41,142 nucleotides of DNA from a virus. The first letter of the stretch is position 1. Every line of letters begins with the position of its first letter. A model generated the notes under the pieces. It worked only from the letters and a program-made list of their open reading frames with translations. It was not told where the DNA came from and did no database searches. This document shows, piece after piece, positions 1 through 41,142 of this stretch. The stretch lies in the IMG/VR virus record IMGVR_UViG_3300017706_001312, positions 1 through 41,142 of that record. The stretch is one strand, 5' to 3'. The position numbers and the translations under genes are program-made.

Positions 1-1
1 T

Positions 2-1231
2 GCAGCCCAAGGTGCAAAAGCAGATAGTGCTCAACAGCCACCATCAGAAGGAGCTTTCGCTAACGGCGATAAGACTAAATTAGATGGTATTGAAGCTTCA
101 GCAGACGTAACTGATGCAACTAACGTTACTGCAGCTGGTGCATTAATGGACAGTGAATGTACTTCTTTAGCTTCAGTGAAAGCAATCAATCAAGGATTAG
201 CTACAGGAGACGATGTACAGTTTAACGACCTAACAGTAGCAGGAGATTTAACAGTAAGTGGTACTACTACTTCTATTAATTCTACTAACTTAGACGTTAC
301 AGATAAATTAATATCGATCAACAAAGGAGGAGCTGATGCAGCTTCTGCTAACGGAGGTGGATTATTTATTAGTGGTGCAAATGAATCATTAACATGGGAT
401 AATGGAAACTCAAGATTTAACTTCTCAGATGATTTACATGCTGCAGGTAATATTACATTAACAGGAACAGTAGACGGTAGAGATGTAGCAGCAGACGGAA
501 CTAAATTAGACGGTATTGAAGCAAGTGCTACAGCAGATCAATCAAATGCTGAAATAAGAGCAGCAGTGGAAGCAGCTACTGATTCAAATGTATTTACAGA
601 TGCAGATCATTCTAAACTAAATGCTATTGAAGCAAGTGCTACAGCAGACCAGACAGATGCAGAGATTAGAACAGCGGTTGAAGCTGCTTCTGATTCAAAT
701 GTATTCACGGATGCAGATCATAGTAAATTAGATGGAATTGAAGCTAGTGCAGATGTAACCGACACAGCTAACGTTACTTCAGCCGGAGCATTAATGGATA
801 GTGAATTAGCAGATCTTGCAGCAGTTAAAGCTATCAATCAGGGATTAACTTTAACATCAGATGTAAAATTTGATAGTATAGGTATTGGAACAGCAGCACC
901 TGGTACTTCAGGAGTACTTAGAGCTTCTAATGATATCGTAGCATTCTATTCTTCAGATGAAAGATTAAAAGATAATATAGAAGAAATTCCAAACGCTTTA
1001 TCAAGAATAGAAGATATAAGAGGAGTTCAGTTTGACTGGAACGATAAACAATCAGTATACGAAGGACATGATATAGGAGTTATTGCTCAAGAAATTGAAA
1101 AAGTAGCACCATCTTTAGTTACTGACAGAGACAATGGATTTAAAGCTGTTAAATATGAAAAGCTAACAGCAATATTAATACAAGCAGTTAAAGAGCTCTC
1201 TGCTAAAGTAAAAGAGTTAGAAAAAAAATAA
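2..1231 (+). CDS. Tail fibre protein with C-terminal peptidase S74 chaperone domain (5' partial)
   Basis: The reading frame is open from base 2, so the gene starts outside the window; the ATG at 146 is internal, lying inside a repeat. The visible part is a low-complexity, Ala/Asp/Thr-rich fibre shaft built of repeats carrying KLDGIEASA and DSNVFTDADHSKL. The last ~93 residues (from about base 953) form an intramolecular chaperone of the endosialidase/peptidase S74 type: SDERLKDNI, then DIGVIAQEIEKVAP, and a terminal helix ending in KVKELEKK. In this family the chaperone helps the fibre trimerise and then cuts itself off just before the conserved Ser of the SD..LK motif. The product is probably a receptor-contacting fibre. 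It is the last clearly recognisable structural gene before the large glycan cluster. Confidence is high for fibre and S74, lower for the exact role. Confidence 0.9.
   Translation, partial: AAQGAKADSAQQPPSEGAFANGDKTKLDGIEASADVTDATNVTAAGALMDSECTSLASVKAINQGLATGDDVQFNDLTVAGDLTVSGTTTSINSTNLDVTDKLISINKGGADAASANGGGLFISGANESLTWDNGNSRFNFSDDLHAAGNITLTGTVDGRDVAADGTKLDGIEASATADQSNAEIRAAVEAATDSNVFTDADHSKLNAIEASATADQTDAEIRTAVEAASDSNVFTDADHSKLDGIEASADVTDTANVTSAGALMDSELADLAAVKAINQGLTLTSDVKFDSIGIGTAAPGTSGVLRASNDIVAFYSSDERLKDNIEEIPNALSRIEDIRGVQFDWNDKQSVYEGHDIGVIAQEIEKVAPSLVTDRDNGFKAVKYEKLTAILIQAVKELSAKVKELEKK
101..199 (+). repeat. 99-nt fibre repeat, copy 1
   Basis: Encodes ADVTD, then ANVT, AGALMDSE, and AVKAINQGL-like sequence (33 residues). 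A second, diverged copy of equal length lies at 749-847 in the same frame. The two copies flank the 37-residue tandem repeats. Confidence 0.75.
521..742 (+). repeat. Two tandem 111-nt (37-residue) in-frame repeats in the fibre shaft
   Basis: Units run 521-631 and 632-742. Each encodes SATADQ, then AEIR, AVEAA, DSNVFTDADHSKL and IEA with only a few substitutions. The exact 37-residue period keeps the frame, so copy number can change without breaking the gene. Such shaft repeats are common in phage fibres. Confidence 0.85.
749..847 (+). repeat. 99-nt fibre repeat, copy 2
   Basis: In-frame copy of the repeat at 101-199 (ADVTD...GALMDSEL...AVKAINQGL). The DNA is diverged mostly at third codon positions, while the protein sequence is well kept. 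Confidence 0.75.
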
Positions 1232-1244
1232 ATTGTTATAAAAA

Positions 1245-1793
1245 ATGGGTTTTATTATTAATGCAGACCTCGAGACTAATCTCGGGCCGACGCAAGAGTT
1301 GTATGTAAGGGTTGAAGGATTTACTTTTAATAAAGTAACTGCTCAATTAAGTTTTCAGATTACATATTGGATTGATAGAGAGAGTGCTATAAAGCACAAT
1401 AGAGTTTACCTAGACGAAACAGTAAAAGGAATGGTAGGCTTAGTACAGAATAAAGTAATTTATTTTGACACAGAGGAGAGCGAAGGAAATGAATTAATAC
1501 TTGCACAGTTTCATAAAGTGTTAGTATCAACAGAGGAAGAGACAGAAATTCCAATATTTGAATCTAAAGTAGTAGAAGAAAAAGTTCCGTATGTGAGCTT
1601 TGATGAAAATGGAGACGAAATAACTAAATATAGAATAATAACAAAACCTAAAAAAGTGCAGGTAGGGTCGAATAAAGAAAGCAGATCAGTGATAGATTTA
1701 AAAGCATTTGATGATATATATGGATACTGCTATCAACGACTACAAAAATACCTTTGCACTTTTTTTGCTGATGAAGCAATAATAAAACAATAG
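1245..1793 (+). CDS. Unknown protein following the tail fibre, probably virion-associated
   Basis: A 182-residue protein that I do not recognise. It is soluble, mixed alpha/beta in appearance and rich in Glu/Lys/Val, with no signal peptide or membrane segment. The N-terminal part (FIINADLETNLGPTQELYVRVEGF) reads like alternating beta strands. The C-terminal ~30 residues (DLKAFDDIYGYCYQRLQKYL) look helical and aromatic-rich. It starts 13 bases after the fibre stop, with an A/T-only leader and no Shine-Dalgarno sequence. The stop codon directly abuts the next ATG, so the three genes are probably cotranscribed. Position suggests a fibre- or baseplate-related accessory, which is inference from neighbours only. 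Confidence 0.6.
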   Translation: MGFIINADLETNLGPTQELYVRVEGFTFNKVTAQLSFQITYWIDRESAIKHNRVYLDETVKGMVGLVQNKVIYFDTEESEGNELILAQFHKVLVSTEEETEIPIFESKVVEEKVPYVSFDENGDEITKYRIITKPKKVQVGSNKESRSVIDLKAFDDIYGYCYQRLQKYLCTFFADEAIIKQ

Positions 1794-2258
1794 ATGGCAA
1801 GATTTACATACGGATCGTCCAATATAGAATACCAAACTTTTAATTCATGGTCTAACGCTTTAGATCCTGGTGTAACAAGTAACATATCAGCATCCGTAGC
1901 CTATTCAGAATTTAATCCAGCACAGACAGAAGATTATGCTGCCTCATACTTACAGGGTAGTTCTGTATTCTACGGCTCTGTTGTAGCAGGTACAGGAGGT
2001 AATGTAGCAATTACTGCTCCTTATACAGTAGCAGCTACATCTACTATTTCTGTTAAAAATTTAAACATCACTAATACATCTCTTACAATAGTAGCAACAA
2101 CTTCTTACCCTTGGGTATTTGATTCTTGGAGAACAGCTGCTGGTGGAGGAGGTTCACAAGTAAGTACTAATGCAACTCTGACTGTTAATGATGATTCTGC
2201 AGCAGATCATGATGAATATTATGCTTACTTTACTACTACACATTTAGATCCACCATAG
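1794..2258 (+). CDS. Small beta-rich, Ser/Thr/Ala-rich protein, possible fibre-associated adhesin-like domain
   Basis: A 154-residue protein poor in charged residues and rich in Ser, Thr, Ala, Val and Tyr, as expected for an extracellular beta-sandwich. The C-terminal half has a pattern (YPWVFDSWRT, then Gly-rich loop, then NATLTV...YAYF) that loosely recalls the F-x-x-W turn and closing strand of bacterial InlB B-repeat-like modules. I regard that as suggestive only. There is no signal peptide. It begins on the base after the preceding stop and is followed, 17 bases after its own stop, by the first gene of the glycan cluster. A fibre tip or decoration protein would fit; an unrelated structural protein is equally possible. 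Confidence 0.55.
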   Translation: MARFTYGSSNIEYQTFNSWSNALDPGVTSNISASVAYSEFNPAQTEDYAASYLQGSSVFYGSVVAGTGGNVAITAPYTVAATSTISVKNLNITNTSLTIVATTSYPWVFDSWRTAAGGGGSQVSTNATLTVNDDSAADHDEYYAYFTTTHLDPP

Positions 2259-2275
2259 GATAAAAATAAAAGGTT

Positions 2276-3130
2276 TTGAAGATAATTTGGGTTTTAAATA
2301 ATATAAAAAAAAGCAAAGACTTTTATAGTAAGCTTTACACACTAATCACATTAGCGTCGGTACGATTATGGAAAAGATTCTACCCAAATGATATAACTAC
2401 ATTATACTGTGACGAACTTACATTAGAGACGTTTAGACAAGTAGATATACTAAAGTATTGGGATAAAGTAGAACTATATATTCCTTCAGATAAAATAGAT
2501 CATAAGATATTCTGGGCAGCTGGTAAATTAGAAATACTTGCACAACAAGATGAACCTGTTTTTATAGTTGATAACGACTTACATATTTTTAAACCTATAA
2601 AAGATTACTTAGAAAAAGGAGTATCGTACGTACATAATCTTGAATTAGGAAAAGGTTACTACCCAGGTTATGTAGACCCTTTCGTAAGACGGTTAAGTTA
2701 TAAACCTAGATGGAAAAACGATTCCGTGAATGTTAGTTTATTGCATTTACCAGATGTTTCATTTGCTAAATTATATGCTAATAAGAGTATTGAAATAATG
2801 GAGGAATTTTCTGCTATGGATGTACCTCATTCTCAATATTTAATTTTTGCAGAACAATTACTTCTATCACACTTGTTTGATGTACATAAAATAGATTATA
2901 AGTCTATAGTTTCAACTTACTGGGACTGTAACGAATGGGAATGGGGAGAAGATCACGATAGAGGTATATGGCCATTAACAGAATCTGGAATGTTTATAAA
3001 ACACTACGGCCCTCTAAAAGGATTTATTATGCAAAATAAAGCAGATCAAAATTATGAAAAAGAGTACGAACATTTGGTTAATTGCATAAATTTACCTAAC
3101 TTAGACTTAACAGCTATTGAAAAACAATAA
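2276..3130 (+). CDS. Glycosyltransferase-like protein (GT-A type, DND motif)
   Basis: 284 residues. The N-terminal MKIIWVLNN strand and the motif VFIVDNDLHIF (DND at ~99-101) preceded by a hydrophobic strand fit a GT-A nucleotide-sugar transferase with a DxD-type metal site. A conserved HY near the end (FIKHYGPLKGF) is also usual in such enzymes. The start is TTG: the frame is closed by TAA at 2261 and holds no ATG until far downstream, so TTG at 2276 is the only sensible start. An AAGG lies only 2 bases upstream, too close to be an ordinary ribosome site. This is the first gene of the cluster; its stop overlaps the next start as TAATG. Substrate is unknown. Confidence 0.6.
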   Translation: MKIIWVLNNIKKSKDFYSKLYTLITLASVRLWKRFYPNDITTLYCDELTLETFRQVDILKYWDKVELYIPSDKIDHKIFWAAGKLEILAQQDEPVFIVDNDLHIFKPIKDYLEKGVSYVHNLELGKGYYPGYVDPFVRRLSYKPRWKNDSVNVSLLHLPDVSFAKLYANKSIEIMEEFSAMDVPHSQYLIFAEQLLLSHLFDVHKIDYKSIVSTYWDCNEWEWGEDHDRGIWPLTESGMFIKHYGPLKGFIMQNKADQNYEKEYEHLVNCINLPNLDLTAIEKQ

Positions 3131-3891
3131 TGGGAATCTTAGATAAAGAATATATTAGGCAGTTTATAACCAACAATCCAAAGATTGAAATCGATACCAA
3201 CGGTGAAGAGACTACCACCTTTAACCCGGTAAAGTATAGATGGACTCATGGTGCTACAAATTACCATTTAGGTGACGGAATGCTTATATACTCGATTATT
3301 CAGTTAATGAGGTATAAAACTTGTGTTTGTTTAGGATCAGGAGCTGGATTTATTCCCAGAATAATGACCCAAGCTAGAATAGATTTACTCGACCAGGGTA
3401 TATTTGAAGGAGATGCTGATTATAATCATGGAGATATAGGAGAAACTTATTTAGTAGATGCTGCCAACGGAGTTGGAGGTAAAATAGATTACTCTGATAA
3501 AGAAAGTTTTTTTAGGTATCAATTTGTTCCTAGATTTATAAAAGATACTACTGAAAATGCTTACTACAACTATTTTGTTAAAAAAGATATTAAGATAGAT
3601 TTTCTACATATAGATGCAGGACATTCGTACGAGGATGTCAAACAAGACTTTGAACTATACTCTAAACTTGTTAAACCAACAGGTATGATATCTATACATG
3701 ATACAGACAAGGAGTACCAAAAGGAACTCATTATAACTGAAGATGAAAAAGAGTACTATGAGTTTTTTGACGGACCACCTAAATTTATAGAAGAAATAGG
3801 ATCTGAATGGAAACAATTTAATTTCTTTAATACAGGATTATACAAATCTAAACCTGCTTCAACAGGTCTTACATTATTACAACGTGCCTAA
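3130..3891 (+). CDS. Class I SAM-dependent methyltransferase, Methyltransf_24 type
   Basis: 253 residues. Motif I is CLGSGAGF (67-74). The signature of the Methyltransf_24/cephalosporin-hydroxylase-like group follows as DFLHIDAGHSYEDV (157-170), with GMISIHDT (185-192) as the next strand. In this group the Asp and His around DAGHSYE bind metal and substrate, and many members O-methylate sugars in polysaccharide clusters. Between motif I and the DAGHSYE strand is a longer than usual insert (~75-155), which may be a substrate lid. The start overlaps the previous stop by one base (TAATG). Here it probably methylates a sugar of the glycan; a role on another acceptor cannot be excluded. Confidence 0.75.
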   Translation: MGILDKEYIRQFITNNPKIEIDTNGEETTTFNPVKYRWTHGATNYHLGDGMLIYSIIQLMRYKTCVCLGSGAGFIPRIMTQARIDLLDQGIFEGDADYNHGDIGETYLVDAANGVGGKIDYSDKESFFRYQFVPRFIKDTTENAYYNYFVKKDIKIDFLHIDAGHSYEDVKQDFELYSKLVKPTGMISIHDTDKEYQKELIITEDEKEYYEFFDGPPKFIEEIGSEWKQFNFFNTGLYKSKPASTGLTLLQRA

Positions 3892-4720
3892 TCTAGTTAC
3901 AGTAGTCGGGAGAAATACACATATCTTACCTCATATGTTAAAACATTATGAGAATAAGGTTGAAAACTCTTATGTCGTTGTTTATCGTCAAGATAGTAAT
4001 GACGGAATATTAGAAGAAATAGAAGAACTTGGAATTACTCCTCATCTCATAGTAACAGAACCTAAATACCATTGGGAAAGAGTAACAGATCTATACAATA
4101 AAGTAAAAGCAGAGAAACCAAACGACTGGTGGATAGTTTCTGACGACGACGAACTACAGGTATACCCAACAGAGCTTGAAGATATAGTTAAACACTGTGA
4201 AAATAAAGGTTATGACTTTGTCACAGGAGGGTTCATAGACAGGATAGGTAGTAACGGTACTTTTCCTATTGTTGAGAGAGATACAAATTTACACCAAGCA
4301 TTTCCATTAGCTGGATTCTTTAGATACCCACTTTCTGGAGCATGCCCTAATAAAGTTACTTTAATGAAAGGATATCAAAAAGTAACACCAGGACAGCATT
4401 ACGCAAAATTTGCAACTGGTAATAGTTGGGGAACAGAACACCCTAAACGTATGCCAGTAGAAGAGTGCTTTACTCAAGTACACCACTTTAAATGGGATTC
4501 AACAGTCTTAGAAAGATTACTTGAAGTAGCTGAAACAAAAAAAGATTATAGTTATCATGCTGAATACAATAAAATGTATAGAGCTATAGCAAGAAACGAT
4601 TGGAAAATAGACATAGAAAATAAGGAGTTTTTAGTTGAAGAACTGAAAAATAATTCTTATCTTATATATAACGATTACCCGCATTGGGTAAATTTAACTA
4701 GTAAAATAATCAAAATTTAA
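3884..4720 (+). CDS. Glycosyltransferase-like protein (GT2-type, DDDE motif)
   Basis: 278 residues starting at GTG, 8 bases inside the previous gene. The layout fits a Glyco_tranf_2_4-like GT-A enzyme: an N-terminal strand (LVTVVGRNTHILPHML), a YRQDSNDG turn, then WWIVSDDDELQVYP (DDDE at 87-90) as the acidic metal-binding motif. A C-terminal VHHFKWD supplies the second metal-ligand His common to this group. The region after DDDE (GGFIDRIG...ACPNKVTLMKG) resembles acceptor-binding loops of these enzymes. No membrane segment is present. Donor and acceptor cannot be told from sequence. Confidence 0.68.
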   Translation: MPNLVTVVGRNTHILPHMLKHYENKVENSYVVVYRQDSNDGILEEIEELGITPHLIVTEPKYHWERVTDLYNKVKAEKPNDWWIVSDDDELQVYPTELEDIVKHCENKGYDFVTGGFIDRIGSNGTFPIVERDTNLHQAFPLAGFFRYPLSGACPNKVTLMKGYQKVTPGQHYAKFATGNSWGTEHPKRMPVEECFTQVHHFKWDSTVLERLLEVAETKKDYSYHAEYNKMYRAIARNDWKIDIENKEFLVEELKNNSYLIYNDYPHWVNLTSKIIKI

Positions 4721-4725
4721 TTAAA

Positions 4726-4929
4726 ATGCCGAAAATTACATTAACAGACAAAGAAAAAGATGAGTTAATCTTAAAGGAAAGACAAGTAAAAGCTCTAGAG
4801 AAGATTGCAGCATCTACTGACGCAATTGCATTATGGTTTGAAGAAAAAGACCTATCTGCATGGGACGAGAGATTGCAGTACTATCTACATGAGTTTCACT
4901 CTAATTTCATAAACAAGGATAATGCGTAA
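4726..4929 (+). CDS. Small unknown protein (67 aa)
   Basis: A short, highly charged, helical-looking protein (MPKITLTDKEKDEL, then KERQVKALEKIAAS). It has a Trp-containing C-terminal half (ALWFEEKDLSAWDERLQYYL). It is separated from the preceding stop by only 5 bases and overlaps the next gene by 8, so it is embedded in the coupled operon and very likely translated. No family is recognised. It could be a small partner of the GT7-LamG enzyme encoded just downstream, but nothing in the sequence shows this. Confidence 0.55.
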   Translation: MPKITLTDKEKDELILKERQVKALEKIAASTDAIALWFEEKDLSAWDERLQYYLHEFHSNFINKDNA

Positions 4930-6346
4930 ACATAGATTAGGTCTCATAGTACCTTATCGAAATAGATATCCTCAACTTGTAGAATTTAAATCAGCTATAG
5001 AAAACTATCTTACTAAAGCTAAAATAGACTATAGGTTAATTATTGTAGAGCAAGACGATGCTAAGTTATTTAATAGAGGTAAGTTACTTAATATAGGGTT
5101 TTTAGAAGCTAAAAAACTTAAGTGTGATTACGTATGTTTTCACGATGTAGATATGGTACCTTCTAAAGTCGACTATTCATATAGTGAAACACCGGTACAT
5201 TTAGCTCATACCTTAGTAAACTACGATAATACCCACAAACCTATATTTGACCAATACTTTGGAGGAGTAACTATATTTCCAGTAGAAGCTTTTGAAAGAG
5301 TAAATGGCTACTCTAATGAATACTGGGGATGGGGATTTGAAGACGATGATCTTTTATATAGAGTGCATAGAGCTCAACTACCTTTAGCAATTAAAAATTT
5401 ACCTCACTCAGGTCCTAAATCAGCGGCTTTAAAATTTAATGGATATGATAGTTACGTAGAAGTAAAGAATATTATTGATTACAAAAAAGACTTTACCTTA
5501 CATCTATCTTACTGTCCAGATGATCATTCATTCGATTCTGAAAAAAGAGACGATATGTTTGTAGCATTAGGTATACCTGGATATGACTTAACTATTGGAT
5601 TTGACAGTTTCAACAGATATAAGGTAGAACTCTTTAATTCTAAAAAGGAATACTTTCAAGGTTTTTCAATAGAGTCATCGAAAAAGAAAGTTGTAGTTAA
5701 TCTAGTATATAATGCTAAATTAAAAAGATTTAAAGCTTACATAGATGGAAAGCTAATAGCAAACGAAAGACTTACTGATAAAATATATGATTACAGTAAA
5801 AACCAGTCTATATTTCTTGGTTGTGCAGACCCTAAACGTGAAAAAGACAATAAATTTTTCAAAGGTATTATAGATAGCTTTGCTATTTTCAATAAAGAAT
5901 TACTTCCAGCAGAAATTAATTCTATTGCTACAAATCAGTATTTTGGATTAACATCTAATTTTGACGAATACGTTAGCGAAACTGCTTTGCAGTTATATTA
6001 TGAAGCTAAATTTATACAAAATTATCAACTTTTAGATTTATCTAGCAATAATAATAACGGTATAATTAAAAACTGTGAAATTATTAAATTAGATCAAGAA
6101 CCTACAGCAACAATTACAGTACCGTATAGACGTATAGGTAGATTCAAACTAATGAAACACGACGATAAAGGTTTCAATAATAACAGTTGGCAAGATATAA
6201 ATACTAGATATAATCAGCTAAGGTTTAATAACGAAGTAAAGCAAAACTGGCATGATAATATGGCTGATGGTTTGAAGAATTGTAAGTTTAAACTATATTC
6301 TTCTACTATTGTAGAAAAAGTTATAAATATAGTTGTTGGTATATGA
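4922..6346 (+). CDS. GT7 (beta-1,4-galactosyltransferase-like) enzyme with a LamG lectin domain inserted in the catalytic domain
   Basis: 474 residues. The catalytic fold shows the hallmarks of animal B4GalT/GT7 enzymes: VPYRNR (10-15), FNRGKLLNIGF (50-60), HDVDMVP (74-80, metal-binding DxD), YFGG (112-115) and WGWGFEDDD (135-143, acceptor/metal loop). The last conserved element, GRFKLMKHDDKGFNN (406-420, with the His that completes the Mn site in B4GalT), comes ~265 residues later than it should. The gap holds a complete LamG/concanavalin-like domain, from KFNGYDSYVEV (171-181) to a DLSSNNNNG signature (372-380). Family knowledge predicts UDP-sugar transfer to a sugar acceptor, with the lectin binding glycan. 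A paralogue follows two genes later. The start overlaps the previous gene by 8 bases; the end is ATGA-coupled. Confidence 0.85.
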   Translation: MRKHRLGLIVPYRNRYPQLVEFKSAIENYLTKAKIDYRLIIVEQDDAKLFNRGKLLNIGFLEAKKLKCDYVCFHDVDMVPSKVDYSYSETPVHLAHTLVNYDNTHKPIFDQYFGGVTIFPVEAFERVNGYSNEYWGWGFEDDDLLYRVHRAQLPLAIKNLPHSGPKSAALKFNGYDSYVEVKNIIDYKKDFTLHLSYCPDDHSFDSEKRDDMFVALGIPGYDLTIGFDSFNRYKVELFNSKKEYFQGFSIESSKKKVVVNLVYNAKLKRFKAYIDGKLIANERLTDKIYDYSKNQSIFLGCADPKREKDNKFFKGIIDSFAIFNKELLPAEINSIATNQYFGLTSNFDEYVSETALQLYYEAKFIQNYQLLDLSSNNNNGIIKNCEIIKLDQEPTATITVPYRRIGRFKLMKHDDKGFNNNSWQDINTRYNQLRFNNEVKQNWHDNMADGLKNCKFKLYSSTIVEKVINIVVGI

Positions 6347-6747
6347 GTTATAAAAAAGGTGTTATTTGTGGAAATTTTGACGTAATACATCCAGGGTATA
6401 TCGCTATGTTTAAAGAGATGTCTCAACACTGTGACTGTTTAGTAGTTTTATTACATACAGATCCCTCTATAGAAAGACCTCATAAACTTAAACCTATACT
6501 ATCCTCTGATGAACGTAAAGAAATGCTATCAGAACTTAAATCGGTATGTGATGTAATTAGGTATACTTATGAAGAGCAATTGTTAGACTTACTTAAAGTA
6601 GGTGAGTTTGATATAAGATTTTTAGGAGATGATTACATAGGTAAACCTTATACAGGAGACAACTTAAAAATACCAGTTCATTACTTAAATAGAGATCATG
6701 GTTGGTCAACAACGAAATTTAAAAAATTAATTGCAAAATCAATATGA
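6343..6747 (+). CDS. TagD/RfaE-like cytidylyltransferase-family nucleotidyltransferase
   Basis: 134 residues, the usual size of glycerol-3-phosphate cytidylyltransferase-type enzymes. The N-terminal strand-loop GNFDVIHPGYI corresponds to the G-x-F-D-x-x-H-x-G-H signature, but the second His is Tyr (HPGY, 16-19). SSDERKEML (54-62) and WSTTKFKKLI (121-130) match the conserved Arg and the S-S/T-T motif that bind the nucleotide phosphates. Enzymes of this fold activate a phosphorylated polyol or sugar as its CDP or ADP derivative. ATGA junctions join it to a GT7-LamG gene on each side, so its product may be their donor precursor, though GT7 enzymes normally use UDP-sugars. The His-to-Tyr change makes activity uncertain. 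Confidence 0.75.
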   Translation: MSYKKGVICGNFDVIHPGYIAMFKEMSQHCDCLVVLLHTDPSIERPHKLKPILSSDERKEMLSELKSVCDVIRYTYEEQLLDLLKVGEFDIRFLGDDYIGKPYTGDNLKIPVHYLNRDHGWSTTKFKKLIAKSI

Positions 6748-8153
6748 AATTAGGAGTTTGTGTACCGTATAGAGACAGAGAAATGCATCTTAATGAGTTT
6801 GTACCTAAAGTAGGTAAGTACCTTAAGAATCAAGGTATAGAATTCTGTATGTATTTTTGTCATCAGACAGATGATAAACTTTTTAATAGAGGAGCTACAA
6901 AAAATATAGCTGCTAAACATGCTTTTGAAGATGGCTGTGATTATATAGTTTGGCATGATATAGATATGATACCTGAAGACGGAGCTGATTACTCATATCC
7001 AGAAAAACATCCTATACATATAGCTACTAATATTGAACAAATGGAATGGGGATTAAAGTATCATGAATACTTTGGAGGAGCAGTACTCTTCTCAAAAGAA
7101 CAAGTCGAAGCTACTAATGGTTATTCTAACAACTATTGGGATTGGGGTATGGAAGATGATGATTTATTTTGGAGATGTCATTTAGAAGGCTTAACAGATA
7201 CTACGTACTTAAATAAAAAAGCAGAAAAACAAACTTATGCTAGATTTAACGGAAAAGATTCTAAAATAACTTTACCATTTGAAAGAAAGTATAGAGGTTT
7301 AACAGCAGGTGATCATACTATATCTGTACTAGTAAGATGCTTTCAGCAATTAGATAAAAATAATATTTTTCTCATAGGTGATAAAGAAAACAATTACGTA
7401 GAATACCCTATAATAAGGATACCAGGTTATGACTATGGAATGTCGTTTAATAATTCTAGAGCCCTTTCTTTAACATACTGGAATAACTTTAATGCACATA
7501 ATTATATGTGGATTAAAAGGTACAGTAATCAATGGAGCTGGGTAACTGCTACTTTTGATAAGTATAATAAAATGTCTCACTTCTACCTTAATGGATCTGA
7601 AGTTGACTCTAAAGCAGGGTTTGGTAGCCCGTCTCCTCATCAATGGATAGGTGCTTTAAAAAATTACGGATTATCAGATATTTATTTAGGATATACATCA
7701 ACTGCTATGCAAGGAGGATTGAACCAATTCTTTAAAGGAGATATAGCAAAAACGTATGCTTGGAAACGTTGTTTATCAGCAAAAGAGGTAAGCGATTTAC
7801 ATAATTTTATCCCTAGTGGGGATCTAACGGTAGATTTAGATTTCAACGAACCTATATCTAATTATGAACCAGATAACATTGAAATAGTTACTGAGACTTT
7901 CAGAGTTCCTAATTCAATAATACCTCACAGAATCCCTGGTAGATTTAGATGTTTACCTCATAAAGATGAAGGGTTAGTGAACGGTAAATGGGCTAAAGGA
8001 GATACAACAGCTGCTAATGAAAAGAGATATATACTTGAAATGCAGCAGGGAAAGATAAACTACAAAGACGACGGAATTAAACAAGTCGAATACGAATTTA
8101 TAAATGAGGAAAAATTAACTCCTTGGGCTAAAATGATTAACATAAAGTTATGA
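6744..8153 (+). CDS. Second GT7 (B4GalT-like) enzyme with inserted LamG domain
   Basis: 469 residues, a diverged paralogue of the protein at 4922. Motifs in order: VPYRDR (7-12), FNRGATKNIA (47-56), HDIDMIP (71-77), YFGG (109-112), WDWGMEDDDLFWR (132-144). The LamG-like insert begins YARFNGKDSKI (165-175) and includes SWVTATFDKYNKMSHFYLNG (265-284), a typical LamG core strand pair. The closing GT7 motif is GRFRCLPHKDEG (399-410). The inserted lectin domains differ much more between the two paralogues than the catalytic motifs do, which fits different glycan recognition. The start overlaps the cytidylyltransferase by ATGA, and its own stop overlaps the radical SAM gene the same way. Confidence 0.85.
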   Translation: MKLGVCVPYRDREMHLNEFVPKVGKYLKNQGIEFCMYFCHQTDDKLFNRGATKNIAAKHAFEDGCDYIVWHDIDMIPEDGADYSYPEKHPIHIATNIEQMEWGLKYHEYFGGAVLFSKEQVEATNGYSNNYWDWGMEDDDLFWRCHLEGLTDTTYLNKKAEKQTYARFNGKDSKITLPFERKYRGLTAGDHTISVLVRCFQQLDKNNIFLIGDKENNYVEYPIIRIPGYDYGMSFNNSRALSLTYWNNFNAHNYMWIKRYSNQWSWVTATFDKYNKMSHFYLNGSEVDSKAGFGSPSPHQWIGALKNYGLSDIYLGYTSTAMQGGLNQFFKGDIAKTYAWKRCLSAKEVSDLHNFIPSGDLTVDLDFNEPISNYEPDNIEIVTETFRVPNSIIPHRIPGRFRCLPHKDEGLVNGKWAKGDTTAANEKRYILEMQQGKINYKDDGIKQVEYEFINEEKLTPWAKMINIKL

Positions 8154-9574
8154 GCAACAAAAAAACAGCTAAACTATCTTTTGTAAATCCAGATTACATG
8201 GAAACTAAACAAAAGCTAGACGAGATAGGACCTGGGATGTGCCTTGCTAAATGGACACAAACTACAATTCACTTACAGATGGGTCAAACACACTCTTGTC
8301 ATCACCCCTCTACACATAAAATACCATTAAGTGAGTTAAAAAGGAATCCATCAGCACTTCATAATACTAAGTTTAAAAAACTTAAAAGAAAGGAAATGTT
8401 AGAAGGTAAAAGACCTTGTGAATGTGATTACTGCTGGAATGTAGAAGATGCATCAGAACAATTTTCCGACAGAGTATTTAAATCTAATGAAAGCTGGTCT
8501 AAACCACACTACGATGAAATAAAAGAATTAGGATGGAGAGAAGATTTTAACCCTAAGTATGTAGAAATTGCATTTTCAAATCAATGTAATTTTGCTTGTT
8601 CATACTGTGGACCTTCTTTTTCGTCTAAATGGACAGCAGAAGCAGATAAACATGGAGCGTATCCTACTACTGAAAATTTTAACGATTTAGAGAGCCTGAA
8701 AAATCAAGGTAAAATGCCTATTCACCATAAAGAGCATAATCCTTATGTAGATGCATTTTGGAGATGGTGGCCTGAACTCTATAGAGACTTACATACCTTT
8801 AGAATTACCGGAGGAGAACCGTTACTATCAAAAGACACTTGGAAAGTATTAGACTTTATTATAGATAACCCTGAACCTAATAGGAAACTTAATTTAGCAA
8901 TTAACTCTAACCTAGGTATACCAGATAATCTAGTAGATAAATTTATACAAAAGATACAAAAAATCGAAGACGAAAATAGAGTCAATGAATTTATTATCTT
9001 TACTTCTATAGACGGCTGGGGAAAACAGGCAGAGTATATTAGACATGGATTAGAATTCAATAGATTTTGGGATAATATGAACAAAATTCTTAGTAAATGT
9101 CCTAGAGTTAATCTAACTGTAATGTCTACATTTAATGCTTTATCAGTACCTTCTTACTATTCTCTTGCTAATGGTATTTATAAACTTAAAAAAGATTATA
9201 CTTCTACTGATAGATACTGGACTTCTGCAGTATTTTTAGATACTTCATATTTAAGATACCCAAGACACCAAACTATACAAATATTACCTGACTATTGGGC
9301 AGAAGACATTCTTCATGTAGCTCAGTATGTCGATTATTTAGGAATACCTAAATTTGATAATAAATTAGTCGGATATTCAGATGTAGAGATTCAAAAAATT
9401 AAAAGATCTTATGACTGGATGAAAGCTTATGTACCACCAGAACAAATTAAAAAACAAAGGTATAATTTTGGAAAGTTTTTCCAAGCTCATGATCAAAGAA
9501 GAGGTACTAATTTTGTAAATACCTTTCCTGAATTAGCGGATTTTTATAACGATTGTTTAGAACTAAAATTATGA
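8150..9574 (+). CDS. Radical SAM protein with an extra Cys-rich N-terminal region (twitch type)
   Basis: 474 residues. The radical SAM cluster motif is C146-x3-C150-x2-C153 (CNFACSYC), followed by the GGEP motif (221-224) that contacts SAM. An N-terminal Cys-rich region (C31, C50 with CHHPSTHKIPLSEL, and CECDYC at 90-95) resembles the auxiliary-cluster part of twitch-domain radical SAM proteins known from marine T4-like phages. The C-terminal ~100 residues are unassigned. The reaction is unknown; these proteins often modify sugars or peptides by radical chemistry. Coupled by ATGA to the GT7-LamG gene upstream and to a LamG protein downstream. Confidence 0.8.
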   Translation: MSNKKTAKLSFVNPDYMETKQKLDEIGPGMCLAKWTQTTIHLQMGQTHSCHHPSTHKIPLSELKRNPSALHNTKFKKLKRKEMLEGKRPCECDYCWNVEDASEQFSDRVFKSNESWSKPHYDEIKELGWREDFNPKYVEIAFSNQCNFACSYCGPSFSSKWTAEADKHGAYPTTENFNDLESLKNQGKMPIHHKEHNPYVDAFWRWWPELYRDLHTFRITGGEPLLSKDTWKVLDFIIDNPEPNRKLNLAINSNLGIPDNLVDKFIQKIQKIEDENRVNEFIIFTSIDGWGKQAEYIRHGLEFNRFWDNMNKILSKCPRVNLTVMSTFNALSVPSYYSLANGIYKLKKDYTSTDRYWTSAVFLDTSYLRYPRHQTIQILPDYWAEDILHVAQYVDYLGIPKFDNKLVGYSDVEIQKIKRSYDWMKAYVPPEQIKKQRYNFGKFFQAHDQRRGTNFVNTFPELADFYNDCLELKL

Positions 9575-10320
9575 AGTTAGATAACATAAGATCCTTCCTT
9601 TTTATGGATGGAAACAAACACGGACTTATTAAATGGGAACCAGTAAACTGCTTATTAGAACCTGAATTTACCGTATTAGCTAGAATATCACCAGATTACA
9701 GTAAATGTAAAGAAATGCTAGAAGAAAGAAGTGTGATACAACAAGTAGTACTAGGTAAAAACGGTAAGCATATGGGACTATGTTTTGTAGGTTATGTAGA
9801 TGGAGAAGGTATAAAACGTTTTAAAATTTCTTACGAATGGTGGGAAACCAATAGTAAAGGAGAAGATGTAGCTTTAGATGCTTATGTAAACTTTGAAATA
9901 GATGAAGAACCCGAAACCATAGATATAGTAGTAGAAAAGAAAAATGGTAAATACTCTATTACCGTAAACAATCAAACCTATGAACAAAGCTACGGCAAAA
10001 TTATAGATTATTCTCAATGTTTTACTTGGATTGGATGCGGGAATAAAACTTTTGTTGATAACGATGATAATTTACGACATGGAGCTATTTTTTATGGCGA
10101 TATCTCATTACTACATATACAAGACGGATTACTATTAAATAGAGATAAAGAATTATTTTTTAATGATTTTGAATCATTCAACGTTTACTTCAGAGCCGAT
10201 GACCATAAGGTAATTTACTTCTCTTCCGATTTTGAGGATGTTACCGAATATAAAGTAATGGATAAATCAGCTAATGGTAATCATCCACTCTTATTTGACA
10301 GAGAGTGGCTTCACGTGTAG
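9571..10320 (+). CDS. Stand-alone LamG/concanavalin A-like lectin-fold protein
   Basis: 249 residues. I choose the ATG at 9571, which forms an ATGA overlap with the preceding stop; a TTG 18 bases earlier keeps the frame but is less likely. The LamG plan is visible: an opening SFLFMDGNKHGLIKWE, then FTVLARISP, a core YSITVNNQTY strand, FTWIGCGN (cf. the IFLGC strand of the 4922 insert), a GAIFYGDISLLHIQDG strand, and a closing MDKSANGNHPLLFD. The opening and closing elements mirror those of the inserts in the two GT7 proteins, so the three lectin modules probably share ancestry. There is no signal peptide, so it probably acts in the cytoplasm as a glycan-binding partner, or is packaged on the virion. 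A 28-base gap follows, the largest inside the cluster. Confidence 0.72.
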   Translation: MKLDNIRSFLFMDGNKHGLIKWEPVNCLLEPEFTVLARISPDYSKCKEMLEERSVIQQVVLGKNGKHMGLCFVGYVDGEGIKRFKISYEWWETNSKGEDVALDAYVNFEIDEEPETIDIVVEKKNGKYSITVNNQTYEQSYGKIIDYSQCFTWIGCGNKTFVDNDDNLRHGAIFYGDISLLHIQDGLLLNRDKELFFNDFESFNVYFRADDHKVIYFSSDFEDVTEYKVMDKSANGNHPLLFDREWLHV

Positions 10321-10348
10321 TCGTATTACATTAATAATTTTTACGTAA

Positions 10349-12442
10349 ATGAAAAAAGTTATATTAGCCGAAGGAGATAGTTGGACTGCTGGAGATATTA
10401 TAAACCCAGACTTAGAAGATAAGTTACATGGTTTTGTAAATCATCCATCAAATGATGAATATAGACTACCCAAAGTATGGCCAGCTAAACTTGACAAATA
10501 TTTTCATGCACGAATAATTAATAACGCTGTAGCAGGATCTTCAAACGATGGTATAGTAAGAAGAACTATTGATAAAGTATTAAAACTTTTAAAAACAATA
10601 AGTAGCGATAGAATATTAGTAATAGTAGGATTCTCATCACCTGAACGTAAAGACTTTTACTATAAAAAAGACAGCACTAGCGCTTGGGATACAGTATACC
10701 CCCTAGATATAGAAGCAGATCATTTATCACCAGATAGAAAGATATTCTATAAAGAATATGGTAAAATATACTGGAATAAAGAAGAGTATCTTACAAGGTA
10801 TATTCAATCTGTTATTCTTTTACATGGTTTTTTAGAGTCTAAAAATATAGAACATATTTTTTTCGATGCTTTTTATGAAATGAAAGAGTTTGGTCTTAAA
10901 CATTCTTACTCCTTAAACAGTGAAATAAACAGATTAAATAGCACTCTTGGAGAATTTAAAATTAAGTCTTTAGATTTGTATAACTCAATAGAAGAATACA
11001 AGCGAATACATAAAAAAGTATATGTTAATACTAGCTTTAAGTCTTTTATTAAACAAAATAATTACGAAATAGAAGGATATCATCCTAATGAAGAAAGCCA
11101 TAAAGCATGGGCTAAATATATAAGAGATCACTATTACAGTAAACATATATATAGCATAAAAGATAATGTTAATTCAGCCACTCTACATGCTCCTACAGAA
11201 GAACAATTAGCTCTATATAAAGATATCCCAGAGATAAATGAAGTAGATAACAGAGGTTACCCTATGTGTAGACCATTATTCTCTACTTCTGATATGCACT
11301 ATACTTTAAATATTAGAGAAAAAAAAGCAGAAGAATTAGCTCCTGACGAAAATTTCATATACCCTACTATACTTCACCATGATAATATACTTGCTTTTAA
11401 ACATTTGAACTTAATACCTGATTATGTTTTAGATGCAGTTCAATCTCATAGATGTAAGTTAATATTTGATAATAGTCTAGAAGGTAACAATGTGAGACAG
11501 GTAATACCTGCACTATACAATTCTGTAAAAAAACTTGAATTACCAGCTCAACAGATATATTATGTTACAAATAACCTATATGCTGAACATCAACACAAGG
11601 AGTATATAAAACAGCATTATGTTACAAATAGAATTAATGTAATATCGTTTATGTATAATGTTAGTGATATAAAAAGATTAATTTACTCTCCCGGTATCGT
11701 AGAAGGAGGAAGATTACCGGAAAAAGTAGATATACAGAAGCTTATAAAATTTAAAACAAATAATTTAAATAACATTAAACATTTTTTAAAGGTAAACCGA
11801 ACAGGAAGACCAGAAAGGAATATTTTTATGTTATTCATAAATAAACATAATCTGTATAAAGAATTTAAAATAAGCTTTCCAGAATATGGTCCTGAAAATT
11901 GTTATGATTTATTCCCTGAACTATCCTCAGAAGATAACATAAAAGATTTAACAGAAAAAATTCCATTTGATATCGATTCAACAGATACAGATAACCATGG
12001 AGACCCAGGAATAGGAAAAGGTAAGTTTGATGCTGATCTACCATTTCAAATTAAACACTACGATGAAACTTTTATTAGTCTTGTTATGTGTGCATTTCCA
12101 TTTGATGATGCTTGTCATTTACATAGCTCTACTTTTAACCCTATCTACTGTGGGCATCCTATCATACAATTCGGACCAAAAGGTAGTTTAGCAGAATTGA
12201 GAAAAAGGGGTTTTAAAACATTCGGTAAATGGTGGAATGAAGATTACGATACCATAGAGGAAGGGTGGGATAGGTTAAGAGCAATATTTAAATTAGTATT
12301 AGAATTATCTAAAAAATCTCCTACTGAAATGCTTGAAATGTATAAAGACATGGAAGAGACATTACAATATAACTCAGATTTAATATATAGTTATAATGTA
12401 CACAATGAATTAACTAATAGAATTATTTCAAATGCAATCTAG
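10349..12442 (+). CDS. Two-domain protein: SGNH/GDSL hydrolase-acyltransferase plus glycosyltransferase-like domain
   Basis: 697 residues, the longest gene product of the cluster. Residues 1-~265 are SGNH: LAEGDSWTAG (Ser11 nucleophile), NAVAGSSNDG (59-68, oxyanion Gly/Asn), VGFSSPER (93-100), and EGYHPNEESHKAWAKYI with His245. Glu242 sits where the Asp of the usual DxxH would be. After a linker, residues ~290-697 resemble a GT-B/exostosin-like family. The key stretch (573-634) has FNPIYCGHPIIQFGPKGSL followed by LRKRGFKTFGKWWNEDYD. I recall this as the pattern '..KP...GhPFi..G....L...GFkTF...deSYD' in many phage and capsular proteins. SGNH proteins in such clusters usually add or remove O-acetyl groups. 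It follows the only sizeable gap of the cluster. Confidence 0.72.
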   Translation: MKKVILAEGDSWTAGDIINPDLEDKLHGFVNHPSNDEYRLPKVWPAKLDKYFHARIINNAVAGSSNDGIVRRTIDKVLKLLKTISSDRILVIVGFSSPERKDFYYKKDSTSAWDTVYPLDIEADHLSPDRKIFYKEYGKIYWNKEEYLTRYIQSVILLHGFLESKNIEHIFFDAFYEMKEFGLKHSYSLNSEINRLNSTLGEFKIKSLDLYNSIEEYKRIHKKVYVNTSFKSFIKQNNYEIEGYHPNEESHKAWAKYIRDHYYSKHIYSIKDNVNSATLHAPTEEQLALYKDIPEINEVDNRGYPMCRPLFSTSDMHYTLNIREKKAEELAPDENFIYPTILHHDNILAFKHLNLIPDYVLDAVQSHRCKLIFDNSLEGNNVRQVIPALYNSVKKLELPAQQIYYVTNNLYAEHQHKEYIKQHYVTNRINVISFMYNVSDIKRLIYSPGIVEGGRLPEKVDIQKLIKFKTNNLNNIKHFLKVNRTGRPERNIFMLFINKHNLYKEFKISFPEYGPENCYDLFPELSSEDNIKDLTEKIPFDIDSTDTDNHGDPGIGKGKFDADLPFQIKHYDETFISLVMCAFPFDDACHLHSSTFNPIYCGHPIIQFGPKGSLAELRKRGFKTFGKWWNEDYDTIEEGWDRLRAIFKLVLELSKKSPTEMLEMYKDMEETLQYNSDLIYSYNVHNELTNRIISNAI

Positions 12443-12854
12443 ATCACTCTATAACGATATGTTTACTATAATAACAAATAGTAAAGTACAAAAAGATTTA
12501 CCGACAGACTTTGTAAACTTTTATGGATCGAAAGAAAAAGTTTCATACGAAATACAAAAATACCAATTAGAGAACGATATAGTTTTTAATGGACACTTTA
12601 TTACCACTGATTTAAATTTTGATATTGAAACTTTAAAACAATTGAAAAAAACTAGTTTGGACAAAACAGTTGTATATACATACGATATAACACATTCAGG
12701 AGTAGCTTCAGAATGTACTATTGATACATCTTTACTTTTATGTAGTGTCTGGACTCTTCCTATAGTATTAGAAAACTACAGAACCGGTGTTTCACTGTAT
12801 GGTGATTTACTTTCACATAGAATTAAAGTTAAACTTTTTAATAGGGTATTATGA
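12432..12854 (+). CDS. Unknown protein (140 aa) in glycan cluster
   Basis: No family recognised. The protein is mixed alpha/beta, with an aromatic and charged N-terminal half (FTIITNSKVQKDLPTDFVNF). A central DKTVVYTYDITHSG is followed by a segment with two nearby Cys (ASECTIDTSLLLCSVW). It has no signal peptide or membrane helix. The ATG at 12432 overlaps the previous gene by 11 bases; a second in-frame ATG at 12459 would leave a 16-base gap. The end is ATGA-coupled to the next glycosyltransferase-like gene. The YDITHSG segment might be part of an active site, but this is a guess. Confidence 0.5.
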   Translation: MQSRSLYNDMFTIITNSKVQKDLPTDFVNFYGSKEKVSYEIQKYQLENDIVFNGHFITTDLNFDIETLKQLKKTSLDKTVVYTYDITHSGVASECTIDTSLLLCSVWTLPIVLENYRTGVSLYGDLLSHRIKVKLFNRVL

Positions 12855-13633
12855 GAATAGCAGTTTGTCTTAGCGGCCAGCTTAGGAAATGGCATCTTGG
12901 TGCGAAAAATCAGAAGTGGTTTTGGACCACAGCTAATAGAGATGTAGTAGAGGTAGATTTTTTTGCCCATACCTGGACTTATAGTTGGGATAGAGCAGGA
13001 GTATCTCAAGAATATATTGAACGTTCTATAGATGAACAAGAAATACAAGACTTTAAAAATACATTTCAACCTAAAGGGTTAATAGTAGATTCCATACAGC
13101 AAAATGAATTTAGAGGTAATGATCACTGGAGTGCACTTTTTTATAGTCTGTCAAAGTCACTAATACTTAAAAAAGAATATGAACTTAAAAATAATTTTAA
13201 GTACGATGTAGTAGTAAAATCAAGACCAGATGTTATATTCTCTCCTGATGATACCTTTGCTTGTCCTAGGATTATTAATAATGTTATACATTCAACTCAT
13301 GGAGGACCTATGCCTATGGAGTTTAATATGTTTAATATTAATGACTGTGTTTTTTATGGTAATTCATATACTATGGATTTATTAATTAATTTATACTTCT
13401 ATAGACAGTTTGGCATACTAGAAGATAATATACAGAATGTAAAGAATATACATCCGTTAGGCCCAGGAACTTTAATGCATGAATTTTTTAGAGACTATGG
13501 AATAATGCCAAAAGTAGAAAGTTTATTTCACGAAGTACTTTTAAAGGAAGGTTGTCCAGAAGATTTAGATTTATTAGAGATAGATGATTTTAAAATAATG
13601 CAAAAATACTTTAGAGAGTGGTATGAAAAATAA
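12851..13633 (+). CDS. Glycosyltransferase-like protein of the SGQ...SRPD family (copy 1)
   Basis: 260 residues. It opens with a strand ending in CLSGQLRKW (6-14), then DFFAHTW (36-42), and a helix ELKNNFKYD leading into VVVKSRPDVIF (120-130). This pattern occurs in proteins of capsule and LPS loci that are annotated only as putative glycosyltransferases; the SRPD motif sits where GT-A enzymes carry their acidic metal-binding loop. Three relatives lie in this cluster at 22371, 24416 and 34369. This copy keeps the most canonical motifs. ATGA-coupled upstream, 11-base overlap downstream. The assignment as a glycosyltransferase rests on motif position and context. Confidence 0.6.
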   Translation: MRIAVCLSGQLRKWHLGAKNQKWFWTTANRDVVEVDFFAHTWTYSWDRAGVSQEYIERSIDEQEIQDFKNTFQPKGLIVDSIQQNEFRGNDHWSALFYSLSKSLILKKEYELKNNFKYDVVVKSRPDVIFSPDDTFACPRIINNVIHSTHGGPMPMEFNMFNINDCVFYGNSYTMDLLINLYFYRQFGILEDNIQNVKNIHPLGPGTLMHEFFRDYGIMPKVESLFHEVLLKEGCPEDLDLLEIDDFKIMQKYFREWYEK

Positions 13634-14399
13634 TTTTATAGATACAGACAAAAAAGGAACAGTAATACTTACACATTACAGGTCCGGGGGTACTCAATTG
13701 AGACACATTATAGACTCTTTTTTAGAAGCACATAATATAGCCAGTATAAATGTCGGAGAAATAGATTTGAATCTAGAAGATACTGACTATTATGATGAAC
13801 TTTTTTGTACGTTTTTTGACGATAGTAATTCTGATTACAAAGTAATACAGTTAAACAACCCACTAGTGATAAGTTTTATTTTCTTTAACTCATTATTTAA
13901 AAAACTTAACGAACAATATCATATTGTACATTTAGAAAGAGAAGACCATGCAAAATGTTTACTATCTTTACCGTTATGGGAAAAATTTATACAAGAGGGC
14001 TACTATGAATTAGACGAATGGGACAGTAAAACTATGGAAACTTTTCATAATAAGTATAAACAAAATCCAATAAGATATACAGAACTTTATACCGGACTAC
14101 ATTCCCAGTATAATCCAACAGACGGAATATCTTATACGAATTACATTGTGATGACTTTTGTAAATATTCTACTTAAAAATAGATCTATTGCAGATCAACT
14201 TGACATACATAGTTTTTTCTACGAACAATACGAAGAGTATAGTGAAGACTTTTTTAAATTAAATTTTGATACAGATAATGAAGAGTTTTTAAACAAAGTA
14301 AAACATACTTATAAAAGAAAAATTCCATACCTTACTAACAAATACGTTGAATATTTTGATCAAGATGTAAAAGATGCTATTAGTAACTGGAATTTATGA
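13623..14399 (+). CDS. Sulfotransferase-like protein
   Basis: 258 residues. The N-terminal TVILTHYRSGGTQLRHII (13-30) resembles the PAPS 5'-phosphosulfate-binding loop (R-S-G-T-T/S-x-L) of Stf0/Sulfotransfer_3-type enzymes. YHIVHLEREDHAKCLLSL (99-116) corresponds to the strand and 3'-phosphate loop, where R-x-D/N and a Ser bind PAP. The rest is helical and Tyr-rich without membrane segments. If active it would transfer sulfate from PAPS to a glycan hydroxyl. The gene overlaps its neighbours on both sides. It could instead be a kinase-like P-loop relative, since the loop is not a perfect match to either. Confidence 0.55.
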   Translation: MKNNFIDTDKKGTVILTHYRSGGTQLRHIIDSFLEAHNIASINVGEIDLNLEDTDYYDELFCTFFDDSNSDYKVIQLNNPLVISFIFFNSLFKKLNEQYHIVHLEREDHAKCLLSLPLWEKFIQEGYYELDEWDSKTMETFHNKYKQNPIRYTELYTGLHSQYNPTDGISYTNYIVMTFVNILLKNRSIADQLDIHSFFYEQYEEYSEDFFKLNFDTDNEEFLNKVKHTYKRKIPYLTNKYVEYFDQDVKDAISNWNL

Positions 14400-15316
14400 A
14401 AAAAACAATAGGGTTTTATACTTGCTCTAACGGATTTGGGCATTACAAACGTATCTCAATTATAGCTAAATATCTTTCTAACGATTACGATATCACTATA
14501 TATGGTACGTGGCACCAGATGTTTAATTTAGGTGGTGTAAAAAACTGTAGACACGTACAACAACACACTCATAATATTAGATGGGATAAAACTTTATCTA
14601 ACTCTAAAGTTGATTTTAAATCTTACAAAGAATGTTTAGAAAACCATAAAGAAGATTTACTTAGACATGATTATGTTATTTCTGATAATATAGTAGGGAT
14701 CTTAGAATACAGACCAGACGCTATTTTAAGTGGCTCATTTTTCTGGAAAGATGTATTCTTTAATAAATTTGGTAAAAATAAAATAACAGATTTTGATAAT
14801 GAACTTTTAGATAAACATAATCCTCTTATACTGACTAATAAATATGCTGAAACAGGTTCTATAAAGAACTATAAAAATAAAGTTCAATTTGGTTTTGGGT
14901 GTAAAGATAAAAAGTATAAAGAATTTAAAATCGATAAAATATTAACATTAAAACCAAGCCTAAATTATTTAGATACATATAGTACCTTTTTTGATAAACT
15001 CAAACTTAAAACTACTTCTGATTTTTCTGTAAAAGAAAATATAGCCTTAATGTGCAGACCAGGATTAGGTATCATAACACACTGTGTTGAAAATAATATT
15101 CCTTTAATAGCATTATACGATAAAAATGATTCTACAGAGATTATAGAACTAGCTAAATTAGTTGAAAAATTAGGCATAGGTTTTAAGCAAAATATCAATA
15201 GAGACTTTAATAATTTAAAGTTTGCTCTTTATAAGGACAACTCTATTTATAAGTATAACCAGTATGAAAAAGAAGGTTATAAAAATATAGCAAGTTATTT
15301 AAAAAAAATGTTATGA
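14396..15316 (+). CDS. GT-B fold glycosyltransferase
   Basis: 306 residues. The N-terminal NGFGHYKRI (12-20) is the Gly-rich acceptor loop seen in MurG-like and UDP-sugar GT-B enzymes (G-x-G-H-x-x-R). The C-terminal domain shows the donor-binding signature ALMCRPGLGIITHCVENNIPLI (217-238), followed by an acidic DKNDSTEI stretch, with residual LGIG before the C-terminal helices. It is shorter than typical GT-B enzymes (350-400), mainly in the linker. No membrane helix is seen, but association with a lipid-linked acceptor through the N-domain is possible in this group. ATGA junctions lie on both sides. Confidence 0.7.
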   Translation: MKKTIGFYTCSNGFGHYKRISIIAKYLSNDYDITIYGTWHQMFNLGGVKNCRHVQQHTHNIRWDKTLSNSKVDFKSYKECLENHKEDLLRHDYVISDNIVGILEYRPDAILSGSFFWKDVFFNKFGKNKITDFDNELLDKHNPLILTNKYAETGSIKNYKNKVQFGFGCKDKKYKEFKIDKILTLKPSLNYLDTYSTFFDKLKLKTTSDFSVKENIALMCRPGLGIITHCVENNIPLIALYDKNDSTEIIELAKLVEKLGIGFKQNINRDFNNLKFALYKDNSIYKYNQYEKEGYKNIASYLKKML

Positions 15317-16191
15317 TATACAGCTTCGGTGATAGTTTTACAGTAGGTCTAGGTGCTGATTACAAATATGAACAGTCCTTATTAGGTGATCACCCAGACT
15401 GGAGTAATATGTCAGAAACTAAAAAGAACTCTAACCGTAAAATAGTATATGATTACAGAGTTAAAAATTCATTTACTCACTTTTTCTCTGAGTTAATAAA
15501 TCAAGACTACGATAATAAAGGATTCATAGGTTGCAATAATAACTATATAGTAGACTACATATGTAATGAAATTGTAGGAGGTGTAATTACGGATAAAGAC
15601 TTAGTGTTAATAAACTTTACGTCTAGTCTGAGAAACTATCCGTCATTTTTACCGCATTTTTTTACTAGCAGACCTGAACAAGGAGTTGAAGGAATAACAT
15701 TCGGTCAAACAGAGTACGATGATAATCACGACTTAGAAGACGTAGGAGGTCATTTAAAAAACGAACTACTTACTAAATTCAACGGTAGAGGAGAACCTTT
15801 TTATAAGTATATAGGTAAATATAAACAGACTTATTTAAGACAGTCTTTTTCCTTCGATAGTTTAGATTATTATAATCAAAATCTTATTATATTTTTACAG
15901 AACCTATTATCTCATTACGATATAAAGTACCTTATGTTTGATGCTTTTGATCCTATGGTGAATACTACCAATATAAATTACACTAAATTCATAGACCAAT
16001 CCACTTATTGGGGGTTTAATAAAAATACTATATGGAGTTTTCTAAAAGAAAAGAATGATGATTTGTTATTAGAAGATAGACCAGAGCAGACAATACAAAG
16101 TAAAAAACACCCCAGTAAAGCAGGACATAAGTTATTTGCTACTGAACTTTACAAGTTATACAAAAAAAAATATGGTAAAATACTCATATAA
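15313..16191 (+). CDS. SGNH/GDSL-family hydrolase or O-acyltransferase
   Basis: 292 residues. MIYSFGDSFTVGLG places the nucleophile Ser at 8. GFIGCNNNYIVDYI gives an oxyanion-hole Gly/Asn region, INFTSSLR the third block, and SKKHPSKAGHKLFA the His block near residue 265. The residue three before that His is Ser rather than the Asp expected for a classical triad. An ~60-residue insertion (YPSFLPHFF...GGHLKNELL) sits between blocks III and V. In polysaccharide clusters such proteins typically transfer or remove acetyl groups. The gene starts with ATGA and is overlapped by 20 bases at its end. Confidence 0.72.
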   Translation: MIYSFGDSFTVGLGADYKYEQSLLGDHPDWSNMSETKKNSNRKIVYDYRVKNSFTHFFSELINQDYDNKGFIGCNNNYIVDYICNEIVGGVITDKDLVLINFTSSLRNYPSFLPHFFTSRPEQGVEGITFGQTEYDDNHDLEDVGGHLKNELLTKFNGRGEPFYKYIGKYKQTYLRQSFSFDSLDYYNQNLIIFLQNLLSHYDIKYLMFDAFDPMVNTTNINYTKFIDQSTYWGFNKNTIWSFLKEKNDDLLLEDRPEQTIQSKKHPSKAGHKLFATELYKLYKKKYGKILI

Positions 16192-16993
16192 CTTTTTTAA
16201 AAAATACAATAATTTTGATATAATACCATATCAAGAGGTTGTTGATAGTTATTTAGCTACTCAAAATTATTTGAGTACCATAAAAGAAAATTACGGTGGT
16301 GATAACTTTAAACCTATAAACTCAGACACACAAAATGTAGACAAAGGAGCATTTTGGGATGGATACTCTCCAGCCTATTACGATGTAAGTACGATTGGTA
16401 CAGGAGTAGTAGCTGCTAAAGCTGATGTGGTATCTATGGATATGGTAGGACTAAATACAAAATGGGATCATTTTATATATTTAGAACTTCCAAGTGAACT
16501 TTTTACTGTTTTTCAAAAAGGTGTTCACTCTAATCCAGATATTAGTATATTTAAAAAGTTTATAGAAGAAGTAAATATAAAGAAATTAACAGATACAGAA
16601 ATTATTATATTAGCTGAAATATACGATAAAATATACCCAGAAGTATCAGCTGTTGATACTTTTTTTATAAAGAGAGAGTTACCTGCTTGGAGACAAGACA
16701 TTAATATAAATCAATATATTTCTATAAAAAATGATGGTCTAATCTACCCTATATGTTTCAATAGTAATCACGGTATACTATCTAGAGGTACTCATAGAGG
16801 TATAATGTTAGCATCTACCGGAAGCAAAGTACCGGTTTTTATATTAAACAATAAACTTGGTAGTACTCCACCTGATAATAACTGGCAAGTAACATTAGCC
16901 GAAAGATACGGTGACCATGATATGCACTTTACTATGGATTTTACGAATCAAAAATTAAACTTTTATAAAAATAACGAATTAGTTCTAATATAA
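16172..16993 (+). CDS. Unknown protein with possible ParB/Srx-like THR motif (paralogue of 21430)
   Basis: 273 residues from the ATG at 16172 (a TTG at 16136 would lengthen the overlap to 56 bases and is less likely). It shares with the protein at 21430 a WDHFIYLELP-like strand, a helix ending in IYDKIYPE, and then INQYISIKNDGLIYPI. That is followed by RGTHRGIMLASTGSKVPVFI (205-224). The order 'DGL.yPi ... G-x-HR ... G...VPV' resembles the ParB/sulfiredoxin-like nucleotide-binding fold, in which the HR pair contacts phosphate. Some members of that fold are serine kinases or CTPases. Nothing else identifies a reaction, so this is inference. It lies between an SGNH gene and the cytidylyltransferase. 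Confidence 0.5.
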   Translation: MVKYSYNFFKKYNNFDIIPYQEVVDSYLATQNYLSTIKENYGGDNFKPINSDTQNVDKGAFWDGYSPAYYDVSTIGTGVVAAKADVVSMDMVGLNTKWDHFIYLELPSELFTVFQKGVHSNPDISIFKKFIEEVNIKKLTDTEIIILAEIYDKIYPEVSAVDTFFIKRELPAWRQDININQYISIKNDGLIYPICFNSNHGILSRGTHRGIMLASTGSKVPVFILNNKLGSTPPDNNWQVTLAERYGDHDMHFTMDFTNQKLNFYKNNELVLI

Positions 16994-16994
16994 G

Positions 16995-17672
16995 ATGAAA
17001 TCATTAGCAGTAATCATACACGCGAGACAAAAGAGCACTAGATGCCCTAACAAGCATTTAAGACCATTAGGTGAGCAAGGAGAGACTCTTCTAAGCATAG
17101 CACTTAATAAACTAAGAGATATCAAAAACGTAAAAGAAAGATATCTAGCAGCGCACGAACAAGATATAATAGATGCTTATATACCTGGCATAAATATACT
17201 ACACAGAGATTATGATTCAGTAGCACCAGGAAACGCTCATCATTCTGTAATGTATAAACACCTTAAAGAAGTACAAGCAGACTATATATGTAATTTTAAC
17301 CCTTGTCAACCGTTCATGGATCAAAGCAAAATACAGAAAGCTATAGATTGGTTTATAAATAGTAAATACGACAGTGCTATAACAGTAGCTAAAGAAAGAA
17401 ACTTTTACTGGGATGATAACTTACTACCGGTTAATTTTAAAACAAACGATAGGTTATCAACCACAGCTGGTCCTTGGTTATATAAAGCAACTCATTCATT
17501 AGTATTCTACAAAAAGGAATATATGTTAAAAAACTGGGAGTTGTTTTCAAACTCAATAAATGATCCCTATCCTCTCGTTATAGATTGGCCAGAAGAAGAA
17601 ATAATAGATGTAGACACAGAATTAGATTTTAAATTAGTTGAAAAAATATATGAAATACGTAATAGACATTGA
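16995..17672 (+). CDS. NeuA/SpsF-like cytidylyltransferase (probable CMP-sugar synthetase)
   Basis: 225 residues, the normal size for CMP-nonulosonate or CMP-Kdo synthetases. The CTP-binding P-loop is AVIIHARQKSTRCPNKHLRPL (5-25), matching I-x-A-R-x-x-S-x-R-x-P-x-K. FNPCQPFMD follows as the second nucleotide-contact motif. WPEEEIIDVDTELDFKLVE near the end carries the metal-binding Asp residues. Together with the NeuB-type synthase at 30119 it would activate a nonulosonic acid as CMP sugar; an SpsF-like role with another sugar is the alternative. One base separates it from the previous stop. It is overlapped 23 bases by a HAD phosphatase gene, which suits a coupled dephosphorylation-activation step. 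Confidence 0.75.
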   Translation: MKSLAVIIHARQKSTRCPNKHLRPLGEQGETLLSIALNKLRDIKNVKERYLAAHEQDIIDAYIPGINILHRDYDSVAPGNAHHSVMYKHLKEVQADYICNFNPCQPFMDQSKIQKAIDWFINSKYDSAITVAKERNFYWDDNLLPVNFKTNDRLSTTAGPWLYKATHSLVFYKKEYMLKNWELFSNSINDPYPLVIDWPEEEIIDVDTELDFKLVEKIYEIRNRH

Positions 17673-17949
17673 TGATACTATCTGCAAAGAAGAAGGACCG
17701 GTAATCGGTAGAGTACCTTTTAAAGATAGAATAGAGAAAATTAACAAAATGTATGACCAAGGTGATATAATTATTTACTATACAGCTAGAGGCAATAAAA
17801 GCGGTAGAGGAGAAGCTTATTATAGACCTATCACAGAAGCTCAGTTAGAAAGTTGGGGCTGTAAATATCATCACTTATACTTTAAACCTTTTGATGCAGA
17901 TATATTTATAGACGACAGGGGAGTACACCCTAAAGATTTTTTTGAATGA
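17650..17949 (+). CDS. Small HAD-family phosphatase
   Basis: 99 residues from the ATG at 17650 (a TTG 12 bases earlier is possible). The HAD nucleophile motif is VIDIDDTIC with Asp6 and Asp8; motif II is IIYYTARG; the acidic motif IV is ADIFIDDRG near the C-terminus, preceded by a Lys (YFKPF). This minimal cap-less HAD type is frequent in capsule and nonulosonate clusters. By context it may remove the phosphate from a NeuB-type product (Neu9P-like) before the CMP transfer catalysed by its overlapping neighbour. ATGA-coupled to the following SGNH gene. Confidence 0.75.
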   Translation: MKYVIDIDDTICKEEGPVIGRVPFKDRIEKINKMYDQGDIIIYYTARGNKSGRGEAYYRPITEAQLESWGCKYHHLYFKPFDADIFIDDRGVHPKDFFE

Positions 17950-18686
17950 AAAATTTATATATTAACGGATGTAGTTATACCGTAGGTCATGAACTTGACT
18001 CGGAACAAACTTGGCCCGTATTATTATCTAAATTAACTAATCTTAATCTTATAAACGAAGCTAAGAACGGTCAATCTATGGAGTCTATTAAAATTAACAG
18101 TATAAACCATCTTAGCAAATTAGATCCCAAAGATACTACTGTTATTATAGGCTTAACTTGGCCTTTGAGAACTTCGTACAGTTACAATAGGTTTAATATC
18201 AATTTTACACCATCTGACTTTGATGGAGTTTTAAATATAAATGCTAAACTATCTACCTGGAGAAGAATAAGCAGCCCTTATTACTATACAGATAAAGAAA
18301 TACGTTCAGAAAGAGTGAATAATAACATATTAGAACTTAATAAAAAACATGATGAAAGTTTAGAAGTACTTACTAAGTACTATGACTACCAGAAAGCTTT
18401 AGCTACACATAGTAGTACATATACTTTAGATAACACTACTCGCTTTATTACAGATATTATTTCACTGCAAAGTTTTTTAAAAGTAAATAAATTTAAATAC
18501 TCATTTGTTTATTACGACATTAATATTTTTGCACAAATTTTATACGGAGAATTGTCTTATTTATCTAAACAGATAGACTTTGAAAAAATAATTAAATTAT
18601 TCCAATTAACACCTAACGAAACATGTCATCCTACAGAATTAGACTGTAAAGAATACGCTAAAGAAATATATGAAACAGTTTTTTAA
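17946..18686 (+). CDS. SGNH-like protein, GCSY variant
   Basis: 246 residues. It starts with a strand and NGCSYTVG (7-14), in which Cys replaces the Asp of GDS but Ser10 is kept. NEAKNGQSMES matches block II (Gly/Asn), VIIGLTWPLR block III, and ETCHPTELDCKEYAKEIY the C-terminal His block, with Glu three residues before the His. Long helices between blocks III and V are typical of this subgroup, which includes the proteins at 23135, 29284 and 33109. It may be an O-acetyltransferase or esterase of the glycan. It overlaps the following nucleotidyltransferase by 17 bases. Confidence 0.65.
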   Translation: MKNLYINGCSYTVGHELDSEQTWPVLLSKLTNLNLINEAKNGQSMESIKINSINHLSKLDPKDTTVIIGLTWPLRTSYSYNRFNINFTPSDFDGVLNINAKLSTWRRISSPYYYTDKEIRSERVNNNILELNKKHDESLEVLTKYYDYQKALATHSSTYTLDNTTRFITDIISLQSFLKVNKFKYSFVYYDINIFAQILYGELSYLSKQIDFEKIIKLFQLTPNETCHPTELDCKEYAKEIYETVF

Positions 18687-19401
18687 TATAGTACTGCCAA
18701 TGGCAGGAAGAGGTTCAAGATTTAGACAACAGGGTTATAAAGACTCTAAACCATTTATTGATGTAGAAGGTAAACCTATGATTCAAAGAGTAGTAGAAAA
18801 TCTTAATATAGAGTTTGATAAAAATTTTAAATTTATCATACTATGTCAAAAAGCTGATTATGAGCAATATGATTTTACTTTGTTTAATAAAATGATTGGT
18901 CATGATAATATAGAAATTGTTAAACTAGATGGAATTACAGAAGGTGCTGCTTGTACATTACTAACAGCTAAAGAGTTTATAGATAATAAAGTACCTCTCC
19001 TAAGTTTTAACTCTGATCAAATGATTGACTACGATCCTAACAATACATACAGTAGATTAAGTCTGCATGATGGAGGAATGCCGTGCTTTAAAGGAGATGG
19101 ACCTAAATGGTCATACGCAAAGACTGATGAAGATGGGTATGTAACAGAAGTAGCCGAAAAGAAACAAATATCAAACGATGCAACTGCAGGATACTACTAT
19201 TGGAGTAGAGGATCTGACTTTGTTAAATACGCAGAACAAATGATAGAAGCAGATGATAGATTAAATAATGAATTTTATGTAGCACCAGTCTACAACTATG
19301 CTGTTAAAGACGGTAAAAGAATAGTAATTACTCAAGTAGATAGAGTATACCAAATGGGTACTCCTGAAGACTTAGAAGAATATTTAAATGGCAGAAAATA
19401 A
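18670..19401 (+). CDS. Sugar-1-phosphate nucleotidyltransferase-like enzyme
   Basis: 243 residues, one NTP_transferase domain. IVLPMAGRGSRF (7-18) is the pyrophosphorylase G-x-G-S/T-R loop, with the catalytic-type Lys in SKPFIDVEGKPM (26-37). FNSDQ is the equivalent of the metal-binding D in the following strand. WSYAKTDEDGYVTEVAEKK and GYYYWSRGSDFVKY are sugar-binding strands. There is no hexapeptide or other C-terminal domain. It is very similar along its length to the C-terminal half of the fusion at 31743, so a duplication within the cluster is evident. It presumably activates a sugar phosphate or similar monophosphate with an NTP. Confidence 0.8.
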   Translation: MKQFFNIVLPMAGRGSRFRQQGYKDSKPFIDVEGKPMIQRVVENLNIEFDKNFKFIILCQKADYEQYDFTLFNKMIGHDNIEIVKLDGITEGAACTLLTAKEFIDNKVPLLSFNSDQMIDYDPNNTYSRLSLHDGGMPCFKGDGPKWSYAKTDEDGYVTEVAEKKQISNDATAGYYYWSRGSDFVKYAEQMIEADDRLNNEFYVAPVYNYAVKDGKRIVITQVDRVYQMGTPEDLEEYLNGRK

Positions 19402-20263
19402 AGATACATTTTTAGAACATAGAAAGAAACAAGAGAAATTACATTTCAGTAATGTTGATACCTCTAATCCTTTGAGTTCACTGCTAACAGTAGAAATTAA
19501 TACTACTGAATTATGCAATAGAACGTGTGTGTTCTGTCCTAGACACGATAAAAATGTTTATCCTAATAGGAATTTAAATATGTCTTTAGAGACTGCTCAA
19601 GCTATAGCAGATAATTTAAGTTTAGACAACTATAAAGGAAAAATATCGTATAGCGGATTTAGTGAGAACCTACTTAATAAGAAATTTGCCGATATAATTA
19701 AAATACTTAAAGATAAATTACCAGAAACTACAGCAGAATGTAATACAAATGGTGATAGATTAACACCAGAGTATGCAAAGCAACTATTTGACTCAGGTTT
19801 AGATTTACTTTATATAAATTTATATGATGGAATAGATCAAATCGAAAAATTTGATGTGATTATGAAAGATATTGATAAATCTAAGTATAAATACAGAGCT
19901 CATTACTCTCAAGCTGACTATGGTTTAAATATCAATAATAGAGGAGGATCAATTACCTGGTTAGGGTTAGATGAAGAGTCAGTTGACAAGTTAAAAGGAC
20001 AGCCCTGTCATTATCCTTTCTATAAAATGTTCATAGACTGGGATGGTGAAGTTATTTTTTGTGCAAATGATTGGCAAAAAGAAAGAAAAGTAGGTAATCT
20101 AGCAAAACAAAGACTAAAGGACGTATGGTTAGGAGAAGATTTGAATGTAATACGTAAAAGATTAATAAAAGGAGACAGAACTGAAAGTCCGTGCAATAAA
20201 TGCACAGTAAATGGACAATTATTCGGTAAACCCAGTTTTGATATACTGAAAAGTAATATATGA
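19388..20263 (+). CDS. Radical SAM protein with SPASM-like C-terminal Cys domain
   Basis: 291 residues. The cluster motif is C43-x3-C47-x2-C50 (CNRTCVFC). The following strand ISYSGFSE replaces the usual GGEP. The C-terminal region carries GQPCHYPFYKMFIDWDGEVIFC and, further on, SPCNKCTVNG. This is the Cys distribution of a SPASM or twitch auxiliary [4Fe-4S] domain. Such enzymes modify peptides or small molecules, including sugars and amino acids; the substrate cannot be inferred. The start overlaps the nucleotidyltransferase by 14 bases; its end is ATGA-coupled to a small SDR. Confidence 0.82.
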   Translation: MAENKDTFLEHRKKQEKLHFSNVDTSNPLSSLLTVEINTTELCNRTCVFCPRHDKNVYPNRNLNMSLETAQAIADNLSLDNYKGKISYSGFSENLLNKKFADIIKILKDKLPETTAECNTNGDRLTPEYAKQLFDSGLDLLYINLYDGIDQIEKFDVIMKDIDKSKYKYRAHYSQADYGLNINNRGGSITWLGLDEESVDKLKGQPCHYPFYKMFIDWDGEVIFCANDWQKERKVGNLAKQRLKDVWLGEDLNVIRKRLIKGDRTESPCNKCTVNGQLFGKPSFDILKSNI

Positions 20264-20751
20264 TAGTATCTTTAACAAATAGCACAAGGGGATTAGGGCT
20301 TGAAATATCTAAACGTTTTGGAAACGTAGTAGACGGTTTCGAAGAAACTAGCGATGTGTTTATTAATAATAGACATAACAGTTTTAAACAAACTGAACTG
20401 TTAATGGAAGTATTTAACAAATGGAAAGATACAGATAAAACTATAGTAAACATTATTAGTAGAAGTAAGTACCCTAATATATCTAAAGGTTACCTATACT
20501 CTGCTTCTAAAGCTTCACTTAGCCATCTATCGAATAGCTTGAGGCTAATAAGTGATAAAAAATGTAGAATCATAGATATTAATCCTGGATTATTAGAATC
20601 AGATTTACCTTCTTTAAAATATAGTGAGATTGTAGATGTTATAGAATACTGTATTAATCTTCCTGCTCATATAGAAGTTGGAGAACTATCAATATGGAAT
20701 AAAACACCATATAGTATAATAACTAAAATGAAAGATGAAAGAAAAACTTAA
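20260..20751 (+). CDS. Compact short-chain dehydrogenase/reductase-like protein
   Basis: 163 residues, much shorter than the ~250 of typical SDRs. The dinucleotide loop is TNSTRGLG (6-13; consensus TGxxxGxG with the first Gly as Asn). DVFINNRH corresponds to the NNAG strand, VNIISRSK to the catalytic-Ser strand, and Y80-x3-K84 (YSASK) to the catalytic pair. DINPGLLESDL matches the PG motif. Beta-2 to beta-3 and the C-terminal substrate loop are reduced. All catalytic residues seem kept, so it is probably active rather than decayed. It would oxidise or reduce a sugar or precursor hydroxyl. ATGA-coupled upstream and overlapped 17 bases downstream. Confidence 0.72.
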   Translation: MIVSLTNSTRGLGLEISKRFGNVVDGFEETSDVFINNRHNSFKQTELLMEVFNKWKDTDKTIVNIISRSKYPNISKGYLYSASKASLSHLSNSLRLISDKKCRIIDINPGLLESDLPSLKYSEIVDVIEYCINLPAHIEVGELSIWNKTPYSIITKMKDERKT

Positions 20752-21433
20752 TATATACATAGGATATGACTCAAGACAAGATGACATGCCTAATTTTGGA
20801 AGAGTAAAAAATGCACCTTTTGAAGTCTGTAAAAAATCTATAGCAAAATATAATACTGAGGTTAGTATACAACCTATAATACTGAAAGATTTAGTAGCTA
20901 CCGGAATTTATAAAAGAGAATTAGACCCATTAGCATCAACAGAATTTACTTATAGTAGATTTCTAACTCCGTATTTAAATAATTTTGAAGGTAAAGCCGT
21001 TTTTTGTGATTCAGATTTTCTTTGGCAATGTAATATCGAAGAAATATTAGAATTCTATAATAATGACTTTTCAGTTATGTGTGTTCAGCATGACTATAAA
21101 CCTAAAGAAGATACTAAAATGGATGGGTATAAACAAACTGTATATCCTAGAAAAAATTGGTCAAGCCTGATGCTTTTTAATTGTGCTCATGATGACTGTG
21201 CTAAACTTACACCAGATACAGTTAATACTGAATCACCAAAGTACTTACACAGGATGCAGTGGACAAGTGATGAGATGATAGGAAAGATTCCTTCTCTTTA
21301 TAACTGGTTAGAAGGAGAATACGACGGTAGAATAGACCCTAAGGCTATTCACTTTACTAACGGTGGACCTTGGTTCAATAGCTGGCAAGGAGATTATGAA
21401 GCACTCTGGAGAGAAATATACACTACTCTATGA
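20735..21433 (+). CDS. GT8-like glycosyltransferase
   Basis: 232 residues. IYIGYDSRQD opens the Rossmann-like domain. EFTYSRFLTPYLNNFEGKAVFCDSDFLW (70-97) is the conserved 'Y-x-R-f-x-x-P-x-l...g-k-x-l-y-x-D-x-D' block of GT8 enzymes, with the DxD as DSD (92-94). NWSSLMLFNC matches the next conserved strand (S-x-m-l-f-N). AIHFTNGGPWF resembles the C-terminal H-x-x-G-x-x-P/K-P-W motif of the family. It therefore likely transfers a hexose or related sugar from a nucleotide donor with retention. ATGA-coupled to the gene after it. Confidence 0.75.
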   Translation: MKEKLNIYIGYDSRQDDMPNFGRVKNAPFEVCKKSIAKYNTEVSIQPIILKDLVATGIYKRELDPLASTEFTYSRFLTPYLNNFEGKAVFCDSDFLWQCNIEEILEFYNNDFSVMCVQHDYKPKEDTKMDGYKQTVYPRKNWSSLMLFNCAHDDCAKLTPDTVNTESPKYLHRMQWTSDEMIGKIPSLYNWLEGEYDGRIDPKAIHFTNGGPWFNSWQGDYEALWREIYTTL

Positions 21434-22374
21434 TGAAATGGAAAAGTAGAACTTTTAGTGATTTAAAAAACTTTGATACTGTCACTTATGACAACCTATT
21501 GACTAGAACCAAACAAGCGTTAATAGATATTGATGAGGAAGGATTTAATGAACAACACCGAAGCGGAAGAGCTTTCCTACAAATAAACACAGATAATCTT
21601 ACTGACCCAGAACTATTATACTTAGCTAATAAATACAATTCACCCTTAACTCCTTATCCTACAAATACTCAAATAGTATTACATCAATATAAACCTAAGT
21701 ACTCTAAAGATAGATACATAAAAGAAGAAAATAGACATATCTTTGAAGGGTTGACATCCAATGTAAATAACAGAGATGGTTTTATAGTAGGTGGATTTTC
21801 AGAAATAGATGCTTATAGTACCTATATACTGCAAAAAAGAAACAAAACTTTTACTGGAGACTGGATTTATTTGGAACTACCTTATCAATATGTTTACAAT
21901 TATATGATTAAATCTATCAACAGTGTTCCACTAAGGAATACAAAGAAGTTTATAGAAGAAGTAGATAAAACGATAGGATGGAACAACGAAGCGAAACTAA
22001 AAGAACTAGTTGAAGAATATGACGTAAAGTACCCTGATTGGAATCATGATTTTCCTATAAACAGTTTTGTACAAGTAAAGAAAGAAGGTTTATTATTCCC
22101 CTGTCAGTGGTGGAACCCTATAACTATTGCTTCTAATGCTACTCATAGAATGATAATGATGGGATATAACAAGTATGATATACCGTTCATCACTCAAATT
22201 CCATACAAACACCCTCATGCTTGGTATAGTCAGTCTAGAGACCCTATGTTTTATTATGATTTAAAATGGCAATACTTAACTGTGTATGTGGATAGAGTTA
22301 ATGAAACACTAACCTTTGGCTTTACAGAGGATCCGGGATATGCAGTAATAGAAAACGAAAAACTTTGTTCATGA
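21430..22374 (+). CDS. Unknown protein with possible ParB/Srx-like THR motif (paralogue of 16172)
   Basis: 314 residues; the ATG at 21430 gives an ATGA overlap, and a second ATG directly follows at 21433. It has an N-terminal helical extension of ~110 residues not clearly shared with the protein at 16172. The C-terminal part is shared: DWIYLELP (144-151), YDVKYPDW, INSFVQVKKEGLLFPC (210-225), ASNATHRMIMMGYNKYDIPFI (234-254). As in the paralogue, the arrangement 'strand-EGLLFP...THR...DIPF' may be a ParB/sulfiredoxin-type phosphate-binding site. No catalytic function is known to me for this family. Neighbours are a GT8-like and an SGQ-family glycosyltransferase. Confidence 0.5.
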   Translation: MMKWKSRTFSDLKNFDTVTYDNLLTRTKQALIDIDEEGFNEQHRSGRAFLQINTDNLTDPELLYLANKYNSPLTPYPTNTQIVLHQYKPKYSKDRYIKEENRHIFEGLTSNVNNRDGFIVGGFSEIDAYSTYILQKRNKTFTGDWIYLELPYQYVYNYMIKSINSVPLRNTKKFIEEVDKTIGWNNEAKLKELVEEYDVKYPDWNHDFPINSFVQVKKEGLLFPCQWWNPITIASNATHRMIMMGYNKYDIPFITQIPYKHPHAWYSQSRDPMFYYDLKWQYLTVYVDRVNETLTFGFTEDPGYAVIENEKLCS

Positions 22375-23135
22375 AAAGATTAGCATTTTGTTTTTACGGT
22401 CAAGTTCGGTTTATAGAAGGTTTAAATTTATTTTTTAAGCATTTTAAAGAAGCAAATAAAGATTTTAAAGTAGATTTTTTTATTTCTACTTGGAGAGATT
22501 TTGATATTAGTAAAATAAATCTTATCTTTAATAAGAGTGAGTACTTAAATTATGAAAGTACTACAGAAGGATGGCGCCAGGGTAATACTCGTAAGATGAG
22601 TTACTTAATGCAAAGATCTATAAAGTTAAAACAAAATTATGAATTTAAAAACAATTTTAAATACGACACAGTAGTTATACTTAGACCGGATATTATTTTT
22701 GATATAGAAAGATTTACTGATATTGTTAATAAATTTAATTCTATAGAACATGATAAACCAACAGTACTTACAACAGAAGGAATAGAAATAGATGAAGGTA
22801 AATACGTTATAAGAGAGGACTGGATATACTTACTTACATCAGAAGCAGCAGACATTCATGCTGGAATGCATGATTTTTTCTTTGTTGATATAGCTTATAA
22901 AAATTATAATACTCCATACAGGGAAGGTGGTCATTGGATTCATAGTTATTATTTTCTCCATAATAACTTTAAAACCATAGTAGGTAAGTTTCCTAATATA
23001 CTAATTAGACCTTTGAGAGACTTAGAAGTTATCAAGAATGAATATAATAAAAGCACACTTATAAAAAGTGTGATAAGAAATTTAAATAAGGTTCAAAATG
23101 GATCTGACCGTACAATTAAAGACAGAGTAATATAA
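22371..23135 (+). CDS. Glycosyltransferase-like protein of the GQ(L/V)R...RPD family (copy 2)
   Basis: 254 residues from the ATG at 22371 (ATGA overlap; a TTG two codons earlier is also in frame). Motifs: FCFYGQVRF (6-14), VDFFISTWRD (34-43), a helix YEFKNNFKYD leading to VVILRPDIIF (101-110), and a C-terminal domain with DWIYLLTSEAADIH. It is clearly related to the proteins at 12851 and 24416, sharing the KNN(F/K)xYD...RPD block. The G-Q-V-R loop and the RPD loop are candidate nucleotide-sugar and metal contacts. The stop overlaps the next gene as TAATG. Confidence 0.6.
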   Translation: MKRLAFCFYGQVRFIEGLNLFFKHFKEANKDFKVDFFISTWRDFDISKINLIFNKSEYLNYESTTEGWRQGNTRKMSYLMQRSIKLKQNYEFKNNFKYDTVVILRPDIIFDIERFTDIVNKFNSIEHDKPTVLTTEGIEIDEGKYVIREDWIYLLTSEAADIHAGMHDFFFVDIAYKNYNTPYREGGHWIHSYYFLHNNFKTIVGKFPNILIRPLRDLEVIKNEYNKSTLIKSVIRNLNKVQNGSDRTIKDRVI

Positions 23136-23884
23136 TGAAATATCTTATAGCAGCAGGTTGTAGTTTTATAGAAGGCGCCTCTATGATTGATAAACACTCT
23201 TACGGTAAAAATGTTTCTATAGAGAAAAGTACTTCATGTAGAATGTCTAAATTACTTTCCACTAAATTAAATAGCACAGAAGTAAACTTAGGAAGCTCAG
23301 GAGGTTCAAATTATAGATCTATAAGATTGACTTATGAATGGATTAAAGCTAATAAAGCTAAGGTAAAGGATTCTACAATAGTAATTGGTTTAACAGAATT
23401 ATTTAGATCAGAAAAATACTCTACTAAAACTCAAAGTTATGTAAAGTGGAGAAATACAATATTTTTTCAAAATGAAAAAAACTTAAGTATAATTAATGAT
23501 AACCCTCATAAACTTATCCCTAGTTCTTTTACTTTTCATGAGCTCATAGAAAAAGAAAACTTACTTCCATCTTTAATCGAGTACGTAAAAACCGACTTAA
23601 CTTTATTTTGTGATATAAAATATGAACTAGATAAATTAGAACAGCAGTTAACCACGTTAAGTGCATACATAGAAAAACATGGAGGTAGGTTAGTAGTATT
23701 TTCTGCTATGATGGAAGATTCAAACTTACAGACTACTGATATAGATTTTTTTAATTTCCCTACAGGTTTTTCATGGAGAAACTATATTTCGAGTTACGAT
23801 GATGATTTTCATCCAAGTCATCACCCAGCAGTAAAGGATGATGAGATATTATCTAATTTACTTTATGATCATATAAACAAATAA
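23135..23884 (+). CDS. SGNH-like protein, GCSF variant
   Basis: 249 residues. IAAGCSFIEGASM (6-18) holds the nucleophile Ser10, with Cys in place of the GDS Asp. NLGSSGGSNYRSI matches block II, TIVIGLTELFRSE block III, and DDDFHPSHHPAV near residue 228 the C-terminal His block. Here an Asp lies three residues before the first His, so this copy may keep a full Ser-His-Asp triad. A long central helix pair (KYELDKLEQQLTTLSAYIEK) is shared with the 29284 and 33109 proteins, marking one subfamily. One-base TAATG overlaps join it to the genes on both sides. Confidence 0.68.
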   Translation: MKYLIAAGCSFIEGASMIDKHSYGKNVSIEKSTSCRMSKLLSTKLNSTEVNLGSSGGSNYRSIRLTYEWIKANKAKVKDSTIVIGLTELFRSEKYSTKTQSYVKWRNTIFFQNEKNLSIINDNPHKLIPSSFTFHELIEKENLLPSLIEYVKTDLTLFCDIKYELDKLEQQLTTLSAYIEKHGGRLVVFSAMMEDSNLQTTDIDFFNFPTGFSWRNYISSYDDDFHPSHHPAVKDDEILSNLLYDHINK

Positions 23885-24426
23885 TGGAATTAACAGTAAG
23901 ACTAAATTCAGATACAATATCTACCTATACTAGTAACAGTATACTCATAGGACATGATATTATTAAAAAAGATGATAGAACTACTGATATTGAATGGTTT
24001 TTTGATGCTCTTAATTACTCTACTATAATAAAATCTGAATTGGAACTTAAAAATAAAAGAGTATTTACAAAAGTAAAATTAATATACGAAAACAAAGAAA
24101 CAGATAATCTAGATATACCAGATAATAAAATATTTCCAAATTGTATTTTATCTAACGACGTTTACTCCTTTCTTCAACACCAGCATGACCCAGAACAAAG
24201 GTGTAAAGAACACTCTATTAGAATAGTAAATATTTTTAAATGGGTAGCAGATTCTCTAACATATGATAAAGTTGCTACAATATCAAACGAACACGTATTT
24301 AAATACAGCAAACAGAATAATAAAATATACGCTATAGAAGGTCAAAGTGAAAAAAGGATGTCTAATTTAAACTACATAGTTTTTAAAATGTTCAATAACT
24401 TAAATATTAATAGTTATGAAATCTGA
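23884..24426 (+). CDS. Unknown protein (180 aa) in glycan cluster
   Basis: Not recognised. The N-terminal ~80 residues look beta-rich with alternating strands (LTVRLNSDTISTY, FTKVKLIYENKET). The central part has a His-rich turn (LQHQHDPEQRCKEHS) followed by a helix (IVNIFKWVADSLTYD), and the C-terminal part is again beta (EHVFKYSKQNNKIYAIEG). The clustered His/Asp/Cys could bind metal, but no known motif is formed. It is embedded with TAATG and an 11-base overlap between an SGNH gene and an SGQ-family glycosyltransferase, so it is certainly part of the operon. Confidence 0.5.
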   Translation: MELTVRLNSDTISTYTSNSILIGHDIIKKDDRTTDIEWFFDALNYSTIIKSELELKNKRVFTKVKLIYENKETDNLDIPDNKIFPNCILSNDVYSFLQHQHDPEQRCKEHSIRIVNIFKWVADSLTYDKVATISNEHVFKYSKQNNKIYAIEGQSEKRMSNLNYIVFKMFNNLNINSYEI

Positions 24427-25183
24427 TTTTAAAATAGCTATTCAACTATTTGGCCAACTGCGTATGTGGGAAGACCAAGAGTACCTTAAACCTTTTATAA
24501 GTTTTTTAAAAGAACAAGCAAGCTCAGTAGATGTATTTGGAAGCTTTTGGAATGATGAATATAGTCAACAGAATATAAATAAATATAATACTGATATTTT
24601 TACTGAGTATGAATTAGTACCTATACCGGATAAGATATTTAAAGGACTTTGGAGATGGGGATACTGTTTACTTAAGTCAAGAAATTTAAGATATAGATAT
24701 CAATTTAAAAATAATAAACGATACGATTTAGTCATAATGATGAGACCTGATTTGTATATAAAAATAGCTAAGCCTGAATTACTAGAAAGGTTTTTAAACT
24801 CTATAGTTGCAAAAAAATATCTATATAAAATATGGACTCAAAAAGTTATATCTAACTCTAGTGTAAAACCATTTGATGTAGATGATAAATGTTTTTACGC
24901 AACACCTGAAGCAGCTGATATATTTTGTCTTGGCTTTAACCATATACATAATAATCCTGAAAATAATTCTCACTCAGCATATCACACTGACCCTGTATCA
25001 TTCATCAAAACTTTCAATTTAATAGTTGAACCGTTCAATATTATAGCACCTTTTGCAAATTTTAATTTAATAAGACACCAATACCTAGCACAAAAAGGTT
25101 TAACAACTGAAAAAATAGACGACAAACTAAAGTCGCTTAAAACATTAGATGAGGTGAAAAATCTAGTAAAAGAACATTTATGA
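24416..25183 (+). CDS. Glycosyltransferase-like protein of the GQLR...RPD family (copy 3)
   Basis: 255 residues. IAIQLFGQLRMWED (7-20), VDVFGSFWND (38-47), and YRYQFKNNKRYD leading to VIMMRPDLYI (106-115) align in order with the proteins at 12851 and 22371. The C-terminal half includes CFYATPEAADIF, parallel to LLTSEAADIH in copy 2, showing that copies 2 and 3 are closer to each other than to copy 1. The HxW of copy 1 is SFW here. Likely a nucleotide-sugar transferase of unknown specificity. ATGA-coupled to the radical SAM gene downstream. Confidence 0.58.
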   Translation: MKSDFKIAIQLFGQLRMWEDQEYLKPFISFLKEQASSVDVFGSFWNDEYSQQNINKYNTDIFTEYELVPIPDKIFKGLWRWGYCLLKSRNLRYRYQFKNNKRYDLVIMMRPDLYIKIAKPELLERFLNSIVAKKYLYKIWTQKVISNSSVKPFDVDDKCFYATPEAADIFCLGFNHIHNNPENNSHSAYHTDPVSFIKTFNLIVEPFNIIAPFANFNLIRHQYLAQKGLTTEKIDDKLKSLKTLDEVKNLVKEHL

Positions 25184-26103
25184 ACCAGCCTATAACATAT
25201 GCTTACTTAGAGACTACTAACTACTGTAACTTACAATGCTCTTTTTGTAACAGAGAAGAGGTAATCGGTGCCTTACAGCATATGCCTCTAACTAAGTTTA
25301 AATCGATGTTAGACAAACTTAAACATCATCCTATAAAAGAAGCTAAGCTTATGGGGATGGGAGAACCAATGCTTCATCCTCAATTCGACGAAATATGCAA
25401 GACATTTAAAGAATACTTTCCAGAATCCTTTCTTATAGTCGCAACAAACTGTCAATACCCTATCAGACCTGATACTAAGATGGGAAAAAAATTCAACGAA
25501 TCTATGAAATATATAGATTTACTGTACTTTAGTATTGATGGGTATAAGGATTCTTATGAAAGAGATAGGTCTCCTGCAAAATGGGATAAATTAATGAAGT
25601 TCTTAGAAGACTTTAAACCTATGGAAAGACATGGTTGCAGAGTAACATGTAATTATGTAGTTAACACAGATAATATTAATGATATTCAAATAATAAAAGA
25701 TGAGATAGTAGATGTATATGATTTAGAGGAATTAAGACTTAATATTGCTCAAGATTGGAGTGAAGACAAGAGTATGCCAGGAGGATACACACTAGATCAG
25801 ATAGATTACCTAAATACAAACTGGAAAAACGAAATAAAAGGTAAAAGTGAGTGGGACTTTCCTGATTGTTTTTGGGTTAAAGAGGGTATTTACACAACTG
25901 TAGAAGGTCATGTTAAAATGTGCTGTTTAAACACAGGAGCAGAACCTTTTGGCAACTTATTTGATAATACAATCGAAGAAATTAGAAATAATAAAGATTT
26001 CCAATCAGTACAGTCAGGATGTTCTACAAACAATCCTACAAGTCACTGTTTAAATTGTTCATACAAGGAATTAGCTCCGTTATTAACTCAAATAAGAAAA
26101 TGA
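25180..26103 (+). CDS. Radical SAM protein with SPASM-type C-terminal domain
   Basis: 307 residues. C16-x3-C20-x2-C23 (CNLQCSFC) is the SAM cluster site. LMGMGEPMLHP is the GGEP-equivalent motif, LIVATNC the next strand, and LLYFSIDG the conserved S-x-D-G strand. The C-terminal third contains FPDCFWVKEGIYTTVEGHVKMCC and then GCSTNNPTSHCLNC, the Cys pattern of a SPASM domain with two auxiliary clusters. This is the most canonical of the three radical SAM proteins in the cluster. The substrate is unknown. The start and end are ATGA junctions, the latter with the aminotransferase gene. Confidence 0.85.
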   Translation: MNQPITYAYLETTNYCNLQCSFCNREEVIGALQHMPLTKFKSMLDKLKHHPIKEAKLMGMGEPMLHPQFDEICKTFKEYFPESFLIVATNCQYPIRPDTKMGKKFNESMKYIDLLYFSIDGYKDSYERDRSPAKWDKLMKFLEDFKPMERHGCRVTCNYVVNTDNINDIQIIKDEIVDVYDLEELRLNIAQDWSEDKSMPGGYTLDQIDYLNTNWKNEIKGKSEWDFPDCFWVKEGIYTTVEGHVKMCCLNTGAEPFGNLFDNTIEEIRNNKDFQSVQSGCSTNNPTSHCLNCSYKELAPLLTQIRK

Positions 26104-27101
26104 AAAAACATTTACAAAATATATTTAGAAAATCAAACCAAGAAGATAAAACTAAATTTAAATATGTTTTAACTCAAAATGAAAGAAACTATCCACATAG
26201 TAAAGACTATATAGAGCCATTTTTTGAATCATTATCACAAAAAGATCTTTGTTTTTATCCTAATACTGAAAAACTAAAAGAGAAAATTTGTAAATATCAT
26301 AATATTGAACAAGATAACCTACTACTTACACCAGGTTCATCTTTTGGTATCAAGACTATATTTGAAACATTTAACGTAAAGAATAAAAATGTAATTACTT
26401 CTGATTACTTTTTTCCTATGTACCAAGTTTTTAGCGATCTCTACGAATGTGAATTACGAAAAGCTAAATACATAGATATGAACCTTGATATATCAGATTT
26501 GATTAACCTTATAGACAAGGACACACAGTTTATTATTTTAGCTAACCCTAATTCTCCACTAGGTGATGTATATACTAAGGCTCAAATAATAAACCTTTTA
26601 GAAACAGGTATTTTTGTTATTATTGATGAAGCGTATCTCGAGTTTACCGGGGAGGAAAGCTCTATAGCTTTAATAAACGAGTACAAAAATTTAATAGTAA
26701 CAAAGACCTTTTCTAAAGCATTTGGAGCTGCCGGTTGTAGGGTTGGATTTTTAGTAAGCCATAAAGAAAATATGAAGTACTTAAATAAATTTAGACTGAT
26801 GTATGAAATAAATTCTATTGGGGCTAAGTATACCGAACATATTTTAGATAATATAGTATATTTCCAAGACTATTTTAAAGAAATGAGAGATAAAAAGAGT
26901 GAGTTTGTTTCAAAAATGATTAATTACGGCTATACAATAATAGATACCGATTGCAGTTGGTTTTTTCTTAAAAGATTCGATTCAAAAGATAACTTAAAAT
27001 ACTTTAACGATTTAGGAATGAGCTTTAGAACCTTAACTCTTCCAGATGGAGAAGAATATATAAAATTCAATTACGATTTAAATTTAAATAATGTACTCTG
27101 A
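26100..27101 (+). CDS. PLP-dependent class I/II aminotransferase (HisC/CobD-like)
   Basis: 333 residues from the ATG at 26100, which forms an ATGA overlap; an upstream extension in frame would run 81 bases into the radical SAM gene and is rejected. Fold type I motifs: LTPGSSFGIK (76-85) for the phosphate loop, ANPNSPLG (148-155), IIDEAYLEF with Asp176 pairing the PLP nitrogen, and TFSKAFGAAGCRVGF with the Schiff-base Lys206 and Arg214. The pattern is closest to histidinol-phosphate aminotransferase or threonine-phosphate decarboxylase. In this setting it may make or use an amino-alkyl phosphate or amino acid for the glycan. Sugar aminotransferases of nonulosonate pathways are usually of the DegT type, so this is a different step. 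Confidence 0.82.
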   Translation: MKKHLQNIFRKSNQEDKTKFKYVLTQNERNYPHSKDYIEPFFESLSQKDLCFYPNTEKLKEKICKYHNIEQDNLLLTPGSSFGIKTIFETFNVKNKNVITSDYFFPMYQVFSDLYECELRKAKYIDMNLDISDLINLIDKDTQFIILANPNSPLGDVYTKAQIINLLETGIFVIIDEAYLEFTGEESSIALINEYKNLIVTKTFSKAFGAAGCRVGFLVSHKENMKYLNKFRLMYEINSIGAKYTEHILDNIVYFQDYFKEMRDKKSEFVSKMINYGYTIIDTDCSWFFLKRFDSKDNLKYFNDLGMSFRTLTLPDGEEYIKFNYDLNLNNVL

Positions 27102-28476
27102 TAAATCACTTCCTATATTAGAAAGAACTTTTAAAGAAGTAGATATATACGCTTTTAATAATTTCCCTTATCAGATACTTGCTCATGATTCGGGTTATAA
27201 ATTCCCAGATATTTTAAATGATATAAGAGTAAAATGGTTGTATGGTCAAGAAGGTTTTGTTAGTAATATATTAAAATATTCTTCACTTTTAAAACGTTCA
27301 TTAGAATTTTTGGTAAATTTTGACTATCCTAACAGTTTACGACAGAAGACTAATATAGTAAGTGAAATGATAGAATGTGATTTTAGATCTTATGTACCTA
27401 TTCATACATCAATAGTTCTCAAAAGCCTTCACAAGAAAGTAGTTTTAAACGCAAAGTACCCAAAAACAGGTAATGAGTTCAATATGATAACTCATCCAGG
27501 ACAGACGAGAGTTCAAGCAGGAGTATTTTGTAGAAGAAACTTGGATAATGTACTTCTTTATGTTCCTAAGTCTCAAGCACACCTTATTGAATTTAAAAAC
27601 TTTGATCAAATTACTAAAATTAAAAGTCCTGATCAACTATATAGGTTCTATGCCCCAGAAGGGTATAATAAAAAACATAAATATAAAGTAGATTTATCAT
27701 TTGGTGATGATAGCTTTGATGTTTTTAACGATCAAAAAGTACATCTACATAGTGGTATGGCAGTACCTATTTTAAAAGCAACACATATACATAAAGACGT
27801 AAGTATAATCAATAGCCCTATTGACATACATCCTTCAACAGAGTATGTAGTAAAATCTTTCGATACTTTCAACAAATTATGTAGTATTTTTTTTAACAAT
27901 CAATTTAAAGTATATACTAAACTGAAAGTTAAAAGAGTAAACGAAGCATTACTTACCAACCAATCTAAACTATATTCACTTAATTCTAATAACAAAACTA
28001 TTACTGGTAAACATTTGTATAATATAATGGAATACAGCCAGGGGACTGCTATTAAAAGTAATATTAACTTCGATATTAGTAAGTACTTAGATGAAGATTT
28101 AAAAGATAATTATAGAAAACTTTTTAACTTCTTTGACCCTGATTCCCCTATTATAAAGCACGAATTAGCTAACCAACTAGATATATCACAATTTAGACTT
28201 CAAAATTTACCAGTTATAAGCATCAACACTGATACTGAGTTATCAGAAGTAGTTAAGCTAAATGAATATAAAGGTTTTACAGTAATGATTGGAGATATTC
28301 AATTAGATAGATTTTTTAGAGACATATATGAACTGTTATACTTTATTCCACCTAACTACACAGTAACAAAAAGCACCTGCGGTGAACTAGCGATAATAAA
28401 TTGCGAACACGAATACTGGAAAACAGGTAAAAATTATAAAGAATATAAATTAAAAGAAAGTATGTATTATGTATAG
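27091..28476 (+). CDS. Unknown 461-residue protein with HPGQTR motif
   Basis: No firm family. The N-terminal ~130 residues are helical. Next comes RSYVPIHTSIVL followed by EFNMITHPGQTRVQAGVFCRRNLDNVLLYVPK (129-160). This spacing ('strand ... HPGQTR-x-x-A ... v-l-l-y-v') recalls the ParB-like G-x-H-R loop and the THR motifs of the proteins at 16172 and 21430. I suspect a distant relation but cannot show it. The C-terminal 300 residues contain strands rich in Lys and Asp and two His-containing segments (VHLHSGMAV, ATHIHKDVS). It overlaps the aminotransferase gene by 11 bases and the dehydrogenase gene by 8, suggesting the three act together. Confidence 0.48.
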   Translation: MYSDKSLPILERTFKEVDIYAFNNFPYQILAHDSGYKFPDILNDIRVKWLYGQEGFVSNILKYSSLLKRSLEFLVNFDYPNSLRQKTNIVSEMIECDFRSYVPIHTSIVLKSLHKKVVLNAKYPKTGNEFNMITHPGQTRVQAGVFCRRNLDNVLLYVPKSQAHLIEFKNFDQITKIKSPDQLYRFYAPEGYNKKHKYKVDLSFGDDSFDVFNDQKVHLHSGMAVPILKATHIHKDVSIINSPIDIHPSTEYVVKSFDTFNKLCSIFFNNQFKVYTKLKVKRVNEALLTNQSKLYSLNSNNKTITGKHLYNIMEYSQGTAIKSNINFDISKYLDEDLKDNYRKLFNFFDPDSPIIKHELANQLDISQFRLQNLPVISINTDTELSEVVKLNEYKGFTVMIGDIQLDRFFRDIYELLYFIPPNYTVTKSTCGELAIINCEHEYWKTGKNYKEYKLKESMYYV

Positions 28477-29287
28477 AATAGGATTTTTAACACCTTATAA
28501 CCATCTACCAGAATTTACTAAATTTGCTAAAGGTAATTTTAAATGTATTAATATGGTCGGCTTACCAAAAGATAAATTGAATATTTTTAAAAGCGTAGAC
28601 TATTTTTTTGCAGCTCCTAATTACTTAAAGTATATAATCGAACAAAAAGATATAGAAGGTACAAACATAAAAGGAATAATTACTCCCTCTACTGGCGACA
28701 ATCATCTCAACGTTTCTGTACCGGTTATCTCAATAAAGAATGATAATATACTTAAACAAATATACTCTACCGCAGAGCACAGCCTATACTTATGTTTAGC
28801 TTTACCTAGAGAGATAGGAAACATAGTAGAATTAAAAGAAAAAACATTAGGTATTTTAGGGTACGGTAGACTAGGTAAAATATTAGAGAAAATAGCTAAA
28901 CCGTTATTTAAATCAGTATTGAAAGCAGATTTAGATTTCATAGATGATGATTTTTTTAATAATACTGATTTTTTAAGTGTCAATATCGATTATAGAAAGT
29001 CAAACATAGAGTATATTAATGAAGAATATGTTGGAAAGTTCAGAAAAAATATCTATATTGTTAATACAAGCCGTGGTGAATTCGTTGACGAAGGAGATAT
29101 AGTAAAACTATTATACGATGGTAAGTTATTAGGATACGGGACTGATGTTATACAGGAAGAACACACCTCTAAAGCCACAGTACTTAAATGTTATCATGAT
29201 AATCGTATATTCATTACTAAACACGTTGGAGGAACAGCTATTGAAGCACAAGAGAAGGCTTATAAAAGAGTTTTAGAAAAGATATGA
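28469..29287 (+). CDS. D-isomer-specific 2-hydroxyacid dehydrogenase (SerA-like)
   Basis: 272 residues, shorter than the usual 310-330. TAEHSLYLCLALPRE (101-115) is the conserved helix before the NAD domain. TLGILGYGRLGKILE (126-140) is the G-x-G-x-x-G dinucleotide loop. IVNTSRGEFVDEGDI has the catalytic-type Arg202, YGTDVIQEE the usual DV-x-x-x-E strand with the catalytic Glu region, and ITKHVGGTAIEA the catalytic His252. The region after the first NAD strand is compressed by ~20 residues. Family chemistry is NAD-dependent oxidation of a 2-hydroxyacid such as 3-phosphoglycerate, or the reverse. With the aminotransferase two genes upstream it could form a short amino-acid route. ATGA-coupled downstream. 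Confidence 0.78.
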   Translation: MYRIGFLTPYNHLPEFTKFAKGNFKCINMVGLPKDKLNIFKSVDYFFAAPNYLKYIIEQKDIEGTNIKGIITPSTGDNHLNVSVPVISIKNDNILKQIYSTAEHSLYLCLALPREIGNIVELKEKTLGILGYGRLGKILEKIAKPLFKSVLKADLDFIDDDFFNNTDFLSVNIDYRKSNIEYINEEYVGKFRKNIYIVNTSRGEFVDEGDIVKLLYDGKLLGYGTDVIQEEHTSKATVLKCYHDNRIFITKHVGGTAIEAQEKAYKRVLEKI

Positions 29288-30135
29288 ATAAATTTGACTG
29301 TATAGCTGCATTTGGATGTAGCTTTGTAGAAGGAGCTTCAATATACGATGGAGTTGACGAAAGACATACTGATAAAGAAACACCATGGGTAGGAGATAAA
29401 TATAGGTTTTCTAAAGAACTAGCAGATCATTACAATATTCCAGAAGTTAATATGGCTATGTCAGGGTTTAGTAATGAATCCATCCTCAGAAGAATATTTA
29501 GATTTTTTAGTAATAACAATGGTAAATATAAAAAACCACTTATAGTTATAGGTACCTCTGGACTTGCTCGTAAAGAAGTATATTCTAATCATCTCAATAG
29601 ATTTTTTGATATACATCAATTAGAAGAGTTTTTTCATACTGATCGCAGAAGATCAGCTTTAGAAGCTATGACAATTAAACTTACCGGTAATGTAGATAAT
29701 GCGGATGACTTAAAAAACTACGTTAATTTAAATATGAAGTATTTCTTTGACGCTAAAATGGAAATAGAAAAACTAGAATGGCAAATTACTTTTCTTATCG
29801 GGTTTTTAAATAATAATAATATACCCTATATACTGTTTAATTCTATAGAAGATGTATTAACAGATAAAATTAAAAAGTCTTCTAATTACTTGTCATTTGG
29901 TTATAAAACAATATATGAAAATATAGAACGAGAAGGAGGGTATTCAATTAATTCCGATTGTTGGTATACTGATTTTCATACTAAACACGCAAAGAAATAC
30001 GGAGATTGGGAAACAGGTTCTAGAAGTTTGTTTAAACCTTATGGTGAATTTGCATGTGGTGGTCATCCATCACCTGGGTCACATAAAAATTTAGCAAATA
30101 AAATAATAAAGTATATAGATGAAAATAATATCTGA
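29284..30135 (+). CDS. SGNH-like protein, GCSF variant
   Basis: 283 residues. IAAFGCSFVEGASI (7-20) with nucleophile Ser13; MAMSGFSNESIL for the Gly/Asn block; LIVIGTSGLARKE for block III; and ACGGHPSPGSHKNLA near residue 266 for the His block. The Asp of the classical D-x-x-H is absent (Cys-Gly-Gly precede the His). The central helices EIEKLEWQITFLIGFL match those of the 23135 and 33109 proteins. Probably a glycan O-acyltransferase or esterase working as a Ser-His dyad. It overlaps the NeuB-type gene by 17 bases. Confidence 0.68.
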   Translation: MNKFDCIAAFGCSFVEGASIYDGVDERHTDKETPWVGDKYRFSKELADHYNIPEVNMAMSGFSNESILRRIFRFFSNNNGKYKKPLIVIGTSGLARKEVYSNHLNRFFDIHQLEEFFHTDRRRSALEAMTIKLTGNVDNADDLKNYVNLNMKYFFDAKMEIEKLEWQITFLIGFLNNNNIPYILFNSIEDVLTDKIKKSSNYLSFGYKTIYENIEREGGYSINSDCWYTDFHTKHAKKYGDWETGSRSLFKPYGEFACGGHPSPGSHKNLANKIIKYIDENNI

Positions 30136-30952
30136 GTTATGTCAAAATCACAACGGTGATAGAGATTTATTAGAAAGAATGGTCAAAAATGCTGCGGTAT
30201 GTAGCGATATAGTTAAAATACAGTCCATAAAAGCTAATACATTTACTTACAGAAAGGAGTATGAAGAATATAGACCATACGAACCAGAGTTTGTTAGGTT
30301 AAAAGGTTTAGAGTTATCTAGAATAGATGAAGAGTTCTTTATCTTTAAATGTATGGAGTACGGAGTTGAATCAATGACTACTATATTTGTTCCTCAACAC
30401 GCTCCTAGGTTTAACGAATTAGGTTACGATAACTTAAAACTATCAGGCTACTCTATTCCTGCATTTGATTATGGCAAAAAGTTAAAAAATTTCAAGTTTA
30501 AAAGATTATTCTTCTCTACCTCCAGTCTAACTATAGAAGAGATCAAACAAACTGTTAATAATCTTAATGAGATGGGAATTGAGTACTATATGTTACAATG
30601 TACCTGTGTATACCCTACTCCTTTATCTAAACTTAACTTACAGAATATAGAATATTTTCGTAACGAACTTGGAGTCAAGAACGTTGGTTTAAGTGATCAT
30701 ACTAATCCTCATGAAGATAACTTATTATCTTCTAAGTTAGCTATATTTCAAGGTATAGATGTTATAGAGAGACATTTTACAGTTCTTGATATAGATGATA
30801 CTCGAGACGGTAAAGTATCAGTTACTCCAAAGATGATGTCAGAGATAAAAAGATTTAGTACCTTATCAAAAGATGATCAGTATCGTGAACTTAACGAGTT
30901 TAACGAACAGCAAATATTTAATCACAATTATTATAGAGGAAGATTTAAATGA
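30119..30952 (+). CDS. NeuB-type nonulosonic acid synthase, catalytic domain only
   Basis: 277 residues. TIM-barrel motifs of the NeuB/SpsE family appear in order: ELCQNHNGD (6-14), VKIQS (32-36), LKLSGYSI (107-113), FFSTSSLT (131-138), LQCTCVYPTPLSKLNL (159-174), VGLSDHT (189-195) and VIERHFT (215-221). The family condenses phosphoenolpyruvate with N-acetylmannosamine or a related six-carbon sugar. The C-terminal SAF (antifreeze-like) domain of ~60-70 residues, present in classical NeuB, is missing. In the last motif the usual D-H is D-G (TRDGKVSVTP). Loss of the SAF domain removes the lid that reaches the neighbouring active site in the dimer, so its kinetics or substrate may differ. ATGA-coupled to an SGNH gene. 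Confidence 0.82.
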   Translation: MKIISELCQNHNGDRDLLERMVKNAAVCSDIVKIQSIKANTFTYRKEYEEYRPYEPEFVRLKGLELSRIDEEFFIFKCMEYGVESMTTIFVPQHAPRFNELGYDNLKLSGYSIPAFDYGKKLKNFKFKRLFFSTSSLTIEEIKQTVNNLNEMGIEYYMLQCTCVYPTPLSKLNLQNIEYFRNELGVKNVGLSDHTNPHEDNLLSSKLAIFQGIDVIERHFTVLDIDDTRDGKVSVTPKMMSEIKRFSTLSKDDQYRELNEFNEQQIFNHNYYRGRFK

Positions 30953-31746
30953 TTTTATTTACAAACGGAGATAGTTGGACACAAGGTGACTCACCTGCTC
31001 AAGACATAAACTGGGAAGCTACTAAGAGTGAAGACTGGTATGATATTATCCCAGACTTTGGTAATTTATACAAATATTATAAAGTAGATGAAAAAACACA
31101 ATTTATTAATAAAAACACAAGGATATTATACAAGTTTTACGATTCAGATGTTTGGCCAAAAGTATTAGGTAAAAAACTTGGAGTTGAAACATGGAACGCT
31201 GGTAGACTAGGTGACGGTAATAGCGACATATATAGTTCTACAATCCAATCTATAGAGTACTTGAAAAAACAAGGGAAAAAAGATATATTTGCTATTATAG
31301 GTTGGACAGCTAAAACTAGAATACCTATATATTGGGTTGAAAAAGATGAATTACAAGTTGTACAACAGAGACCTGATGATTACCTTATGGCAAATTCATT
31401 GTATAAAAGAAAAAACTATATACAAAACGAATTTTTACAGTATATATTAGGATTACAGAATTATTTTGAAAATAATAATATAGACTACCTTATGTTTAAC
31501 GCATTTGATCAGTTTGAAGATTTTAATGAACACTTTCTTTCTGATTCTATAGATAAAACAAAGTGGGTTAACTATAATCCTAAAGCAGCACACTTTAAAG
31601 AGTATATTACTGCTAAGTTTAACATTAAAAGTACTTCTGAAGAAGATAGAAAAGCAAGAGAGAAGTATATTATTACAGGTCATCCAACAGATATTTCTCA
31701 TCGAGCATGGGCTAAGTATCTTTACAATTATATACAATCATTATGA
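30949..31746 (+). CDS. SGNH/GDSL-family protein, GDSW variant
   Basis: 265 residues. FTNGDSWTQGD (4-14) carries nucleophile Ser9; WNAGRLGDGNSDI is block II; FAIIGWTAKTRIP is block III; and ITGHPTDISHRAWAKYLYNYI near the C-terminus is the His block. The block I (GDSWT-x-GD) and the C-terminal HP-x4-SH-x-AWAKY segment match the SGNH half of the two-domain protein at 10349, so these two form one subfamily, separate from the GCSF group. No Asp precedes the catalytic His. It may act on the same acceptor as the fusion. ATGA junctions on both sides. Confidence 0.72.
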   Translation: MILFTNGDSWTQGDSPAQDINWEATKSEDWYDIIPDFGNLYKYYKVDEKTQFINKNTRILYKFYDSDVWPKVLGKKLGVETWNAGRLGDGNSDIYSSTIQSIEYLKKQGKKDIFAIIGWTAKTRIPIYWVEKDELQVVQQRPDDYLMANSLYKRKNYIQNEFLQYILGLQNYFENNNIDYLMFNAFDQFEDFNEHFLSDSIDKTKWVNYNPKAAHFKEYITAKFNIKSTSEEDRKAREKYIITGHPTDISHRAWAKYLYNYIQSL

Positions 31747-33119
31747 GTGCAATAAAATTAATTATATTCGATTTAGATGGAGTTTTAGTAGAAGCAAAAA
31801 ATATTCATTTTGATGCTTTAAATGAAGCATTATCGAGTATTAACCCTGGGTACAAAATAGGCTGGTCGGAACATTTAAATACGTACGACGGATTAAAGAC
31901 ATTTCAAAAACTAGACCTACTAACTAAAGAAAAAGGATTACCAGCCGAAGTACATAACGATGTATGGAATAAAAAACAGCAGCTAACATTACAAAAACTT
32001 TCTGATTTAGAACCAAATGAAGATTTAATAGCTACATTCCAGTTACTATATAAAGATGGTTTTAAATTAGCAGTATGTTCTAACTCTATCAGAAGAACAG
32101 TACTTACTGTACTAGCTAAACTTGGACTAATAGAGTATTTAGATCTTATAATATCCAACGAAGATGTTACTAACAGTAAACCCCACCCAGAAATGTACTG
32201 GAAAGCTATATCAACTATGAGTATGCTTCCCGAAGAAACTTTAATAGTAGAAGATTCTCCTTATGGATTACTTGCCGCCGCGAGAAGTAAATCGTATATT
32301 TTAAGAGTAAAGAATCCTAAAGAGGTAACATACAATAACATTATGAATAAAATAGACACAATAGATAACGGAGAGAAACAAGCAACACCAGCATGGAGAG
32401 ACGATAACTTAACAGTACTTATTCCAATGGCAGGAGCTGGAAGTAGATTTGAACAAGCCGGGTATACTTTTCCTAAACCTCTCATAGACGTTAAAGGTAA
32501 ACCTATGATTCAAGTAGTAACTGAAAACTTAAACATAAAAGCTAACTTTGTTTACGTAGTACAGAAAGCTCATAGAAAGAAATATAATCTAGATACTCTG
32601 TTAAACTTAATAACTCCTAAATGTAAAATAGTCGAAGTAGAAGGAGTAACAGAAGGAGCAGCATGTACAGCTCTACTAGCTAAGAAGTATATAGATAACA
32701 ATAAACCTTTATTCTTTGCCAACTCAGATCAATTTGTTGAGTGGGATAGTAATGAATTTTTATATAAGATGAATGAAACAGAGGCTGATGGTGGTATAGT
32801 AACGTTCAAAGCTACTCACCCTAAATGGTCTTTTGCAAAAGTAGATGAAAAAGGACTAGTTACAGAAGTAGCAGAAAAGAAACCAATCTCTGATACAGCT
32901 ACTGTTGGATTTTATTACTGGAAACAAGGATCTGACTTTGTTAAGTATGCTGAAGAGATGATTGAAGAAAATATCAGAGTAAATAATGAGTTTTACGTAT
33001 GCCCTGTATTCAATCAAGCTATCAAAGATGATAAAGCCATAAGAATATTTAACGTAGATAACATGTGGGGATTAGGTACACCAGAAGATTTAAAATATTA
33101 CTTAGAGAATGTCAAATAA
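31743..33119 (+). CDS. Fusion of HAD phosphatase/phosphomutase-like domain with sugar nucleotidyltransferase domain
   Basis: 458 residues. Domain 1 (1-~205) is a beta-phosphoglucomutase-type HAD: IIFDLDGVLVE (7-17, Asp10 and Asp12), a helical cap, CSNSIRRT (112-119), SKPHPE with Lys146, and VEDSPYGLLAAA (169-180). Domain 2 (~220-458) is an NTP_transferase: LIPMAGAGSRF (226-236), PKPLIDVKGKPM, ANSDQ, WSFAKVDEKGLVTEVAEKK and FYYWKQGSDFVKYAEEM. It is very close to the free-standing enzyme at 18670. The junction is a clean linker (GEKQATPAWRDDN). The fusion suggests a phosphate transfer or removal followed directly by nucleotide activation of the same sugar. It overlaps the next SGNH gene by 11 bases. 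Confidence 0.85.
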   Translation: MSAIKLIIFDLDGVLVEAKNIHFDALNEALSSINPGYKIGWSEHLNTYDGLKTFQKLDLLTKEKGLPAEVHNDVWNKKQQLTLQKLSDLEPNEDLIATFQLLYKDGFKLAVCSNSIRRTVLTVLAKLGLIEYLDLIISNEDVTNSKPHPEMYWKAISTMSMLPEETLIVEDSPYGLLAAARSKSYILRVKNPKEVTYNNIMNKIDTIDNGEKQATPAWRDDNLTVLIPMAGAGSRFEQAGYTFPKPLIDVKGKPMIQVVTENLNIKANFVYVVQKAHRKKYNLDTLLNLITPKCKIVEVEGVTEGAACTALLAKKYIDNNKPLFFANSDQFVEWDSNEFLYKMNETEADGGIVTFKATHPKWSFAKVDEKGLVTEVAEKKPISDTATVGFYYWKQGSDFVKYAEEMIEENIRVNNEFYVCPVFNQAIKDDKAIRIFNVDNMWGLGTPEDLKYYLENVK

Positions 33120-33933
33120 ATATTCAGAAATATTTACCGCAGGCTGTAGTTTTTTTGAACGTGCTTACGATCATGATTTAGAAAACTCAAGAAATAATAA
33201 ATATGACGGCAAAGTAGATTCTCCGGATTTTTGGTATCAGCATAGTTTTCCTAAACTTCTTTCAGATAAATTAAACTTACCTTTTACTAATGTAGCAAAA
33301 CCAGGACATAGCAATTCATTTATTATCAGATCTGCTTATGATTTTATTACTAATAGAAATAATGATTCACATGCAGTTATGGTTTTAGGGTTGACATCTT
33401 TATCTAGAAAAGAATTACAAGCTCCTAAAGATAATAAATACCATCCAGTTACCCCTACTGATCACCACGTAAATCATCCTAACTATTTAAAGTACTTTTC
33501 ACAATATATTGAACCAGAAAAATTTTCACATTTAATAGATAATAACTACAAATACTTATTTAACACCGAACTGGCACTTAACGAGTTAATTCAACAACTT
33601 AATATGTTAGAAGCATATGCTAGAGTAAATAGAATAAAACTAATAGTATTTTTCAGTTTTTTTAAAAGTCATAACTTGCATTTATCTGATAAAATATTTG
33701 ACCCTAAAAATGCTTTCGATTACTTCAACTTTGGTTTTGGTGACCAAAGAGTATTAGCTTGGACTGATTTCATAGATTTATATGCACCAAATCATAAAGG
33801 TGGTCATCCTTTTATATATGACAACAATGTACTAGCTAATTATTTGGCGTCTTACATTAATAACGGTAAAGTTGAAAGGCTGGTAGTTAACCCTAAATAC
33901 TATACAGCAGGATTAGATTTAAAATTTATTTAA
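33109..33933 (+). CDS. SGNH-like protein, GCSF variant
   Basis: 274 residues. IFTAGCSFFERA (8-19) keeps Ser14; VAKPGHSNSFIIRSA is block II; VMVLGLTSLSRKE is block III. NHKGGHPFIYDNNVLANYLA holds the candidate His, again without the expected Asp three residues before. The paired central helices (ALNELIQQLNMLEAYARV) match those of the 23135 and 29284 proteins. The last ~25 residues after the His block are an unusual extension ending GLDLKFI. A one-base TAATG overlap joins it to the GDPD-like gene. Confidence 0.65.
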   Translation: MSNKYSEIFTAGCSFFERAYDHDLENSRNNKYDGKVDSPDFWYQHSFPKLLSDKLNLPFTNVAKPGHSNSFIIRSAYDFITNRNNDSHAVMVLGLTSLSRKELQAPKDNKYHPVTPTDHHVNHPNYLKYFSQYIEPEKFSHLIDNNYKYLFNTELALNELIQQLNMLEAYARVNRIKLIVFFSFFKSHNLHLSDKIFDPKNAFDYFNFGFGDQRVLAWTDFIDLYAPNHKGGHPFIYDNNVLANYLASYINNGKVERLVVNPKYYTAGLDLKFI

Positions 33934-34376
33934 TGATTCTGATATCACATAGAGGAAATATAGATGGACCTAACACAGATAAGGAAAATAAACCTTCTTA
34001 TATATCTAATGCTATTGAAAAAGGGTACGACTGTGAAGTAGACTTCTGGTATGTCAACGATAAGTTTATACTTGGTCATGATGAACCTCAATATGAAATA
34101 CCATTTGAATTTATTACAACTTACTATAGGAAATTATGGATACATTGTAAAAATTACGATGCTCTTTCTAAATTAATAGAGATAGATAGAGGAGGAGTAT
34201 ACTTTAATTACTTTTGGCATGATAGTGATGATGTAGCATTAACCTCAAAAGGTAATATGTGGGCTAACCCTGGTTGCTATATACCTAATAGTATTGCTGT
34301 CTTACCTGAACTTAAAAACGATAAACTTACAGATAGATTAGGAGTCTGTAGTGATTACATTATTAACTATGAATAA
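33933..34376 (+). CDS. Minimal glycerophosphodiester phosphodiesterase (GDPD)-like protein
   Basis: 147 residues, about 60% of a typical GDPD barrel. MILISHRGNIDGP provides the His6-Arg7 pair. ENKPSYISNAIEKGYDCEVDFWY provides the A-x-x-x-G-x-D-x-x-E-x-D strand, with Glu35 and Asp37 as metal ligands. FILGHDEP (46-52) contains the second catalytic His49-Asp50. WIHCKNYDAL and the final CSDYIINYE correspond to the later W-x-x-x-K and D-g-i-x-T-D-x-P strands. All recognised catalytic residues are present despite the short barrel. GDPDs split glycerophosphodiesters to glycerol-3-phosphate, so it may trim or supply a glycerol-phosphate group of the glycan. Confidence 0.7.
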   Translation: MILISHRGNIDGPNTDKENKPSYISNAIEKGYDCEVDFWYVNDKFILGHDEPQYEIPFEFITTYYRKLWIHCKNYDALSKLIEIDRGGVYFNYFWHDSDDVALTSKGNMWANPGCYIPNSIAVLPELKNDKLTDRLGVCSDYIINYE

Positions 34377-35034
34377 AGCTGTCTTTATATCTGGATTTTT
34401 ATATAATCTATCTGATAATATTATTCCCTTCTTAGATAAAGATACTGACTTATTTGTACATTCGTGGCAAACAGAAGATAATCAGAGGTGGATAAAAAAA
34501 TTAGATAGGTATAAAAAGTACTGTAATGAAACTACTTTTATGTTTACCAAACCTGAACATAATAGAAAACGAATCTCATACTTACAGTCTACATACTATG
34601 CTACAGGTTTAATTAAAGACCCATATAAGTACAAATATATAGTAAAATTTAAACCAGATCTCGATACAGATATTATCGAATATAAAGAAGACATGGGTAA
34701 TAGCTTTAGAAAAGCATATCTTCAAAATCAACCATTATTGAACGATATAACAAAAGAAGAATGTGTTTACGGGTATATACACTATAAAGCAATGGACGAA
34801 AGAATCTTTACATGTTATCCGTATGTAATAGATAAAATGTTTCAAGACGACGGTAGTAAAAGCTATCAAGATGGATTTATGAAAGAAGCAATTAAATTAG
34901 ATAAAAAACTTCAATGGTGGGTTGCAAAAAAATACGAAGGCAGTCTACTATGGAAAGAATTATTTGAATGTTATAATATAGAATTAATTCAAGATATTAA
35001 TCTTAAGTTACCAAACAATAAACAATGGCAGTAA
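34369..35034 (+). CDS. Divergent glycosyltransferase-like protein of the RPD family (copy 4)
   Basis: 221 residues from the ATG at 34369 (8-base overlap; a GTG at 34351 would overlap 26 bases). Order of motifs follows copies 1-3: AVFISGFLYNL (4-14, the GQ(L/V)R loop here is GFLY), DLFVHSW (27-33), helix, KYKYIVKFKPDLDTDI (87-102, FKPD in place of S/L/M-RPD). Loss of the Q-x-R and the Arg of RPD marks it as the most changed member, so donor binding may be altered or lost. DLFVHSW is close to DFFAHTW of copy 1. This is the last gene of the cluster; a 10-base overlap joins it to the small gene leading into the tail module. Confidence 0.5.
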   Translation: MNKAVFISGFLYNLSDNIIPFLDKDTDLFVHSWQTEDNQRWIKKLDRYKKYCNETTFMFTKPEHNRKRISYLQSTYYATGLIKDPYKYKYIVKFKPDLDTDIIEYKEDMGNSFRKAYLQNQPLLNDITKEECVYGYIHYKAMDERIFTCYPYVIDKMFQDDGSKSYQDGFMKEAIKLDKKLQWWVAKKYEGSLLWKELFECYNIELIQDINLKLPNNKQWQ

Positions 35035-35366
35035 AAAGAGCAATAAAACTTACTAAACAAGAGTTCGATGATGTAAAGATAATTGAAAAAAGATATGAAC
35101 TTATTGAAAAAGAATATAACACAATAGGTGAGTATAAATTACAACAAAGTAAAAAATTAATTTCTAACTGTACCGTTACAGTATTTTCTACAAAAGACAT
35201 GAACGATATAGGTAAAATTGAACTATATATTAATAAGAAGGTTTGTAAGTTACAAGCTTTTATTAATGACACAGAAGTACAAAATAGAGCTTTAGCCGAA
35301 AGCTTGCAAAATAAATACGGTGAAGGAGTAATCAACCCAGACAAAGGTACTTTCGTTCCTAGATAA
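35025..35366 (+). CDS. Small unknown phage protein (113 aa)
   Basis: The N-terminal 45 residues are a charged probable coiled coil (KLTKQEFDDVKIIEKRYELIEKEY is the core region, 9-32). A predicted beta section (LISNCTVTVFSTKD) and a second helix (TEVQNRALAESLQNKYG) follow. The end, GEGVINPDKGTFVPR, resembles small conserved proteins near tail genes in marine T4-like phages, but I cannot name the family. It overlaps the last cluster gene by 10 bases, yet is followed by the first long non-coding gap, so it may belong to either module. Confidence 0.6.
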   Translation: MAVKRAIKLTKQEFDDVKIIEKRYELIEKEYNTIGEYKLQQSKKLISNCTVTVFSTKDMNDIGKIELYINKKVCKLQAFINDTEVQNRALAESLQNKYGEGVINPDKGTFVPR

Positions 35367-35384
35367 TTTTAGACTTTTAGTATC

Positions 35385-35392
35385 TATTTATA
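35385..35392 (+). promoter_or_regulatory. TATTTATA motif, candidate phage late promoter element
   Basis: TATTTATA followed by TAAGAAGACAA. Nearly the same extended sequence (TATTTATATAAAGACAA) occurs at 37804 before another tail gene. It lies in the 109-base gap (35367-35475) between the glycan cluster side and the sheath gene. It is the reverse complement of the T4 late promoter core TATAAATA, so the relationship to T4 late promoters is not direct. Confidence 0.4.
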
Positions 35393-35405
35393 TAAGAAGA
35401 CAAAT

Positions 35406-35426
35406 ACTCTGTTTACAAGAGTTTTT
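35406..35426 (+). terminator. Weak intrinsic terminator candidate upstream of the sheath gene
   Basis: Inverted repeat ACTCT / AGAGT with a 7-base loop, directly followed by TTTTT (35422-35426 counted with the stem's last T). The stem is only 5 bp with weak outward extension after one mismatch. Its place between the cluster-side transcript and the sheath promoter region is right for a terminator, but the stability is low. Confidence 0.35.
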
Positions 35427-35431
35427 CGAAA

Positions 35432-35460
35432 TTGACAATATATTTATTAATAGACATAAT
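35432..35460 (+). promoter_or_regulatory. Sigma70-like promoter candidate before the tail sheath gene
   Basis: TTGACA (35432-35437), 17-base spacer, CATAAT (35455-35460; five of six matches to TATAAT). A start near 35467 would leave a leader of only ~9 bases with no Shine-Dalgarno sequence. It overlaps the TATTTATT element at 35441. If the host is Bacteroidota, whose main sigma factor uses other -33/-7 boxes, this match may be coincidental. Confidence 0.35.
35441..35448 (+). promoter_or_regulatory. TATTTATT motif before sheath gene, candidate late promoter element
   Basis: A one-mismatch version of the TATTTATA element, 35 bases before the sheath ATG and followed by AATAGACATAA. The AGAC downstream of the element recurs at 35385, 37804 and 38828. 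Confidence 0.35.
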
Positions 35461-35475
35461 TTAATTTAACCAAAC

Positions 35476-37200
35476 ATGGCAGAAACTATAATCTCCCCAG
35501 GTGTATTTCAAAGAGAAAATGACATCTCTTTTATCTCCCCAGCACCAGCAGAAGTCGGAGCGTGTGTAATCGGACCTACAGTAAAAGGACCAGTAGAGAT
35601 TCCTACTACAGTTACATCTTATAACGAATATGTAAGAGTATTTGGAGAAACATTTGAATCAGCTTCTACAAAGCAAGAATTTTTCACTTCTATGGCAGCT
35701 AAAAATTACTTCTCTCAAGGAGGTAACACACTTTTAGTAGCTAGAGTAGTAACAGGCTCTTTTTCAGCAGCAGGAAGTTCTCATATATCAGCTTCAGACG
35801 GTAATGGAGGTACAGAACCTTTCACAATTGAAACTATAGGTAAAGGTACTATCTATAATAACTCTTCTGCATCATTAGATCCAGGAGGTCACAATTCTGA
35901 TAGCTCACTTAAAAACGGATCTTCAGATAATTTGAGATGGGAGATTTCAAATAAAAATATTTCTAAAGGAACATTTACTTTATCAGTACGTAGAGGAGAT
36001 GATAACCTTAAGAACAAAATTGTATTAGAAACATTTAGCAACCTAAGCTTAGATCCTAATTCTGAAAACTATATTGAAAAAGTAATCGGTAATCAGGTAG
36101 AGGCTATTTCTGGAACAGGCGATAACGTTACTGTATCTGGAGAATATGTTAATAGATCTAATTACGTAAGAATTAATGCAGTTAATTTACCTACTATAAA
36201 CTATATCGGAAACGATGGCGCAAGAAGATTAGATAGTCTTACAGGGTCTCTACCGATAGAAGGTTCAGGATCATTTTTTGGTGCTACTGGAGATAATGTT
36301 ATAGGAGGAGACAATTACTATGATAACGCACAGACGATATCTCAAGGATTAACTCAAAATTGCTACACTAACATAATTACTTTACTTAGTAACGCAGATG
36401 ACTATAGATTTAACATTATAACTGCACCAGGATTATTTAACAGTCTTCATACTTCTAAAGTAGGGTCTTTAATTGACTTAGCAGAGAGCAGAGGAGATTG
36501 TATTTTTATTGCTGACCTATACCAACACAATGGAAATGTAGCTAATTTAACTGCTCAAGCAGATACATTAAATAGTTCTTATGCAGCTTCATACTGGCCT
36601 TGGTTACAGACTCAGTCTGCAACGGGTAAGAATGTATGGGCACCAGCTTCAGTATTTATTCCTGGAGTATATGCATTTACAGATGGATCTTCTGCACCAT
36701 GGTTTGCACCAGCAGGACTTGTAAGAGGAGGATTAACAGGAGTTATTCAAGCAGAAAGAAGATTATCAAGAGTACAAAGAGATAGTTTATATGACTCTAA
36801 AGTAAACCCAATAGCTACTTTCCCTGGAACAGGTATAGCAGTATTTGGACAAAAAACTTTACAAACTAAAGCTTCTGCTTTAGACAGAGTAAATGTAAGA
36901 AGATTATTAATCGAACTTAAAGAGTTTGTCGGTAATCAAGCACAAAACTTAGTATTCGAACAAAATACAATTAATACAAGAAATAAATTCTTAGCAGCAG
37001 TTAATCCTTATTTAGATACAGTAGTATCAAGACAAGGGCTATATGCATTTAGAGTCGTAATGGATGATTCTAATAACTCAGCTGATATAGTAGATAGAAA
37101 CCAATTAGTAGGTCAAATATTTATTCAACCAGCTAAGACAGCAGAATTTATTGTACTTGACTTCACAGTTGAGCCAACAGGTGCAACTTTTGGAGCATAA
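35476..37200 (+). CDS. Contractile tail sheath protein (T4 gp18-like)
   Basis: 574 residues. The N-terminus ISPGVFQRENDISF followed by ACVIGPTVKGPVEIPTTV and SYNEYVRVFGE is the conserved start of phage sheath proteins. The C-terminal domain includes FPGTGIAVFGQKTL, VNVRRLLIELKEFVG, and ends in GQIFIQPAKTAEFIVLDFTVEPTG. That is the strand which, in contractile sheaths, links neighbouring subunits. A variable Ser/Gly-rich insert lies at ~95-160. The sheath polymerises around the tube and contracts to drive it through the cell envelope. There is no Shine-Dalgarno sequence; the leader is A/T-rich. It is the first gene of the tail module after the glycan cluster. Confidence 0.95.
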   Translation: MAETIISPGVFQRENDISFISPAPAEVGACVIGPTVKGPVEIPTTVTSYNEYVRVFGETFESASTKQEFFTSMAAKNYFSQGGNTLLVARVVTGSFSAAGSSHISASDGNGGTEPFTIETIGKGTIYNNSSASLDPGGHNSDSSLKNGSSDNLRWEISNKNISKGTFTLSVRRGDDNLKNKIVLETFSNLSLDPNSENYIEKVIGNQVEAISGTGDNVTVSGEYVNRSNYVRINAVNLPTINYIGNDGARRLDSLTGSLPIEGSGSFFGATGDNVIGGDNYYDNAQTISQGLTQNCYTNIITLLSNADDYRFNIITAPGLFNSLHTSKVGSLIDLAESRGDCIFIADLYQHNGNVANLTAQADTLNSSYAASYWPWLQTQSATGKNVWAPASVFIPGVYAFTDGSSAPWFAPAGLVRGGLTGVIQAERRLSRVQRDSLYDSKVNPIATFPGTGIAVFGQKTLQTKASALDRVNVRRLLIELKEFVGNQAQNLVFEQNTINTRNKFLAAVNPYLDTVVSRQGLYAFRVVMDDSNNSADIVDRNQLVGQIFIQPAKTAEFIVLDFTVEPTGATFGA

Positions 37201-37213
37201 GTTTTAAAGTAGA

Positions 37214-37221
37214 TATTTATA
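37214..37221 (+). promoter_or_regulatory. TATTTATA motif before tail tube gene
   Basis: Lies in the 42-base gap between sheath and tube genes, 29 bases before the tube ATG. It is followed by ATAAATAATT, so the opposite-orientation TATAAATA-like core is nearly present as well. Confidence 0.4.
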
Positions 37222-37242
37222 ATAAATAATTAAAAGTATAAA

Positions 37243-37728
37243 ATGGCAGTATTAGACCCAAATGAAATAATGTTTAAAGCTTTCGAACCGAAAGTACAAA
37301 ACAGATTTGTCTTATTTATAGACGGTATTCCATCCTTTATGGTTAAGAACGTTGCAGCTCCGAGCTTTACAGACGAAGTTGTTAAACTTGACCACATTAA
37401 CACGTACAGAAAAATACGTGGAAAAAGAGAATGGCAAGATATAGATATGACTCTATATGACCCAATAACACCATCAGGAGCACAAGCAGTAATGGAATGG
37501 GCTCGTCTTTCTTATGAATCAGTAACTGGTAGAGCTGGTTATTCAGATTTCTATAAAAAAGATTTAACTCTAAATATTTTAGGACCTGTAGGTGATATAA
37601 TCGGTGAATGGGTAATAAAAGGAGCATTCATACAAACTGCTAACTTCGGATCATTTGATTGGGCAAATTCAGAAGTAGTAGATTTACAGATGACAGTATC
37701 AATGGACTACTGTGTATTGAATTACTAA
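37243..37728 (+). CDS. Tail tube protein (T4 gp19-like)
   Basis: 161 residues, the usual size for T4-type tube proteins. FKAFEPKVQNRFVLFIDGIPSFMVKNVAAPSF and the conserved block KREWQDIDMTLYDPITPSGAQAV are signatures of the phage tail tube family. ILGPVGDIIGEWVIKGAFI followed by FGSFDWANSEVVDLQMTVSMDYCVL is the closing beta sandwich. Rings of six copies stack to make the inner tube for DNA passage. The order sheath-tube matches T4 g18-g19. A strong terminator follows 24 bases after the stop. Confidence 0.95.
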   Translation: MAVLDPNEIMFKAFEPKVQNRFVLFIDGIPSFMVKNVAAPSFTDEVVKLDHINTYRKIRGKREWQDIDMTLYDPITPSGAQAVMEWARLSYESVTGRAGYSDFYKKDLTLNILGPVGDIIGEWVIKGAFIQTANFGSFDWANSEVVDLQMTVSMDYCVLNY

Positions 37729-37752
37729 TCATCAACTACACATATATATAAG

Positions 37753-37779
37753 AACCCGGCATTTAGTCGGGTTTTTTGT
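37753..37779 (+). terminator. Intrinsic terminator after the tail tube gene
   Basis: Hairpin AACCCG (37753-37758) with CGGGTT (37768-37773), extendable by a G-T pair, loop CATTTAG. It is followed by a T run that continues from the stem (37772-37777) and GTTTGTTT. It is the clearest terminator in the window, 24 bases after the tube stop, and would separate abundant sheath/tube transcripts from the downstream chaperone and tape measure genes. Confidence 0.85.
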
Positions 37780-37803
37780 TTGTTTATAAAGTTTTTATTC
37801 GTA

Positions 37804-37811
37804 TATTTATA
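37804..37811 (+). promoter_or_regulatory. TATTTATA motif before the gp26/chaperone-like gene
   Basis: Sits directly after the terminator and 37 bases before the ATG at 37841, as expected for a promoter restarting transcription. It is followed by TAAAGACAAG, almost identical to the sequence after the element at 35385. Confidence 0.45.
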
Positions 37812-37840
37812 TAAAGACAAGTTATACTAAAATAAAATTT

Positions 37841-38584
37841 ATGGAATCAAAATTTAGTTTACCGACAGAAACGGTAGATTTACCATCAAAAGGTTTACTT
37901 TATCCAAAAGAATCTCCTCTTTCTTCAGGGACTATAGAGATGAAGTACATGACAGCTAAAGAAGAAGATATTCTTACTAATACCAATTATATTACTAACG
38001 GTACGGTAATGGATAAATTGCTTACTTCTTTAATAGTTGATAAGTCTATCGATCTAAACGATATATTAGTTGGGGACAAAAACGCTTTATTTATAGCGGC
38101 AAGAATATTATCCTACGGTAAGGATTACAAAATCGCATATGGTGGACAAACAATAGATGTCGACTTATCAAAATTAAATAATAAAGAAGTTGATTATAGC
38201 TTATTTGAAGATAGGTTAAATGAATTTGAATTTAAACTACCTAGTACTGATAATATTGTTACAATTAAATGTTTAACCTCTAGAGATGATAAGAATATAA
38301 GCGCAGAAATAAAAGGCAATAAGAAGATATCTAAAGATTCTAATACTGCTAATACTTCAAGACTTAAAAATCTTATTACTTCTGTGAATGGCAATAGAGA
38401 TACAAAAGACATAAGAGATTTTGTAGATACTTATTTGCTTGCTAAAGATGCTAGAGCTATAAGGAAATATTATGAGGTAATCAATCCCGATATTGATATG
38501 TCTTATGAATTTACGAACAAAGCTGGAAGGAAGGAGGTAGTTTCTGTACCCGTTGGGGTCGACTTTTTTTGGCCTGACGCCTGA
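37841..38584 (+). CDS. T4 gp26-like baseplate/tail assembly chaperone-type protein
   Basis: 247 residues. LPSKGLLYP (14-22), YMTAKEEDILTN (36-47) and GDKNALFIAARILSYGKDY (78-96) are the conserved N-terminal blocks of the T4 gp26-like family, widespread in marine myoviruses. The C-terminal half is helical and Lys/Asp-rich, ending VGVDFFWPDA. In T4, gp26 is a baseplate hub component. The location here, between the tube gene and the tape measure gene, with a second ORF overlapping its 3' end, is that of the tail assembly chaperone (G / G-T) pair of other phages. Near the end it reads through seven T residues where a frame change would fuse it to the next ORF. Confidence 0.72.
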   Translation: MESKFSLPTETVDLPSKGLLYPKESPLSSGTIEMKYMTAKEEDILTNTNYITNGTVMDKLLTSLIVDKSIDLNDILVGDKNALFIAARILSYGKDYKIAYGGQTIDVDLSKLNNKEVDYSLFEDRLNEFEFKLPSTDNIVTIKCLTSRDDKNISAEIKGNKKISKDSNTANTSRLKNLITSVNGNRDTKDIRDFVDTYLLAKDARAIRKYYEVINPDIDMSYEFTNKAGRKEVVSVPVGVDFFWPDA

Positions 38585-38819
38585 GTATAGAACTACTTTA
38601 TTTACACAAATACATAATATAGTATTCTCCGGCAATGGAGGATATTCCTGGTCTGAAGTATATAATATGCCTATATGGTTGAGTAAGGTTACATTTACTG
38701 CCATAAAAGAACACTATAACTCTGTAGCTGAACAAAATAAAAAAGCTACTACTAAAAAGAAAACCAGTTTTGGACCTAATATACAGCCATCTTTTACTTC
38801 AAAAGGGTCTAAAAAATAG
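38553..38819 (+). CDS. Tail assembly/baseplate protein, possible frameshift extension of the upstream gene
   Basis: 88 residues if started at the TTG at 38553, which lies 32 bases inside the upstream gene. No ATG or GTG is available before ~38667, inside the conserved part. STFFGLTPEYRTTLF, then GGYSWSEVYNMPIWLSKVTFTAI, resembles the small conserved segment that closes gp26-like/chaperone modules in many myophages. The C-terminus is a Lys-rich tail (KKATTKKKTSFG). It may be translated from TTG or as a fusion through the T7 run at 38564-38570. In the second case this is the T part of a G-T-like chaperone acting on the tape measure protein encoded 33 bases downstream. Confidence 0.65.
   Translation: MGSTFFGLTPEYRTTLFTQIHNIVFSGNGGYSWSEVYNMPIWLSKVTFTAIKEHYNSVAEQNKKATTKKKTSFGPNIQPSFTSKGSKK
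38564..38570 (+). other. T7 run: candidate recoding (frameshift) site
   Basis: Seven consecutive T residues (codons TTT TTT T in the upstream gene), 14 bases before its stop codon. The downstream frame opens only at 38541 and has no ATG until ~38667. A +1 or -2 slip on the T run keeps perfect Phe-tRNA pairing and yields a fused protein continuing FFGLTPEYR. A -1 slip would not reach this frame. Confidence 0.5.
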
Positions 38820-38827
38820 AGACTTCC

Positions 38828-38835
38828 TATTTATA
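38828..38835 (+). promoter_or_regulatory. TATTTATA motif before the tape measure gene
   Basis: In the 33-base gap between the chaperone ORF and the tape measure gene, 25 bases before its ATG. It is followed by TTATATAGACTATAA, keeping the AGAC seen after other copies. Confidence 0.4.
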
Positions 38836-38852
38836 TTATATAGACTATAATT

Positions 38853-40970
38853 ATGGCTACAGATCCTACTCAATTTAATAATAAAGAATTTGAAAAACTC
38901 TTTAAGGAGACTATAAGAGTAGTTGCTGACGGGATTTCCGGATTAGGCTCTCAACTAAATGAAGCTATAATTAAAGGAGCTAAAGAAACTACCGATAAAG
39001 CAGATAAAGACGTACTTGGTAGATTACGTAACAGTATAAGATCTTCTTTTAAATCTATTGAAGATTCTGTAGATAACTTATCGGTTAAACAAGAGCAGAT
39101 TAAAAGAGGTAGCCTTAGCTATAACCAGGTAGTTAAAAATGGTAATAAACTTAGAGATAAAGTACTACTATTAGAAACAAAAAGAAATAAACTATTAGCA
39201 CTAGGTCAAGATTTTACTGAAAAACAAAAAGCTGATTTTGAAGGATATAAAGAAGATTTAGAAGAATCCCTTCAAACTCAAGAGAAATTTGCAAAATCTA
39301 TAGAAGAAAAAGCTGGAAGTTTAGGAGAAATCTTTAGCAGGTTAGCTCAGACTCCTGTAGTTGGTCAGTTACTTAATGCACAACAAGCTACTGAAGCTAT
39401 GAGAGAATCTTTAGCTAAAGGTGAGTCTAGTATGACAGCATTTGGAGCAGGAGCAAAAGCAGCTTTTCAGAATTTAGAAAGAGGAACAGTTATACTAGCA
39501 GCAATTTCTGCAATTGTAAAAATATTTAAATTTGTAGTAGGTTCAATGTTTAGAGCAGATGAACTTACTACTAATCTTGCAAAAAATTTAGGAATATCTA
39601 AAGAAAATGCTAGAGGAGTTTTAGAAAACCTCCAAGAACAAAGCACAGTACTTACCTCTATATCATACCAAACTGATGATATAATTGCAGCACAAGCAGA
39701 ATTAGTTAATATTACCGGAGCAGTAACTAGAAATCTTGAACAACAAGCAGGACAGCAGGCTTTTTTAACAAAGTTTATAGGGTTACAAGGTGATGAAGCA
39801 GCATTTTTAAATATAGCATTAGAAAACCAAGGAGAAAATGCTAAAGATGTATACGATATAATAAACGATACAGCTAACGAAGCAGCTAGAGAAACAGGTA
39901 TATTTATATCTGCACAATCTATACTAAAAGAAATCAGTGAAACTTCTGCTGATATATTAGCTAACTTTGGCTTTAGTACTTCCGAGCTTACTCAAGCAGT
40001 ATTACAAACAAGGAGGTTTGGAGTTTCTCTAACACAAGCAAAAAACATAGCAGATGGACTGTTAGATTTCGAAACATCTATAACTTCAGAACTCGAAGCT
40101 GAAATATTACTTGGTAGACAGTTCAACTTTGAAAGAGCTAGAGCGTTAGCGGCTACTGGCGATATAGCCGGAGCTACAGAAGAAGTATTAAAACAGACTC
40201 AAAATCTTAATGATGAACAATTAAGAAGCCCTATTATACAGGGAGCTCTAGCAAAAGCTACAGGGTTAAATGCCGATGAACTAATAAGAGCTAGACAGTT
40301 AACAAAAAAACTTAATTCATCTACAGAAGATTACAAAAAATTATTATCTGATGCTGCTACTGAAGTAGAAAGAACAAATATAGAAAATCAAATACTACAA
40401 GGAGCTACTAGAGAAGAAATAGAAAGAAATATATCTGCCCAAGAGCAATTCAACAATGCTCTTAGTAATGCTAAAGATATATTTGCTAATTTAGTTAACT
40501 CAGGGTTACTAGATGATTTAGCAGAGGTCTTAAGCGGAGCAGTTGAAATGTTAGGTAACATCACAGGTAATACATTAACTGAAAGCGAAGGACAGATGCA
40601 AAAGAAGTTAATGGAGGAAAAAGGTTTATCTCGAAAAGAGGCAAGGGATCTAGTAGTTGAAGCAAGAGATGTAAATGCAAGAGACTTTCTTAGTAGCGTT
40701 ATGGTTGGCGGAGGAGGTATATTTGATTTAATTGGTGACTACAAAGAAAGTCAACAAGGAAAAGCAAAGTTAAACGAAACATTAAGACTAAATGATTTTA
40801 CCATTAGAGCTAACCCTAAAGATACATTAGTCATGGCAGGTGGAACTAAATTTGGAGATGAAACTAATACATTACTTAAGAGTATGTTAGGTGAATTAAA
40901 AAAGAGCTCTGTTCTCAATATAGACTCTAATGGAGTTATGCAAAAAGCTATTGAAACTACTTACAAATAA
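38853..40970 (+). CDS. Probable tape measure protein
   Basis: 705 residues, strongly helical with long stretches lacking Pro. The N-terminal third is coiled-coil-like (VKQEQIKRGSLSYNQ, LLLETKRNKLLALG, KEDLEESLQTQEKFAKSIEEK). A hydrophobic segment follows (~211-233, GTVILAAISAIVKIFKFVVG), as in many tape measure proteins that insert in the host membrane. The middle part consists of Ala/Gln/Asn-rich helices, and the end is a short globular portion. At about 1.5 angstrom per residue the helical length suggests a tail of roughly 100 nm. Position after the chaperone pair is the usual one. No lysozyme or peptidase motif is visible. Confidence 0.75.
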   Translation: MATDPTQFNNKEFEKLFKETIRVVADGISGLGSQLNEAIIKGAKETTDKADKDVLGRLRNSIRSSFKSIEDSVDNLSVKQEQIKRGSLSYNQVVKNGNKLRDKVLLLETKRNKLLALGQDFTEKQKADFEGYKEDLEESLQTQEKFAKSIEEKAGSLGEIFSRLAQTPVVGQLLNAQQATEAMRESLAKGESSMTAFGAGAKAAFQNLERGTVILAAISAIVKIFKFVVGSMFRADELTTNLAKNLGISKENARGVLENLQEQSTVLTSISYQTDDIIAAQAELVNITGAVTRNLEQQAGQQAFLTKFIGLQGDEAAFLNIALENQGENAKDVYDIINDTANEAARETGIFISAQSILKEISETSADILANFGFSTSELTQAVLQTRRFGVSLTQAKNIADGLLDFETSITSELEAEILLGRQFNFERARALAATGDIAGATEEVLKQTQNLNDEQLRSPIIQGALAKATGLNADELIRARQLTKKLNSSTEDYKKLLSDAATEVERTNIENQILQGATREEIERNISAQEQFNNALSNAKDIFANLVNSGLLDDLAEVLSGAVEMLGNITGNTLTESEGQMQKKLMEEKGLSRKEARDLVVEARDVNARDFLSSVMVGGGGIFDLIGDYKESQQGKAKLNETLRLNDFTIRANPKDTLVMAGGTKFGDETNTLLKSMLGELKKSSVLNIDSNGVMQKAIETTYK

Positions 40971-40973
40971 TAC

Positions 40974-40981
40974 TATTTATA
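40974..40981 (+). promoter_or_regulatory. TATTTATA motif before the last (partial) gene
   Basis: 19 bases before the ATG at 40993. Extended it reads TATTTATAAATA, a palindrome that includes the T4 late consensus TATAAATA (40978-40985) on the + strand. Confidence 0.4.
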
Positions 40982-40992
40982 AATAAACAATT

Positions 40993-41142
40993 ATGGGAAT
41001 ATTAAAAAATCAACTGGTTCAGTCACTATTAGGACTTAAAGGTGTTACTCCAGCTCAAAGAGCAGGTGCTAACCCTTCATCTAAAATGCACAATCTAAAC
41101 TCTTTAAAGAAGAGTGTATTAGATTTAGATGCAATCACTCCA
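40993..41142 (+). CDS. Unknown tail-module protein (3' partial, first 50 residues)
   Basis: The frame stays open from the ATG at 40993 to the window end (MGILKNQLVQSLLGLKGVTP, then QRAGANPSSKMHNLNSLKKS). It starts 22 bases after the tape measure stop, with an A/T-rich leader containing the TATTTATA motif and no Shine-Dalgarno sequence. By position it should be a tail or baseplate protein, but the visible part is too short to identify. Confidence 0.65.
   Translation, partial: MGILKNQLVQSLLGLKGVTPAQRAGANPSSKMHNLNSLKKSVLDLDAITP

Follow-up and report, generated by a model that had tools for sequence, protein, structure and literature searches.

A multi-copy family of SGNH-fold proteins in the glycan island of a marine tailed phage, with a predicted role in glycan decoration

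Introduction

Why would a single phage carry seven divergent SGNH-type proteins within one stretch of sugar genes, and what could they do if most of them lack the Asp of the classical catalytic triad? In classical SGNH enzymes, the Asn of block III contributes to the oxyanion hole and an Asp three residues before the block V His is the triad acid; the Asp of the "GDS" motif in block I is not the triad acid. The window, i.e., the whole stretch of DNA that was analysed, is a virus record of 41,142 bases with a G+C content of 31%. An initial annotation had suggested that its seven SGNH proteins are specialised O-acyltransferases or esterases, or else repurposed binding proteins. The superfamily is already known, as is the kind of island in which the genes reside. 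What goes beyond that annotation is the loss of the block III Asn, a near-invariant Arg, a fusion to a glycosyltransferase and an exchange pattern.

The Glycan Island

The source of the DNA is a marine tailed phage. The tail sheath, the tube and subsequent tail genes lie at the 3' end of the window. The sheath protein and its counterpart in Flavobacterium phage immuto are 62.5% identical, and the order of the sheath, tube and next genes is common to the two phages. This likeness is no more than a hint of a host among the Bacteroidota.

The island itself occupies positions 2276 to 35366 on the + strand, as delimited by gene spacing, Pfam content and its flanks, which are tail-fibre-type and sheath genes. 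It comprises 40 tightly packed genes on a single strand of about 33 kb, almost all of them overlapping and none separated by more than 28 nt. The layout supports a single operon, as had been proposed. Promoter and terminator scans across the island were near chance level. A promoter-like site was found at 35432–35460, immediately 5' of the sheath gene, and a strong terminator-like hairpin at 37750–37776, 3' of the tail tube gene. In immuto, about 2.4 kb separate the tail fibre gene and the sheath gene, with small genes and a lysozyme between them. The island is missing from this position, and neither the SGNH nor the glycosyltransferase profiles found a relative in the 31 kb of immuto that were examined.

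Pfam matches in the island include glycosyltransferases, sugar-nucleotide enzymes, radical SAM enzymes, an aminotransferase and a methyltransferase. There is also a NeuB-like nonulosonic acid synthase (30119–30952, +; Pfam NeuB 3.6e-30, NCBIfam NeuB/PseI below cut-off), a NeuA/PseF-like cytidylyltransferase (16995–17672, +; Pfam CTP_transf_3 2.8e-12) and, again by Pfam, a HAD phosphatase fused to a sugar-nucleotidyltransferase (HAD-NTP transferase; 31743–33119, +). The C-terminal half of this fusion is 53% identical to an NTP transferase at 18670–19401, and the pair is likely to reflect a duplication within the island.

Other genes are paralogous as well. Those at 4922–6346 and 6744–8153 both encode a GT7-type galactosyltransferase domain fused to a laminin-G/ConA-like lectin domain. 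A second set (12851–13633, 22365–23135 and 24416–25183; mutual identity 25–32%) has no Pfam match and was judged by eye to be glycosyltransferase-like; relatives of its first member occur in tandem strings in virus records L056 and L047. Two paralogues of unknown family, at 16136–16993 and 21430–22374, are 31% identical across 124 residues. The sole apparent gap of the early island is occupied by a 67-codon ORF at 4726–4929.

The host recognition cluster described for pelagimyophages and cyanomyophages is of a similar kind: it too is large and variable, lies among the structural genes and combines tail fibres with glycosyltransferases and radical SAM genes (PMC7029224). However, that cluster lies between VrlC and gp14, and the part of the account that was consulted mentions no SGNH genes, whereas the present island precedes the sheath of an immuto-like phage.

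Seven Copies of One Family

All seven SGNH ORFs named in the initial annotation are present, on the + strand, with ATG starts, and they are mutually related: S1 (10349–12442; 697 aa), S2 (15313–16191), S3 (17946–18686), S4 (23135–23884), S5 (29284–30135), S6 (30949–31746) and S7 (33109–33933). BLASTP matches between copies join S4 with S7 (1e-19), S4 with S5 (8e-17) and S1 with S6 (3e-13), and S2 and S3 are weak in pairwise comparison. A profile built from the seven copies and iterated over viral loci, some of which overlap, collected 225 and later 291 ORFs, the 225 being spread over about 80 loci. Matches to the family profile include S2 (E 1.3e-34), S3 (1.2e-40), S4 (5.2e-47) and S7 (4.5e-49), and the family alignment contains exactly seven members in the window.

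The standard SGNH family PF13472 has no match in the window. Instead, 93 of 135 family members match Pfam DUF6071 (PF19547), for which Pfam states no function or mechanism and for which no naming paper was found in the literature searched. S1 (E 1.5e-13) and S6 are above the DUF6071 cut-off, S3, S4 and S5 match below it, and S2 and S7 are unmatched. All seven are one family, largely DUF6071, and automatic annotation has already named some relatives "SGNH_hydrolase".

Multiple copies are usual for this family, and seven is not the maximum. Among 29 virus records picked for having at least one member, each has at least two, and the number of matches ranges from 2 to 10. The 28.6 kb record G014 (L047) has ten matches to the SGNH family, some of them overlapping partial matches. 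Searches elsewhere used methods of limited sensitivity: tblastn with S1, S5, S6 and three relatives gave no match among 50,697 phage records, and bacterial and archaeal genomes, scanned twice by pattern, likewise yielded none. Scans with S4 alone or S2 alone were empty although relatives exist, which demonstrates the limited sensitivity of the scans. Members of the family may therefore still occur in cells or in cultured phages.

An SGNH Fold with an Altered Active Site

The AlphaFold2 model of S5 has a mean pLDDT of 92.8 and places Ser13 right after the first strand, block III at the end of strand 85–91 and His261 right before the last helix. Around Ser13 and His261, strands and helices follow the order usual for SGNH proteins. 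Nearly all of the best 50 PDB fold matches of S5 are SGNH/GDSL enzymes, including the CE2 enzyme 2w9x, with TM-scores, by target length, of up to 0.61. The family sequence profile likewise reaches GDSL and CE2 enzymes. Model, PDB matches and profile agree on the SGNH membership that had been claimed: a three-layer α/β/α fold is supported by models and PDB fold matches for S1 and S5 and, at the level of homology, for the other five copies. The paired-helix core that had been attributed to the copies with a block I Cys appears in the S5 model as helices 137–154 and 157–177, but it is not specific to that group, since S1, a GDSW copy, has a comparable pair (128–140 and 144–164).

The copies share with the SGNH/GDSL superfamily (Lipase_GDSL, Lipase_GDSL_2) the fold, the Gly-x-Ser of block I, the Gly of block II and the His-Pro of block V before the last helix. 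They differ in having Ser or Thr for the block III Asn, an additional near-invariant Arg and mostly no block V Asp. Among 167 non-redundant members, the block I Ser and the block V His are both invariant (167/167), and the block II Gly is found in 132, the remainder having mostly Ala or Ser. The block III position is never Asn: it is Thr in 103, Ser in 52 (Ser or Thr in 155 of 167), Pro in 10 and Gln in two. Four residues further on, an Arg is present in 166 of the 167. In S5, these positions are Ser92 and Arg96; in S1, the conserved residues are Ser11, Arg100 and His245. Ser92 is taken as the likely counterpart of the block III Asn from its position, where the third strand ends. When the profile was compared with that of E. 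coli TesA, the alignment covered blocks I and II and did not extend to block III.

The residue three before the His is as first described: Glu in S1 and S3, Asp in S4 (from DDFH; S4 has DDFHP and HHP close to its C terminus), and Ser, Cys, Ile and Lys in S2, S5, S6 and S7, respectively. An acid is indeed absent here in most copies; however, this is not special to them but holds across the family, with Asp in only 18 and Glu in six of 156 relatives. No acid at all occurs within the six residues before the His in 59 of 167 members, including S2, S6 and S7. The best conserved acid column, two residues past the Arg, has Asp or Glu in 95 of 167, and no acid is family-wide. On this alignment, the family appears to have neither the classical triad acid nor the classical oxyanion Asn.

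Neither loss implies inactivity, as several precedents show. In CE2 esterases, a Ser-His dyad aided by a main-chain carbonyl is sufficient for activity, and the Asp is missing from 14 of 26 of them (PMC2661963). To conclude from the missing Asp alone that catalysis is lost is accordingly rejected. The copies resemble the CE2 enzymes CtCE2 and CjCE2B in their Ser-His dyad without a triad Asp, and CE2 structures are among both the fold and the profile matches, but CE2 enzymes retain the block III Asn and have a β-sheet domain, and sequence identity is 14%. The O-acetyltransferases PatB1 (DHHW family), which has an Arg in its oxyanion hole, and XOAT1 (PC-esterase family), which is without the block III Asn, are by their description also SGNH-fold carbohydrate enzymes that do not use this Asn (PMC9487903). 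The PatB1 Arg sits in block II, unlike that of the copies, and XOAT1 is a Golgi enzyme of plants. By analogy, the Arg of the copies may be an oxyanion-hole residue. Since superfamily branches without the block III Asn are known (SASA, XOAT1, PatB1), the copies are filed as an SGNH variant by fold rather than as a classical member.

The altered oxyanion hole and the want of a family-wide acid might also be read as signs of a non-catalytic protein that binds or scaffolds glycans on an SGNH fold, and the active site of the esterase CtCE2 does bind cellulose (PMC2661963). Yet CtCE2 is itself still an active esterase (PMC2661963), and neither the Ser nor the His varies in any of 167 sequences that are otherwise little alike. 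This absolute conservation makes the repurposed binding protein of the initial annotation less likely, and we regard a non-catalytic family as improbable. The conserved Ser and His could nevertheless serve another reaction or ligand binding.

Ancestry and Exchange

The block I letters had been used to divide the copies into two motif groups. The letters hold: GDSW in S1 and S6, GDSF in S2, GCSY in S3 and GCSF in S4, S5 and S7. The groups do not correspond to two clades, however. In trees of 167 members (FastTree) and 95 rows (IQ-TREE), S4, S5 and S7 have a common older ancestor (97, starred) and S1 and S6 are loosely joined (81), whereas S2 stands apart, as does S3 in spite of its GCSY motif. 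The Asp/Cys state of block I has changed at least eight times on the tree, at least four of these changes being forced by starred branches, and it differs even among orthologues of S1. With this many changes, and with the Asp of GDS not being the triad acid, Asp versus Cys is rejected as a functional divide.

The phylogeny also bears on how the copies arose. Every copy falls in a clade of its own with other viral contigs (FastTree support 0.87–1.0, with 1.0 for S3), and the IQ-TREE result agrees; S6, for example, is in a starred clade of 10 rows. Each copy having its own orthologues in other viral contigs, recent in-place duplication is rejected. The orthologues also recur in the same positions across contigs. 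S1 is found 3' of a radical SAM gene and S5, as in the window, between a 2-hydroxyacid dehydrogenase and NeuB. S6 lies between NeuB, which it directly follows here but from which one gene sometimes separates it, and the HAD-NTP transferase fusion, with S7 next, 3' of that fusion.

The contig nearest to the S4–S7 half of the island (L001) served as reference for dS. It includes orthologues of S4 (L001:978-1730, 51%) and S7 (L001:11826-12701; another is L017:4944-5780). Synonymous divergence is 1.52 for S4, 0.75 for S5, 1.58 for S6 and 1.16 for S7, against 0.22–0.40 for the radical SAM, 2-hydroxyacid dehydrogenase, NeuB and HAD-NTP transferase genes and two neighbouring genes; the sheath stands at 0.37. 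At the protein level, NeuB and the HAD-NTP transferase are 98–99% identical to their counterparts, while S6, between them, is 77% identical. High dS is not limited to SGNH genes, as it is also seen in the aminotransferase and in the genes at 24416 and 27091. Single genes with high dS amid near-identical ones are better explained by recombinational replacement than by rapid protein evolution, and S4–S7 look like exchanged alleles. The dN/dS ratios of S4–S7, 0.10–0.51 and rough at such high dS, indicate that these genes are probably under purifying selection.

Link to Glycosyltransferases

S1 consists of an SGNH domain (residues about 1–265) and a second domain (about 277–697). In the model of S1 (pLDDT 90.7), the C-terminal 420 residues adopt the fold of a GT-B enzyme. 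The best PDB matches of S1 are trehalose-phosphate synthases, TreT and SdgB, and SGNH enzymes are matched as well. The GT-B matches are of GT4/GT5/GT20 type, with a best E of 2.7e-05 and TM-scores by target length of up to 0.41 for a query that includes the SGNH domain. No Pfam glycosyltransferase family was recognised in the C-terminal part, and the GT-B domain could be inactive.

The same fusion is found in four contigs, i.e., the window and L032, L037 and L042. With the glycosyltransferase part as sole query, 23 contigs were found, one of which starts inside the glycosyltransferase gene; in all 22 of the testable contigs, an S1-type SGNH is in the same locus, either fused to the glycosyltransferase or a few genes away. 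An S3-type SGNH is located directly 5' of the glycosyltransferase gene in 14 of these 22. This fusion and linkage are the best evidence for an SGNH role in glycan assembly and, with the sugar genes that surround the copies, uphold the proposed association with glycan synthesis. Near SGNH copies of other contigs, genes judged by eye to encode a methyltransferase, a glycosyltransferase and a sulfotransferase (L012:5091-5597, L012:7226-8017 and L094:9235-9807) would represent further types of glycan-decorating enzyme.

Predicted Function

On balance, we favour the reading that the copies are cytosolic carbohydrate O-acyltransferases or esterases of a phage glycan pathway, each with its own position or acceptor, and consider it probable, though by no means secure. 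The specialised O-acyltransferase or esterase role of the initial annotation stands as the most likely one through the GT-B fusion and linkage; the activity itself is a prediction. Proteins that are cytosolic, linked to glycosyltransferases, conserved in Ser and His and exchangeable are most economically explained as a set of carbohydrate O-acyl-modifying enzymes that differ in specificity.

In the proposed mechanism, the His would activate the Ser, which would attack an acyl donor or an acyl-sugar. A backbone carbonyl would hold the His in place of an Asp, as in CE2 esterases, and the Arg and the block III Ser/Thr would stand in for the usual Asn at the oxyanion, as Arg does in PatB1. The simplest guess for the donor is a cytosolic compound, for example acetyl-CoA, since neither a signal peptide nor a membrane segment was seen, nor any membrane acyl exporter. 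No hydrophobic segment was found, the highest Kyte-Doolittle mean over 19 residues being 1.35; nor was an acyl-CoA-binding feature identified. The finished glycan would go onto the virion or the surface of the infected host.

There is a modest preference for transferases over esterases, based on the copy number, on the fact that no other acyl-adding enzyme was recognised in the island and on an oxyanion site altered as in known transferases. Characterised SGNH enzymes are mostly esterases, and the copies might instead be de-O-acylases with sugar-nucleotides or host glycans as substrates, comparable to the esterase domain that NeuA contributes to sialic acid synthesis. In group B streptococcus, this domain deacetylates O-acetyl sialic acids (PMC8319020), and NeuB-like and NeuA-like genes are present in the island. 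The loss of the block III Asn does not decide the matter, as it is common to some transferases and SASA esterases (PMC9487903). Nevertheless, it would be odd for one pathway to have seven distinct esterases when no acetyltransferase is recognised in the island, and we consider pure de-O-acylation rather unlikely.

Least probable of all, in our estimate, is another kind of acyl transfer, such as N-acylation of an amino sugar or acylation of a peptide. The unusual invariant Arg and the altered block III could be accommodated by such a reaction, and the presence of radical SAM, aminotransferase and 2-hydroxyacid dehydrogenase genes nearby suggests that unusual amino or hydroxy acids may be involved. 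However, a plain O-acyl role already explains the close co-location with glycosyltransferases.

If the O-acyl reading is taken one step further, the copies might constitute an undescribed class: cytosolic SGNH-fold carbohydrate acyltransferases with a Ser-His dyad and an Arg oxyanion hole, deployed as a swappable decorating set that varies the glycan of near-identical phages. We put this forward tentatively, as something that may well prove wrong.

Significance

No description of the family-wide Ser-Arg-His signature, of the fusion or of the exchange pattern was found in the literature searched, which is part of what exists. A Pfam family of unknown function can hereby be given a fold, a pathway and a candidate active site made up of Ser, Arg and His. 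Marine phage glycan islands appear to hold a large, exchanging set of decorating enzymes that is invisible to standard family searches. The seven copies have the look of an exchangeable toolkit for attaching small groups to a phage-directed glycan or trimming them from it. If they are acyltransferases, this would explain how surface glycans vary while the genes that build the sugars stay nearly constant. Should the tentatively proposed class be real, the chemical pattern of the glycan would be switchable between near-identical phages, like the serotype genes of bacterial capsules.
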